Origin: Nipponacmea schrenckii
Taxonomy: Eukaryota > Mollusca > Gastropoda > Lottiidae
Assembly: GCA_030562195.1 (NCBI GenBank)
Contig: JAUJPP010000002.1
Span: 1,178,001 to 1,242,000 of the forward strand
Direction of reading: 5' to 3'
DNA length: 64,000 nucleotides
The translations under genes were made by a program, and so were the position numbers. Shown piece after piece: positions 1-64,000 of the stretch. Position 1 is the first letter of the stretch. Every line of letters begins with the position of its first letter. The notes below the pieces were generated by a model that made no database searches, was not told the origin of the DNA, and saw only the letters and a program-made list of their open reading frames with translations.

Positions 1-589
1 TGGTACATTTCTGTTATTCACCAGGCTATAATGTTTCGGGCAAGCTGAATCAGATCCGATGTATGGTGTTCTTCTGTTTCCAAAGTACAATTACAGCAAC
101 ATCGCATTAACGTCAGTCCCAATACAAGCTAATCCTGGTTTAAAACTAGCAACCAATGTGAATTTGTGCATGGACTAGAACGTTGAATCAACAGCTAACC
201 CAGTTTACTCTAGTTTGTCGTACGCATGTGGCTACAAGCCTCTTTAAGACCCCATTTAAACCACAGCTTACAGTATTTAACACTGTTCATATTAATAGTT
301 TATAAATAGACCAAATTTCTTTTGTTAGAAATTTATCTAAACATTCAAATATTGTAAGCTATTGTTAAGTCTCTTATTTAACTATATTTAAAATTTCACA
401 ACTTATTATGGGAGTGACTATTAAGTAGGCTAAAAGTTGTGATTTAAGATCGTTGAGAAGGCTTAACATGCTTGTCCTTCTGACTTTAAATTTGAGAATT
501 ATTACGATATTGTTACCTTTGGATTTGACACCAAGATTTCATCATGTTGGTGTGACGTATCAACTGCGAGAAATATAAGTTAGACAACG
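1..589. other. Intergenic, nothing recognised
   Basis: AT-rich sequence with no convincing reading frame, RNA gene or repeat that I can see. Confidence 0.5.
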
Positions 590-1620
590 ACATTGATGTT
601 AGTGGTTTTATTTTTTGGTTTTTTGTTGTAGTTGTTGTTGTTGTAATTGCCAAAGATTCTGAGTAATTGAAGAACAAAAAGTTGTTACTGGTATAAAATT
701 GTCGAATTGTGGTACATATAGTTGAAAATACCTTCATTGTCGAAGAATAATCGAAGGTAATTGGCACAAAATCTGCCATTTTTATTGTAGGATATTCTGA
801 GTAATTGGTCTACAAAAAGTTGTATTTGTTTTGGTGGAAGATTCTGAGCAATTTATCGTTAACAAAATGGCATTGTTATTGTGGAAGATTCCGAGCAATT
901 GGTCTACAAAAAGCTACCTTTGTTATTGTAGAAGATTCTGAGCAATTTATCTGTTAAACTGTCATTTTTATTGTAGAGGATTCTGAGCAATTTATCTGTA
1001 AAACAGTCATTGTTTAACTTATTGTAGAAGATTAGATTCTGAGCAATTTATCTGTAAAAACTGTCATTGTTATTGTCCAAGATTCTGAGCAATTTATCTG
1101 TTAAAAAAGGCTTTGTTATATAAAGAGTAATTGGTCTACAAAAAGTTGTTTTCGTCACAGTCGAAGATTCTGGGTAATTGATCTAATAATAATTGTCATT
1201 GTTATTGTCGAAGAATGTTGAGATTGATCTACAAAAATCTGTCAATGTTATTATCTAAGATTTTAGGTGATAGCTCTTAAAGAATTGTCCTTGTTATTGT
1301 CTAAGATTTTAGGTGATAGCTCTTAAAGAGCTGTCGTTGTTTTTGTCTAAGATTTTAGGTGATAGCTCTTAAAGAACTGTCGTTGTTATTGTCTAAGATT
1401 TTAGGTGTTAGCTCTTAAAGAACTGCCATTGTAAAAAACACATTGTTATTGTCGAAGATTCTGGGTAATTGACTCACAAAAAATGGCATTGTTTCTGTTG
1501 AAGATTCTGGGCAATTGACCCATGTAATATGTCATCAATTTTGTTAAAGATTATGAGTTATTGATCTACAAAAGCTGCCTGGTTATTATCGACTACCCTT
1601 TTTATTGACCAAAGAATAAT
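590..1620. repeat. Degenerate tandem repeat, roughly 60-bp unit
   Basis: The phrases GAAGATTCTGAGCAATTTAT and TTGTTATTGTCGAAGATT recur about every 60 bases, with drift to AAGATTTTAGGTGATAGCTC in the middle (1255-1425), where a shorter, cleaner sub-array of about 62 bp occurs. No coding potential is seen. The repeat lies alone in intergenic DNA and looks like an old minisatellite. Confidence 0.8.
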
Positions 1621-4189
1621 GCTTAACCACCCCGTTTTAACGACGACTAAATTAGAATATGTCGTATGTGTAAAAGTATGGGGAATACTAAAAAAATACT
1701 TAAAATATTTGTAGAAATATTTGTAGGTTACGTTAGGTTTAAAATAAATGAGCTATAAGTAAGAATGAATGGTAATTTTACAACCTTCTCAGTATATACA
1801 TTAACAATAAATCTAATATCAATCTTTTACTTTCTTATAAATGGTTGTGAAAAGACTGACTTTATCTTATGCATAAACGGTGAAATATCACAGTATAGAG
1901 CTGTCAATATCTAAATCGCATTATGAAAGGGTATTATATACAAAAAGATTGAATAGGGACCAGATTTCTTTATGCACTGGTAATTTGTCAATATTGAAAG
2001 ATAGGATCTACGTCACGGATCGATGGCCATCAAATCCTTTCCAAATCGACAGATTTGCTTATTACCATGGTTAAAACCAAAATTTGAGGTTTTGTCCTGG
2101 TTTTGTCCGAGTTGCGAAAATCAAGTGAACCATGCTACCGCTTGAGTGAGTTTTTACGCCTGCAAACAAAGAAAAATGTTGAATGGCAGTCATGAAAAAC
2201 GATCAGTCATGTGTTTGTAGCAGACGATACGTTTAACACACATTCGCCATTGAAGTATTGCAACTGGGTTGGTAGCTGTCAAGTTTCGCTGATAAATTCT
2301 CGCCCTTTAACCTTTGAAAAACAACGAAACCTGAACACAGAACACATTTCATAGCAGCTCGACCAAGATAAAAACCTAGTATGAATATATAAACGTATCT
2401 GATATCCACATATATAATGCTATATCTTAATCAGTTGTAATGTTGTAATCATTGCTTAAAGATGCGGTAGACGAATGTTTCTATCGTATATAACAAAAGT
2501 CTCGTCGATGCTCCATTTGCCAATACCATTATCAAATATTCAACAGTTGGACTTTTTACATGGATTTGATCCAAATGGTATCACAACAGTGACGTCATAA
2601 TCTGTTCGAAAATTTGTGGAACCACTGGAATCGAAAAACCGTTTGAATCCATTTCGTTTTATATGATTCTCGAAAAGACCATAAATTCCATTTAAAACAA
2701 CTCAACAAATTAAATCCCGCTTAGAACCTAATTCAGTAAACTTTCTGGTCGAAATAAACTACAACTTCCGGTCTCAGTCTGAAATAAAGTTTCAACCGAA
2801 AGTGTCGAAATCTTAAATAATCATCCATGATTATGATAATTATTTTTATTAATTAAGAACTATGACTTTGCGAACAAAATGTCTACTTTTCCAAAAATTG
2901 ATAAGCCCAATTGCTGACTGGTAGCGGATGTTGAATTAAATTAATGAGCAACATTAAACTAAACTGTCAACCGAAAAATGAAAGTCTTGTTCATGAAATG
3001 AAATAATTTCATCCCTGTGTATTTTATCATAATTAAAATAGTCAAAATCTGAGATTGTAAAGAAATTCGTCTCCATGAGGTAGTCAAGCTTTTCACAAAA
3101 GAATTTGCGATTAGATTTGCCTGGTAGATAATTATGAGTTATTACTCTACATTATTGGAGTACTTAGAGACAGAGATATATGATATGTGTATATAGTTTT
3201 ACACCAGTTTTAAGTTCACTTTTTAACTTTTCAAGAAAAACAAACGGTTGTCGTGGTTATCTTGCACAGATTCGGATCTTTATGGATAGACGTAATGAAC
3301 AATGCACAGTTTAATAGTGCTACATTAAGTTTCGAAGCTACAGCACCATGACTAAAGAAGGTACCAGAAGTCAATGATCAAAGTGAAGGATCGAACTTGA
3401 GAGCTTGGAACCCTCAGCAGAGCACCAGAAACAATAATCGGAGGGATGATCAATGAAGCTGCCATCATAGGAAACTATGACAAAAGCAGCTGTCAGAACA
3501 ATTAACTAAAATAAAAATGATTTGTCAAGGTATCTACTTGAAACATAAAACGGGGGTCGGATCGGACGAATGGACAAAGACGCTGCCAGAACAATTAGAA
3601 AGTAGGGGGGAATGACCAAGGGGGTATTAGAAACAATCAAAAACGTCGAAGGAAAGAGTTTGTTGAGATAAATGGAAGTAACAAATGCTGATATGAAACG
3701 ATAAAATCTGTAGACGACATGTTTTTGACTTGTAAAATACAGCTTTGAAATTCTAGTACAATTCAAGTGTAGATCATGTTGATCTTTGATCAAAGTTTAA
3801 TGACTTCAGCACCCGTATGGCCTTCCATAGAGTCCTTACTAGAAGTACTTGGGTACAAGATTGCTCTAGGATTGACTTGGACGACACAGTTTCAGTACTG
3901 ACTTTGGCGACCCGATCAATGCTATGAAATAAAAGTAGTTCACATAGTATTGTGTTCTACACGCTATTTCACAGCCAGGTGAAAGTTGGCGACACATCAT
4001 GTTTCAGCTGTGATAGTTTTAACATTATTGACACAAGAGAAGTAGTGAATTAATCCCTTATCACACTGTGTAGTTACAGATTGACTCGACATCAAAATTA
4101 AGTTCAAATGTTCATCCTAGTTATATGATAGAAAATAACTTATGCACTTGACAAGTTTTGTGATATGATACTCCATGTGTTACGAAATG
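1621..4189. other. Intergenic, nothing recognised
   Basis: No gene is supported. The short open frames at 1880-2074 and 3506-3793 have no domain, no splice context and ordinary AT-rich composition, so I treat them as chance. Confidence 0.5.
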
Positions 4190-5000
4190 CAGGTGATGAC
4201 AATCGAAAATGTGTAGTGATAATTCGTGACCACGATAAACGAAATCCAGTTGCTTAGTGACTCTCTATGGTGAAAGATGACGTTGTGTAATTATACTCAT
4301 AGAGTCACAACATCTCAATGATGGAAGATGAAGATGTGTCATGATACTTCTAGAGTCACAAAATGCAGGTGGTAATTGAATCTCAGTGATAAAAGATGAC
4401 TACGTGTGATGATACACCCTGGGTCACAAAAACATCTGGTAATGAATCTCAATGATGAAGGATGAAGGTGTGTCATGATACTCCTAGGGTCACAAAATTC
4501 GGGTGGTAATTGAATCTCAGTAATGAAAGATGAAGTTATGTATATTCCTAGGGTCACAAACTACAGATAGTAAATGAATCTCAGTGATAAAATATGACTT
4601 TGTGTCATGATACACCTTGGATCACAAATTACAAGTTTCAAATGAATCTCAATGATGAATGATGAAGTTATATCATAATATTTCTTCGGTCACAAATTGC
4701 AGGTGATCCTGGACTCTCAATGATGAAAGATAGAGTCGCAATGATGAAAGCTATTTCAAGGAGTGCAGCGATACTCCATGGGGCACGGGATATGCATAGT
4801 TGAATGAATGGTGGAAGATGTAACCTTCTTGTGTAATGATTCTACTTAGGTCTTCATCTCTCAATTAGGAAAGATGCAGAATAATGAAATCCGTGGGTCA
4901 AAAAATACAGGTGACCCTACAAAGATGAAAGATACAGTTTTGAAATGGGCCATGGATCATGAAATGCAAGTGATCTCTCAATATTGAATGTGGCATATTA
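4190..5000. repeat. Degenerate tandem repeat, roughly 65-70-bp unit
   Basis: Units contain TGAATCTCAGTGATGAAAGA, a variable TGTGTCATGATAC stretch, then CTAGGGTCACAAA and a GCAGGTG-like tail. About ten degraded copies are visible. Frames that cross it (for example 4339-4557, minus) only reflect the periodicity. Confidence 0.8.
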
Positions 5001-8000
5001 TGGCTTTTCCGGGAGCCGAAATGATCACCGTTGAATAGTTATTTACTTTATTCGCATGTCCTTTCATGTGGCTACATCGATCCAATACCTTACGCCACAA
5101 ATATTGTAACACATTTCACAATGTCAAGTCAACGCAATGATACAACCATACACTGAGGACAAACATCACACTGTTCCATATCTTGACTTTTTTAATTTTC
5201 TCCTAATGCCAACAGTGTCAGTGATGGAGTTGTAATCTCAGTCTTAAAGCACTTTCAGAAAAATAATTAAAGCGCCTGATTTTTTTTCTATTACTTTATT
5301 TTAAAGAAGTAAGGCTGTATGGTTTGAAATTTGAAAAATCACTTTCTGAGAGCATAAAGAGCCATAAATCATTGTGAGTGTAAATTAAGTTGGTTTGGCA
5401 GTGACAGATCTAGCGTTACTCGCTTCCTTTCCTATTATAGATTGGATTCCAATTCCACGGAATTTCCAGGAATGGTATGTTTCGAGACTGAAGGGTGATT
5501 TCATTAAAATGGAGGAATATCCGTTGCAGACGAATCTTAAAATGAAAGCATTAGTAATATCGTGCCTGTCAAAATTTGAGGTTTAGCTGAGAATATCTTT
5601 AGTTATAAACCAGTCTGCTGCTAAATTTATCTGACCTATGGAAATTCTCAAGATTAGCCGCGATTTGGACAAGCAGACTTTGAATTACTAGAACAATTTG
5701 AACGAGGCCTCGCGTACCAAATAACGCACAAGTTAAACACTTACTGTCTGCGAAAGTCAAAGTAGGATACTGAAGATATTATAAATGTCCTCCATTACAC
5801 ACTATGTGGTGTTGTCCATAAGGAACAGTATAGTAGAAAGGGGGTTAAAACCTCGTGTCATCATTATTTACCGATGGTATCCACGCATACCTATCCAGTG
5901 GACAAAAAGTTTTGGAGAACCAAGAATTTTTGCAGGGACAGCGACATAGTCAAAATAATACTTGGAATGTTTGTTGTTCGTAGAAATAGATATATCTCGA
6001 CTAAACCTTCCTTGCCCAATGTTTTAGAGTTGCCATTAAGTTATTATGGTGTTAATCGGAGGGCACATTGTTATACTTTCGTTATTATCTCTTTTAATTT
6101 AAATACCACAAATTATCGTCCCCGTGTCATATGTCATAAAGGATATAATATAGGGTTTCTGATTCGCATCAGGCGTATCAGAATATTAGTATTAGTAATA
6201 CTTACGGTGGAATGTCCCCAACCTAACAGAATGGTCGTGGGTGTAATTAATGTAATTCGATTTATACTATGATATTTAATCTGTAAGCGTAGCGTAGAGT
6301 AACATCAGGTGTTTAAAAAAGGTTTACCAACCGTCTAATGATCACCTTAAAGTTATTCGAGACAGGGTTTGAGGTCTAATTATAACCAAACGACAGAATA
6401 CGCACATAGACAAACAGTGGTGAATCTAACAAGTGTTTACCTGGGCCAATTATTCGCGTCATTTCACTATACAGTAAGAGTGAATGATTTAGTTTCACGT
6501 TGAAGTGACAAGTATATGTACTCAGGTACGAGGTGAGAGTTCAAACAAAAACCTAACCTTAATACGTTGATGTTTGAAAGACGACTCTTTACTTGTTGAT
6601 GTAGTTGGATTCAGTATTCAGGATTGGGTTTAATAGAGGGTTGGTTTCAAGGCTGCAATTTACATTTTCTCGTATAAAACTTAGTCAACATATCAACTTG
6701 ATATAAAAGTGGTATACATTTTAATAACAATCCAATTAAGAGTTTTAACCGTAATTTTTAACAAGTGTACTTCATTTTTGGTAACTTGAACTCCAAAATG
6801 GTTGCACTTTCAGTTAAGAGTACAATAGAATTTCATGATAAAATCATACTTATTCAAAAGATTTTCTCGATACACATATAGCTTCTTATTGCACAATTCT
6901 ACCTGTTGTCTGTAGAACCTATCATATTTTTCGGGAATTAAAACGCAGACATTGGTGTCAATATTGGAATGTGGAATGGTGCTAATAGAAGCCCTAAAAT
7001 ATACATACACAGACTAGTAATAATGATACATTATGATAATTTTTCACTTGTAGGTCTATGTTAGTAGTACTATGTATTCTCATTTAACATATTATTAACC
7101 TTAACAATAGTAAACTCCACTTTATAAAACTGTACTAGTGCCTTCTGAATAGTAACTTACTGCCTTTCAACCACCCTAATCCCCATAATTTTCTGTTACT
7201 GCATACTGAATCGAAAGCCTTATATTAATAACACTACTTTTTTTTATCGCATCATTGCATTACAAAAACTCTTAACTCCTACTTGCAAAGTTGATTAAAG
7301 ACTTAGAATTTTATGAAATAATTAATTGGACTCTTGGAAACTTATCATTCAATGACTTGATATCAACTATGTAATTATGAAAAGATTTAGGTTAAAAAGA
7401 TTGGTAATAACTCAATAACTCGGTGTAATATAATGGTATATCGATTGATCTGAAACTGATAACCTTTTAAATCCACCTGTCATAAAAACCATTAAAAATG
7501 AAATTAAATGCAAAGCTATTTCAAAGCTCTGATTATTCAATTTTTTCAAACAAAAATTTATGAGCTCCTTTGAAAATTTAAGAGCGTATCCTGAATTTTT
7601 TTTATGTGTTTATTAAAAGAAGTTGAATGAATTTATGATTTTTAAAGTACAAATCTTGACAAAAAACTTTTGAATGAAATTTTTCAGCCTACTCGATTAA
7701 CTGTCATAATTTGGAATTTGGAGCCTGTTCTGAGACGTATTGTATCTTTCCTATAATCGTATATAAACTTTAAAGAATTCTGATCTAGATTTGTTGGAAT
7801 CATTTAGCTAGGATATTCAGATTAAGTAACTTTACGAAACAGACCTAGAAGGTAAGTTACCAAAAGTTGAAAAATTGTCCAAAGAGGCTCTATATTATAG
7901 GGATTTGAAGAAGCTTCAATAAGTTTCTTGGTAAAAAGCTTCCATAAGTTAAGACCCAAGCTCTCCATCAAATAAACAAATCCTTATAATACCTCGAACA

Positions 8001-9486
8001 TGCTTGGTATGAAAGCAGATACTTGAGATCTTCAAACTTACAAATAAAACTGGTGTGGTAAAAGAAATGTCTTTAAGAGAGGGGTAATCTTGTAGGGTTA
8101 AAATAATTAACCTTTGACTCCATCCTGAGAGTTTTGGTGTTAAAAGGGTGTGGTGGATTTGGTCCGAAAGATTACAGTTCATCAGTTGAGTACACATTCT
8201 GGTCTTAGCTTAAAATCCAGGGCAAACATTCCAAAACACAAATAAACACACAACGTATTCATTGAAATTTTTTCATTCACATTTTTCACTGTTATATACA
8301 TACATGTAACTTATACCCGACTTGTATTTAGGTTTTGGGACTTAAATATTCTCGTTATATTTCGTTGTCTTGTTGCTATAGTGATTTTGATAAAACAAAT
8401 AATGGTTTTGAAGCGATAAAGCCATAACTTTACATTTTAATGTTGAAAGAAAAATGTGTTTTAAGATAATCGTTGGTAGAGGAAAATTATTTCAAGAAAT
8501 GCCAATGAAGAGATTAGAAATGGAAGAAGGGGGTCAGATAAAGATAGCTTTGTATAATAATTTGCCTTACCGTCATCAAATCAGCATCAAAATTCAACGT
8601 ATTATACTCTAATTTTAAATATTTTTTTTTTAAAAAAACATTTAACACAAAATTACACAGTAAAATAGTGAGTCACTAAACACATTATTTGCTTTTCTCA
8701 ATAACATTTTAAAACAATACTAAAAACAATATAGCTATTTTCTCACTACATTTTTTAAATTTTGGTTTACGCTCACAAATTTCAAGCTTATCGCGTTAAT
8801 CTTTGGGACAATCTTTTGAGGCGATTTAGGGAAAAAGTAATAACAACAAGAGCATACCCGTAAATGTTTAAAATATAACCACAATCGCTTACAAACAAAT
8901 TTCTTGGTCCTTATGATTTAAATGCCTTTATATTCGAGATATAAAATCGTCGTCTGAAAAACATTGAGTATTGTGAACGTAGGTTTTTGTCTTTCCATTC
9001 GACATTTTGGCGAACAATTTTCTTACTTTAACAACCTTGACATCATCGATCTCGAAACAAAATAAATATTGGTGACAAATCTCGCGAGAAACATGTCGTG
9101 CATTTCAAAACTTTTCTTCGTATCGATTTCAGGTTGTCGTAAAAACGTCTCACAACAATCAATTTCCAAGACAAAAGTCGACTTTCACCGACAAATGTCT
9201 TCCACACAGACACAACGGCGAATTTCTAACTTTTAAAGTGCCATTCTTCATAGTTTTATTCTTTGGTAGAAATAGTATGCATTGCATTATTTGACAAAAC
9301 AAATTTGAGATTTGGTTTAGTTTTGTGTGACACTTTCGCTAAAACGTGAATGATCCACTATTGTTTTTGGTTGTTTACAAGGGGACTGTCACAAGATTCA
9401 TTTTTTGGTATGTCGCTGACGAGTAACACAAACAATAATACAACAATAAAATAATAATATAACATTTAAATTAATTTTGGAACAAG
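5001..9486. other. Intergenic and 3' flank of the frizzled gene
   Basis: Frames at 5395-5586, 5874-6272, 6810-7010 and 7949-8197 show no recognisable domain and no family resemblance. The part nearest 9486 must hold the 3' UTR of the minus-strand frizzled gene; it is AT-rich. Confidence 0.5.
9255..9260 (-). promoter_or_regulatory. Candidate polyadenylation signal for frizzled-4
   Basis: TTTATT on the plus strand reads AATAAA on the minus strand, about 230 bases past the frizzled stop codon. In DNA this AT-rich such a hexamer is weak evidence on its own. Confidence 0.35.
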
Positions 9487-11202
9487 TCACACCACTGTTT
9501 CGTCAGATTTCACTCGCTTCGTTTTGTCCATTCGTATAGACCTATTCGGAGGTTTTAATGGGATTTGATGGTAGTTATGTGGCATGGTATATTCAATATT
9601 TTTTCGGTCTCTTTTCCTCACACAGATTTTCTTGAAAAAGTTTCTCCAAGAGCTCACAGTTTTCGCTGACCAAATCCACATACCACTCGTTATGCCTACC
9701 ACAAGCGACATGAAAAGTTTGAGCATGAAAATTTCAATATTTGGCGAGGTTTGGGGGCTGTAGAGGTACCATGAGGATCTGTTAAGGTATTCGTATAATA
9801 AGCAGCCAATGACACACGTGGCTGGTACAGTATATAATACGGAGAAGATTCCAATTCGCACCATCAGAACCTCGAGTTTATCCGTTTTCACACCGTCACA
9901 TCGGACTTGCTTCCTGATTCTAAATAATGCTACGAATCCGGCGATGAGAAACGCAGTTCCCAGAATGAGGTAAACGATCAGAGGCGCAACTCCGAACCCT
10001 AACAGCGTCTGTGTACTTTGATTTCCGACGTAACATATTCCTGTTAATTCGTCTGCGTCAACGTCTCTCATTACTAATATCACAATAGTTTTAATAGCTG
10101 GGAGGGCCCAGGCAAAGAGATGGAAATAACTACTGTGAAGCTGAATAGCCTCGTGTCCCCACTTTAAACCAGCCGATAAAAACCATGTAAAAGTTAATAC
10201 AACCCACCATAAAGAACTGGCAGTACCGAAAAAGTAAAGTAATAAAAATACAATAGCACAGTCCGTGTTTTCCAGGCCTTCTTGAATTAAAATAGATTTC
10301 CCACTTTGGCTGTCGGTATCACAGGCTATAGACTGTCTTCCTGCTAATAATCTCACAATATAGGCAATACTGTATATATTATAACACATAGATAGAAATA
10401 TAATAGGTCGCTCGGGATATTTAAATCTCTGCGAGTCGATCAGAAAGGTCAATACCGTAAAGAAAGTGGACACAAAACATAAGCCGGCCCATATAGCCAT
10501 CCACACATCTGCAAATAATTTATCTTTACTGGTAAACGCGTCGTTTTCTGAACACAATAGAGCACACCTTTCAGTACGGTTAATAAAAATGTACTTGGAT
10601 GGATTTCTGAATTTTTCACAGCTTTTAGAATAATGTGGTGGTCTGATGCTATGACCTGGAAAATCAGTGCTACTCTGGTGATATTTCGGAACGTTAGGTT
10701 TTCGTTGGTATGGCAGATCATCTTCAATTTCATCACCCGGTCCATCCATACACATGTGTGTTTGATCATTCCTGGCTGGAAACTTGGAACAATTTAGCGC
10801 TGCAGGCCATGGGTATCCGAATTCGTTAAGTACTGGTTGACATCGACTTCGCACACTTTCACACATCGGTCGACAAGGACCGATCGGATCCATGACTTTT
10901 TCAGTACACATGGGAACGTAGACTGAACACAGGAAAAATTTGAGTTGTTTGGAACAGCCATACTGAATTAATGGTGTAAAGGTTTGTAACTGTAAACCGG
11001 CATCTTGTTGATCTGTGTGTGCCACCAGATTGGGCATTCCAGTTACGTTATATCCCAAGCCTTTACACATCTCAAAACGGATGGGTTCACACGTTCGCAC
11101 ATTCTCCGAACCAGATGACTGTATTACGGGAAGTAGGTTCACTATTAAAAACACAACACATAGGTTGGAAAATAAACTGGTGTAAACACCATTACTTCTC
11201 AT
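9487..11202 (-). CDS. fzd4: Frizzled-4 Wnt receptor, single coding exon, 571 aa
   Basis: Seven-pass plasma-membrane receptor for Wnt ligands that signals through Dishevelled. A signal peptide (about residues 1-30) is followed by the cysteine-rich domain with all ten expected cysteines (C38, C46, C83, C92, C99, C110, C114, C121, C138, C151), a linker, and seven membrane segments near 233-254, 265-285, 315-340, 360-378, 403-426, 448-470 and 493-513. The Dishevelled-binding KTxxxW motif is present as KTVSSW (514-519). The protein ends in ETVV, a PDZ-binding end identical to that of vertebrate FZD4. Stretches such as [20 protein letters not shown] and [20 protein letters not shown] mark subfamily 4 rather than 1/2/7, 5/8 or 9/10. 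N-glycosylation sequons occur at N52 and N208. The ATG has A at -3. No intron interrupts the frame, whereas human FZD4 is split by one. The long minus-strand frame at 10449-10769 is a shadow. Confidence 0.97.
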
Positions 11203-14200
11203 TTTGACTGTTCATATAGAAGAATATAACACAATATCAGTTGAAAGTCTGCTATATGCTGGCAGGCACTTGGCTGTTGTTTGAGGGTATAGCCGCCTAA
11301 TCTCTTTCACTGCCTTTTCTTACTATCCACTATCACGAATTGCCTCTTGTGGCTACCAAACTATTTATCGTCGATCCACTCATTCTTCGAGTCCTCTTAT
11401 AATCACCGTTTCTATCCGATGAACTGTCTTAGGCTCGCGTACAGCCTACAAACGTGTATGATCAGCAAGCTATCGACCCGTCCATATTAAATCTGTGAGA
11501 ATTTAACTCGTGGTAGCATTGAAAACAGCCAAGATCACCGGATTCCCATCGTCTAGGTTAACGCTTCACCGACCAATGAGAAGAAATGTTATTCTCGAGG
11601 GCCCCGCCTTCTTCATTCTTTCTCAACACAATTGCGCTATCAATCATAGGTTTAAGTCCTGCCAATCATTTATTTGTCCATTTCTCTATGCGATCGTTTA
11701 CACTAGATGAATTTAATGTAAAGCTTTTATATTCATCTTATAATGCCTCTATTCATCCTAGGTATTTCTTTTAAACAGCCCAATCTAACCATTTTATTTT
11801 CATTTTTTAGAAATCTATTCGTGCTTTCACAGATTGTTATAATTGGATTGACAATAAGTCAAACGACAACAACACAAGTGGTCAAAGGCATCATTTTCAT
11901 CACAAAGCTGCCAAAAATCACACTGTTCGTTAAGTCTAATGCATACAAAACGACGCCTAAAAACTACAAGTCATATTTTAAAATCAAGGGTATGTATAGA
12001 AGATGGACGAGCGAGTCGTGTCCTATTTACCCTAATATATATCATACACAATGTTAAAAGCATAGAAATATAAACTTCCCTTCACCCCACTAACGAGAGA
12101 CTTGCTCATATTCTGACATTTATGGTCCAATTTTATTACCAACCATTCATTGTCTCTCACACAAAATTCTTTAAACAGCTAAATTTATTCAAGTCACTGC
12201 AGATTTCTCAAGTAATAAACTTTCTAGTTAAGACATATTGAAATAATGAGCATATAATCATAAAGATATTTATATAGGAGACATTTTAATAAATATTTAA
12301 AATAGTAAAATCCATAGAGGTACACCACCTTAACAGCTATCATTCAAATATTTAGCGACAAGAAGCAGATTTTTTCCCTCTCTTAATCGCTTATCACGAG
12401 TACAAGTACCATTTTTTGTAACGCCACACCCTTACATAGACGGTATCTTTTTTTTAAAACTCGGGTTTGAACGTGTATTATCAGTCAAACTCCAACCCAG
12501 AGTTCTACAATATGGTAAGTAAGACAAAACCGTGCCGAATTGTTATCAGATAAGGAAGACGGCTGTATGCATTTAAAAAATTTTTAAAAAGGAATAGTGG
12601 CATTTCCCCTCTCAAAATTTAAATTCGACTCCCTTATTTCTTAATGAGTTTTGAAATGCCTGGTGCTGGCTTTGTACAAATTCAGCGGACCCTAGGCTAC
12701 CAGGCCACCTTAGTAATGATTCATAGGATCAAAACTATTAAACTGTCCCTAAAAATTTTAAGAATTAAAATTAGGGCATAGTTTAATTAATAACAGAAAG
12801 CTTTAAAAAACGAAGCGTTTTGTTGCAGTTGCAAAAATCCATGCGGAAGAGTCGCAGTTAAGGGGATATAACTCCAGTTATTGATCCCAGCGACTGGGTC
12901 ATCACTGTGATACAGTTGCCCATAAAACCGTGCAAGATAATATCATATTTTACGCGATTATAGCTATTCACGGTTGGATGGAGCCATTGAAGAAGAGTAA
13001 TGATATTAAACTCCTCGCCTATCGTGATACGACCTACTTATTTAGCGTCTTTAAATGAAATCTACTTCGATAACAACGCATTTTCCTCGATTCACTAAAC
13101 TTGAAAAACACATTTTGACGTAAAGCGCATCAGCAGTAAAGTTCTTTTATTAAGGGTTGAATATTATCACCTCTGTACACGCGCCATATCTAAAAGCTAT
13201 CCTTTAATACACAATAAAAAGCAATAATAAAACAGTAGATTAGTTAAGGTGATCTAGGATAGCCACAAACAAGGTCTCCGTAGAAAAGATCAATAATGCT
13301 AGAGACTGCTGGATGAGATGGCTGATAGCGAACAAAATATGACGGATGATGAAATATATTTGATGTTAGTGTACAGTAATGGCGTTTTTGGGGGCGGTTT
13401 CTCCAGTTCGGTTTCTTGACTTAGACAGAGCCACCCATGTGATGTTCAGCTTCCAGTTAATTTTTGTTTTCTTAGAAAAATGCTCTTTGCAAATTTTAGT
13501 ATTCGACTTCTTTTTTCTACTGGTTTATAACCATTACGCATTAACTTTAGAGTCGATGGCGTTGTCTATTCTTCAGAATTATCCAAGTGAAAGAATCATC
13601 ATCGATATACACAGTCGTAGAGCGTCATCAGGTACTCTGAAAATGTAACTTACTACATAGAAATGTGGTTACTGTGGATATATACGCGATAGTTTTAAAG
13701 TTGGTGGTAAGGATTGAATAATTAATGATTATCCTGTACTAGTTATGCTTAATATCAAAACGTAGCTGGAATGAGGCCTGACCGGACCCAAATCTTAAAG
13801 GGAATTTCAGCAATATAATATAATCAAAACTGTTACAATTTATTACCCCCACTCCCTTCATTGGAACAGTCTATAGAACAGTCTGAAATATAGAAACCTC
13901 TTATTCGTCTAACTATTTTGGAATTTTCATGGCATGGCAACGGGCCCTGTAGTCCAGCAGAGAAACGCCAATGACTATTCAGTCAACAATATACAAGTAA
14001 TATTTAGCCTTCTATGGGATTTTATGACCTTTGAACTTTGAATATTGATGAATTCTGGAACTCTGTGGTAAAGTTTAGAACTTGCTGTATATAAATAAAT
14101 AATGATTTATTTGTCAAAGTAAAAAATCGCATTAAATGGACTGTATTGAGAATTTCAAGCCTTTTTTTGTGTGTCAAAATTCTATTTGGGACATTCTACC

Positions 14201-15062
14201 GCTAGAAATCCGCTTTACAACCCCTTACATGGATTCAGACTTTTGGTAGGCCTTGTCATTTTAAATAAAAAGTTTGGGAAAGATGTATTGCTTATATTTT
14301 GGTTACGATTGGAATTTACAATATTTTGATAAACATTTTTTTGAGTATTTTCATGTCATAACCTATATTTAAAAGCTCAAAAATAACCGAAAAAATAGAC
14401 TGGTAATTCAAGTCCGTCTGGATAATACGGTCTGGGATCCCTCAACACACAAGCTGATGATTTATCATTCAATACTTTCTTAGAAACCTGTACGAATACG
14501 GTCTTACGCACATCTTGTTTGCCAAATGGAAGATAAAGGCCGATAAGTCAGGAACAAAAAACCTGCTACATTCCAAATATTGAGTGTCGGCATATTTCTA
14601 GTTCAAGAATAATTTCACCTGTTGTTAGCTTTGAACTCATTAAAATTATGCACAAAATTGCTCATTTTTTCAGACTTAGACACGAGTAATTCCGAACAAA
14701 ATGCGACTATCGGGACTTGAATGTGCCGACTGATTAGACTAATCATTGTCACCAATCAAGATGATCACTAGTAGAGTAGAACCGAGCATCAATCAACCTT
14801 TTTGGCTGAAGTAAAAGATAGTGATTATGATTCATTTGGCAATTGATTTCATCTTGCATATTATCCAACTGATTGCTGCTGCAGAGAACCAAACTGAAAT
14901 AATTTAGTTTTCATTTAACTGTGTTCTGAAAATATTACTAAGTTTAGAAGAGTTGTTTCCCATTAATACTTGACGTTCTTTTTCGATCTGGATAATGTTG
15001 ACTTCAAATAGATAATTTTGCTGGTAGCTTCCCTTTTGATTACCATGGCAAAGTAAACAAAG
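11203..15062. other. Intergenic between two divergently read genes
   Basis: It contains the upstream region of frizzled-4 (minus) and of the coiled-coil gene (plus). Frames at 11510-12057 and 13379-13648 are short, lack domains and are probably chance. I see no TATA box I would defend for either gene and no RNA gene. Confidence 0.5.
15045..15056 (+). promoter_or_regulatory. Tiny upstream ORF before the coiled-coil gene
   Basis: ATG GCA AAG TAA lies 18 bases upstream of the chosen start, in the same frame but closed by its own stop. If transcribed in the 5' UTR it could slightly reduce initiation at the main ATG. Confidence 0.3.
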
Positions 15063-18000
15063 ATGGCGGATGAAAGTTCAGACGAAAAAGAAAATACACA
15101 AATAAAAAATGAAGAGAAGAAGGTGAAACTTTGCGGCCTTTCTCTTTTATATATTTTTCAAACTCCTAATTGCTCATTGTAGGATTGTAGTCTCTCCACA
15201 TTAACTTTTCGTCCCTCAACTCAAAATATACGAGGCTAAGTCAAACTCTCCAAAGTAACTAATTTAAGTAGAATTAAAAATAGAGTATCACTTTATTCCA
15301 TTCAAACAAAAAAGATTACAATCTCTTTAAATGTCATGGTTTGCCATGAACTGCAGGAAAATTTCATAACCCCTTTAAATATTTGAAAGAAAATATACAT
15401 GTTTGTTACATTTCTACAGGAACAAGAAAATAACTGTGAAGCCAACAGAATAAAAACTAGTAGTACTAAAATTTATCAACAGTCATTACCTCATGTCCTA
15501 TCAGATTATGGTTTAGACAATAATAGACAGTCTAAGAAGAAAAAGGTACCGTACACATTTCAGACAAGCTTATTCAATGTTGTTGATAATAAAGAAACAA
15601 ATTGGATTAAATGATTGCTTGCTAACTTGAACTGTTTCCGAGCAAAGGTTATGAACATACCATCAGAAGGCACTAATGCTGCCATCTTGTCAAAACTTTA
15701 CTCATTGCATACTTCATTGTGTTGCCCTATAGGCTTGGCAAATTAAAGGACAATGGTTTTGCTCTAACACAAAATGAATGATTTACACTTGCTGTGATTA
15801 TCAAAGAAATGTACAGGGTATTAATATGTTTGTGAATGTCTATGAACATTTTTAAAATTTCGTAATATAATTGTTCCAAATACCCTGCTGGCTCTCATTG
15901 CATCATATCTATTTTAAATTTTGTCATATTTTAGCTATTCCTTGCATATTTTTGGTGGCATAATTTGTACTTTAACTTAATTCCTAATTCAGATTTAGCA
16001 AATTTAGTATTCTTATTTCTTACAGCCTGCCAAAGTAAGACAAAATAGAAGAAATAAAAGAAGACCAGAAGTATTTGAAGATGAAGAGAGGGATAAAGAA
16101 AGAGAAATATTAAAGGAAGAGGTTTGTAATTCTAACTTATTCTTCTCTTCTCCACCAGTGTTTTAAAAATTTGGTGTGTTGCCTGTGGAAATCTCGGAAA
16201 AAGAAAATCCTTGGTTTGGATTTTCACCTAACCTGAAGAAAATCTAAGACACACCACATTAACTTTTATTTTTAAATAAGAGCCTATTGATAGTTTGTAA
16301 ATTTTACACTGAAAATTAATCAATTTTAAATTCATAAAAGTTTCTTACATAGTTTTCATGAATATATTTAATTCAAGTCAATTTGATCCTATATTATTTT
16401 ATCCATTGAATGATTCAGTCATAATTAATAATTCTATTTCCTCAACGCACACTGTAATTGACATAAACTTTAACACCATACATCCTTTTACTAAGATATA
16501 GGTTTAAATATAAAGGTAAAATATATTCTAGTTTAAAATCATTTCAAAAACTTAACCTAGAAATAATGTATTCAAGACAGTAATAAACAATAGAACAGGT
16601 TACTTCAATGATATCAATAGATCCATAATTTGATTGTATATTAATAGATTAATAGATTGAGATTAAATTACAAATCAGATTAGATATTAACAATGCTGTA
16701 ATAACCAAGTCAATAATCCAAATTTGAGACCTTGCCAAAATTTCTGTCTGTTCACTTAACAGTTAGTTAGTGTATGGTTTTGTTGTGATTTTAAAGTTCT
16801 GAAAAATATAATGTGAGTTATAGGAATCGATTTTACATCAAACAGTATGATTTGAATAATATGAATTCTAGATAAATAAGACCAATATTATAGATATACT
16901 ACCTCTCTTTAGTCATTTAATAATGATTATTGTGTTTCTTGATAAAGGTTCCTGTATGTGAATTGAAACGTTGCTAAAACATAAAAAAAAAGTAGCAGAA
17001 TATTCATAATGATGGTCTTGTTTATCTTATGTTTTATCTACTTCTAAATGTCATTTAAAGATTATAATGCACATGTCCTTTTGTATATTTAGACAAATTG
17101 AATATTGAAATATTGTGTATTTTCTTGCTTTTTTTATCCATTGTATTGCCCAATGAGCTGAATGTTAGACAGGACCATGTCCTTGTGTATTGGGTCTAAT
17201 TCTGACCCATGTAAAATAAAGAGTTAATTATTATTTATTATTATTATTATTATTAATATGAATTCTAATTGACATTTTCAGAAATATCTCTCAGTGGTGG
17301 ATGATCTACATAAATTAAAGAATTTTTATTATCGTGAATACAGAGACCTATTAACAGAGAAGATTATTCAACAGAGGACAGAAATTAAAGAAAAATCAGA
17401 AGCCATGTTGGCGTCAGCTAGACAAAAGGAACAGGAAGAGGTAAGCCCAAATTGACTTGTTGGTGGGAGTAATACAATCTGATACCGATCCTGAAAGGGG
17501 TAATTCTAAGACAAAAGTTTTTCCATGTTAAATATTACTTATCTGAGTAAATGTTAGTTTATATAAATACAAATCTATGTTATGTTTTTTTCTTTTATTT
17601 AGAGAGAAGCTAATAAAGCCAAGGTAAAATTGACCAAACATAAACTTGTACATAATGAAGATTTTCTTAAAAATATTGAAATAACAGAAACAGCAAGGGT
17701 AGGTTTATCTATTTTTTCGGATATTCTAGGTTTCCAAACCAATTTACTAAGTTTCCAAACCAATATGCTAGGTTTCCAAACCAATATGCTAGGTTTCCAA
17801 ACCAATATGCTAGGTTTCCAAAACTATATACATGTACTAGATTTACATACCAATATGCTAGGTTTCCAAACCAATATTCTTGGTTTCCAAATTTCCAATG
17901 TTCTTGGTTTCAGATATTCCAATTTTAACAATTTCTAAGTTTCAAATATTTTAGGATTAAGGATTATAATCTGGCTAGAAAATATTGAAGGTTTTTGCCT

Positions 18001-21000
18001 TGAATGTAACGCACTGCTTCACACCAAATTTACAAGCGATTGCCTAGCAAGAAATGCCCACTTTAAAATATATTTTCTTATTGAACACAGGCAGAATCTC
18101 TAACATTATTTAGGTCAAATCCAAGATCTCATCAATATCAATGTTCACACCAAATTTGATTCAAATCAGATGAAACCTATTCTCTATTGCATTTACTAGC
18201 TAATTTTCATGTGTTTAGACTAAGTCAAGGGTATTAACTCAAATATAGTTCATCGAAAAATAGTCAATATTGAACTTGTTCAAGATCTCACCATAAAAAT
18301 GATCACATCAAATTTCATTCAAATCAGATGAAAACTGTATTGTCTATCCCAATCACAAAGCAATTTCACAGTGTTTTGACTAAGTCAAGTGCAATAACTC
18401 AAAAACAGTTTATCAAAAAATTGTCAATTTCAAACTTCGAACCAAGATCTCATCAACTTCAATGATCACACCAAATTTCATTCAACATCAGATGAAAACC
18501 TTTGTCTCTTTGGTCAAGTCAAGTGCAATAACTCAAAATCGTTCATCAAAAGATCGCCAATTTCAAAGTTTTTGAGATCTCATCAATATAAATGATCAAC
18601 AGCAAGTTTCATTCAAATCCGATAAAAACTGTAGTCTTTATCGCGTTCACAAGCCAATTTTGATGCTTTTGTTTAAGTCAAAGTGCAATAACTCAAAATC
18701 CAATCATTGAAAAATAGCCAATTTCAAACTTTTTGCGATCTCAAGAAATTTGTTAGACGGACGGATGGACATAATAATGAAGGTTAATTTTTTCAGAAGC
18801 ATCTTCATTTGTGATTGGATTAAAGTATAGTTTTTTTTAAAAGAAATACATTGTTGTTACTGTTTTTCAGATTGTTAATCTACAAACTAAACTACAGAAA
18901 CAAGGTAAACTGAAGAGTCAGTCGGATATAGATGAATTCTGGAGAAATATTAAAAATCCACATGCAAATGAGAAATATTTTAATAAAAATAGAGGTGAGT
19001 TGAAACATAAACAGTGGCCTCATATTCAAATGTTAAAGAGATACTGCATCTTAGCATCATTTTAGTTCTCAAGAATGATCAATATGAGTCTTTATTCATC
19101 AGTCTTGTTTTATGGATATTTATTTTTTTATGTTATTTGTGGTAGCAGGTATATTCTCTTATTGGCAAAGTTAAAATTTTCAAATTTTATGTTCATTATA
19201 AGACTTATTATCTCTTAAACTTGGTCAATCAATAAAAATTTTTATTATTATTTTTGTTATAATTTAGATGTATTTATTATGAGAATCTCTCTGTGCCCAA
19301 ATGCGCTTTACAATAAAATATTGAAATACATATATACTGTATATACAAAAAATCTATTTTATATATCTATTTGAGCACTAAGCTTTTATTCAAAATTATA
19401 CAGTTTTAGAGAAAACTTTTAAACTGATTGTTAAATATTCAAGGTGAATCACCAGACTCAGTATTTGGTGGAAAACCAGCCACAGGTACTAGACCATTGA
19501 GTCAGATCAACGAATCTTCTGAATCCTCACGTCCCACTACCAGGGGAGATAACTGGGCTGTAACACAACAATATAAACATCAACATAAGGTATTATTTAA
19601 TAATTACACATTTAATGAATTGTATATAGTCAAGCAATGGTTTTTAGAGGATGTACAGGAATGGTTCAATCCATGAGCTACTAGTTGTAATGGCCAAAAT
19701 ACTTTCAGTTCATTGTTACTGAAATATTTTGACTGCTGAGAACAGGTTCTTTATCTGAATCTATTGGTATGAGTGTGAAGAAGTTTTAAAAACTTCTATG
19801 TAAGGCATTGGCATAGAGAGATAGAAAAATAAAAGAGTATGAGTTGGTTGTGAAAATATAAAATTCTTAAAATATTTTTAGGGTCCTGGAAATCGACAAA
19901 AGAATAATAGTTCTGCAGCCAAACAAACAATGGATAAAAGATTTGCCTCTGTAAGATAGGTTTTTTCTCAATATATTTATTGGTTTCTATAGCATAATTG
20001 TTTAAAGCTTTGGTTCTTTACATGACTTCATTTGCTTTGATACATGCAACAAATACCAAGTCTTTGAGTGTGCAGGAGGGACTTGTTACCTTATATTTCA
20101 TTTTTCATTCATATTTTGCTCCTGTAATGAAAAATTATCTACTAAACAAGGAAAGTTAATAGTGATTTTTTCATCTGTTTAAGTTTTGAAGGAATTTAAG
20201 AGATATTGGGTTGAAACGATGAATTTGAAATAAAATGAATATAAACTATTGTATTTCAGGTTGATATGCCACCATTACATTGTTTTACCATGGACTTGAG
20301 TGAGAAACCTCCAGATCCAGAAGTGGTATGTTCTCTTTTAATTTTTAGTGTTGGCATGATTTATCGGTGAATCGCTGTATCGTGATATGACGTGCCATGA
20401 CGTGATATGCATATCATATTGCAAGGACGTGTATCGATATATTACATGGTATTCCATTAAAAAAAAAATTTATTTACTAGCCAATGAATGAAATCTTATC
20501 CCATCATAAATTTGTGGACTTCTCTGAAATCCATTGTTTTCTAATAACTTATTTGACATTTACAGTTTATTAGTGAAATATCTCAGAAAACTATTTAAGT
20601 TACTAGTTATAACATTCTGTGATCTCATAATACATGTGTTAAAATTAGAATATATTGAAACCTTTTAGAAAAAGTGTTACTTTTTAATCTATTACACCAT
20701 ATCGCGATACGTATCTTATCGTGACACTTGTATCATGATACTTTTCATATCGTGGCATGATTGACAATACTCTACACTATTAATTTTACCATATATATCC
20801 TAAAATATGTGTTCTAGCTAATTATTGTTATCTGAATGGCCTTTCATATCTGGAATTTGACATTATGTTTGTCTCTAGTTAAGGTACAACATACCAACTG
20901 GAATAACAAGTTTAAATTGTAAAGTGATGTAATTTTCTGTTCAACGTTGATTGCAAGGAGACAGTTATACAGCCACAACATCTTATGTTGCTTTCAATAT

Positions 21001-21119
21001 TCCAGATCAATAAAAGAGTTCAAATAAAGGCAATTGAAAAACAAAGAAAAAAATTTATGGGCAAACTTCATAAAATGCATCAACTAGCAATGGCTAATAA
21101 TGCTTTGGCTTCCAGGTGA
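15063..21119 (+). CDS. Ten-exon gene for an unrecognised coiled-coil protein (about 351 aa)
   Basis: Exons read: 15063-15122, 15420-15545, 16026-16121, 17282-17440, 17603-17698, 18871-18994, 19444-19589, 19882-19950, 20260-20325, 21006-21119. Every junction is GT/AG and all ten exons join in one open frame; all introns are phase 0 except intron 6 (phase 1). The ATG context is AAAGATGG. The product has no signal peptide or membrane segment. Residues 1-20 are acidic and lysine-rich, 63-94 very basic then acidic, 95-220 heptad-like and charged (coiled coil), 225-270 Ser/Pro-rich, and 316-351 a basic helix. I do not recognise the family; soluble cytoskeletal, ciliary or nuclear proteins often look like this, but that is only a guess. 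The end is ambiguous: exon 10 runs straight into a TGA whose bases overlap a good GTGAGT donor. Alternatively it splices to a tiny exon at 22576-22606, and either choice gives Arg at residue 351. Confidence 0.82.
16871..17254 (+). mobile_element. 5'-truncated LINE-type insertion in intron 3
   Basis: A 384-bp insert is bounded by a perfect 13-bp direct repeat, AATATGAATTCTA, at 16858-16870 and 17255-17267. It ends in an (ATT)n tail after the 3' end TGACCCATGTAAAATAAAGA. The same 3' end is seen reversed near 42404-42444 and 57063-57110, so it is a family. Target duplication plus microsatellite tail is the signature of target-primed reverse transcription. Confidence 0.85.
17726..17914. repeat. 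21-bp minisatellite in intron 5
   Basis: About eight to nine copies of a 21-bp unit containing AGGTTTCCAAACCAATATGC, starting 28 bases after the exon 5 donor; the last copies are divergent. It generates open frames on both strands (17599-17805 minus, 17630-17938 plus) that are not genes. Confidence 0.92.
17990..18790. repeat. Tandem-repeat element, about 145-bp unit, in intron 5
   Basis: About five units share CAAATTTCATTCAAATCAGA, GTGCAATAACTCAAAA and AAGATCTCATCAA. The block ends with a GACGGACGGATGGAC tail. This wording resembles the TATACGCCCAC class of elements elsewhere in the window (54475, 62613, 47881), but the two end motifs are not visible here. Confidence 0.75.
20347..20782. mobile_element. 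Possible small DNA-transposon remnant in intron 9
   Basis: Both ends are rich in TATCGTGATA-type sequence in opposite orientation, and the outermost bases AGTGT...ACACT are complementary. The inverted repeats are imperfect and I cannot see a clear target duplication, so this is a tentative call. Confidence 0.4.
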
Positions 21120-21695
21120 GTTACACTTATTGTTTTGAAATTTCAGGATTTCTTGTGTTTTCCATCCTTAGAATATCAAATTCTGGTTTAAGGGTGGTAT
21201 CCATAATAGAAATTTAGTCCAACTGTATATCTTCAAAATACAGGAATATTACACAAAAAAAAGCCTCATTTATGATTGTAAGTCACTTGTTGCAGTTGTC
21301 ACTGTACCAATTTTACTAAATGTATAAATATTCTCTGCTTAACATAAACAACAGTGAAGAGTAAAATAAATAAAAAACACAAGATGCTGTAAGTGATTAT
21401 TCTGCAACATTATTCCATTGCCAGAACAAATTCTGTCTGGCAGCATTATTATATAACAAATATATAAAACCATTCTAAGCAAAAAGAAATTATTACAGAT
21501 GAGAAACAAGCTCTTCAATTGCACTATCATCAATATAAAATTCAAAAAATTTACAACAAATTATTTGCTTGCAGATTAAAACATATATATTTGTATTTTG
21601 CACTTGGCTTACAATGAAAGTCATTGCCCTTAACAGTTTTAAATTGTACAATGAAAATGATATAAACAAGATTTAAACAGCATGTGTAAACCACC
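21120..21695. other. 3' flank of the coiled-coil gene
   Basis: If exon 10 is terminal, the hexamer AATAAA at 21365-21370, about 246 bases past the TGA, is a plausible polyadenylation signal. The minus-strand frame 21339-21545 is chance. Confidence 0.4.
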
Positions 21696-22194
21696 TTAAA
21701 GGAGCCCAGGCTTTATTTGCTTCGGACAATCATCCGACAGCCTCAAACACATGAAATCTTTTGGTTAGCTAATCAGAAATAGTCTACAGAGCTTACCTTT
21801 GAAATTAGAGCCTTCAAATCCATGTGTATCCATAATTATTTGTGTTTGAAAAATCATAATGTCCTAAGAAATTACGAACGTCCCGCCATATTGGAAAACG
21901 GTTCGTCTTGATAATCAAAGAGTTATCCTTCCCGTCGTGCAATAGCGGTCATCTATATAAACAGACTACAACGCATTTTTCAATTGTAGACTTTGTCAAC
22001 AGGACACACAATTTTCAGACTGACTGGAGACCAGCCGCGTACAGCACAGAAAAAAAATGAAAAGTGAAATTTTTTGTTTGAGGTATATTTCAAGGTATTT
22101 TGCGATTTTCTTAGAGCTTGAGTATTTCTGAGGACTGTTTAAATGTAACAAAGGCCCAAAACGACCCCTAAAAATCAAGCCTGGGCCTCTTTAA
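21696..22194. mobile_element. Non-autonomous inverted-repeat element flanked by TTAA
   Basis: The left end TTAAAGGAGCCCAGGCTT and the reverse complement of the right end TTAAAGAGGCCCAGGCTT match over about 18 bases, and TTAA abuts both ends. A diverged relative lies inverted at 44697-45175. TTAA duplication is the habit of piggyBac-type transposases, but the ends do not start with the usual CCC, so the superfamily is inference. No transposase frame exists; the short frame at 21996-22178 is only conserved element sequence. Confidence 0.75.
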
Positions 22195-22679
22195 AAAGGT
22201 ATAACCTATCTGTCCAGACTATTTCAGAGATGATATTATAAAAAATTAAAGCTTGTATTTATGATAGGACAATGACCGGTGTCTATAAAATTTTTATAAA
22301 AGGGTTATGTTTGTATACAAAAGCACATATAATAAAAAACACAGGAATGTATTAAGGGTGTTACACACTTCTTTACAAATGAATTTATGTTATGTACATT
22401 GCTATTGAGAGGTGTGCTATGTAAAATATACCAGTGTAATTTTACTGAATCTTTTCTAAAACAACCCCATCACCCGGTGATCATGATTCACTATTGCCCA
22501 AACATCATACATTTTGTTGTCTGTTTCTGTAACCATTCTGGTGTTCTGTCTGTTTTAACCTCTTTCAATTCTTAGGCTAGTATGTAAACTCACTCATCTG
22601 TCCTAATTCTATTTTTTACCTTCCTCTTTAAAGATCAAATCAAATTCAATCAAAGAGGTCTTTAAAATGGGAGTAAGGC
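22195..22679. other. Spacer before the A/B array
   Basis: It holds a possible alternative last exon of the coiled-coil gene: acceptor TTCAATTCTTAG at 22564-22575, then nine more codons to TAA at 22604-22606. Nothing else is seen. Confidence 0.35.
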
Positions 22680-22865
22680 CTTTTTCATCTGTTCAAATTG
22701 TAAATATTCACTTTAAATCAAATTCAATCTTGCATTTGCTGTAATATACAAATACTCATTTTGATTGAATTTGATTTACACTGAAATCAATATTGGCTTA
22801 AATTAAAAATAGGCTTACTCAGTTCATTGGTATAGTTCTGATCAAACTATTAAGTTTGAGACCGG

Positions 22866-23433
22866 TGAGGGTAAAATTCTGACTCGGCCGACTTTGCCGA
22901 CCTGCCGACTCGCATCAAAAAAAGACTTGTTGATCAAGATGAAGATTTCTCCGAAATTCTGGAATATTTCTTATCATAATCAGAAAACGAAAAATAAAAT
23001 AATATAGCCTACTAAGATCAAAGGTTTAACAATTATTTTGACATGTTCAAAGTTTTCTTTTGAAAAACTGGTAAATGAATAAACAAACCAATACGAAGTA
23101 TCCTAGTCGCAAGACAAAATCATATAACATCATATAAAACGTTTAGACCAATTCTAGTTACAGTGAGTGGACTATTCAATAGAGAAAACTGTAATTTCAA
23201 ATTAAAATAAAACCACAAATTTAATTTTGTTCTATAATATCAGAGGTCATGAAGTAATTACAGCTGTCATCCTTTTTTAGTTATTTTAAGCCCTCATTTT
23301 TGGGTTAATTAGTTCGTATTTACTTATAGAGACATTCAAGAATTTAGGAGAAATCTTCATCTTGATCAACAAGCCTTTTTATGATGTGAGTCGGCAGGTC
23401 GGCCAAGTTGGCCGAGTCGGAATTTTACCCTCA
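22866..23433. mobile_element. MITE with ~95-bp terminal inverted repeats, copy 1
   Basis: The left end TGAGGGTAAAATTCTGAC and the reverse complement of the right end TGAGGGTAAAATTCCGAC continue to match for about 95 bases with roughly ten mismatches. The 568-bp body is AT-rich and non-coding. The corresponding place in unit II (about 29775-29800) lacks it, so it is an insertion into the A upstream region. About 20 bases of the empty site are missing here, so a target duplication cannot be read. Confidence 0.85.
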
Positions 23434-23549
23434 ATTTGATTTAGATAATTAACATAGTTTGAAGAAGGTTTACTTAACTTCATGAGCATTGTTGGATAAA
23501 ATCAGTTTCAGACCGTAAAGCTTCACTACCTTCCAGACTTTTGATTGAA

Positions 23550-23980
23550 TTTGATTTTCATTAAATATATACAAATTCTACAGATTGGTTTAGGCTTACT
23601 CAGTTCATTTACTATTTATATTGCAATCAAATGATCTTGGTTAAATCTAATTTCGGAAAGCAAAATCAAACAAGGACCAATTAAACTACCCAGACTATTT
23701 GATTGCATTTGATTCACACTGAATATGTGTAATAAAACAGATTAAATTAGTATTCAGTGGCATTCAATTACAGTTTTAAACAGAAAATATAGGAAAATTA
23801 CATTCTGCTGATTGAATTTGATTTACACTGAATATATACAATTAACATTGAGGATTAAAATAGGCTTACTCAAATCATTAGAAATGTTGATTCCAATCAA
23901 ATGATCCAGATTCTATCATGTTTCATCAGACAGTAAAGCTAAACTACCCAGACCTTTTGATTGAATTTGATTTGATATAC
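23550..23980 (+). repeat. Upstream repeat blocks of the plus-strand A genes
   Basis: Diverged blocks of about 110-170 bp each contain variants of TTGAATTTGATTTACACTGA followed by GGCTTACTCAGTTCATT. Five blocks precede A1 (first near 22738; the MITE sits between the first and the rest). The same set is found before A2, A4 (29680-30330), A6 (36780-37445), A8 (41985-42670) and A10 (56650-57335). None is seen in front of the minus-strand A genes or B genes. Regulatory action is possible but unproven. Confidence 0.75.
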
Positions 23981-24064
23981 AGTACATTGATTTTAAGAGA
24001 GATTTTGAAATCAGTATCTATCATTATAGCAAGCTATTAAAGAATTTGATTAACAGAGTTCACA

Positions 24065-24072
24065 TATAAATA
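24065..24072 (+). promoter_or_regulatory. TATA box of A1
   Basis: TATAAATA within CACATATAAATATCTCGATA, 84 bases before the ATG, leaving a 5' UTR of about 50 bases if transcription starts 30 bases downstream. Confidence 0.8.
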
Positions 24073-24148
24073 TCTCGATATCTGTTCACTTGTCATTCAA
24101 TATCTCAACTTCTCTCAATAAACAAAACTTTAATATTCTAAATACAAA

Positions 24149-24421
24149 ATGGCAGCCACTTTTACTGAAAGTTATTCACATTTTGCTGTTTTAAGAAATC
24201 AAACTGAGACTCGATTATCAGATCTGACAGAATCAAAACAAACTAATGTGGGAACTACAGATATGAAGATGAGATTATCAAGACTTAAAGAAAATCTTCA
24301 ACAATTAAATACTGGAAGATACCAAAACTATTTGTTATCACCTTGTAAGACTGGTAGTCCAAGTAGAAGATATATTCCTGTAACTATTATGAAGAATGGT
24401 TTGAAATGTACAGCCTGTTAG
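24149..24421 (+). CDS. A1: family A protein, 90 aa, intronless
   Basis: I do not recognise this protein. It is soluble-looking, with no signal peptide or membrane span. Visible parts: an N-terminal F-T-E-S-Y-S-H-F (5-12), a predicted helix rich in Leu, Arg and Lys (37-55), YQNYL (58-62), then a basic tail with two minimal CDK-type sites, SPCK (64-67) and SPSR (70-73), and a terminal NGLKCTAC (83-90). The last four residues, CTAC, would formally fit a C-a-a-X box, but other family members lack that cysteine, so prenylation is doubtful. The gene stands alone with its own TATA box; its 3' flank is cut short by the tandem duplication joint. Conservation of the whole frame in seven complete intact copies in this window, while spacers drift, argues it is a real protein. 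A2 encodes the identical sequence. Confidence 0.88.
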   Translation: MAATFTESYSHFAVLRNQTETRLSDLTESKQTNVGTTDMKMRLSRLKENLQQLNTGRYQNYLLSPCKTGSPSRRYIPVTIMKNGLKCTAC

Positions 24422-24819
24422 ACATCTGATGGTTGTAGTAACATTGGATTAGAAAAACTAAACTGTGTTTGGAGGCCTACAGGAAGATATCAAAATATGA
24501 AAAACTCATCAGACAAGGACAGATATTGATTCACCTTAAAATTTCAGTAATCAAAAATCACCATGAAAGTGCAATATTTTGTTATTATTGTTATTGTTTG
24601 TTATTGTTATAACAACAATATATCTTTTTAAACCTTTTTCATCTGTTTAAATTGTAAATATTCACTTTAAATCAAATTCAATCTTGCATTTGCTGTAATA
24701 TACAAATACTCATTTTGATTGAATTTGATTTACACTGAAATCAATATTGGCTTAAATTAAAAATAGGCTTACTCAGTTCATTGGTATAGTTCTGATCAAA
24801 CTATTAAGTTTGAGACCGG

Positions 24820-25387
24820 TGAGGGTAAAATTCTGACTCGGCCGACTTTGCCGACCTGCCGACTCGCATCAAAAAAAGACTTGTTGATCAAGATGAAGAT
24901 TTCTCCGAAATTCTGGAATATTTCTTATCATAATCAGAAAACGAAAAATAAAATAATATAGCCTACTAAGATCAAAGGTTTAACAATTATTTTGACATGT
25001 TCAAAGTTTTCTTTTGAAAAACTGGTAAATGAATAAACAAACCAATACGAAGTATCCTAGTCGCAAGACAAAATCATATAACATCATATAAAACGTTTAG
25101 ACCATTTCTAGTTACAGTGAGTGGACTATTCAATAGAGAAAACTGTAATTTCAAATTAAAATAAAACCACAAATTTAATTTTGTTCTATAATATCAGAGG
25201 TCATGAAGTAATTACAGCTGTCATCCTTTTTTAGTTATTTTAAGCCCTCATTTTTGGGTTAATTAGTTCGTATTTACTTATAGAGACATTCAAGAATTTA
25301 GGAGAAATCTTCATCTTGATCAACAAGCCTTTTTATGATGTGAGTCGGCAGGTCGGCCAAGTTGGCCGAGTCGGAATTTTACCCTCA
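24820..25387. mobile_element. MITE with ~95-bp terminal inverted repeats, copy 2
   Basis: Carried along by the 1.95-kb duplication; nearly identical to copy 1 at an offset of 1954. Not an independent insertion. Confidence 0.85.
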
Positions 25388-26017
25388 ATTTGATTTAGAT
25401 AATTAACATAGTTTGAAGAAGGTTTACTTAACTTCATGAGCATTGTTGGATAAAATCAGTTTCAGACCGTAAAGCTTCACTACCTTCCAGACTTTTGATT
25501 GAATTTGATTTTCATTAAATATATACAAATTCTACAGATTGGTTTAGGCTTACTCAGTTCATTTACTATTTATATTGCAATCAAATGATCTTGGTTAAAT
25601 CTAATTTCGGAAAGCAAAATCAAACAAGGACCAATTAAACTACCCAGACTATTTGATTGCATTTGATTCACACTGAATATGTGTAATAAAACAGATTAAA
25701 TTAGTATTCAGTGGCATTCAATTACAGTTTTAAACAGAAAATATAGGAAAATTACATTCTGCTGATTGAATTTGATTTACACTGAATATATACAATTAAC
25801 ATTGAGGATTAAAATAGGCTTACTCAAATCATTAGAAATGTTGATTCCAATCAAATGATCCAGATTCTATCATGTTTCATCAGACAGTAAAGCTAAACTA
25901 CCCAGACCTTTTGATTGAATTTGATTTGATATACAGTACATTGATTTTAAGAGAGATTTTGAAATAGTATCTATCATTATAGCAAGCTATTAAAGAATTT
26001 GATTAACAGAGTTCACA

Positions 26018-26025
26018 TATAAATA
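26018..26025 (+). promoter_or_regulatory. TATA box of A2
   Basis: TATAAATA 83 bases before the ATG; the one-base difference from every other copy is a shortened A-run next to the start codon. Confidence 0.8.
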
Positions 26026-26100
26026 TCTCGATATCTGTTCACTTGTCATTCAATATCTCAACTTCTCTCAATAAAAAAACTTTAATATTCTAAATACAAA

Positions 26101-26373
26101 ATGGCAGCCACTTTTACTGAAAGTTATTCACATTTTGCTGTTTTAAGAAATCAAACTGAGACTCGATTATCAGATCTGACAGAATCAAAACAAACTAATG
26201 TGGGAACTACAGATATGAAGATGAGATTATCAAGACTTAAAGAAAATCTTCAACAATTAAATACTGGAAGATACCAAAACTATTTGTTATCACCTTGTAA
26301 GACTGGTAGTCCAAGTAGAAGATATATTCCTGTAACTATTATGAAGAATGGTTTGAAATGTACAGCCTGTTAG
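26101..26373 (+). CDS. A2: family A protein, 90 aa, intronless
   Basis: Protein identical to A1; product of the 1.95-kb duplication. Unlike A1 it retains the full 3' flank, with AATAAA at 26596-26601 about 225 bases past the stop, and it faces gene B1 tail to tail. The recent duplication means A1 and A2 would double the dosage of the plus-strand subtype, whose tail ends PSRRYIPVTIMKNGLKCTAC. Confidence 0.88.
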   Translation: MAATFTESYSHFAVLRNQTETRLSDLTESKQTNVGTTDMKMRLSRLKENLQQLNTGRYQNYLLSPCKTGSPSRRYIPVTIMKNGLKCTAC

Positions 26374-26595
26374 ACATCTGATGGTTGTAGTAACATTGGA
26401 TTAGAAAAACTAAACTGTGTTTGGAGGCCTACAGGAAGATATCAAAATATGAAAAACTCATCAGACAAGGACAGATATTGATTCACCTTAAAATATTTTC
26501 AGTAATCAAAAATCACCATGAAAGTGCAATATTTTGTTATTTATTGTTATTGTTTGTTATTGTTATAACATGTTGAATACATGTACATTTCAAGA

Positions 26596-26601
26596 AATAA
26601 A
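26596..26601 (+). promoter_or_regulatory. Polyadenylation signal of A2
   Basis: AATAAA in a segment (GAAATAAAAATACAAAATTA) kept in the 3' flank of A4 (31069-31074), A6, and the displaced flanks of A8 and A10 (near 54417 and 62553). Confidence 0.65.
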
Positions 26602-26934
26602 AATACAAAATTAAACTATTTTCTATCTTGTATATGGTTTAAACCTTTATCATTTTTGTATAAGAAGTGCCCTAGAGAAATATTAAACTGTGATAAATTA
26701 TAAACTTTGATTATAGACAACATGGTATCAATCTTTTTGTTTTACTAATACTTAAAACTTTATGGAATTTGCAATGATTTGCAACATCTATTTTACCGCG
26801 TAAAAATGTTTCCTTTTCAATAGATACTCGGTCAACTTGTTTATGGTACATTTGATTCTATTTAAGAAACATAAAACTTCAATGATGTTGATTTATTTAC
26901 AAATACTAACAATACTGTACAATACAAATGATAA

Positions 26935-27020
26935 AATTAACAAAACAATATAACAATAATATAAATAAAACAATATAACAATAATATTAATAAAACAATA
27001 TAACAATTATCATATTATCA
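26935..27020. repeat. 25-bp AT-rich tandem repeat in the B1 3' flank
   Basis: Units of ACAATATAACAATAATATTA plus TAAAA. The same array is present with different copy numbers below B2 (31425-31505) and B3 (38510-38650). Confidence 0.8.
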
Positions 27021-27048
27021 TATAATATAATGTAAAAATATAAATTTA

Positions 27049-27818
27049 CTAACACAGTGTAGATTTTAAACCATTGATAAATTTAGTTTGTAAAAAATCA
27101 TGATCATTATCACCAACATCATCATTATCATTTATATTATAAACATAAGACTGAGGTAAATAATTCTCATATTTTTTACCATGATGATAAGATACAGTAC
27201 GAGTCACACAAAATCTTGTAAAATTATTGGTACTTGGTACTGTTTCTGGATCACAAAATCTTGTAAAATTATTGGTACTTGGTACTGTTTCTGGATAACT
27301 AAATCTTGTGAAATTATTGGTACTTGGTACTGTTTCTGGATCACTAAATCTTGTGAAATTATTGGTACTTGATACAGTTTCTGGATCACTAAATCTTGTG
27401 AAATTATTGGTACACAGTACTGTTTCTGGATCAGTAAATCTTGTGAAATTATTGGTACACGGTACTGTTTCTGGATCACTAAATGTAGTAGTAAAATTAT
27501 TGGTAATTGGTATTGTTTCTGAATCACTAACTGTAGTAAAGTAATTGTTACAGCTACTTTGATTCACTAAGCTTAGAAGTTGTTTCTCTAACAGAATTTC
27601 TTTCATTTTTAAATTATCATTGACCATTTTAATATTCTGTCTCTTTTTTTGAATTTCTTTTAATCTTCTATCAATTTTCTTATTGACTAATTTCTTCTTG
27701 AATTCAACTGTATCAGTGTCTACAACTTGACAAAACTTGTTACTTTTACAAATAACTGGAGTTTCAGAAAAGAAACTTGTATTACAGGCATTATTAGTTC
27801 TCTAGATTTTGGAAACAT
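27049..27818 (-). pseudogene. B1: family B repeat-protein gene with a 16-bp deletion
   Basis: Compared with B2 and B3, a 16-base deletion at about 27798-27800 removes codons near residue 8 and shifts the frame, so the ancestral ATG (27816-27818) reads only about 30 codons to a stop. The rest stays open: from an internal Met at 27627 a 192-residue protein could be made, with part of the charged helix, five full 15-residue repeats (TNNFTRFSDPETVPS type), the YENYL motif and terminal NGLKSTLC. The TATA box is intact at 27895-27902. It is either a young pseudogene or an N-terminally shortened gene; the unbroken 3' part suggests the damage is recent. Confidence 0.75.
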
Positions 27819-27829
27819 GTTGATAATTT

Positions 27830-28683
27830 TATTTTAAGTTGTGTTATAATAAACTAATGATGGTAATATAAAGATCTAGAATAAGTTATAAAGATATTTA
27901 TACAAGTTATAAAATGTGAGACTAGTTATCTGTCATTAATAATGATCATTCTGTCATATTGATGAAATGATTATTCTGTCAATTTGTTGAAATGATTAAG
28001 TAATATAAGATAAATTGATTAATGATGGTAAACACTTCTCAGTAAGGAAGCTAAACATTATACAGTATTTAGTAGGCTACATCTATCTATATCTTAAAAT
28101 AAACTTTTACTGTCTGATCTAGAAGGATGAAGATTTTTTATATATTGAATTATATTAAGAAATATTATTTTGATAAACCATGTATCATGTATTTTTAAAA
28201 TTATAAAAAAAAATATATACAAAGGTGAAAAGTTCCTAATATCAGGGAATTGATTAATTTAGGGGAATAATTATTTTATGCTTAAAGAAAACAAGAAAAA
28301 AAGTCAATTATTAAATAATTAATCTAGTGTGTGATATTGTTTTCAATATTTGTATTTATTAATTTTGAATATTTGTAATTTAATCTCCATTGTTTACCCT
28401 TCAATTTTGAGAACCAGACACTTGATTTTCATTGTGATAAATGCTATAGAGGAAATTCTTCAGTTGAAAATAAAAAGTTGATAGAAATAAATAACAGGTT
28501 TAGCTATATTGAAGGTTTATTTTTAATAAATAACAATTATATATGATAACAATTAAGACAACAATTAAGATAACAATGTCAAACAATAACAAAGTAACAG
28601 TTCTAGGGTTTAATTAGCACTAAATCTTCTTGTCATTAAATTCAATAGAATTTGTTTTCTGTCTATTTCTCTGTCTCTCTCTC
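27830..28683. other. Spacer between B1 and A3
   Basis: AT-rich; contains the B1 promoter and the A3 3' UTR. Conserved in units II and III (32480-33268 and 39440-40984), with no further frame. Confidence 0.6.
27895..27902 (-). promoter_or_regulatory. TATA box of B1
   Basis: Reads TATAAATATC on the minus strand, 84 bases before the ancestral ATG, the same spacing as in the A genes. Confidence 0.7.
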
Positions 28684-28953
28684 TCAGCAGATTGTTGTTT
28701 TTCTTCCATTTCTCACAACTGTAACAGGAATATATCTTCGTGGACTTCCAGTCTTACAAGGTGATAACAAATGATTTTGGTATCTTCCAGTATTTAATTG
28801 TTGGAGATTTTCTTTAAGTCTTGACAATCTCATCTTTTTTTCTGTAGTTCCTGCATCAGTTTTGTTTGATTCTGTGAGATCTGATAATCTCGTTTCAGTT
28901 TGATTTCTTAAAACAGCAAAATGTGAATAACTTTCAGTAAAAGTGACAGCCAT
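28684..28953 (-). CDS. A3: family A protein, minus-strand subtype, 89 aa
   Basis: Differs from A1 in the middle (SNKTDAGTTEKK in place of SKQTNVGTTDMK) and in the tail, which has one residue fewer and ends SPRRYIPVTVVRNGRKTTIC. The site SPRR keeps a CDK-like consensus. The last four residues TTIC lack the CaaX cysteine of the plus-strand subtype but keep the terminal Cys. It is transcribed in the same direction as B1 and diverges from A4 with about 1.55 kb between the start codons. Confidence 0.87.
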   Translation of the reverse strand: MAVTFTESYSHFAVLRNQTETRLSDLTESNKTDAGTTEKKMRLSRLKENLQQLNTGRYQNHLLSPCKTGSPRRYIPVTVVRNGRKTTIC

Positions 28954-29029
28954 GTTGAATTTAAAATATTAAAGTTAATAATATTGAGAGAAGTTGAAAT
29001 ATTGAATGACATGTGAACAGAAATCAAGA

Positions 29030-29037
29030 TATTTATA
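29030..29037 (-). promoter_or_regulatory. TATA box of A3
   Basis: TATAAATATC on the minus strand, 84 bases before the ATG. Confidence 0.8.
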
Positions 29038-29039
29038 TG

Positions 29040-30424
29040 TGAACATTATTTACTCATGTCATCTAGATGGTAATAATGACACTGTTTCAATATTCATAGC
29101 TTACTTTATTATTAAAGATTATACTTTATTATTGATTAGATTACACATCAATAATTAAATCACTTATCTGATTGATTACTTGAGTTAATCAAAGTATTTA
29201 TAGTTAATTGGATACTAAATGTAGATCTCAAATCTCAAATTGCTAGTATAATATTTTACATTTTGGTGAAATGATTTTCAAATAAATTTTAAATTTACAT
29301 CATTAAATGTTGGAAGTTAAAAAAGAATCTGCTTCAAGTTCTCTACTTTCAAAAACTATAAATATAGTATACATTTGATCTGTTAAAAAATAACACTGAT
29401 TTAGGAATTGTGTGTTTTTAATTTAGAATAATAACATTGATAACAATAACAATATATATATAACAAAATATTGCACTGTGCCTGTCTATCTTCTGGATCA
29501 TGTTTGATTAAAATAGAAAAACATTTCTCTTTTTCCTTGCAACACCAACAAGAAGACACAAATACATGTATACAACAATATATCTTTTTAAACCTTTTTC
29601 ATCTGTTTAAATTGTAAATATTCACTTTAAATCAAATTCAATCTTGCATTTGCTGTAATATACAAATTACTCATTTTGATTGAATTTGATTTACACTGAA
29701 ATCAATATTGGCTTAAATTTAAATAGGGTTACTCGGTTTATTGGTATAGTTCTGATCAAACTATTAAGTTTCAGACAGCCTAAACCAATGTTGATGAAAT
29801 TTGATTTAGACTGATTAACATAGTTTGAAGAAGGTTTACCTAACTTCATTATTAATCTTGGTTAAAATCAGTTTCAGACAGTAAAGCTACACAACTTCCA
29901 GACTTTTGATTGAATTTGATTTTAATTAAATATATACAAATTATACAGATTGAAATAGGCTTACTCAGTTCAATTACTATTTATATTGCAATCAAATGAT
30001 CTTGGTTAAATCTAATTTCGGAAAGCAAAATCAAACAAGGACCAACTACCCAGACAATTTGATTGCATTTGATTTACACTGAATATGTGTAATTAAACAG
30101 ATTAAATTAGCATTCAGTGGCATTCAATTACAGTTTTAAACAGAAAATATGGGAAAATTACATTCTGCTGATTTAATTTGATTTACACTGAATATATACA
30201 ATTAAGATTGAAGATTAAAATAAGCTTACTCAGATCATTAGAAATGTTGATTCCAATCAAATGATCCAGATTCTATCACGTTTCATCAGACAGTAAAGCT
30301 AAACTACCCAGACCTTTTGATTGAATTTGATTTGATATACAGTACATTGATTTTAAGAGAGATTTTGAAATTAGTATCTATCATTATAGCAAGCTATTAA
30401 AGAATTTGATTAACAGAGTTCACA
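29040..30424. other. Divergent spacer between A3 and A4
   Basis: It holds the A3 upstream flank up to about 29580 and then the A4 upstream repeat blocks. It is the MITE-free version of the upstream region and defines the empty site for the MITEs at 22866 and 24820. Confidence 0.7.
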
Positions 30425-30432
30425 TATAAATA
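30425..30432 (+). promoter_or_regulatory. TATA box of A4
   Basis: TATAAATA 84 bases before the ATG. Confidence 0.8.
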
Positions 30433-30508
30433 TCTTGATATCTGTTCACTTGTCATTCAATATTTCAACTTCTCTCAATATTATTAACTTTAATATTCTA
30501 AACACAAA

Positions 30509-30781
30509 ATGACAGCCACTTTTACTGAAAGTTATTCACATTTTGCTGTTTTAAGAAATCAAACTGAGACTCGATTATCAGATCTGACAGAATCAAAACA
30601 AACTAATGTGGGAACTACAGATATGAAGATGAGATTATCAAGACTTAAAGAAAATCTTCAACAATTAAATACTGGAAGATACCAAAACTATTTGTTATCA
30701 CCTTGTAAGACTGGTAGTCCAAGTAGAAGATATATTCCTGTAACTATTATGAAGAATGGTTTGAAATGTACAGCCTGTTAG
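30509..30781 (+). CDS. A4: family A protein, 90 aa, plus-strand subtype
   Basis: One residue differs from A1 (Thr for Ala at position 2). Just past the stop, 30814-30873 is a decayed second copy of the last 60 bases of the gene, including another in-place TAG, which shows a local slippage-type duplication of the 3' end that is also present in A6. AATAAA follows at 31069-31074. The gene is convergent with B2. Confidence 0.88.
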   Translation: MTATFTESYSHFAVLRNQTETRLSDLTESKQTNVGTTDMKMRLSRLKENLQQLNTGRYQNYLLSPCKTGSPSRRYIPVTIMKNGLKCTAC

Positions 30782-30813
30782 ATTGGTATTCTAGAGATAC
30801 CACTGTAAGTTAA

Positions 30814-30873
30814 AGTAGAATATATATTCCTATAACTATTATAAAGAATGGTTTGAAATGTACAGCCTGTTAG
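30814..30873 (+). repeat. Duplicated 3' end of A4
   Basis: Repeats the segment from AAGTAGAAGATATATTCCTG through the terminal TAG with several substitutions; not translated because the main stop precedes it. Confidence 0.85.
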
Positions 30874-31068
30874 ATTGGTTTTCTAGAGGTGTTTGGTAGC
30901 CTACAGGAAGATATCAAAAATATGAAAAACTCAACAGACAAGGACAGATATTGATTCATCTTAAAATAATTCCAGAAATCAGAAATCACCATGAAAGTGC
31001 AATATTTTGTTATTTATTGTTATTGTTTGTTATTGTTATAACATGTTGAATACATGTACATTTTAAGA

Positions 31069-31074
31069 AATAAA
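31069..31074 (+). promoter_or_regulatory. Polyadenylation signal of A4
   Basis: AATAAA, conserved in position with the A2 signal. Confidence 0.6.
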
Positions 31075-31367
31075 AATACAAAATTAAACTATTTTATATC
31101 TTGTATATGGTTTAAACCTTTATCATTTTTGTATAAGAAGTGCCCTAGAAAAATACAAAATATATTGTGATAAATTATAAACTTTGATTATAGACAACAT
31201 GGTATCAATCTTTTCGTTTAACTAATACTTAAAACATTATGGAATTTGCGATGATTTGCAACATCTATTTTACCGTGTAAAAATGTTTCCTTTTCAATAG
31301 ATAATCGTCAACTTGTTTATGGTACATATGATTCTATTTAAGAAACATAAAACTTCAATGATGTTGA

Positions 31368-31373
31368 TTTATT
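31368..31373 (-). promoter_or_regulatory. Candidate polyadenylation signal of B2
   Basis: TTTATT on the plus strand (AATAAA on the minus), about 175 bases past the B2 stop and beyond the 25-bp AT repeat. If both signals are used, the convergent A4 and B2 transcripts would end about 300 bases apart without overlapping. Confidence 0.45.
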
Positions 31374-31424
31374 TACAAATACTAACAATACTGTACAATG
31401 TCAATAAAAATGATAAAATTAACA

Positions 31425-31505
31425 AAACAATATAACAATAATATTAATAAAACAATATAACAATAATATTAATAAAACAATATAACAATAATATTAATAA
31501 AACAA
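31425..31505. repeat. 25-bp AT-rich tandem repeat in the B2 3' flank
   Basis: About three copies of the ACAATATAACAATAATATTA unit; six or so below B3. Confidence 0.8.
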
Positions 31506-31544
31506 TAATCATATTTTTAATATAATGTAAAAATATAAATTTAT

Positions 31545-32471
31545 CTAACACAGTGTAGATTTTAAACCATTGATAAATTTAGTTTGTACAACATCATGAT
31601 CATTATCAACAACATCATCATTATCATTTATATTATAAACATAAGACTGAGGTAAATAATTCTCATATTTTTTACCATGATGATAAGATATTGTACGAGT
31701 CACACAAAATCTTGTAAAATTATTGGTACTTGGTACTGTTTCTGGATCACAAAATCTAGTAAAATTATTGGTACTTGGTACTGTTTCTGGATCACTAAAT
31801 CTTGTGAAATTATTGGTACTTGGTACTGTTTCTGGATCACTAAATCTTGTGAAATTATTGGTACTTGGTACTGTTTCTGAATCACAAAATCTTGTGAAAT
31901 TATTGGAACACGGTACTGTTTCTGGATCACTAAATCTTGTGAAATTATTGGTACTTGGTACTGTTTCTGGATCACAAAATCTAGTAAAATTATTGGTACT
32001 TGGTACTGTTTCTGAATCACAAAATCTTGTGAAATTATTGGAACACGGTATTGTTTCTGGATCACTAAATCTTGTGAAATTATTGGTACTTGGTACTGTT
32101 TCTGGATCACTAAATGTAGTAGTAAAATTATTGGTAAGCCTACTTGGTATTGTTTCTGAATCACTAACTGTAGTAAAGTAATTGTTACAGCTACATTGAT
32201 TCACTAAGCTTAGAAGTTGTTTCTCTAACAGAATTTCTTTCGTTTTTAAATTATCATTGACCATTTTAATATTCTGTCCCTTTTTCTGAATTTCTTTTAA
32301 TCTTCTATCAATTTTCTTATTGACTAATTTCTTCTTAAATTCAACTGTATCAGTTTCTACAACTTGACAAAACTTGTTACTTTTACAAATAACTGGAGTT
32401 TCAGAAAAGAAACTTGTATTACAGGCATTATTAGTTTCACAATAGAAATTATCTCTAGATTCTGGAAACAT
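31545..32471 (-). CDS. B2: family B protein with 15-residue repeats, 308 aa
   Basis: Longest intact B member; family not recognised. Order: N-terminal F-P-E-S-R-D-N-F (2-9) in a Cys-rich stretch (C11, C17, C29, C35), a Lys/Arg-rich helix likely to be coiled coil (45-90), a spacer with CSCNN, ten units of a 15-residue repeat (112-264, eight of them exact in length; consensus TNNFTRF[SC]DPETVP[SC]), KKYENYL (267-273), an Asp/Asn-rich acidic patch (280-292) and the terminal NGLKSTLC (301-308). Each repeat contains S-D-P-E, a CK2-like acidic phosphosite. NFT sequons also recur, but there is no signal peptide, so glycosylation is unlikely. The 45-bp DNA repeat also keeps other frames open on both strands (31677-31880, 31700-32164, 31723-32181); these are shadows. 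The start is supported by the TATA box 84 bases upstream and by B3. Confidence 0.85.
   Translation of the reverse strand: MFPESRDNFYCETNNACNTSFFSETPVICKSNKFCQVVETDTVEFKKKLVNKKIDRRLKEIQKKGQNIKMVNDNLKTKEILLEKQLLSLVNQCSCNNYFTTVSDSETIPSRLTNNFTTTFSDPETVPSTNNFTRFSDPETIPCSNNFTRFCDSETVPSTNNFTRFCDPETVPSTNNFTRFSDPETVPCSNNFTRFCDSETVPSTNNFTRFSDPETVPSTNNFTRFSDPETVPSTNNFTRFCDPETVPSTNNFTRFCVTRTISYHHGKKYENYLPQSYVYNINDNDDVVDNDHDVVQTKFINGLKSTLC
31700..32130 (-). repeat. 45-bp coding minisatellite of B2
   Basis: Ten in-frame copies of a 45-bp unit, higher than in B1 (27205-27490) and B3 (38845-39125), which have about five full units each. Copy-number change in steps of 45 bp keeps the reading frame. Confidence 0.92.
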
Positions 32472-32547
32472 ATTGATTATGTTATTTTAAGTTGTGTTAT
32501 AATAAACTAATGATGGCATTATAAAGATCTAGAATAAGTTATAAGGA

Positions 32548-32555
32548 TATTTATA
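32548..32555 (-). promoter_or_regulatory. TATA box of B2
   Basis: TATAAATATC on the minus strand, 84 bases before the ATG. Confidence 0.75.
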
Positions 32556-32559
32556 TAAG

Positions 32560-33268
32560 TTATAAAATATGAGACTAGTTATCTGTCATTAATAATGATC
32601 ATTCTGTCATATTGAAATGATTATTCTGTCAATTTGTTGAAATGATTAAGTAATATAAGATAAATTGATTAATGATGGTGAACACTTCTCAGTAAGGAAG
32701 CTAAACATATACAGTATTTAGTAGGCTACATCTATCTATATCTTAAAATAAACTTTTACTGTCTGATCCAGAAGGATGAAGATTTTTAAATATTAAATTA
32801 TAAGGAAATATATATATAGTTCCTAATATTAGCAAATTGATTAATTTAGGGGAATAATTATTTTATGCTAAAAGAAAACAAGATAAAAAGTCAATTATTA
32901 AATAATTAATCTAGTGTGTGATATTAGTTTCAATATCTGAATTTATTAATTTTGAATATTTGTAATGTAGTCTCCATTGTTTCCCCTTCAATTATAAGAA
33001 CCAGACACTTGATTTTCATTGTGATAAAGTGCTATAGAGGAAATTCTTCAGTTGAAAATAAAAAGTTGATAGAAATAACAGGTTTTGCTATATTGAAGGT
33101 TTATTTTCAAATCAATAACAATTATATATGATAACAATTAAGACAACAATTAAGATAACAATGTCAAACAATAACAAAGTAACAGTTCTAGGGTTTAATT
33201 AGCACTAAATCTTCTTGTTATTAAATTCAATAGAATTTGTTTTCTGTCTATTTCTCTGTCTCTTTCTC
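32560..33268. other. Spacer between B2 and A5
   Basis: Conserved counterpart of 27830-28683. It contains TTTATT at 33100-33105, a possible A5 polyadenylation signal about 165 bases past its stop. Confidence 0.5.
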
Positions 33269-33538
33269 TCAGCAGATTGTTGTTTTTCTTCCATTTCTCA
33301 CAACTGTAACAGGAATATATCTTCGTGGACTTCCAGTCTTACAAGGTGATAACAAATGATTTTGGTATCTTCCAGTATTTAATTGTTGGAGATTTTCTTT
33401 AAGTCTTGACAATCTCATCTTCATATCTGTAGTTCCCACATTAGTTTGTTTTGATTCTGTCAGATCTGATAATCTAGTCTCAGTTTGATTTCTTAAAACA
33501 GAAAAATGTGAATAACTTTCAGTAAAAGTGGCTGCCAT
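33269..33538 (-). CDS. A5: family A protein, 89 aa, hybrid of the two subtypes
   Basis: The first half reads like the plus-strand subtype (SKQTNVGTTDMK, with GCAGCCACTTTTACTGAAAG at the start) while the second half and the tail (NHLLSPCK, SPRRYIPVTVVRNGRKTTIC) are the minus-strand subtype. Ser replaces Ala at residue 13. The switch lies between codons 40 and 60. The simplest reading is gene conversion from a neighbouring inverted A gene. The frame is intact and the promoter is standard. Confidence 0.87.
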   Translation of the reverse strand: MAATFTESYSHFSVLRNQTETRLSDLTESKQTNVGTTDMKMRLSRLKENLQQLNTGRYQNHLLSPCKTGSPRRYIPVTVVRNGRKTTIC

Positions 33539-33614
33539 TTTGTGTTTAGAATATTAAAGTTAATAATATTGAGAGAAGTTGAAATATTGAATGACAAGTG
33601 AACAGATATCAAGA

Positions 33615-33622
33615 TATTTATA
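33615..33622 (-). promoter_or_regulatory. TATA box of A5
   Basis: TATAAATATC on the minus strand, 84 bases before the ATG. Confidence 0.8.
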
Positions 33623-33801
33623 TGTGAACATTATTTACTCATGTCATCACTGTGTCAATATTCATAGCTTACTTTATTATTGATTAGATTACACATCAAT
33701 AATTAAATCACTTATCTGATTGATTACTTGATTTAATCAAAGTATTTATAGTTAATTGGATACTAAATGTAGATCTCAAATCTCAAATTGCCAGTATAAT
33801 A

Positions 33802-35729
33802 CAGTACAGCAACTTTATAACTTATTTTCGTCGCCGGCGACGGTCTGCAGTTCGTCGGCAAAATAAGCTCAGACGGTCGCCAGTTCGTCGGCGACGGTCT
33901 GCAGACGGTCGGCAGTTCGTTGGCGACGGTCTGCAGACGGTCGCCAGTTCGTCGCCAGTTCGTTGCCGAATATTTGACGACCGTCGTCAAAATTTCTATA
34001 ATCTTTGTGTACATCATGACGTCAAGACTTTGCTTGACAACAGACTAGTTTCTAAATATAGCTACATGTATTGTAGGTCTACAACGCAACTTTCTTTTTT
34101 TTCTACCAACAATGGTTCAGAAACTTTAAATATTACTTTTCATATTTTTCACAATTGCATTCTAATGATCGGTAACTAGTCTACGAAAGACATTTCCCTG
34201 GTCAGCCTGATTAACAAGGAATTTTGCTTTACCTCACAATGTCATTCAAATCGACCTTAGCATTAATTATTGAGATTGTTTCAATTGTGAAAAAAATATA
34301 CAAAGAGAAATATTGTCAAACTGAGCTTGCTATTCGTTCTGATATTTTACCGTAGGTCAACTCATAAAAAGCGTTTCCGGATAACCGATGTTGAAATTCT
34401 AACCGGTTGCCCGTGAAATCCTAGTATTAGTAGTTACTATTACACCTGAACAAATTCCGATATCAGAACCTGAGACTGGATTCATTACAACGTTAGTAGT
34501 GATAATCCTATTTCAATATGGTGCCCAAAGAACTTAAAAGTAGTGCTTGGATTGACGCTTTCAAACGAAACTAAGCCCAAATGTATCTTGGCACGCAGTT
34601 ACGAAGAAGTAGGCGTGGTTTCTCAAAACGTCAATCCCGATATCGTTGTTTTACCATTGGATGATGAAAATAGAACAAAGCGTTTATTGGTTATAATTTA
34701 TACTCATTCATATGCATGAGAATGAAATATACCAAAGTAGGTGGGTCTCATAGAGTTATTTATAATAATAGGCGGTGTCAGCAAAATGATGAATGTCTAC
34801 CTATTAATATTATAATAGAGAAAAAAAAGAAGAATAAATATTAATAATCCGTCACTGAGCGCAGTCGGAACTGGTTAAGCATCATTGCTATATTGACCGC
34901 TGTAGATTTAGGCTGGGTTGGGCGTCGTGATTTTAAATATATCCCCCGTGATAAGTTTGAATTTAAAATTATAAAAATAGAGCCGGTGGCCCGAGAATTA
35001 ATTTATTATCCGAGGTCGTAGGCCTAGTCCCGAAAAGCCATGGTAAAAGTGTTGTTACACATTCTTTTCATCGAATTGAGAATCTAGTTTGATATCCTAG
35101 TTTCTATGGTTAAATAATCTGTTATAGGCTTTACATTTCTACGTTCTTTGGTTGGACACCCCAAGTGCCCCAACACGCATTCCGTGGAGGGTTGAAGTAT
35201 AGGCTCCACCCATTGTTCTCCTCTTGTCATTGTTCTCGTTGTTTAATCTTTTGACGAAAAAGAAGATTGATGAAGCCTTTAATGGGCACATTCTGCATAT
35301 CAACTCAAAACTAAGGTTTTTTTCCATGCATGTGTACATAATAAAAATTTGATGACATGTATTTCAAAATAATAGGCTTAGCCTAGTAGTAGTGGCGCAG
35401 GCCTAGCGCATTGTTAATTTCGCTCATGAAAGAATTATGATTCTTGGCGTCAAAAGATGAAGATTTGGATCGTGACGTGATGGTCATTAAATTATGACAT
35501 CAGTCATCAGCTCTTCTTGACAACGGAAAGCGATGGATTTTCTTTCTGGAAGTGGCGACAAACTGGCGACCGTCTGCAGACGGTCGCCAGTTCGTCGGCA
35601 ACAATTTGACGACGGTCGGCAAAATTTTCGACGACCGTCGCCAGTTCGTCGCCAGTTCGTCGTCAAATATTCTGCCGACCATCTGCAGATGATCTGCAGA
35701 TAAAGATAAGTTATAAAGTTGCTGTACTG
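33802..35729. mobile_element. 1.93-kb inverted-repeat DNA element with TA target duplication
   Basis: The ends begin CAGTACAGCAACTTTATAAC on both strands and TA flanks each side. The empty site is visible in the homologous unit-III segment near 41550-41560, so the boundaries are exact. TA duplication and a CAGT start suggest the Tc1/mariner group, but no transposase is encoded. Inside both ends are GC-rich arrays built from CGACGGTCTGCAGACGGTCG and CGCCAGTTCGTCGG (33828-33975 and 35560-35690), including a perfect 32-bp palindrome at 35561-35592 centred on CTGCAG. The core (34000-35500) resembles nothing else here. Confidence 0.85.
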
Positions 35730-35872
35730 TATTTTACATTTTGGTGAAATGATTTTCAAACAAATTTTAAATTTACATCATTAAATGTTGGAAGTTAAAA
35801 AAGAATCTACTTCAAGTTCTCGCCTTTCAAAGACTGGAAATAAAGTATACATTTCATCTGTTAAAAAATAAC

Positions 35873-36500
35873 CTAATATTAAGCCAAAACATAGAAGATT
35901 GCAGTGCGAGAGCTTTTGGATGGACCAGTTGGACACAGTATATCCGAATGGCTTAAACCTTCAGCATGACAACCAAATAATCCCCTTCATCACCACCTAT
36001 AATCATACTGCTACCAACGCATCGGTAATTTTAAAAATTACTATAAAACTCTACAACAGAAATATCCACAGGTTTATACTAAAAGAATTGTTACCGCGTT
36101 CAAGAGGAATAAAAATCTTAGTAACCATTTAGTCCATGGCAGACTTGAACCACTGCAAAACGTTTTTTCAAATCCATAACTGTTTTATATATATATATAT
36201 ATCACATATTACCTTAAATAATTATTAGTCAAATGTCATCAAGCATACACTTTAGTTTATTATAGGTCAATGGGCTCCAGTATTTGAACAGGATAATGAG
36301 GACCAAAATTAAAAAGTTATTTTGTTTTTTTAGATTTGGATTTCAGAACCGTTGAAAGATCAAGACTTCCATACTTTTCATGATTATAACCTTAACCATT
36401 TTTAACTATTGTTTACACTAACTATCTCATCCTATAATGTTGTTTCTTACTTCATGACCTAGGCCAGTGCTTTCTTGAGAATACTATTCTCATCTCACCC
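35873..36500 (+). mobile_element. Insertion with a retroelement-like coding fragment
   Basis: Units I-II and III run ...AAAAAATAACACTGATTTAGG without a break, whereas here about 630 bases separate AAAAAATAAC from TAACACTGATT, so TAAC may be the target duplication. A frame from about 35899 to 36132 reads ESFWMDQLDTVYPNGLN, a phrasing I associate with the C-terminal parts of animal reverse-transcriptase elements. It is too short to classify. A (TA)n run lies at 36186-36202. Confidence 0.55.
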
Positions 36501-37537
36501 TAACACTGATTAAGGAATTTGTGTTTTTAATTTATTGATAACAATAACAATATATATAATAACAAAATATTGCACTGTGCCTGTCTATCTTCTGGATCAT
36601 GTTTGATTAAAATAAAAAAACATTTCTCTTTTTCCTTGCAACACCAAGAAGAAGACACAAATACATGTATACAACAATATATCTTTTTAAGCCTTTTTCA
36701 TCTGTTTAAATTGTAAATATTCACTTTAAATCAAATTCTATCTTGCATTTGCTGTACTATACAAATTACTCATTTTGATTGAATTTGATTTACACTGAAA
36801 TCAATATTGGCTTAAAGTAAAATAGGCTTACTCAGCTCATTATTATAGTTCTGATCAAACTATTAAGTTTCAGAAAGCCTAAACCAATATTGATGAAATT
36901 TGATTTAGACTGATTCAGACAATTAACATAGTTTGAAGAAGGTTTACTTAACTTCATGAGCATTGTTGGTTTAAATCAGTTTCAGACAGTAAAGCTACAC
37001 CACCTCCAGACTTTTGATTGAATTTGACTTTCATTAAATATATACAAATTATACAGATTGAAATGGGCTTACTCAGTTCATTTGCTAAATACGTTGCAAT
37101 CAAATGATCTTGGTCAAATCTAATTGCGGAAACCAAAATCTAACAAGGACCAATTAAACTACCCAGACTATTTGATTGAATTTGATTTACACTGAATGTG
37201 TGCAATTAAACAGATTAAATAAGCATTCAGTGGCATTCAATTACAGTTTTAAACAGAAAATATAGGAAAATTACATTCTGCTGATTGAATTTGATTTACA
37301 CTGAATATATACAATTAAGATTGAAGATTAAAATAGGCTTACTCAGATCGTTAGAAATGTTGATTCCAATCAAATGATCCAGATTCTATCACGTTTCATC
37401 AGACAGTAAAGCTAAACTACCCAGACCTTTTGATTGAATTTGATTTGATATACAGTACATTGATTTTAAGAGAGATTTTGAAATCAGTATATATCATTAT
37501 AGCAGGCTATTAAAGAATTTGATTAACAGAGTTCACA
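36501..37537. other. Upstream region of A6
   Basis: Homologue of the A4 upstream region with its repeat blocks. The minus-strand frame 36954-37136 (and its relatives at 42151-42450 and 56820-57119) is chance openness in these repeats. Confidence 0.6.
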
Positions 37538-37545
37538 TATAAATA
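37538..37545 (+). promoter_or_regulatory. TATA box of A6
   Basis: TATAAATA still present 84 bases before the A6 ATG although the gene is broken. Confidence 0.7.
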
Positions 37546-37621
37546 TCTCGATATCTGTTCACTTGTCATTCAATATCTCAACTTCTCTCAATAAACAAAA
37601 CTTTAATATTCTAAATACAAA

Positions 37622-37969
37622 ATGGCAGCCACTTTTACTTAAAGTTATTCACATTTTGCTGTTTTAAGAAATCAAACTGAGACTCGATTATCAGATCTGA
37701 CAGAATCAAAACAAACTAATGTGGGAACTACAGATATGAAGATGAGATTATCTTCAACAATTAAATACTGGAAGATACCAAAATCATTTGTTATCACCTT
37801 GTAAGACTGGAAGTCCAAGTAGAAGATATATTCCTGTTACTATTATGAAGAATGGTTTGAAATGTACAGCCTGTTACATTGGTTTTCGAGAGGTACCACT
37901 GTAAGTCCAAGTAGAAGATATATTCCTGTAACTATTATAAAGAATGGTTTGAAATGTACAGCCTGTTAG
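37622..37969 (+). pseudogene. A6: broken family A gene
   Basis: Codon 7 is a TAA in place of GAA, a 17-base deletion near 37752 shifts the frame, and the normal TAG has become TAC, leaving the duplicated 3' end (about 37900-37969) to supply the next TAG. Three independent lesions make it a pseudogene. Confidence 0.92.
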
Positions 37970-38686
37970 ACATCTGATGGTTGAAGTAACATTGGATTAG
38001 AAAAACTAAAAACTAAACTGTATTTGGTAGCCTACAGGAAATTATCAAAATATGAAAAACCCAACAGATAAGGACAGATATTGATTCATCTTAAAACAAT
38101 TCACCATGAAAGTGCAATATTTTGTTATTTATTGTTATTGTTTGTTATTGTTATAACATGTTGAATACATGTACATTTTAAGAAATAAAAATACAAAATT
38201 AAACTAATCTTGTATATGGTTTAAACCTTTATCATTTTTGTATAAGAAGTGCCCTAGAAAAATACAAAATATATTGTGATAAATTATAAACTTTGAATAT
38301 GGACAACATGATATCAATCTTTTTGTTAAACTACATTATGGAATTTGCAACATCTATTTTACCGTGTAAAAATGTTCCCTTTTCAATAGATACTCGGTCA
38401 ACTTGTTTATGGTACATTTGATTCTATTTAAGAAACATAAAACTTCAATGATGTTGATTTATTTACAAATACTAACAACACTGTACAATAAAAATGATAA
38501 AATTAACAAAACAATATAACAATAATATTAATAAAACAATATAACAATAATATTAATAAAACAATATAACAATAATATTAATAAAACAATATAACAATAA
38601 TATTAATAAAACAATATAACAATAATATTAATAAAACAATATAACAATTATCATATTTTTAATATAATGTAAAAATATAAATTTAT
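37970..38686. other. Convergent spacer A6/B3 with 25-bp AT repeats
   Basis: Homologous to 30874-31544. The AT-rich 25-bp array at 38510-38650 has about six units, the longest of the three versions. Confidence 0.7.
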
Positions 38687-39430
38687 CTAACACAGTGTAG
38701 ATTTTAAACCATTGATAAATTTAGTTTGTAAAACATCATGATCATTATCACCAACATCATCATTATCATTTATATTATAAACATAAGACTGAGATAAATA
38801 ATTCTCATATTTTTTACCATGATGATAAGATACAGTACGAGTCACACAAAATCTTGTAAAATTATTGGTACATGTACTTGGTACTGTTTCTGGATCACAA
38901 AATCTAGTAAAATTATTGGTACTTGGTACTGTTTCTGGATCACAAAATCTAGTAAAATTATTGGTACTTGGTACTGTTTCTGGATCACTAAATCTTGTGA
39001 AATTATTGGTACACGGTACAGTTTCTGGATCACTAAATCTCATGAAATTATTGGTACTTGGTACTTTTTCTGGATCACTAAATCTTGTGAAATTATTGGT
39101 ACATGGTACTGTTTCTGAATCACTGACTCTAGTAATGTAATTGTTACAGCTACTTTGATTCAGTAAGCTTAGAAGTTGTTTCTCTAACAGAATTTCTTTC
39201 GTTTTTAAATTATCATTGACCATTTTAATATTCTGTCTCTTTTTCTGAATTTTAATTAATCTTCTATCAATTTTCTTATTGACTAATTTCTTCTTAAATT
39301 CAACTGTATCAGTTTCTACAACTTGACAAAACTTGTTACTTTTACAAATAACTGGAGTTTCAGAAAAGAAACTTGTATTACAGGCATTATTAGTTTCACA
39401 ATAGAAATTATCTCTAGATTCTGGAAACAT
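38687..39430 (-). CDS. B3: family B protein with 15-residue repeats, 247 aa
   Basis: Intact from the same ATG as B2. The N-terminal 58 residues are identical to B2 and the acidic tail differs by only a few residues (GDNDHDVL for VDNDHDVV). The repeat region has five full 15-residue units plus degenerate ends, one unit being two residues longer (PSTCTNN). Substitutions such as EKVPS and NNFMRF show the units are not perfectly homogenised. The terminal NGLKSTLC is kept. Convergent with the dead A6 and upstream of the dead A7, so B3 is the only intact member of its unit. Confidence 0.84.
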   Translation of the reverse strand: MFPESRDNFYCETNNACNTSFFSETPVICKSNKFCQVVETDTVEFKKKLVNKKIDRRLIKIQKKRQNIKMVNDNLKTKEILLEKQLLSLLNQSSCNNYITRVSDSETVPCTNNFTRFSDPEKVPSTNNFMRFSDPETVPCTNNFTRFSDPETVPSTNNFTRFCDPETVPSTNNFTRFCDPETVPSTCTNNFTRFCVTRTVSYHHGKKYENYLSQSYVYNINDNDDVGDNDHDVLQTKFINGLKSTLC

Positions 39431-39506
39431 GTTGATAATGTTATTTTAAGTTGTGTTATAATAAACTAATGATGGTATTATAAAGATCTAGAATAAGTTA
39501 TAAAGA

Positions 39507-39514
39507 TATTTATA
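39507..39514 (-). promoter_or_regulatory. TATA box of B3
   Basis: TATAAATATC on the minus strand, 84 bases before the ATG. Confidence 0.75.
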
Positions 39515-39613
39515 TAAGTTATAAAATATGAGACTAGTTATCTGTCATTAATAATGATCATTCTGTCATATTGAAATGATTATTCTGTCATATTGTTGAA
39601 ATGATTAAGTTAT

Positions 39614-40303
39614 TAATGATATTATGTCTGGTATATGCAGGAGATAGGTAATCTAAAAGATTTCCTGTATATGATAAAAGTACGCCTCAGAGATATTAAT
39701 ATACAAGATTGGTCTGAAAATATAAATAACAGTGAGAGTCTAAATGAATATTGTACATTCAAAATAAACTTATGTCAAGAAACATATCTATCTTCAAATA
39801 TTCCAAAACACATTTGTAGAAACATAACTTTATTAAGACTTAACTTATTTCCCTTGAATTGTAATTTATACCGCAGAAATCAAAGTAGCTCAGATAAATG
39901 TCCATTATGTCACGTAGCCAAGGAAGATTTGTTTCATATTCTGTTAGAATGTAAAGCGTATAGTCAATTAAGATCTTATCTCATACCAAATAAATTTACC
40001 GAATCCCTACCAAATCGACATATTTTTCGTACAATATGCAGCACATCTAACGTGGGTGATCTGAGATCTATTTCATCCTTTTTAGACCAGTGGATGATTC
40101 TACGGAAATCACTATTATAAATAATTATGTAATTATATTTGTAAATATTAGAATATTTATTCATTATCTACTTATGTATTTCATGTATATTATACCCGTT
40201 TCTTTATTATACTACATATTATGTATTTAAATTGATACATATGCTGTACCTATGGATCAATGATCCCAGTGCTGAATAAATGATTATTATTATTATTATT
40301 ATT
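39614..40303 (+). mobile_element. 5'-truncated LINE with 14-bp target duplication
   Basis: A 690-bp insert between two copies of AATGATTAAGTTAT (39600-39613 and 40304-40317), ending in (ATT)n. The empty site is present in units I and II (near 32640). The open part, 39635-40120, is the C-terminal end of a reverse-transcriptase polyprotein: it contains the zinc-knuckle-like CPLCHVAKEDLFHILLEC that follows the RT domain in many Jockey/CR1-type elements. The insert reads plus, opposite to B3 and A7. Confidence 0.9.
39635..40120 (+). pseudogene. C-terminal fragment of a LINE reverse-transcriptase ORF
   Basis: About 161 codons remain open. The C-x2-C...H...C zinc motif is at residues 88-107. The catalytic RT domain and endonuclease are absent because of 5' truncation, so the fragment cannot move by itself. 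The ATG is just an internal Met. Confidence 0.85.
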
Positions 40304-40317
40304 AATGATTAAGTTAT

Positions 40318-40984
40318 ATAAGATAAATTGATTAATGATGGTGAACACTTCTCAGTAAGGAAGCTAAACATTATACAGTATTTAGTAGGCTACATCTATC
40401 TATATCTTAAAATAAACTTTTACTGTCTGATCCAGAAGGATGAAGATTTTTTATATATTAAATTATATTAAGAAATATTATTTTGATAAACCATATATTT
40501 TTAAAATTATAAAAAAAAATATATACAAAAATTAAAAGTTCCTAATATCAGGGAATTGATTAATTTAGGGGAATAATTATTTTATGCTTAAAGAAAACAA
40601 GATAAAAAGTCAATTATTGAATAATTAATCTAGTGTGTGATATTAGTTTCAATATCTGAATTTATTAATTTTGAATATTTGTAATTTAATCTCCATTGTT
40701 TCCCCTTCAATAATGAGAACACTTGATTTTCATTGTGATAAATTTTATAGAGGAAATTCTTCAGTTGAAAATAAAAAGTTGATAGAAATAAATAACAGGT
40801 TTAGCTATATTGAAGGTTTATTTTCAAATAAATAACAATATATATGATAACAATTAAGACAACAATTAAGATAACAATGTCAAACAATAACAAAGTAACA
40901 GTTCTAGGGTTTAATTAGCACTAAATCTTCTTGTTATTAAATTCAATAGAATTTTTTGTCTGTCTATTTCTCTGTCTCTCTCTC
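40318..40984. other. Spacer between B3 and A7 (3' flank of A7)
   Basis: Homologous to the B2/A5 spacer; no extra gene seen. Confidence 0.6.
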
Positions 40985-41258
40985 TCAGCAGATTGTTGTT
41001 TTTCTTCCATTTCTCACAACTGTAACAGGGAAAAATATCTTCGTGGACTTGCAGTCTTACAAGGTGATAACAAATGATTTTGGTATCTTCCAGTATTTAA
41101 TTGTTGGAGATTTTCTTTAAGTCTTGACAATCTCATCTTTTTTTCTGTATTTCCTGCATCAGTTTTGTTTGATTCTGTGAGATCTGATAATCTCGTTTCA
41201 GTTTGATTTCTTAAAACAGCCCAAAATGTGAATAACTTTCAGTAAAAGTGGCTGTCAT
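40985..41258 (-). pseudogene. A7: broken family A gene, minus-strand subtype
   Basis: Two separate 2-base insertions, one after codon 12 (the AACAGCCCAAAATG run near 41220) and one near the 3' end (ACAGGGAAAAATATC near 41030), destroy the frame. The close relative A9 lacks both. The TATA box (41335-41342) survives. Confidence 0.9.
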
Positions 41259-41334
41259 TTTGTGTTTAGAATATTAAAGTTAATAATATTGAGAGAAGTT
41301 GAAATATTGAATGACAAGTGAACAGATATCAAGA

Positions 41335-41342
41335 TATTTATA
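41335..41342 (-). promoter_or_regulatory. TATA box of A7
   Basis: TATAAATATC on the minus strand, 84 bases before the former ATG. Confidence 0.6.
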
Positions 41343-42758
41343 TGTGAACATTATTTACTCATGTCATCTAGATGTTAATGATGACACTGTGTCAATATTC
41401 ATAGCTTACTTTATTATTAAAGATTATACTTTATTATTGATTAGATTACACATCAATAATTAAATCACTTATCTGATTGATGACTTGATTTAATCAAAGA
41501 ATTTATAGTTAATTGGATACTAAATGTAGATCTCAAATCTCAAATTGCCAGTATAATATTTTACATTTTGGTGAAATGATTTTCAAATAAATTTTAAATT
41601 TACATCATTAAATGTTGGAAGTTAAAAAAGAATCTGCTTCAAGTTCTCTACTTTCAAAGACTATAAATATAGTATACATTTGATCTGTTAAAAAATAACA
41701 CTGATTTAGGAATTTGTGTTTTTAATTTAGAATAATAACATTGATAACAATAACAATATATATAATAACAAAATATTGCACTGTGCCTGTCTATCTTCTG
41801 GATCATGTTTGATTAAAATAGAAAAACATTTCTCTTTTTCCTTGCAACACCAACAAGAAGACACAAATACATGTATACAACAATATATCTTTTTAAGCCT
41901 TTTTCATCTGTTTTAATTGTAAATATTCACTTTAAATCAAATTCAATCTTGCATTTGCTGTAATATACAAATTACTCATTTTGATTGAATTTGATTTACA
42001 CTGAAATCAATATTGGCTTAAATTAAAATAGGCTTACTCGGTTTATTGGTATTGTTCTGATCAAACTATTAAGTTTTAGACAGCCTAAACCAATGTTGAC
42101 GAAATTTGATTTAAACTGATTAACATAGTTTGAAGAAGGTTTACTTAACTTCATGAGCATTGTTGGTTTAAATCAGTTTCAGACAGTAAAGCTACACAAC
42201 CTCCAGACTTTTGATTGAATTTGATTTTCATTAAATATATACAAATTATACAGATTGAAATGGGCTTACTCAGTTCATTTGCTAAATACGTTGCAATCAA
42301 ATGATCTTGGTTAAATCTAATTGTGGAAAGCAAAATCAAACAAGGACCAATTAAACTACCCAGACTATTTGATTTACACTGAATATGTGTAATTAAACAG
42401 ATTAATAATAATAATAAACTCTTTATTTTACATGGGTCAGAATTAGGCATTCAGTGGCATTCAATTACAGTTTTAAACAGAAAATATAGGAAAATTACAT
42501 TCTGCTGATTGAATTTGATTTACACTGAATATATACAATTAACATTGAAGATTAAAATAGGCTTACTCAGTTCATTAGAAATGTTGATTCCAATCAAATG
42601 ATCCAGATTCAATCAAGTTTCAGACAGTAAAGCTAAACTACCCAGACCTTTTGATTGAATTTGATTTGATATACAGTACATTGATTTTAAGAGAGATTTT
42701 GAAATCAGTATCTATCATTATAGCAAGCTATTAAAGAGTTTGATTAAAAGAGTTCACA
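41343..42758. repeat. Divergent spacer A7/A8, duplicated at 56012-57427
   Basis: Same content as 29040-30424. It carries a shared marker: about 40 bases of a LINE 3' end (TAATAATAAACTCTTTATTT and CATGGGTCAGAATTA) inserted near 42404-42444. The same insertion is at about 57063-57110, proving that this spacer and the one at 56-57 kb descend from one duplication. Confidence 0.9.
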
Positions 42759-42766
42759 TATAAATA
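42759..42766 (+). promoter_or_regulatory. TATA box of A8
   Basis: TATAAATA 84 bases before the former ATG. Confidence 0.6.
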
Positions 42767-42842
42767 TCTTGATATCTGTTCACTTGTCATTCAATATTTC
42801 AACTTCTCTCAATATTATTAACTTTAATATTCTAAACACAAA

Positions 42843-42936
42843 ATGACAGCCACTTTTACTGAAGTTATTCACATTTTGCTGTTTTAAGAAATCAAACTGA
42901 GACTAGATTATCAGGTTTGCTAGAATCAAAACAAAA
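42843..42936 (+). pseudogene. A8, 5' part: broken family A gene
   Basis: A one-base deletion (ACTGAAGTTATTC for ACTGAAAGTTATTC) brings a stop at codon 15. The gene is then cut at 42936 by the mobile block and resumes at 52497-52676. A10 shares the deletion, so the frameshift is older than the insertion. Confidence 0.92.
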
Positions 42937-44337
42937 CTAGAACTGTGAACAGCTCCGAGCGTGGCAACTATGCGTTATCCCATGGATTTCGAACATTTTG
43001 AAACTTCTAACCTGCTAGCTTTCAATTCCGGTACTTTTCAGCCTCCAATTGTGGAACAAGCGTAACAATATTGTTAGATCTATAGACAGCTGATGTCAAG
43101 GCCATTCTATATGGAAAATTTCAAAGTCATTGAAGGTGAAGGTCACAAGATTTAGAATTTCAAATTTTTAAAAAATTCAAACGGGCATAAATAATAGATG
43201 ACGGACTAATTAAATTTTAAAGAAAATTTGCCATTATCGGAAAAATGGCGCATGCGCAACTAGCAATTGGAATTTTTTTCTTCTCGGGGGATACAAATTA
43301 TTTTGTATAGCTAATATATACTGTTTTTGCTTACATTCTTGAATTACACGGGATGTAGGGTCGCCTGAAATGAGATAAAAAACCGGAAGTCCCCACGCCC
43401 AAACCGGAAGTGATCAAAAAATTTTGATGATATATTTTTAATTGTGTTGCGTATTTATCTATATCCTGTAAATTTCAGATCGATCCCAACATTAGAGCCC
43501 GAAAGTGTAATATAACCGTCCAAAATTGCAAAATAGTCAGATTTCGGTGGGCTATAAAACCGGAAGTTAATATTTTTCATGCAATATCAGCACATCTGTA
43601 GACAGCTGAGGTCAAGGACATTCTACATCTCAAATGTCAAGGTCATTGAAGGTCAAGGTCACGAGATATAGAGTTTTAAATTTTTGAAAAATTCGAACGG
43701 GCATAAAAAAAATTCAAATTCGAAAATCAAAATTCTGTTCCCAACATTTTTTAGATAAAGTATCAAGGTTTTGATAGACACCAAAATCATAAAAATCGGT
43801 CAATAATTGGCAGACTTATTAAATTTTTAAGAAAATTTGCCATTTTTGAAAACTGCGCATGCGCAACATTCAATTTAATTTTTCTTCATCTCAGGGGATT
43901 AAAATCATTTAGTATAGCTTAAATATACTGTTTTTGTTTAGATTCTTGAATTACATGGGAAGCAGGGTCGCCCGACATGAGACGAAAAAACCGGAAGTCC
44001 CCACGCCCAAACCGGAAGTGATCAAAAAATTTTGATGATGTAGTTTTAATTGCGCTGCCTATCTATCTATATCCTGTAAATTTCAGACCGATCCGACTAT
44101 TAGGGCCCGAGCTAGCTTGAAATCTTATTTGCATAATATGCAATTAGCCACTTTCGGGTTAGCGAAAATATTATGTTAGATATTCATTTTTGATTCCAGC
44201 CCATATAAAAACCATTGGTGAAAACAAAAATAGTCTATCTTTTTCCGTTTGGGCTAGAGAGCTTCCCAAAAAAAAAAAAAAAAAAAAAAAAAATAATCCG
44301 AACGAAAACAAAGCGTGACAAATTTTATTTGCCACGC
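42937..44337 (-). mobile_element. H1: Helentron-like element
   Basis: Read on the minus strand, the 5' end is GCGTGGCAAATAAAATTTGT, a near-palindrome (GCGTGGCAAAT/ATTTGTCACGC). The 3' end is a 5-bp stem with 4-base loop (AGCTG TTCA CAGTT) followed by CTAG, and a subterminal TTGCCACGC lies just before it. There is no coding frame. The body has two related blocks (43210-43600 and 43800-44200) with many CCGGAAGT and AAGGTCAAGGTCA motifs. A good second full copy is 52842-54358. Confidence 0.78.
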
Positions 44338-44339
44338 AA

Positions 44340-46996
44340 CTAGAGCCGTACGCCTAACGGCACTGAAGCAGTGCGTTCCATCCAGGGATTCGTTCGTTCG
44401 TTCGTTAAGCAAAAGACAAAAAGGGTTTATTAAAATAAAAAAAATGTGCATCAGAAATATATTTTGATTTCATAACAAACGCTCCCATACCCCCCTTTTC
44501 CCCCTTTCCCCTCTTTGCCCCTCCCCATCCTTAGCCCTCATCATCAATTAAGATAGATAATAAGTTAAAATCATAATAAAAAATGGATAGAGGGTCGTTT
44601 AATCTAAAAAAGATATGCGGATCGCCGAAACTCATATTTGTAAATCGCCCAAACGTAGAGAATAATACCCAATACAAAGTAGATTGTTTTATATATTTAA
44701 GGGGCACAATCTTGATTTTTAGGGGTCGTTTTGGGCCTTTGTTACATTTAAACAGTCCTCAGAAATACTCAAGCTCTAAGAAAATCGCAAAATACCTTGA
44801 AATATACCTCAAAAATTTCACTTTTTATTTTTTTTTCGTGCTGTACGCGGCTGGTCTTCAGTCAGTCTGAAAATTGTGTGTCCTGTTGACAAAATCTACA
44901 ATTGTTATTACATGTACTTTCTTTTTGTTTTATCAGTGTGGGCCTGCGCAGTTGTCTATTTATAACTCTTTGATTTTCCAATATGGCGGGACATTCATAA
45001 TATCTTAAGACATTATGATTTTCAAACATGGATAAATATGTATACCCATGGATTTGAAGGCTCAAATTTCAAAGGTAAGCTCTGTAGACTATGTCTGATT
45101 AGCTAAATAAAAGATTTCATGTGTTTGAGGCTGTTGGATGATTGTCCGAAACAAATCAAGCCAGTGCCCCTTTAAATTCGCAATTTTCAGATGGCGATGA
45201 AACCAAAAGTACAAAAAATATATATAGCATTGGATAGACAATGTCGAAGCTATATACAAATCGAAAGGTCACTAATGCTAAAAGTTGTCTTAAGTCGCCA
45301 GGGTATAATATTGAGACACCACATAAATAGCGCGGCCTAACATTTTAAAATTTATATTGAATAGATTTTCGTCCCTTAGACCATTGTTCCAGTAAACTGT
45401 ATATTATTGTTGCATAATATAAGAGATAAAATTTAAAATTCTAAAGGTTGTAATTTCGTTCCAAATTTTCAATATTTACATCACCCACAACAGGAAAAAC
45501 AACTTTGAATCATTTTAGCTAGATGTACAACGATTAAACTAAAAAATAATTTCAGATCGCTGAAACTTATATCTTGTAGGTCGCCCAAATGCAAAACATT
45601 AAACAGATTGTTTTATAGGGAAAATTCGCAATTTTCAAATGGCGATAAAAGCGGAAGTATACATCTTACAATAAAGCTTAATATATCATTGGATAGAACT
45701 TCTCGAGAGCTATCATATTTGTACAGGTCAAAAATTCGTCAAAGGTCAACGTCACAATATACGACCCTTCAAAGTTTTTTAAATTTTAATCGTTAAAAAA
45801 TCAAAATCAAAAGCAAAATTCAAAAATCGGTCTCCATATATATTTCGGCAATCGGTTATAGATTCTATATACATCAAAATAACACAAATCGAATCATCCC
45901 CCGAGACCCTATTTCGATTTAAAGAAAAACACGCACAGTTAGTATAGAAGAAATTACAAAATTTTGAAATTTTTAAACGCGCAATTTTGATTAAAGTACC
46001 AAGTGTGATATATTAATAGAAAGATGAGATTAAGCGTAAAAGGAATATGTAAGAAAATCTGTCCTATGTAAATTGGGTCACGTGATAGAGCTCTTGAAAG
46101 TTAAAATTCGTGATTTTCAATTGGCTGCAAAACCGGAAGTAAACATCGGACAACAAAAGTGGAGATACCATTGGGCAGATATAATGAAGGGCAATAACTT
46201 TTGTTCAGGTCAAAAGGTCATCAAAGGTCAAGGTTGCGAAATATGACCGGTTAAATTTTTGACAATTACTGAAAAAATTCAACCGGAAATAAAAGAAAAA
46301 CAAAATCGAAATTCAAAAATTCCTTCCCATACTTTTTTGCGTAATCAATTGATGTTTCTAGAAAATCTAAAATTATGCAAATTAGACATATCCCTGAGAA
46401 CTTATTTCAGTTTTACAAAATTTAGACGTATCAAGATGGCGGAAGATCCGTTACTTCCGGTTCGAATTTTCTTAATTTAGCATTATTCAATAGACAATTG
46501 TAGCTAATTGCAAAAGAAATTTTTCAAATATCTTCATTATTCCGGAAGTGCAAAGTTCAACTTTAAAAGCGAATAACATCAAAACCGGAAGTGATATCGT
46601 AATTTTGAAAAATAATTATACTTCGGAATCCAAATGTCTATATATCTGTAAGTTTTCAGATCGATCGAAATAAAACTGTAGAATTTAGAAAATGCAAAAA
46701 ATTTCAAATTCAAAATGTCAGCGACAAAGTTGGGAAATGTATAATTCTTAAATTGCTATTTTTTAAAACTAAATTCAATGTAGTTACCTAAAAAAAAACG
46801 ATCAAAATCGGATCAAAAATAAAGCCGCAAATTGAAAAACAAAGAAAAACTGTAGACGGCGCTACGTCATTTCCTGTAGGTCAAAATGGCGTCAAAATAC
46901 ATTCATCAAATTTAGTCTCGCGGCATTTTCGGGAGAAATGTTAACAGAATGTGCGTGGCATGCGTAGTTTTGGCTGGGCGCTCTGACCAGAATTCG

Positions 46997-47031
<35 letters not shown>

Positions 47032-47070
47032 ATTTCGAAAACAAAGCAGTGCGTTCGATGAACGCACTGC
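44340..47070 (-). mobile_element. H2: second Helentron-like family
   Basis: On the minus strand it starts with a perfect palindrome of arm GCAGTGCGTTC and 3-base spacer (47046-47070) and ends with a hairpin GCCGT/ACGGC (44345-44361) followed by TCTAG. A further copy of the arm, GCAGTGCGTTC at 44368-44378, sits subterminally. It is inserted between A and A inside the 46-bp end repeat of H1. It has no convincing ORF; it contains a TTAA-flanked element and poly-A at 46999-47030. The frames 44254-44451 and 46892-47202 are repeat artefacts. Confidence 0.72.
44697..45175. mobile_element. TTAA-flanked inverted-repeat element, diverged relative of 21696-22194
   Basis: The ends TTAAGGGGCAC... and ...GTGCCCCTTTAA face each other, and the interior matches the earlier copy in reverse (for example TTTAGGGGTCGTTTTGGGCC near 44719). 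Nested inside H2. Confidence 0.7.
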
Positions 47071-47080
47071 AAAAAAAAAA

Positions 47081-47264
47081 AATAATCCGAACGAAAACAA
47101 AGCGTGACAAATTTTATTTGCCACGCAATAATCCGAACGAAAACAAAGCGTGACAAATTTTATTTGCCACGAAATAATCCGAACGAAAACAAAGCGTGAC
47201 AAATTTTATTTGCCACGCAATAATCCGAACGAAAACAAAGCGTGAGAAATTTTATTTGCCACGC
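47081..47264. repeat. 46-bp tandem repeat, four units (H1 end repeat)
   Basis: Exactly four units of 46 bases, each AATAATCCGAACGAAAACAA plus AGCGTGACAAATTTTATTTG plus CCACGC, i.e. the H1 terminal palindrome with a spacer. One unit is at 44292-44337 and three at 52359-52496. Frames through it (46912-47202 and others) are artefacts. Confidence 0.95.
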
Positions 47265-47880
47265 AAAAAAACAATATTTTCCAGCTCTTCAATGCTACGC
47301 TGGATCAAACGCGATACTGACATTTGGCCCTCAATGACTGGCAAGACAGGCGGTTTTATATATATTAGCACTTTAGCACACAGTATAGCAGAAGCCTGGC
47401 ACCGGCTGATATCAGCATATCACATTACGTTGAGCCAAACTGATGAGCTAACTGAAAAAGTTGGGGACCCTCACAGAAAATTAAGTTGGGGTCACTCACA
47501 GAAAATTAAGTTGGGGTTGGTCAAGTTGAAGTCACCCCAAATAATAAAACATGAGGTCCATGTTGGGGTCACATCATCATTAAAGTTGTTCGAGTTGAGT
47601 ACGGTTAATGACCCCAACCTTTTGAGTTTTGATGGAGTGATCCCAACTTTTTTGTATTCTACCAACTTTGCAGGGGGGGGGGGGAGGGGATTCACTTCTC
47701 TTGTGCGGCCCTGAGCCCGACTAACCGAGTGATTGAGCGTTGGTTACGAAATGTCGTTGTTAAATATCACTTTCGGGTTGTAGCTGTCACGTGTGTATTT
47801 AGAAAGGGTTGTGCTAGATTTATTTGGTTTTTCGTGCTTTATCAAAGTTGCTTTTCGGAATATACGCTTTTTCTGTGATT
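47265..47880. other. Unassigned sequence within the nest
   Basis: It includes two copies of CACAGAAAATTAAGTTGGGG (47471-47520) and a run of G near 47672-47685. The 172-codon frame 47196-47714 starts in the 46-bp repeat and runs through this; no domain is recognisable. Confidence 0.5.
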
Positions 47881-49290
47881 TTTATACGCCCACGTGAAAT
47901 TTTGATGAAACTTTGTAGGAGAGTTTGTTATAACTCAAGGATGAACCCTATTGAAAATCAGCGAAATCGAAAAATATTTAATATGAGTTTTAGTCCTTGT
48001 TTTTGAAAGCGCGTTCATTTTTAGCTTTTAAACACTCTTGAAAGAATAATTCCTAATGGATTTTGATGAAACTTTGCTTAAATATTTGTTATCACCCAAG
48101 GATGACCCCTATTGAAAATCAGTTAAATCGAAAAATATTTAGTGTTAGTTATTGCCCTTGTTTTTGAAAACGCGTTCAACTTTTTGGCTTATAAACACTC
48201 TAGAAGGCACAATTCTTGATCAATGTTGACAAAACTAGCTAAAATTGTTTGTTATCAACCAGGAATGAGCCCTATTGAAAATAAAAAATATCAAAATATA
48301 TCTTATATGAATTATTGCCCTTGTTCTTTAAAACGTGTTCGATTTTGGTCTCGTAAATATTCTACAGGGCACAATTCTTGACCGATTTTGATGAAACTTG
48401 GTGTGAGAGTGTCATTTTACTCTAGGATAAATTCTTTTGAAAATCAGCGAGATCGAAAAATATTTAGTATGAGTTATTGCCCTTGTTCTTGAAAACGCAT
48501 TCAATTTTAGCTTGTAAACACTCTAGAAAGAACAATTCTTGATGGATTTAGATGAAACTTGATTTGAGTATTTGTTTTCACCCAAGGATGAACCCTATTG
48601 AAAATCAGATAAATCGAAAAATATTTAGTACAAGTTATTGCCCTTGTTCTTGAAAGCACGTTTAATTTTAGCTTGCAAACACTCTAGAAAGAACAATTTT
48701 TAATGGATTTTGATGAAACTTGGCTTTAGTATTTGTTATCTCCCAAGAATGAACCCTATTAAAAATCGAAAAAAATATTTAGTACAAGTTAAAGCCCTTG
48801 TTTTTGAAAACGCGTTCAATTTTAGCTTGTAAACACTCTAGAAAGAACAATTTTGAATGGATTTTGATGAAACTTGGCTTTAGTATTTGTTTTCTCCCAA
48901 GGATGAACCCTATTGAAAATCAGATAAATCAAAAATATTTATTGTCAGTTATTGCTCTTGTTCTCAAAGACGCTTTCAACTTTTGGCTTGTGATCACTCT
49001 AATCATTCATTTTTGACAAAACTCGCTGAAATTGTTTAATATCAACCAAGGATGAACCCTATTAAGAATTAAAAATATCAAAATATTATTAAGGGTGAAC
49101 CCTATTGCAAATCATAAAAAAAACAAAAAATATGTAATGAGTTGTTATTAGGTACAATTCTTGACAGTTTTTAATGAAACTAGAGACCCTAGAAAAAAAG
49201 TATATGGTGGAAGGTTGAATATTTCATTCTACTAATTGTTACCTTACTGAAAAGTTTTTATTCAAAATCAATGCTGCCAGTGGGCGTATA
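47881..49290. mobile_element. TATACGCCCAC element with ~180-bp tandem units
   Basis: Bounded by TTTATACGCCCACGTG and CAGTGGGCGTATA, inverted to one another. Between them are about seven diverged units with GATTTTGATGAAACTTGGCT, GGATGAACCCTATTGAAAAT and TTATTGCCCTTGTTCTTGAA. It is followed by a CTTGCC/GGCAAG hairpin at 49294-49308. The frames at 47824-48006 and 48798-49016 are repeat shadows. Confidence 0.8.
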
Positions 49291-50499
49291 TTACCTTGCC
49301 TGGCAAGCTATCTTTCTTCGTGTCGTTAGGTAAGAGCCAAACATAAATATTTAAGACAGACTGCATCGTCTTATTTTAACTTCAGCTAAACATAAATATT
49401 TAAGACAGGTTGCAGACCAGTAATAGGCATGGGAAAAGTAAGGCAAAGTCATCCCCTATGGCGGCTGATTAGGTTCGCAAATCTAACATCGTTTGTTCCG
49501 TGCATTCATCTAACCTTCATCCATCTAACCATGTAATATTATACTTGTTAGGCCTACCGATGATCTAACTCTCGATTCAAAACTATGCTTAATCTTTTGT
49601 TTTTGTTTATTTCGTGCAAGCAAGAAGTTTAATTGGATTAAAATGCGACCTTAATGTTACATTAATTTTCTTTACTTAAAGATAGGTTCCCTCATTAATT
49701 AGAGCCAAAGTAAGCTTACTAATTGATTAATTGGGTTTTCTAATGAATAATCCATGTATTCTCAAGTTCAAAAGCCTATATGGACGTAGAGATGCTTGTG
49801 GAATCCATTTGACTCTGATCTCCTTCGAAACGCTAAATTTAGACTCCATGTTTGTTCACGTGACCAAATGACGTCATATGAATGAAGGTGTATAAGAATT
49901 GATTTTGTATTTTATTATTAGTGAGTTAAAACTTATTTAAATAAATTCATAATGTTTTTGCAAAGTGATATTATAATAAATGGAATACCAAAATGCCATT
50001 GTTTCATGTGGAAAATATTAAGGAATGTGGCCAAGTACGCATGCGTGCATACTTAACAACCACAGCGTCCGGTTATGTACCGAATTAACAGACTGGATGA
50101 TCAAAAAAAGATCAACGACATTTGAACGACATTTGAGACTTGACGTACATACCTATGGTAGTACCCTACCGAGGGAAATCCCGTCATAATTAGCCTAATT
50201 ACGAGTTAATTAAAGACTTGTGGGACCATCTGGTATTTTTCCCAGTCATTAGAACACCTCTACTTTCTATTGATATAAGTATTACCGGTTCAATTATGGT
50301 ATATATATATATATATATATATATGTATTTAGATGAAAATAAGGGAACCCTTCTTTAAGTGCAGTAATACAGTCTTAGAAATACGAAATTTGGAATTAAA
50401 TTCTTAGATTTACCATAGCAACCATCGCTAGATGGCGCTGAAGTATGAACAATAACTTTTCCCTTCCGGGAAGTCAGTTCTTTTTTTACGACAATCTTT
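49291..50499. other. Unassigned sequence within the nest
   Basis: No gene seen. It starts with the palindrome CTTGCCTGGCAAG (also at 58441-58453) and contains a (TA)n run at 50300-50324. Confidence 0.5.
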
Positions 50500-51207
50500 T
50501 TATACGCCCACATCTATAGACAGCTGAGGTCAATGACATTCTACATCTCAAATGTCAAGGTCATTTAGGGTCAAGGTCACGAGATATAGAGTTTTAAATT
50601 TTCGAAAAATTCGAACGGGCATAAAAAAAATGCAAATTCGAAAATCAAAATTCTGTTCCCAACATTTTTTAGATAAAGTATCAAGGTTTCGATAAACACC
50701 AAAACCATAAAAATCGGTTAATAATTGGCGGACTTATTAAATTTTTAAGAAAATTTGCCATTTTTGAAAACTGCGCATGCGCAACATTCAATTTAATTTT
50801 TCTTCATCTCAGGGGATTAAAATCATTTAGTATAGCTAAAATATACTGATTTTGTTTAGAATCTTGAATTACATCAGAAGCAGGGTCGCCCGACATGAGA
50901 CGAAAAAACCGGAAGTCCCCACGCCCAAACCGGAAGTGATCAAAAAATTTTGATGATGTAGTTTTAATTGCGCTGCCTATCTATCTATATCCTGTAAATT
51001 TCAGACCGATGCGACTATTAGGGCCCGAGCTAGCTTGAAATCTTATTTGCATATTATGCAATTAGCCACTTTCGGTTTAGCGAAAATTTCATGTTAGATA
51101 TTCATTTTTGATTCCAGCCCATATAAAAACCATTGGTGAAAACAGGAATAGTCTATCTTTTTCCGTTTGGGCTAGCGAGCTTCCCAAAAAAAAAAAAAAA
51201 AAAAAAA
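50500..51207. mobile_element. H1 body fragment fused to a TATACGCCCAC end
   Basis: Closely matches 43600-44268, including CCGGAAGTCCCCACGCCCAA, but starts with TTTTATACGCCCACATCTAT instead of the H1 3' end. It ends in the poly-A next to H3. Confidence 0.75.
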
Positions 51208-52358
51208 CTAGAATTGCTTACAATTATGAACGTATTTCGAGAGCCTTAAAATATTATGTAGGCTAAATTTGCAATTACCTACATCTAGACAATATATTGA
51301 ATATCATTTGACCTAGTTTTCAAAGTCATAAAATAATTAGGTCACACCTTCCGTAACGGTTAATGATGGCGAAAATATGAAAATTATCAATTTTTGCTGT
51401 CTTTAAGTACACTTAACTCTATGAATTTTTTAAGTAAGCCAAATTAAAAAATATCTACTTGTAGACAATATATTGAATATTATTTGACCTAATTTTCAAG
51501 GTCATAGATTAAGTGGGTCACACCTTCCGTACCCGTTAAAGTGACCTAATTTTGAAAAAATCGAAATTTAAATAATTCGAAAGAAAATACGAAATTCGAA
51601 AATCGGTCTCCAAGAAAAGGTAGATAATGATCCATTGTATCTATGTGCTAAATTTCATCAAAATCGGTCTATCAGTAGTGTCTGAATTTCGGATTTAAGA
51701 ATTGTAACGAAAATTCAAAATGGCGGCCGATATGGCAGCTTGACCTAATTATTTAGGTCAAATCAATTACTATTGACAAGTTATTTATAAAACAGTTTTC
51801 ACTTTTCACCTAGCAGTTATAGACCGGAAGTTACGTAATTACGTCATTTGAGGCTAAACCGGAAGTGGAATTTTTATTTTCACATTTTTTCAAAAATTAT
51901 AAACATATCGCCTATCAACTGGTAAAGTTTCAAAATTTTACCATTTATATTAAAGGAGAAATCACGGTCTGAAATTTTTGCCGATGACCCTTGAATATTG
52001 AATTGCAAATCGTGGGTAAAATATTTAGCCTAATTGCATAAAACCTATAATTGTTAGTTGACAAATACATTGAAGTTTTCAAATCTGAAAATCCGGTCAA
52101 AATCGAACTGAAAATAAACTTGCTAAAGAAAAAAAAACCTGAACTTCCGGTTCTCACTTCCTGTCAGAGATAGAACTTCCGGTTTTGTTTTATTTGATAA
52201 TAGAAATCATTCTAAGATCAACTGTAGATTTAGAATTTCTGCACCTTTTACCAGTTTGTCTGCAAACTCATCCAAGAATTACAAAAAAAAAAAAAAAAAA
52301 AAAAAAAATAAAATAATCCGAACGATTACAATACGTTTTCGACAAAGTCGAAATACGT
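51208..52358 (-). mobile_element. H3: third Helentron-like family
   Basis: On the minus strand the 5' end ACGTATTTCGACTTTGTCGA opens a palindrome (52330-52358). The 3' end is a perfect 5-bp stem with 4-base loop, AATTG TAAG CAATT, followed directly by CTAG (51208-51211). A subterminal ACGTATTTCG lies at 51230-51239. It has no coding frame. Body copies in the opposite orientation are at 59714-59924 and 59952-61023. Confidence 0.75.
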
Positions 52359-52496
52359 AATAATCCGAACGAAAACAAAGCGTGACAAATTTTATTTGCC
52401 AAGCAATAATCCGAACGAAAACAAAGCGTGACAAATTTTATTTGCCACGTAATAATCCGAACGAAAACAAAGCGTGACAAATTTTATTTGCCACGC
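52359..52496. repeat. 46-bp tandem repeat, three units
   Basis: Three exact-length copies of the H1 end unit, forming the right border of the nest against A8. Confidence 0.95.
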
Positions 52497-52676
52497 AATA
52501 ATGTGGGAACTACAGATATGAAGATAAAATTATCAAGACTTAAAGAAAATCTTCAAAAATTAAATACTGGAAGATACCAAAACTATTTGTTATCACCTTG
52601 TAAGACTGGTAGTCCAAGTAGAAGATATATTCCTGTAACTATTATGAAGAATGGTTTGAAATGTACAGCCTGTTAG
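52497..52676 (+). pseudogene. A8, 3' part
   Basis: Continues A8 from AATAATGTGGGAACTACAGA to the TAG, with the normal tail (SPSRRYIPVTIMKNGLKCTA then Cys). The open frame 52428-52676 fuses repeat sequence to it and is not a gene. Confidence 0.9.
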
Positions 52677-52841
52677 ACATCTAATGGTTGAAGTAACATT
52701 GGATTAGAAAAACTAAACTGTGTTTGGTAGCCTACAGGAATATATCAAAATATGAAAAACTCAACAGACTAGGACAGATATTGATTTATCTTAAAATAAT
52801 TCCAGTAATCAAAAATCACCATGAAAGTGCAATATTTTGTT

Positions 52842-54358
52842 GCGTGGCAAATAAAATTTGTCACGCTTTGTTTTCGTTCGGATTATTTTTTTTATTTTTT
52901 TTTTTGGGAAGCTCGCTAGCCCAAACGGAAAAAGATAGACTATTTCTGTTTTCACCAATGGTTTTTATATGGGCTGGAATCAAAAATGAATATCTAACAT
53001 GAAATTTTCGCTAAATCGAAAGTTGCTAATTGCATAATATGCAAATAAGATTTCAAGCTAGCTCGGGCCCTAATAGTCGCATCGGTCTGAAATTTACAGG
53101 ATATAGATAGATAGGCAGCGCAATTAAAACTACATCATCAAAATTTTTTGATCACTTCCGGTTTGGGCGTGGGGACTTCCGGTTTTTTCGTCTCATGTCG
53201 GGCGACCCTGCTTCCGATGTAATTCAAGATTCTAAACAAAATTAGTATATTTTAGCTATACTAAATGATTTTAATCCCCTGAGATGAAGAAAAATTAAAT
53301 TGAATGTTGCGCATGCGCAGTTTTCAAAAATGGCAAATTTTCTTAAAAATTTAATAAGTCCGCCAATTATTAACCGATTTTTATGATTTTGGTGTTTATC
53401 GAAACCTTGATACTTTATCTAAAAAATGTTGGAAACAGAATTTTGATTTTCGAATTTGAATTTTTTTTATGCCCGTTCGAATTTTTCGAAAATTTAAAAC
53501 TCTATATCTCGTGACCTTGACCTTAAATGACCTTGACATTTGAGATGTAGATTGTCATTGACCTCAGCTGTCTATAGATGTGCTGATATTGCATGACAAA
53601 TATTAACTTCCGGTTTTATAGCCCACCGAAATCTGATTATTTTGCAATTTTGGATGGTTATGTTACACTTTCGGGCTCTAATGTTCGGATCAATCTGAAA
53701 TTTACAGGATATAGATAGATACGCAACACAATTAAAAATATATCATCAAAATTTTTTGATCACTTCCGGTTTGGGCGTGGGGACTTCCCTTTTTTTTTTT
53801 TTATCTCATTTCAGGCGACCCTACATCCCATGTAATTCAAGAATGTAAGCAAAAACAGTACATTAGCTATACAAAATAATTTGCATCCCTCGAGAAGAAA
53901 AAAATTCCAATTGCTAATAAAATTTATTTATTCTTTTGTAAAATTTTTGCATACAAATTCAAAAAATATCTCTTTATAAAGCTGTGAATTAGCAAATTAT
54001 CACATAGCTTGAATTTTCTCTCTATGTTAATTACAACCAAAGTTACAAAATAATGTTTAAATTCGAATATAGAGAGTTTAAATTTCATGACAAATTGACA
54101 TCTTACTACCTACTTAAATTTTAGTTTGGAATTTATGTAAATATCCTACCGAAATCTTAGACATGTACAAAAATCTAATTAGGAACTGATAGTAGAAACT
54201 TATAGTAGAAAAAATTGCCTATATAGCGGAAAGTTTACGCTTACAATTGTAGGCTGAAAAGTACCGGAATTGAAAGCTAGCAGGTTAGAAGTTTCAAAAT
54301 GTTCGAAATCCATGGGATAACGCACAGTTGCCACGCTCGGAGCTGTTCACAGTTCTAG
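52842..54358 (+). mobile_element. H1, complete copy in the A8 3' flank
   Basis: Starts GCGTGGCAAATAAAATTTGT and ends CTGTTCACAGTTCTAG. It is inserted in ATTTTGTT|ATTTATTG, the intact version of which is at 26530-26545 and 31010-31022. TT lies on both sides. Full-length reference for H1 at 1517 bp, not coding. Confidence 0.82.
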
Positions 54359-54474
54359 TTATTTATTGTTATTGTTTGTTATTGTTATAACATGTTGAAT
54401 ACATGTACATTTTCAGAAATAAAAATACAAAATTAAACTATTTTCTATCTTGTATATGGTTTAAACCTTTATCA

Positions 54475-55340
54475 TTTTTATACGCCCACATGGAAATGTG
54501 AACGTATATTGCCGTCGCCCCTGTCCGTCGGTCCGTCGACATTTGTTGTATCCACGATAGAGGCTACAGTTTTTATCCAATCTTAATGAAACTTGGTATA
54601 CATGTATATATAGATGATATCTCGGTCAAGTTCGAAAATGGAAATTATTGCATGAACGGTTTTTGAGTAATTGCACTTGACTTAGTAAAAACGCTTCAAA
54701 TTTGGTTTGTATCCATAATAGAGGCTACAGTTTTTATCCGATATTAATGAAACTTGGTATACATGTATATGTTGATGATATCTCGGTCAAGTTCGAAAAT
54801 GGAAATTATCGCATGAATGGCTTTTGAGTTATTGCCTTGACTTAGTAAAAACGCATCAAATTCGGGTTGTATCCACAATAGAAGCTACAGTTTTTATCCG
54901 ATCTTAATGAAATTTGGTATACATGTATATATTGATGATATCTCAGTCAAGTTCGAAAATAGATATAATCACATGAGCGGTTTTTGAGTTATTGCCCTTG
55001 ACTTAGTAAAAACGTGTCAAATTTCGGTTGTATCCACAATAGAGGCTACAGTTTTTATTCGATCTTAATGAAACTTGGTATACATGTATATATTGATGAT
55101 ATCTCGGTCAAGTTCGAAAATAGAAATAATCGCATGAGCGGGTTTGAGTTATTGCCCTTGACTTAGTAAAAACGTGTCAAATTTGGGTTGTATCCACAAT
55201 AGAAGCTACAGTTTTTATCTGATCTTAATGAAACTTGGTATACATGTATATATTGATATCTCGGTCAAGTTCGAAATAGAAATAATCGCATGAGCGGTTT
55301 TTGAGTTATTGCGCTTGACTTAGTAAAAACATGCCAAATT
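54475..55340. mobile_element. TATACGCCCAC element, five ~160-bp units, in place of a B gene
   Basis: Opens TTTTATACGCCCACATGGAA, then GCCGTCGCCCCTGTCCGTCG, then five tandem units with CTTAATGAAACTTGGTATAC and GAGTTATTGCCCTTGACTTA. Array sequence stops at AACCTTTATCATTTTT and resumes at ATTAATTTTGAATATTTGTA, so about 1.8 kb of the standard unit, including all of B, is missing here. Confidence 0.85.
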
Positions 55341-55657
55341 TATATTAATTTTGAATATTTGTAAATTAGTCTCCATTGTGTCCCCTTCAATTATGAGAAC
55401 CAGACACTTGAATTTCATTGTGATAAATGCTATAGTGGAAATTCCTCAGTTGAAAATAAAAAGTTGATAGAAATAAATAACAGGTTTAACTATATTGAAG
55501 ATTTATTTTCAAATAAATAACAATATATATGATAACAATTAAGACAACAATTAAGATAACAATGTCAAACAATAACAAAGTAACATTTCTAGGGTTTAAT
55601 TAGCACTAAATCTTCTTGTGATTAAATTCTATAGAATTTGTTGTCTGTCTATTTCTC
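55341..55657. other. 3' flank of A9
   Basis: Homologous to 32945-33268; TTTATT near 55500 may be the A9 polyadenylation signal on the minus strand. Confidence 0.5.
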
Positions 55658-55927
55658 TCAGCAGATTGTTGATTTTCTTCCATTTTTCACAACTGTAACA
55701 GGAATATATCTTCGTGGACTTGCAGTCTTACAAGGTGATAACAAATGATTTTGGTATCTTCCAGTATTTAATTGTTGGAGATTTTCTTTAAGTCTTGACA
55801 ATCTCATCTTTTTTTCTGTATTTCCTGCATCAGTTTTGTTTGATTCTGTGAGATCTGATAATCTCGTTTCAGTTTGATTTCTTAAAACAGCAAAATGTGA
55901 ATAACTTTCAGTAAAAGTGGCTGTCAT
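55658..55927 (-). CDS. A9: family A protein, minus-strand subtype, 89 aa
   Basis: Intact. Like A3 in the middle (SNKTDAGNTEKK) but starts MTATF and ends ASPRRYIPVTVVKNGRKSTI plus Cys. The change of Gly-Ser-Pro to Ala-Ser-Pro keeps the S-P-R-R site. It is the only complete intact gene in the invaded part of the array past 40 kb, which makes selection on it, or recent duplication from an intact donor, likely. Confidence 0.86.
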   Translation of the reverse strand: MTATFTESYSHFAVLRNQTETRLSDLTESNKTDAGNTEKKMRLSRLKENLQQLNTGRYQNHLLSPCKTASPRRYIPVTVVKNGRKSTIC

Positions 55928-56003
55928 TTTGTGTTTAGAATATTAAAGTTAATAATATTGAGAGAAGTTGAAATATTGAATGACAAGTGAACAGATATCA
56001 AGA

Positions 56004-56011
56004 TATTTATA
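56004..56011 (-). promoter_or_regulatory. TATA box of A9
   Basis: TATAAATATC on the minus strand, 84 bases before the ATG. Confidence 0.8.
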
Positions 56012-57427
56012 TGTGAACATTATTTACTCATGTCATCTAGATGTTAATGATGACACTGTGTCAATATTCATAGCTTACTTTATTATTAAAGATTATACTT
56101 TATTATTGATTAGATTACACATCAATAATTAAATCACTTATCTGATTGATGACTTGATTTAATCAAAGAATTTATAGTTAATTGGATACTAAATGTAGAT
56201 CTCAAATCTCAAATTGCCAGTATAATATTTTACATTTTGGTGAAATGATTTTCAAATAAATTTTAAATTTACATCATTAAATGTTGGAAGTTAAAAAAGA
56301 ATCTGCTTCAAGTTCTCTACTTTCAAAGACTATAAATATAGTATACATTTGATCTGTTAAAAAATAACACTGATTTAGGAATTTGTGTTTTTAATTTAGA
56401 ATAATAACATTGATAACAATAACAATATATATAATAACAAAATATTGCACTGTGCCTGTCTATCTTCTGGATCATGTTTGATTAAAATAGAAAAACATTT
56501 CTCTTTTTCCTTGCAACACCAACAAGAAGACACAAATACATGTATACAACAATATATCTTTTTAAGCCTTTTTCATCTGTTTTAATTGTAAATATTCACT
56601 TTAAATCAAATTCAATCTTGCATTTGCTGTAATATACAAATTACTCATTTTGATTGAATTTGATTTACACTGAAATCAATATTGGCTTAAATTAAAATAG
56701 GCTTACTCGGTTTATTGGTATTGTTCTGATCAAACTATTAAGTTTTAGACAGCCTAAACCAATGTTGACGAAATTTGATTTAAACTGATTAACATAGTTT
56801 GAAGAAGGTTTACTTAACTTCATGAGCATTGTTGGTTTAAATCAGTTTCAGACAGTAAAGCTACACCACCTCCAGACTTTTGATTGAATTTGATTTTCAT
56901 TAAATATATACAAATTATACAGATTGAAATGGGCTTACTCAGTTCATTTGCTAAATACGTTGCAATCAAATGATCTTGGTTAAATCTAATTGTGGAAAGC
57001 AAAATCAAACAAGGACCAATTAAACTACCCAGACTATTTGATTTACACTGAATATGTGTAATTAAACAGATTAATAATAATAATAAACTCTTTATTTTAC
57101 ATGGGTCAGAATTAGGCATTCAGTGGCATTCAATTACAGTTTTAAACAGAAAATATAGGAAAATTACATTCTGCTGATTGAATTTGATTTACACTGAATA
57201 TATACAATTAACATTGAAGATTAAAATAGGCTTACTCAGTTCATTAGAAATGTTGATTCCAATCAAATGATCCAGATTCAATCAAGTTTCAGACAGTAAA
57301 GCTAAACTACCCAGACCTTTTGATTGAATTTGATTTGATATACAGTACATTGATTTTAAGAGAGATTTTGAAATCAGTATCTATCATTATAGCAAGCTTT
57401 TAAAGAGTTTGATTAAAAGAGTTCACA
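56012..57427. repeat. Divergent spacer A9/A10, duplicate of 41343-42758
   Basis: Nearly identical to the earlier spacer, with the same LINE-tail marker at about 57063-57110. Confidence 0.9.
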
Positions 57428-57435
57428 TATAAATA
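57428..57435 (+). promoter_or_regulatory. TATA box of A10
   Basis: TATAAATA 84 bases before the former ATG. Confidence 0.6.
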
Positions 57436-57511
57436 TCTTGATATCTGTTCACTTGTCATTCAATATTTCAACTTCTCTCAATATTATTAACTTTAATATT
57501 CTAAACACAAA

Positions 57512-57783
57512 ATGACAGCCACTTTTACTGAAGTTATTCACATTTTGCTGTTTTAAGAAATCAAACTGAGACTAGATTATCAGGTTTGCTAGAATCAAAA
57601 CAAAATAATGTGGGAACTACAGATATGAAGATAAAATTATCAAGACTTAAAGAAAATCTTCAAAAATTAAATACTGGAAGATACCAAAACTATTTGTTAT
57701 CACCTTGTAAGACTGGTAGTCCAAGTAGAAGATATATTCCTGTAACTATTATGAAGAATGGTTTGAAATGTACAGCCTGTTAG
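57512..57783 (+). pseudogene. A10: broken family A gene
   Basis: Carries the same one-base deletion as A8, giving a stop at codon 15, and GGTTTGCTAGAATC in place of AGATCTGACAGAATC. It is otherwise full length and not interrupted, so it shows the pre-insertion state of A8. The frame from 57586 is the unshifted remainder, not a gene. Confidence 0.9.
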
Positions 57784-57948
57784 ACATCTAATGGTTGAAG
57801 TAACATTGGATTAGAAAAACTAAACTGTGTTTGGTAGCCTACAGGAATATATCAAAATATGAAAAACTCAACAGACTAGGACAGATATTGATTTATCTTA
57901 AAATAATTCCAGTAATCAAAAATCACCATGAAAGTGCAATATTTTGTT

Positions 57949-58434
57949 GCGTGGCAAATAAAATTTGTCACGCTTTGTTTTCGTTCGGATTATTTTTTTT
58001 ATTTTTTTTTTTGGGAAGCTCGCTAGCCCAAACGGAAAAAGATAGACTATTTCTGTTTTCACCAATGGTTTTTATATGGGCTGGAATCAAAAATGAATAT
58101 CTAACATGAAATTTTCGCTAAACCGAAAGTTGCTAATTGCATAATATGCAAATAAGATTTCAAGCTAGCTCGGGCCCTAATAGTCGCATCGGTCTGAAAT
58201 TTACAGGATATAGATAGATAGGCAGCGCAATTAAAACTACATCATCAAAATTTTTTGATCACTTCCGGTTTGGGCGTGGGGACTTCCGGTTTTTTCGTCT
58301 CATGTCGGGCGACCCTGCTTCCGATGTAATTCAAGATTCTAAACAAAATTAGTATATTTTAGCTATACTAAATGATTTTAATCCCCTGAGATGAAGAAAA
58401 ATTAAATTGAATGTTGCGCATGCGCAGTTTTCAA
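57949..58434 (+). mobile_element. H1, 5' part, at the same site as 52842
   Basis: Begins at exactly the homologous position in the A10 flank and matches 52842-53327, then breaks off at CAGTTTTCAAA. It is therefore an inherited copy, later rearranged. Confidence 0.85.
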
Positions 58435-59213
58435 AGATAGCTTGCCAGGCAAGGTAACATACGCCCACTGATAGCTTTGATTGTAAAAGTAAAAGTCCAA
58501 TTACAGCTGGTTCCTGATTTACAAGGAACTTGGAAGTTAACTATATTGTATTGCATTCAGTAAAAAAATCAAAAAGTATAAAGGCAATTTGAAGGTAAAT
58601 GTGGGCTTTATGCCCTTCAAAAAAAAAAAAAAATAACTTACATATTCTGATGACTATTTACTTACTATAATTGGTCATGTTCTTACTTATTGAGTATTAA
58701 ATTAATCATTCTTAGATGGGTAATCATAATGTTGTAGGTTTAGCACACCTGGAAAAATAGAGTAAATTTAATTAACATGTAACAAATTATTTAAGAATTT
58801 TTGGTTTTACATTTTGTGAACTGGATTTTTAATTACCGGTATGTTAATAAAAATCTTCTATGAAGTAAGTTTATAGCTCCAGCTGGGAATCTATATTAAC
58901 AAAATCAAACTTCAATACTTACCAAGCATATGCTGTTATGTTGCATAGGAGCATTCTTACTATAACTTTTTTTTCTTTGTCAGAGTTTTGTATATATAGA
59001 AAGTAGTATATAAGATTAGTAGTATATCTTTTTTTCATTGCTATTTTTTACATAGCTTCAATTAAGAAATAAATTGAAGATGGTATCACATCTTTTAAAA
59101 ATTTGCTTCTGATTTCATCATCTTTTAAAAATTTGCTTGTGTTAGTAGAATTGTTGATTTACTTTTTCTTATTTGGACAGTACTGGATATAATGTCCATA
59201 TCTTCCACAAAAA
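58435..59213. other. Unassigned sequence next to the gap
   Basis: Starts with GCTTGCCAGGCAAGGTAA and CATACGCCCACTG, the reverse of the border at 49280-49310, so it begins at the edge of a TATACGCCCAC element. The rest is AT-rich with a poly-A run (58620-58633); no gene is seen. Confidence 0.5.
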
Positions 59214-59713
59214 NNNNNNNNNNNNNNNNNNNNNNNNNNNNNNNNNNNNNNNNNNNNNNNNNNNNNNNNNNNNNNNNNNNNNNNNNNNNNNNNNNNNNNN
59301 NNNNNNNNNNNNNNNNNNNNNNNNNNNNNNNNNNNNNNNNNNNNNNNNNNNNNNNNNNNNNNNNNNNNNNNNNNNNNNNNNNNNNNNNNNNNNNNNNNNN
59401 NNNNNNNNNNNNNNNNNNNNNNNNNNNNNNNNNNNNNNNNNNNNNNNNNNNNNNNNNNNNNNNNNNNNNNNNNNNNNNNNNNNNNNNNNNNNNNNNNNNN
59501 NNNNNNNNNNNNNNNNNNNNNNNNNNNNNNNNNNNNNNNNNNNNNNNNNNNNNNNNNNNNNNNNNNNNNNNNNNNNNNNNNNNNNNNNNNNNNNNNNNNN
59601 NNNNNNNNNNNNNNNNNNNNNNNNNNNNNNNNNNNNNNNNNNNNNNNNNNNNNNNNNNNNNNNNNNNNNNNNNNNNNNNNNNNNNNNNNNNNNNNNNNNN
59701 NNNNNNNNNNNNN
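59214..59713. other. Assembly gap (500 N)
   Basis: Exactly 500 unknown bases, a round size that suggests a placeholder. Frames that cross it are meaningless. Confidence 0.98.
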
Positions 59714-59924
59714 AGATAAGTGTACTTAAATACAGCAAAAATTGATAATTTTCATATTTTCGCCATCATTAACCATTACGGAAGGTGTGACCTAATTATT
59801 TTATGACTTTGAAAACTAGGTCAAATGATATACAATATATTGTCTAGATGTAGGTAATTGCAAATTTAGCCTACATAATATTTTAAGGCTCTCGAAATAC
59901 GTTCATAATTGTAAGCAATTCTAG
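59714..59924 (+). mobile_element. H3, 3' end fragment
   Basis: Ends CTCGAAATACGTTCATAATT, then GTAAGCAATTCTAG, the H3 terminal hairpin plus CTAG, followed by a T-run. Confidence 0.8.
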
Positions 59925-59951
59925 TTTTATTTTTTTTTTTTTTTTTTTTTG

Positions 59952-61023
59952 TAATTCTTGGATGAGTTTGCAGACAAACTGGTAAAAGGTGCAGAAATTC
60001 TAAATCTACAGTTGATCTTAGAATGATTTCAATTATCAAATAAAACAAAACCGGAAGTTCTATCTCTGACAGGAAGTGAGAACCGGAAGTTCAGGTTTTT
60101 TTGCTTTAGCAAGTTTATTTTCAGTTCGATTTTGACCGGATTTTCAGATTTGAAAACTTCAATGTATTTGTCAACTAACAATTATAGGTTTTATGCAATT
60201 AGGTTAAATATTTTACCCACGATTTGCAATTCAATATTCAAGGGTCATCGGCAAAAATTTCAGACCGTGATTTCTCCTTTAATATAATTGGTAAAATTTT
60301 GAAACTTTACCAGTTGATAGGCGATATGTTTATAATTTTTGAAAAAATGTGAAAAAAAAATTCCACTTCCGGTTTAGCCTCAAATGACGTAATTACGTAA
60401 CTTCCGGTCTATAACTGCTAGGTGAAAAGTGAAAACTGTTTTATAAATAACTTGTCAATAGTAATTGATTTGACCTAAATAATTAGGTCAAGCTGCCATA
60501 TCGGCCGCCATTTTGAATTTTCGTTACAATTCTTAAATCCGAAATTCAGACACTACTGATAGACCGATTTTGATGAAATTTAGCACATAGATACAATGGA
60601 TCATTATCTACCTTTTCTTGGAGACCGATTTTCAAATTTCGTATTTTCTTTCGAATTATTTAAATTTCGATTTTTTCAAAATTAGGTCACTTTAACGGGT
60701 ACGGAAGGTGTGACCCACTTAATCTATGACCTTGAAAATGAGGTCAAATAATATTCAATATATTGTCTACGAGTAGATATTTTTTAATTTGGCTTACTTA
60801 AAAAATTCATAGAGATAAGTGTACTTAAATACAGCAAAAATTGATAATTTTCGTATTTTCGCCATTATTAACCGTTACGGAAGGTGTGACATAATTATTT
60901 TATGACTTTGAAAACTAGGTAAAATGATATTCAATATATTGTCTAGAAGTAGGTCATTGCAAATTTAGCCTACAAAATATTTTAAGGCTCTCGAAATACG
61001 TTCATAATTGTAAGCAATTCTAG
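59952..61023 (+). mobile_element. H3 copy without its 5' palindrome
   Basis: Reverse of 51208-52285. It starts GTAATTCTTGGATGAG after the T-run and ends in the hairpin and CTAG. The 5' palindromic end seen at 52330-52358 is missing. Confidence 0.8.
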
Positions 61024-61032
61024 TTTTTATTT

Positions 61033-62495
61033 TTTAATTTTTTGGGAAGCTCGCTAGGCCAAACGGAAAAAGATAGACTATTTCTGTTTTCACCAACGGT
61101 TTTTATATGGGCTGGAATCAAAAATGAATATCTAACATGAAATTTTCGCTAACCCGAAAGTGGCTAATTGCATAATATGCAAATAAGATTTCAAGCTAGC
61201 TCGGGCCCTAATAGTCGCATCGGTCTGAAATTTACAGGATATAGATAGATAGGCAGCGCGATTAAAACTACATCATCAAAATTTTTTGATCACTTCTGGT
61301 TTGGGCGTGGGGACTTCCGGTTTTTTCGTCTCATGTCGGGCGACCCTGCTTCCGATGTAATTCAAGATTCTAAACAAAATTAGTATATTTTAGCTATACT
61401 AAATGATTTTAATCCCCTGAGATGAAGAAAAATTAAATTGAATGTTGCGCATGCGCAGTTTTCAAAAATGGCAAATTTTCTTAAAAATTTAATAAGTCCG
61501 CCAATTATTAACCGTTTTTTATGATTTTGGTGTTTATCGAAACCTTGATACTTTATCTAAAAAATGTTGGAAACAGAATTTTGATTTTCGAATTTGAATT
61601 TTTTTTATGCCCGTTCGAATTTTTCGAAAATTTAAAACTCTATATCTCGTGACCTTGACCTTAAATGACCTTGACATTTGAGATGTAGAATGTCATTGAC
61701 CTCAGCTGTCTATAGATGTGCTGATATTGCATGACAAATATTAACTTCCGGTTTTATAGCCCACCGAAATCTGACTATTTTGCAATTTTGGATGGTTATG
61801 TTACACTTTCGGGCTCTAATGTTCGGATCGATCTGAAATTTACAGGATATAGATAGATACGCAACACAATTAAAAATATATCATAAAAATTTTTTGATCA
61901 CTTCCGGTTTGGGCGTGGGGACTTCCCTTTTTTTTTTTTATCTCATTTCAGGCGACCCTACATCCCATGTAATTCAAGAATGTAAGCAAAAACAGTACAT
62001 TAGCTATACAAAATAATTTGCATCCCTCGAGAAGAAAAAAATTCCAATTGCTAATAAAATTTATTTATTTTTTTGTAAAATTTTTGCATACAAATTCAAA
62101 AAATATCTCTTTATAAAGCTGTGAATTAGCAAATTATCACATAGCTTGAATTTTCTCTCTATGTTAATTACAACCAAAGTTACAATATAATGTTTAAATT
62201 TGAATATAGAGAGTTTAAATTTCATGACAAATTGACATCTTACTACCTACTTAAATTTTAGTTTGGAATTTATGTAAATATCCTACCGAAATCTTAGACA
62301 TGTACAAAAATCTAATTAGGAACTGATAGTAGAAACTTATAGTAGAAAAAATTGCCTATATAGCGGAAAGTTTACGCTTACAATTGTAGGCTGAAAAGTA
62401 CCGGAATTGAAAGCTAGCAGGTTAGAAGTTTCAAAATGTTCGAAATCCATGGGATAACGCACAGTTGCCACGCTCGGAGCTGTTCACAGTTCTAG
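61033..62495 (+). mobile_element. H1 copy, 5' end missing
   Basis: Matches 52890-54358 from TTTTTTGGGAAGCTCGCTAG to CACAGTTCTAG and then re-enters array sequence (TTATTTATTG). Together with 57949-58434 it probably represents one H1 locus split by rearrangement or by the assembly. Confidence 0.8.
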
Positions 62496-62612
62496 TTATT
62501 TATTGTTATTGTTTGTTATTGTTATAACATGTTGAATACATGTACATTGTAAGAAATAAAAATACAAAATTAAACTATTTTCTATCTTGTATATGGTTTA
62601 AACCTTTATCAT
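62496..62612. other. Array 3' flank of A10, displaced
   Basis: Homologous to the flank after A2 and A4, including AATAAA near 62553. Confidence 0.7.
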
Positions 62613-63640
62613 TTTTATACGCCCACATGGAAATGTGAACGTATATTGCCGTCGCCCCTGTCCGTCGGTCCGTCGACATTTGTTGTATCCACGATAGAGG
62701 CTACAGTTTTTATCCAATCTTAATGAAACTTGGTATACATGTATATATAGATGATATCTCGGTCAAGTTCGAAAATGGAAATTATTGCATGAACGGTTTT
62801 TGAGTAATTGCACTTGACTTAGTAAAAACGCTTCAAATTTGGTTTGTATCCACAATAGAGGCTACAGTTTTTATCCGATATTAATGAAACTTGGTATACA
62901 TGTATATGTTGATGATATCTCGGTCAAGTTCGAAAATGGAAATTATCGCATGAATGGCTTTTGAGTTATTGCCTTGACTTAGTAAAAACGCCTCAAATTT
63001 GGGTTGTATCCACAATAGAGGCTACAGTTTTTATCCGATCTTAATGAAACTTGGTATACATGTATATATTGATGATATCTTGGTCAAGTTCGATAAAAGA
63101 AATAATCGCATGAGCGGTTTTTGAGTTATTGCCCTTGACTTAGTAAAAACGCGTCAAATTCGGGTTGTATCCACAATAGAAGCTACAGTTTTTATCCGAT
63201 CTTAATGAAATTTGGTATACATGTATATATTGATGATATCTCAGTCAAGTTCGAAAATAGATATAATCACATGAGCGGTTTTTGAGTTATTGCCCTTGAC
63301 TTAGTAAAAACGTGTCAAATTTCGGTTGTATCCACAATAGAGGCTACAGTTTTTATTCGATCTTAATGAAACTTGGTATACATGTATATATTGATGATAT
63401 CTCGGTCAAGTTCGAAAATAGAAATAATCGCATGAGCGGGTTTGAGTTATTGCCCTTGACTTAGTAAAAACGTGTCAAATTTGGGTTGTATCCACAATAG
63501 AAGCTACAGTTTTTATCTGATCTTAATGAAACTTGGTATACATGTATATATTGATATCTCGGTCAAGTTCGAAATAGAAATAATCGCATGAGCGGTTTTT
63601 GAGTTATTGCGCTTGACTTAGTAAAAACATGCCAAATTTA
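62613..63640. mobile_element. TATACGCCCAC element, six ~160-bp units, in place of a B gene
   Basis: Same position and ends as 54475-55340, but with six units instead of five (unit starts near 62697, 62860, 63018, 63180, 63344 and 63505). Confidence 0.85.
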
Positions 63641-63957
63641 TATTAATTTTGAATATTTGTAAATTAGTCTCCATTGTGTCCCCTTCAATTATGAGAACCA
63701 GACACTTGAATTTCATTGTGATAAATGCTATAGTGGAAATTCCTCAGTTGAAAATAAAAAGTTGATAGAAATAAATAACAGGTTTAACTATATTGAAGAT
63801 TTATTTTCAAATAAATAACAATATATATGATAACAATTAAGACAACAATTAAGATAACAATTCAGATAACAATAACAAAGTAACATTTCTAGGGTTTAAT
63901 TAGCACTAAATCTTCTTGTGATTAAATTCTATAGAATTTGTTGTCTGTCTATTTCTC
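63641..63957. other. 3' flank of A11
   Basis: Matches 55341-55657 with small changes (GATAACAATTCAGATAACAA near 63855). Confidence 0.6.
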
Positions 63958-64000
63958 TCAGCAGATTGTTGTTTTTCTTCCATTTTTCACAACTGTAACA
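63958..64000 (-). CDS. A11: family A gene, C-terminal codons only
   Basis: The window ends inside the gene. The last 13 codons and TGA match the minus-strand subtype, ending KTTIC as in A3 and A5. Whether the rest is intact cannot be seen. Confidence 0.65.
   Translation of the reverse strand, partial: VTVVKNGRKTTIC

Follow-up and report, generated by a model that had tools for sequence, protein, structure and literature searches.

A one-locus tandem array of short intronless predicted genes in the limpet Nipponacmea schrenckii

We analyzed a 64-kb window of the Nipponacmea schrenckii genome (64,000 bases, contig JAUJPP010000002.1) and found a tandem array of ~51 kb whose unit consists of three kinds of short predicted genes, A1(+), B(-) and A2(-). 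The array runs from 22.7 to 73.4 kb in extended coordinates, and the window stops inside it. Our preferred reading, to which we give a probability of roughly 0.55, is that this is a lottiid-restricted multigene array at one locus, probably kept in many copies, like histone genes, for the bulk output of two small predicted intracellular proteins.

Organization of the array

Comparison of the window with itself by blastn gave 107 matches that were 250 bases or longer, comprising array units at 81–99% identity as well as satellites and other repeats, which is far above chance expectation. Together with a map of open frames, this self-comparison confirmed the tandem repeat with fixed gene order proposed in a preliminary description of this DNA. 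The proposed order A(+), B(-), A(-) in at least five units held in the four forward units that carry B (at 27.0, 31.5, 38.7 and 69.0 kb), but B is absent from the two units whose A1 starts at 42843 and 57512, where satellite and other repeats occupy its position. At the far end of the array (~73.4 kb, beyond the window) is an inverted, broken A2–B pair.

The single gene A of that description is real but comprises two subtypes, one on each strand: A1 has 90 aa and ends GLKCTAC, while A2 has 89 aa and ends GRKTTIC or GRKSTIC. All five plus-strand starts first listed (26101, 30509, 37622, 42843 and 57512) are present with the same leader. Further A1(+) starts lie at 24149 and, past the window end, at 65777. 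Distances between successive A1 starts were 1952, 4408, 7113, 5221, 14669 and 8265 bases. The larger of these contain insertions; the spacing first put forward was about 4.4–4.6 kb for the array minus insertions.

Twelve copies across the array are open and full-length (4 A1, 5 A2 and 3 B), and 6 of the 18 starts belong to broken copies. An earlier tally of seven complete A genes, two intact B genes and five broken copies agreed with ours for B and for the broken copies; complete A genes numbered six in the window, with one more (A2 64227) cut by the window end. Intact A1 genes of 90 aa lie on the plus strand at 24149..24421, within a ~1.95-kb duplicated stretch that is 99.6% identical to the next copy, at 26101..26373 and at 30509..30781. 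Intact A2 genes of 89 aa lie on the minus strand at 28684..28953, 33269..33538 and 55658..55927, and the intact A2 that starts at 64227 (extended coordinates) has only its 3′ end, 63958..64000 (-), in the window. Among the broken copies, A1 37622..37966 (+) is interrupted by a stop at codon 7, with its frame disturbed further downstream, and the same codon-7 stop is found in an A1 copy on the unplaced scaffold C1027. A1 42843 lacks one base relative to the others and is divided into a 5′ part (42843..42935, +) and a 3′ part (52497..52676, +) that lies past a 9.6-kb insertion; the same one-base loss breaks A1 57512..57783 (+). The frame of A2 41007..41258 (-) is also broken. On the minus strand, B is intact at 31545..32471 (308 aa, with the most 15-residue repeats of all copies) and at 38687..39430 (247 aa). 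The B gene at 27049..27818 is broken near its start, where 16 bases are missing relative to other copies, and 192 aa are open from an inner ATG.

We also considered a 99-aa frame in the A2–A1 spacer as a gene. It is open in two units only (42151 and 56820), whereas the remaining matching spacers have it disrupted; we therefore regard it as chance.

The leader of A1 30509 is of the A2 type: bases -45 to -1 are 100% identical to those of A2 33538 and A2 55927 and 84% identical to those of A1 24149 and A1 65777. The leader and codons 28–42 of A2 33538 (33269..33538) are in turn identical to A1 30509. As judged from these alignments, the identities likely mark a gene-conversion tract between oppositely oriented genes.

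Promoters, predicted proteins and the common tail

The motif TATAAATA starts 84 bases upstream of the ATG in 17 of 18 starts, B included, and 83 bases upstream in the remaining one; the TATA box of A1 30509, ATATAAATATC, occupies 30424..30434 (+). Thus the preliminary description of intronless, TATA-driven genes was borne out, with open frames free of introns and a TATA box, as part of a predicted promoter, at a fixed place before all 18 starts examined. An initiator-like TCATTC is at -56 in 12 of 13 A genes and at -55 in the other; this site was not found at B starts. When the A and B leaders were aligned in register they were 47% identical over 100 bases, a level reached by 32 of 5000 shuffles, with 46% at the best other offset tried. 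With the TATA box removed, identity over the remaining 74 bases was 43%, which 307 of 5000 shuffles reached and another offset surpassed (47%). Each of 14 stops examined is followed within 400 bases by AATAAA or ATTAAA, which may be chance in such A+T-rich DNA.

The predicted pI is 9.7–10.1 for A and 5.2 for B. Low-confidence predictions make A a basic, mostly helical 10-kDa protein. They give B a helical N-terminal part that may form a coiled coil, 15-residue repeats in variable number and, close to the C-terminus, an acidic stretch. Neither protein appears to be secreted, and both are predicted, again with low confidence, to act inside the cell. Heptad scores were equalled in 25 of 500 shuffles for B, 67 of 500 for A1 and 48 of 500 for A2, making for a weak coiled-coil reading. 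AlphaFold models were poor (mean pLDDT 58.7 and 39.4), and that of B was too poor to enter the fold search. A fold search with the A model returned 153 matches at E ≤ 10 and none at E ≤ 0.001; the best 50 of the 153 were largely ribosomal proteins, and we did not adopt them. Neither A nor B matched any solved structure at E ≤ 10. A1, A2 and B reached no curated cut-off in Pfam or NCBIfam, where the only rows were weak (DUF7647, E 0.13; SHCBP_N, 0.27; Spectrin_Anc-1_2, 0.082; Malt_amylase_C, 0.1; MG280, 0.57; uppS, 0.096).

A1, A2 and B have in common a C-terminal tail, NG-x-K-x-T-x-C. Six of its 8 residues are alike in A1 and B, for which the chance by composition, anchored at the stop, is ~2e-6, and the tail DNA is 79% identical over 24 bases, with 0 of 100000 shuffles as good. 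When A1 or A2 was aligned locally to the C-terminus of B, free of the stop anchor, 24 and 25 of 1000 shuffles matched the score. A profile comparison of A with B aligned the last 8 residues only, at 2% probability. Between A and the B N-terminal part, alignment scores did not rise above those of shuffled sequences (749 and 478 of 1000 shuffles scored as well). We therefore rejected homology of the whole bodies, of which the profile comparison and shuffles leave only the tail standing; sequence comparison demonstrated no relation of A to B outside it.

Relatives and confinement to one locus

A search of 5.77 billion proteins with B returned four relatives, all of them unnamed Lottia gigantea models annotated as hypothetical proteins (LOTGIDRAFT_173841, 173842, 173848 and 176735). 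Residues 1–95 of B are 81–83% identical to the four. Like B here, the models have the N-terminal region, the same 15-residue repeat and a similar tail; unlike it, they have a shorter repeat region and form a separate clade. Three are recorded on a 419,472-base contig and one on a 3719-base contig. Model 173841 (P0004) is an A-type protein fused to B, an arrangement that matches the array, with A2 upstream of B; A has 64–68 identical of 81–82 residues with its A part. The fusion is probably an artefact of gene prediction, given that the three other models begin with MFPES, as the intact N. schrenckii copies do. With A alone as query, no relative came up at E ≤ 1 among 6 candidates. A full-text literature search on the L. 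gigantea locus tags found no paper, and in the listed literature titles and abstract openings we found no description of these genes. Within these searches the gene pair is, as first described, undescribed, with the four unnamed models as its only relatives.

In a tree of the B N-terminal region, the 5 rows from N. schrenckii and the 4 from L. gigantea separated at 100/99. The species-clade test covers B; for A, one L. gigantea sequence was found. The tree indicates that B copies cluster by species, as in concerted evolution.

The array occupies one locus (contig C2), along with C1027, a scaffold of 10 kb. All 20 of 20 matches in a genome search with the A protein were in the array or on C1027. 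In a genome DNA search with 26101–27100, 25 of 41 matches fell in these two places; the remaining 16 hit only an A+T-rich spacer repeat (query 803–948, 71–80%). With the B protein, for which 128 of 153 candidates were scored, 8 of 80 matches were in the array, while the other 72, at 16–40% identity, covered the repeat region and its margins. This confinement of A and B copies argues that the array is not a dispersed transposon.

Could A and B nevertheless be a mobile element or virus-derived repeat and not host genes? Their intronless frames are repeated, and mobile-element-like pieces lie within the array. The stretch 33802..36500 has no match in the neighbouring unit save ~140 bases of spacer near 35735–35872, and in view of that spacer match two insertions are probable here; the first of them contains a G+C-rich element bounded by short inverted ends. 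An open frame at 39635..40120 (+), part of a LINE-like insertion outside the gene set, matched a reverse-transcriptase zinc finger at 26.7 bits, below the cut-off of 27.5. Against this origin stand the restriction of the copies to one locus and one related scaffold and the family libraries searched, in which neither protein matched a transposon protein; such a match is what the preliminary description had named as telling against its reading. Pattern scans of a viral contig collection (175 stretches for A, 18 for B) confirmed no relative, and the PHROG families hit, whose function is unknown, matched weakly (best E values: A1, 0.008; B, in its repeats, 7.7e-5; P0004, 0.0019). We consider a mobile or viral origin very improbable.

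Constraint, drift and a possible role for copy number

Between A1 and A2, pooled pN/pS was 0.32 (0.22–0.38 across 20 pairs), with Fisher p values of 4.6e-5, 0.0012 and 0.011 in three chosen pairs. This pattern of substitution indicates constraint in the divergence of the two subtypes; the dN/dS near 1 named beforehand as contrary evidence was not seen in any of the 20 pairs. Within subtypes, pooled pN/pS was 0.81 (A1) and 0.58 (A2), values that rest on few changes among copies too alike to discriminate. Coding and non-coding divergence between units was about equal, and taken with the within-subtype ratios this suggests that recent copies may be drifting.

The array could accordingly be seen as a neutral tandem amplicon, in which once-functional duplicated genes now drift and have no dosage role. 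The equal divergence, the within-subtype ratios and the broken copies (3 of 7 A1, 1 of 6 A2 besides one fragment, and 2 of 5 B) are what it would predict, but twelve copies are still open, repeat number among the 3 intact B copies varies by whole codons only, the A1/A2 comparison points to constraint, and L. gigantea also has several B models. We judge neutral amplification unlikely.

Stellate-like systems are an example of selfish germline amplification, and by analogy the locus might have risen in copy number through a gain in transmission or by blocking a rival in gametes. Multiple copies with broken ones among them, relatives found in one genus only, the inverted pair at the array end and probable conversion between genes on opposite strands would all suit such a germline ampliconic or selfish locus, and the opposite charges of A and B could be those of two interacting parts. 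However, B residues 17–58 are invariant in 7 aligned rows, the 3 intact copies and the 4 L. gigantea models (broken B 27818 differs at one residue), and this invariance, with the constraint between A1 and A2, is more readily explained by a conserved function than by an arms race. A selfish origin thus seems quite unlikely to us.

The dosage array that we favor has its closest parallel in animal histone repeats, in which intronless genes of several kinds stand in fixed order in a tandem unit, with TATA boxes and homogenised copies. The array here has intronless unlike genes in fixed order, TATA boxes and homogenised copies too, and its fixed-order unit at one locus and within-species clustering of B are those of a concertedly evolving multigene array. 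The histone likeness drawn in the preliminary description therefore stands for layout and concerted evolution, but not for sequence: A1, A2 and B matched no histone family at E ≤ 1, an Rfam scan of the window gave 0 matches at gathering score and so no histone 3′ stem-loop, and the stem-loop consensus had no match within 400 bases after 14 stops. Homogenisation would proceed by unequal crossing-over, plus gene conversion between A1 and A2 on opposite strands. Through the common tail, A and B would dock on one shared partner or be joined to each other. Our best guess for expression is a short burst in the germline or early embryo, where high-dosage intronless TATA genes would suit fast transcription.

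A bolder version, which we put forward tentatively and regard as doubtful, is that A and B are a new limpet-specific protein pair in a histone-like dosage array, unlike each other but with matched promoters, assembled via the shared tail and, through A1/A2 inter-conversion, evolving as a unit; they would make up a bulk structure, newly invented, in the germline or the early embryo of a spiralian. Trochin and lophotrochin are spiralian-specific ciliary-band genes conserved across spiralian phyla, trochin having no detectable similarity outside spiralians (PMC7441323). A and B resemble them as lineage-restricted proteins but differ in having relatives found in Lottia only, as against conservation across phyla.

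If a limpet orphan set is indeed kept as an array, it would offer a clean case for when animals need gene dosage. To our knowledge, few animal gene sets other than histone and RNA genes are fixed-order tandem repeats of unlike genes under concerted evolution. Limpet embryos are used in laboratory work, so that expression and loss of function of A and B are directly testable. The array would also let one ask how unlike proteins gain a common tail and promoter layout, and would bear on how taxon-restricted genes become entrenched.

Layout and copies of the tandem array

The tandem array spans about 22.7-73.4 kb in window coordinates, the final 9.4 kb lying outside the window and having been retrieved separately. 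Its repeat unit consists of A1 on the plus strand followed by B and then A2 on the minus strand. A1 and B are convergent, B shares its strand with an upstream A2, and A2 forms a divergent pair with the next A1, with ~1.55 kb between them in insertion-free units. The terminal pair at 71.8-73.4 kb, an A2 fragment and B, is inverted with A2 still upstream of B; in this fragment (L009:7759-7842, past the window end) a TATA box is soon followed by the A2 tail.

Seven A1 starts were found, four with intact open frames (24149, 26101, 30509 and 65777) and three broken (37622, 42843 and 57512). A2 is represented by six starts and one fragment; five copies are intact (28953, 33538, 55927, 64227 and 70964, all open frames) and 41258 is broken. 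Of the five B copies, 27818 and 72697 are broken. The other three have uninterrupted full-length frames (32471, 39430 and 69719), the stop of 69719 being placed one codon further on. Unknown bases at 59192-59719 (500 N in the window) fall within the array region, so the gene content of that stretch may be incomplete. Upstream of the array we noted a single-frame Frizzled receptor gene (9487-11202, minus strand; 571 aa, with Fz and Frizzled domains).

B is absent from two units, its place taken by repeat sequence that includes a 161-base tandem unit (54545-55341 and 62682-63639). The same unit occurs at 47899-49001, inside a 9.6-kb insertion that splits A1 42843, and a distant relative lies at 18121-18743 in opposite orientation (66-70% identity). 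These arrays are reminiscent of the 160-base satellites found in Helitron-like elements of molluscs. The 9.6-kb insertion also contains a 46-base tandem repeat, both inside (47081-47266) and at its end (52355-52502). Another insertion, at 33800-35740, is bounded by short inverted ends and contains G+C-rich repeats internally. It is missing from the neighbouring unit and looks like a non-autonomous DNA transposon.

Confinement to one locus

We searched the genome of which the window is part (399 Mb, 1093 contigs). All 20 matches to the A protein were in the array or on C1027, an unplaced scaffold of the same assembly. The DNA query 26101-27100 gave 41 matches, 25 of them in the array or on C1027, the remaining 16 being confined to an A+T-rich spacer repeat (71-80%). 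With the B protein, for which 128 of 153 candidates were scored, eight of 80 matches were array copies; the other 72, with 16-40% identity, were to the region of 15-residue repeats and the sequence bordering it. A dispersed element was rejected because the A, B and DNA matches place the gene set at a single locus.

C1027 (10,185 bases) bears an A1 that shares a codon-7 stop with A1 37622, and four stretches of the scaffold are 94.5-99.6% identical to parts of 33.5-37.9 kb. The A1 part of C1027, however, is about equally or more similar to two other units, and extra sequence is also present. Most likely C1027 is either the other haplotype of this region or an unplaced copy. Weak hits from the DNA and B searches on another contig, C3, fell into five pairs, the members of each lying 29,626,336 bases apart; C3 possibly carries the same ~30-Mb stretch twice, as an assembly duplication.

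Promoters and predicted proteins

In 18 of 18 starts examined (7 A1, 6 A2, 5 B), TATAAATA begins 84 bases 5' of the ATG (83 in one). The A leaders, unlike those of B, contain an initiator-like site by consensus, TCATTC, beginning 28 bases past the start of the TATA box. Within 84 kb there are 19 copies of ATATAAATATC(C/T), of which 18 accompany array genes or the fragment of A2.

The predicted A1, A2 and B proteins have a common C-terminal end, NG-x-K-x-T-x-C. Anchored at the stop, the A1 and B tails share 6 of 8 residues, for which composition alone gives a chance of about 2e-6, and their DNA is 79% identical over 24 bases, a value equalled by 0 of 100000 shuffles. Without anchoring, the similarity was equalled by 24 of 1000 shuffles, and profile comparison gave a probability of 2%. 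Outside the tail, neither profile comparison nor shuffles found a relation between A and B.

A1 and A2 are basic 10-kDa proteins (pI 9.7 and 10.1), and B 32471 is 35 kDa with a pI of 5.2. The 15-residue repeat of B is DPETVPSTNNFTRF with S or C and varies in number by copy; NNF is counted 10, 7, 6 and 5 times in four copies. Low-confidence models predict helices in A at residues 6-30, 37-55 and 57-62 followed by a short terminal hairpin, and a long helix for the N-terminal part of B. Heptad scores were marginal for both. Since neither N-terminal start is strongly hydrophobic, secretion of A or B appears unlikely.

Relatives, constraint and probable homogenisation

Searching B residues 1-95 against about 5.77 billion proteins returned four relatives, all unnamed models of the lottiid Lottia gigantea (E 7e-42 to 4e-38). 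One of these, P0004, recovered the same four models when used as query (513 candidates). A alone found no relative in a search that skips proteins much longer than the query, and short models may be absent from the L. gigantea annotation. P0004 joins an A-type N-terminal part to B, the A part matching the Nipponacmea schrenckii copies at 64-68 of 81-82 residues. Because it has both VTVVR and the GRYQNH histidine, which are A2 features, this one sequence suggests that the A1/A2 split may be older than the species split. In the B tree, the sequences of each species group in a clade of their own (100/99).

A1 and A2 have diverged under constraint. Across 20 non-independent A1/A2 pairs the pooled pN/pS was 0.32, with dN/dS of 0.22-0.38 per pair, and Fisher's exact test on three pairs gave p values of 4.6e-5, 0.0012 and 0.011. 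Pooled ratios within subtypes, each based on too few changes to demonstrate selection, were 0.81 for A1 (6 pairs) and 0.58 for A2 (10 pairs).

Divergence between aligned units was about equal in genes and spacers, which fits recent homogenisation; drift among recent copies would fit too. Bases -45 to -1 of A1 30509 are identical to those of A2 33538 and 55927 and 84% identical to those of A1 24149 and 65777. Codons 28-42 of A2 33538 exactly match A1 30509, while its final codons remain A2-like (69%). This mosaic of leader and codons has the pattern expected of gene conversion between inverted copies, which we infer as its probable origin. The final codons of A1 30509 are also repeated directly 3' of its stop (30721-30888). 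By analogy with histone repeats, the array may serve a dosage role.
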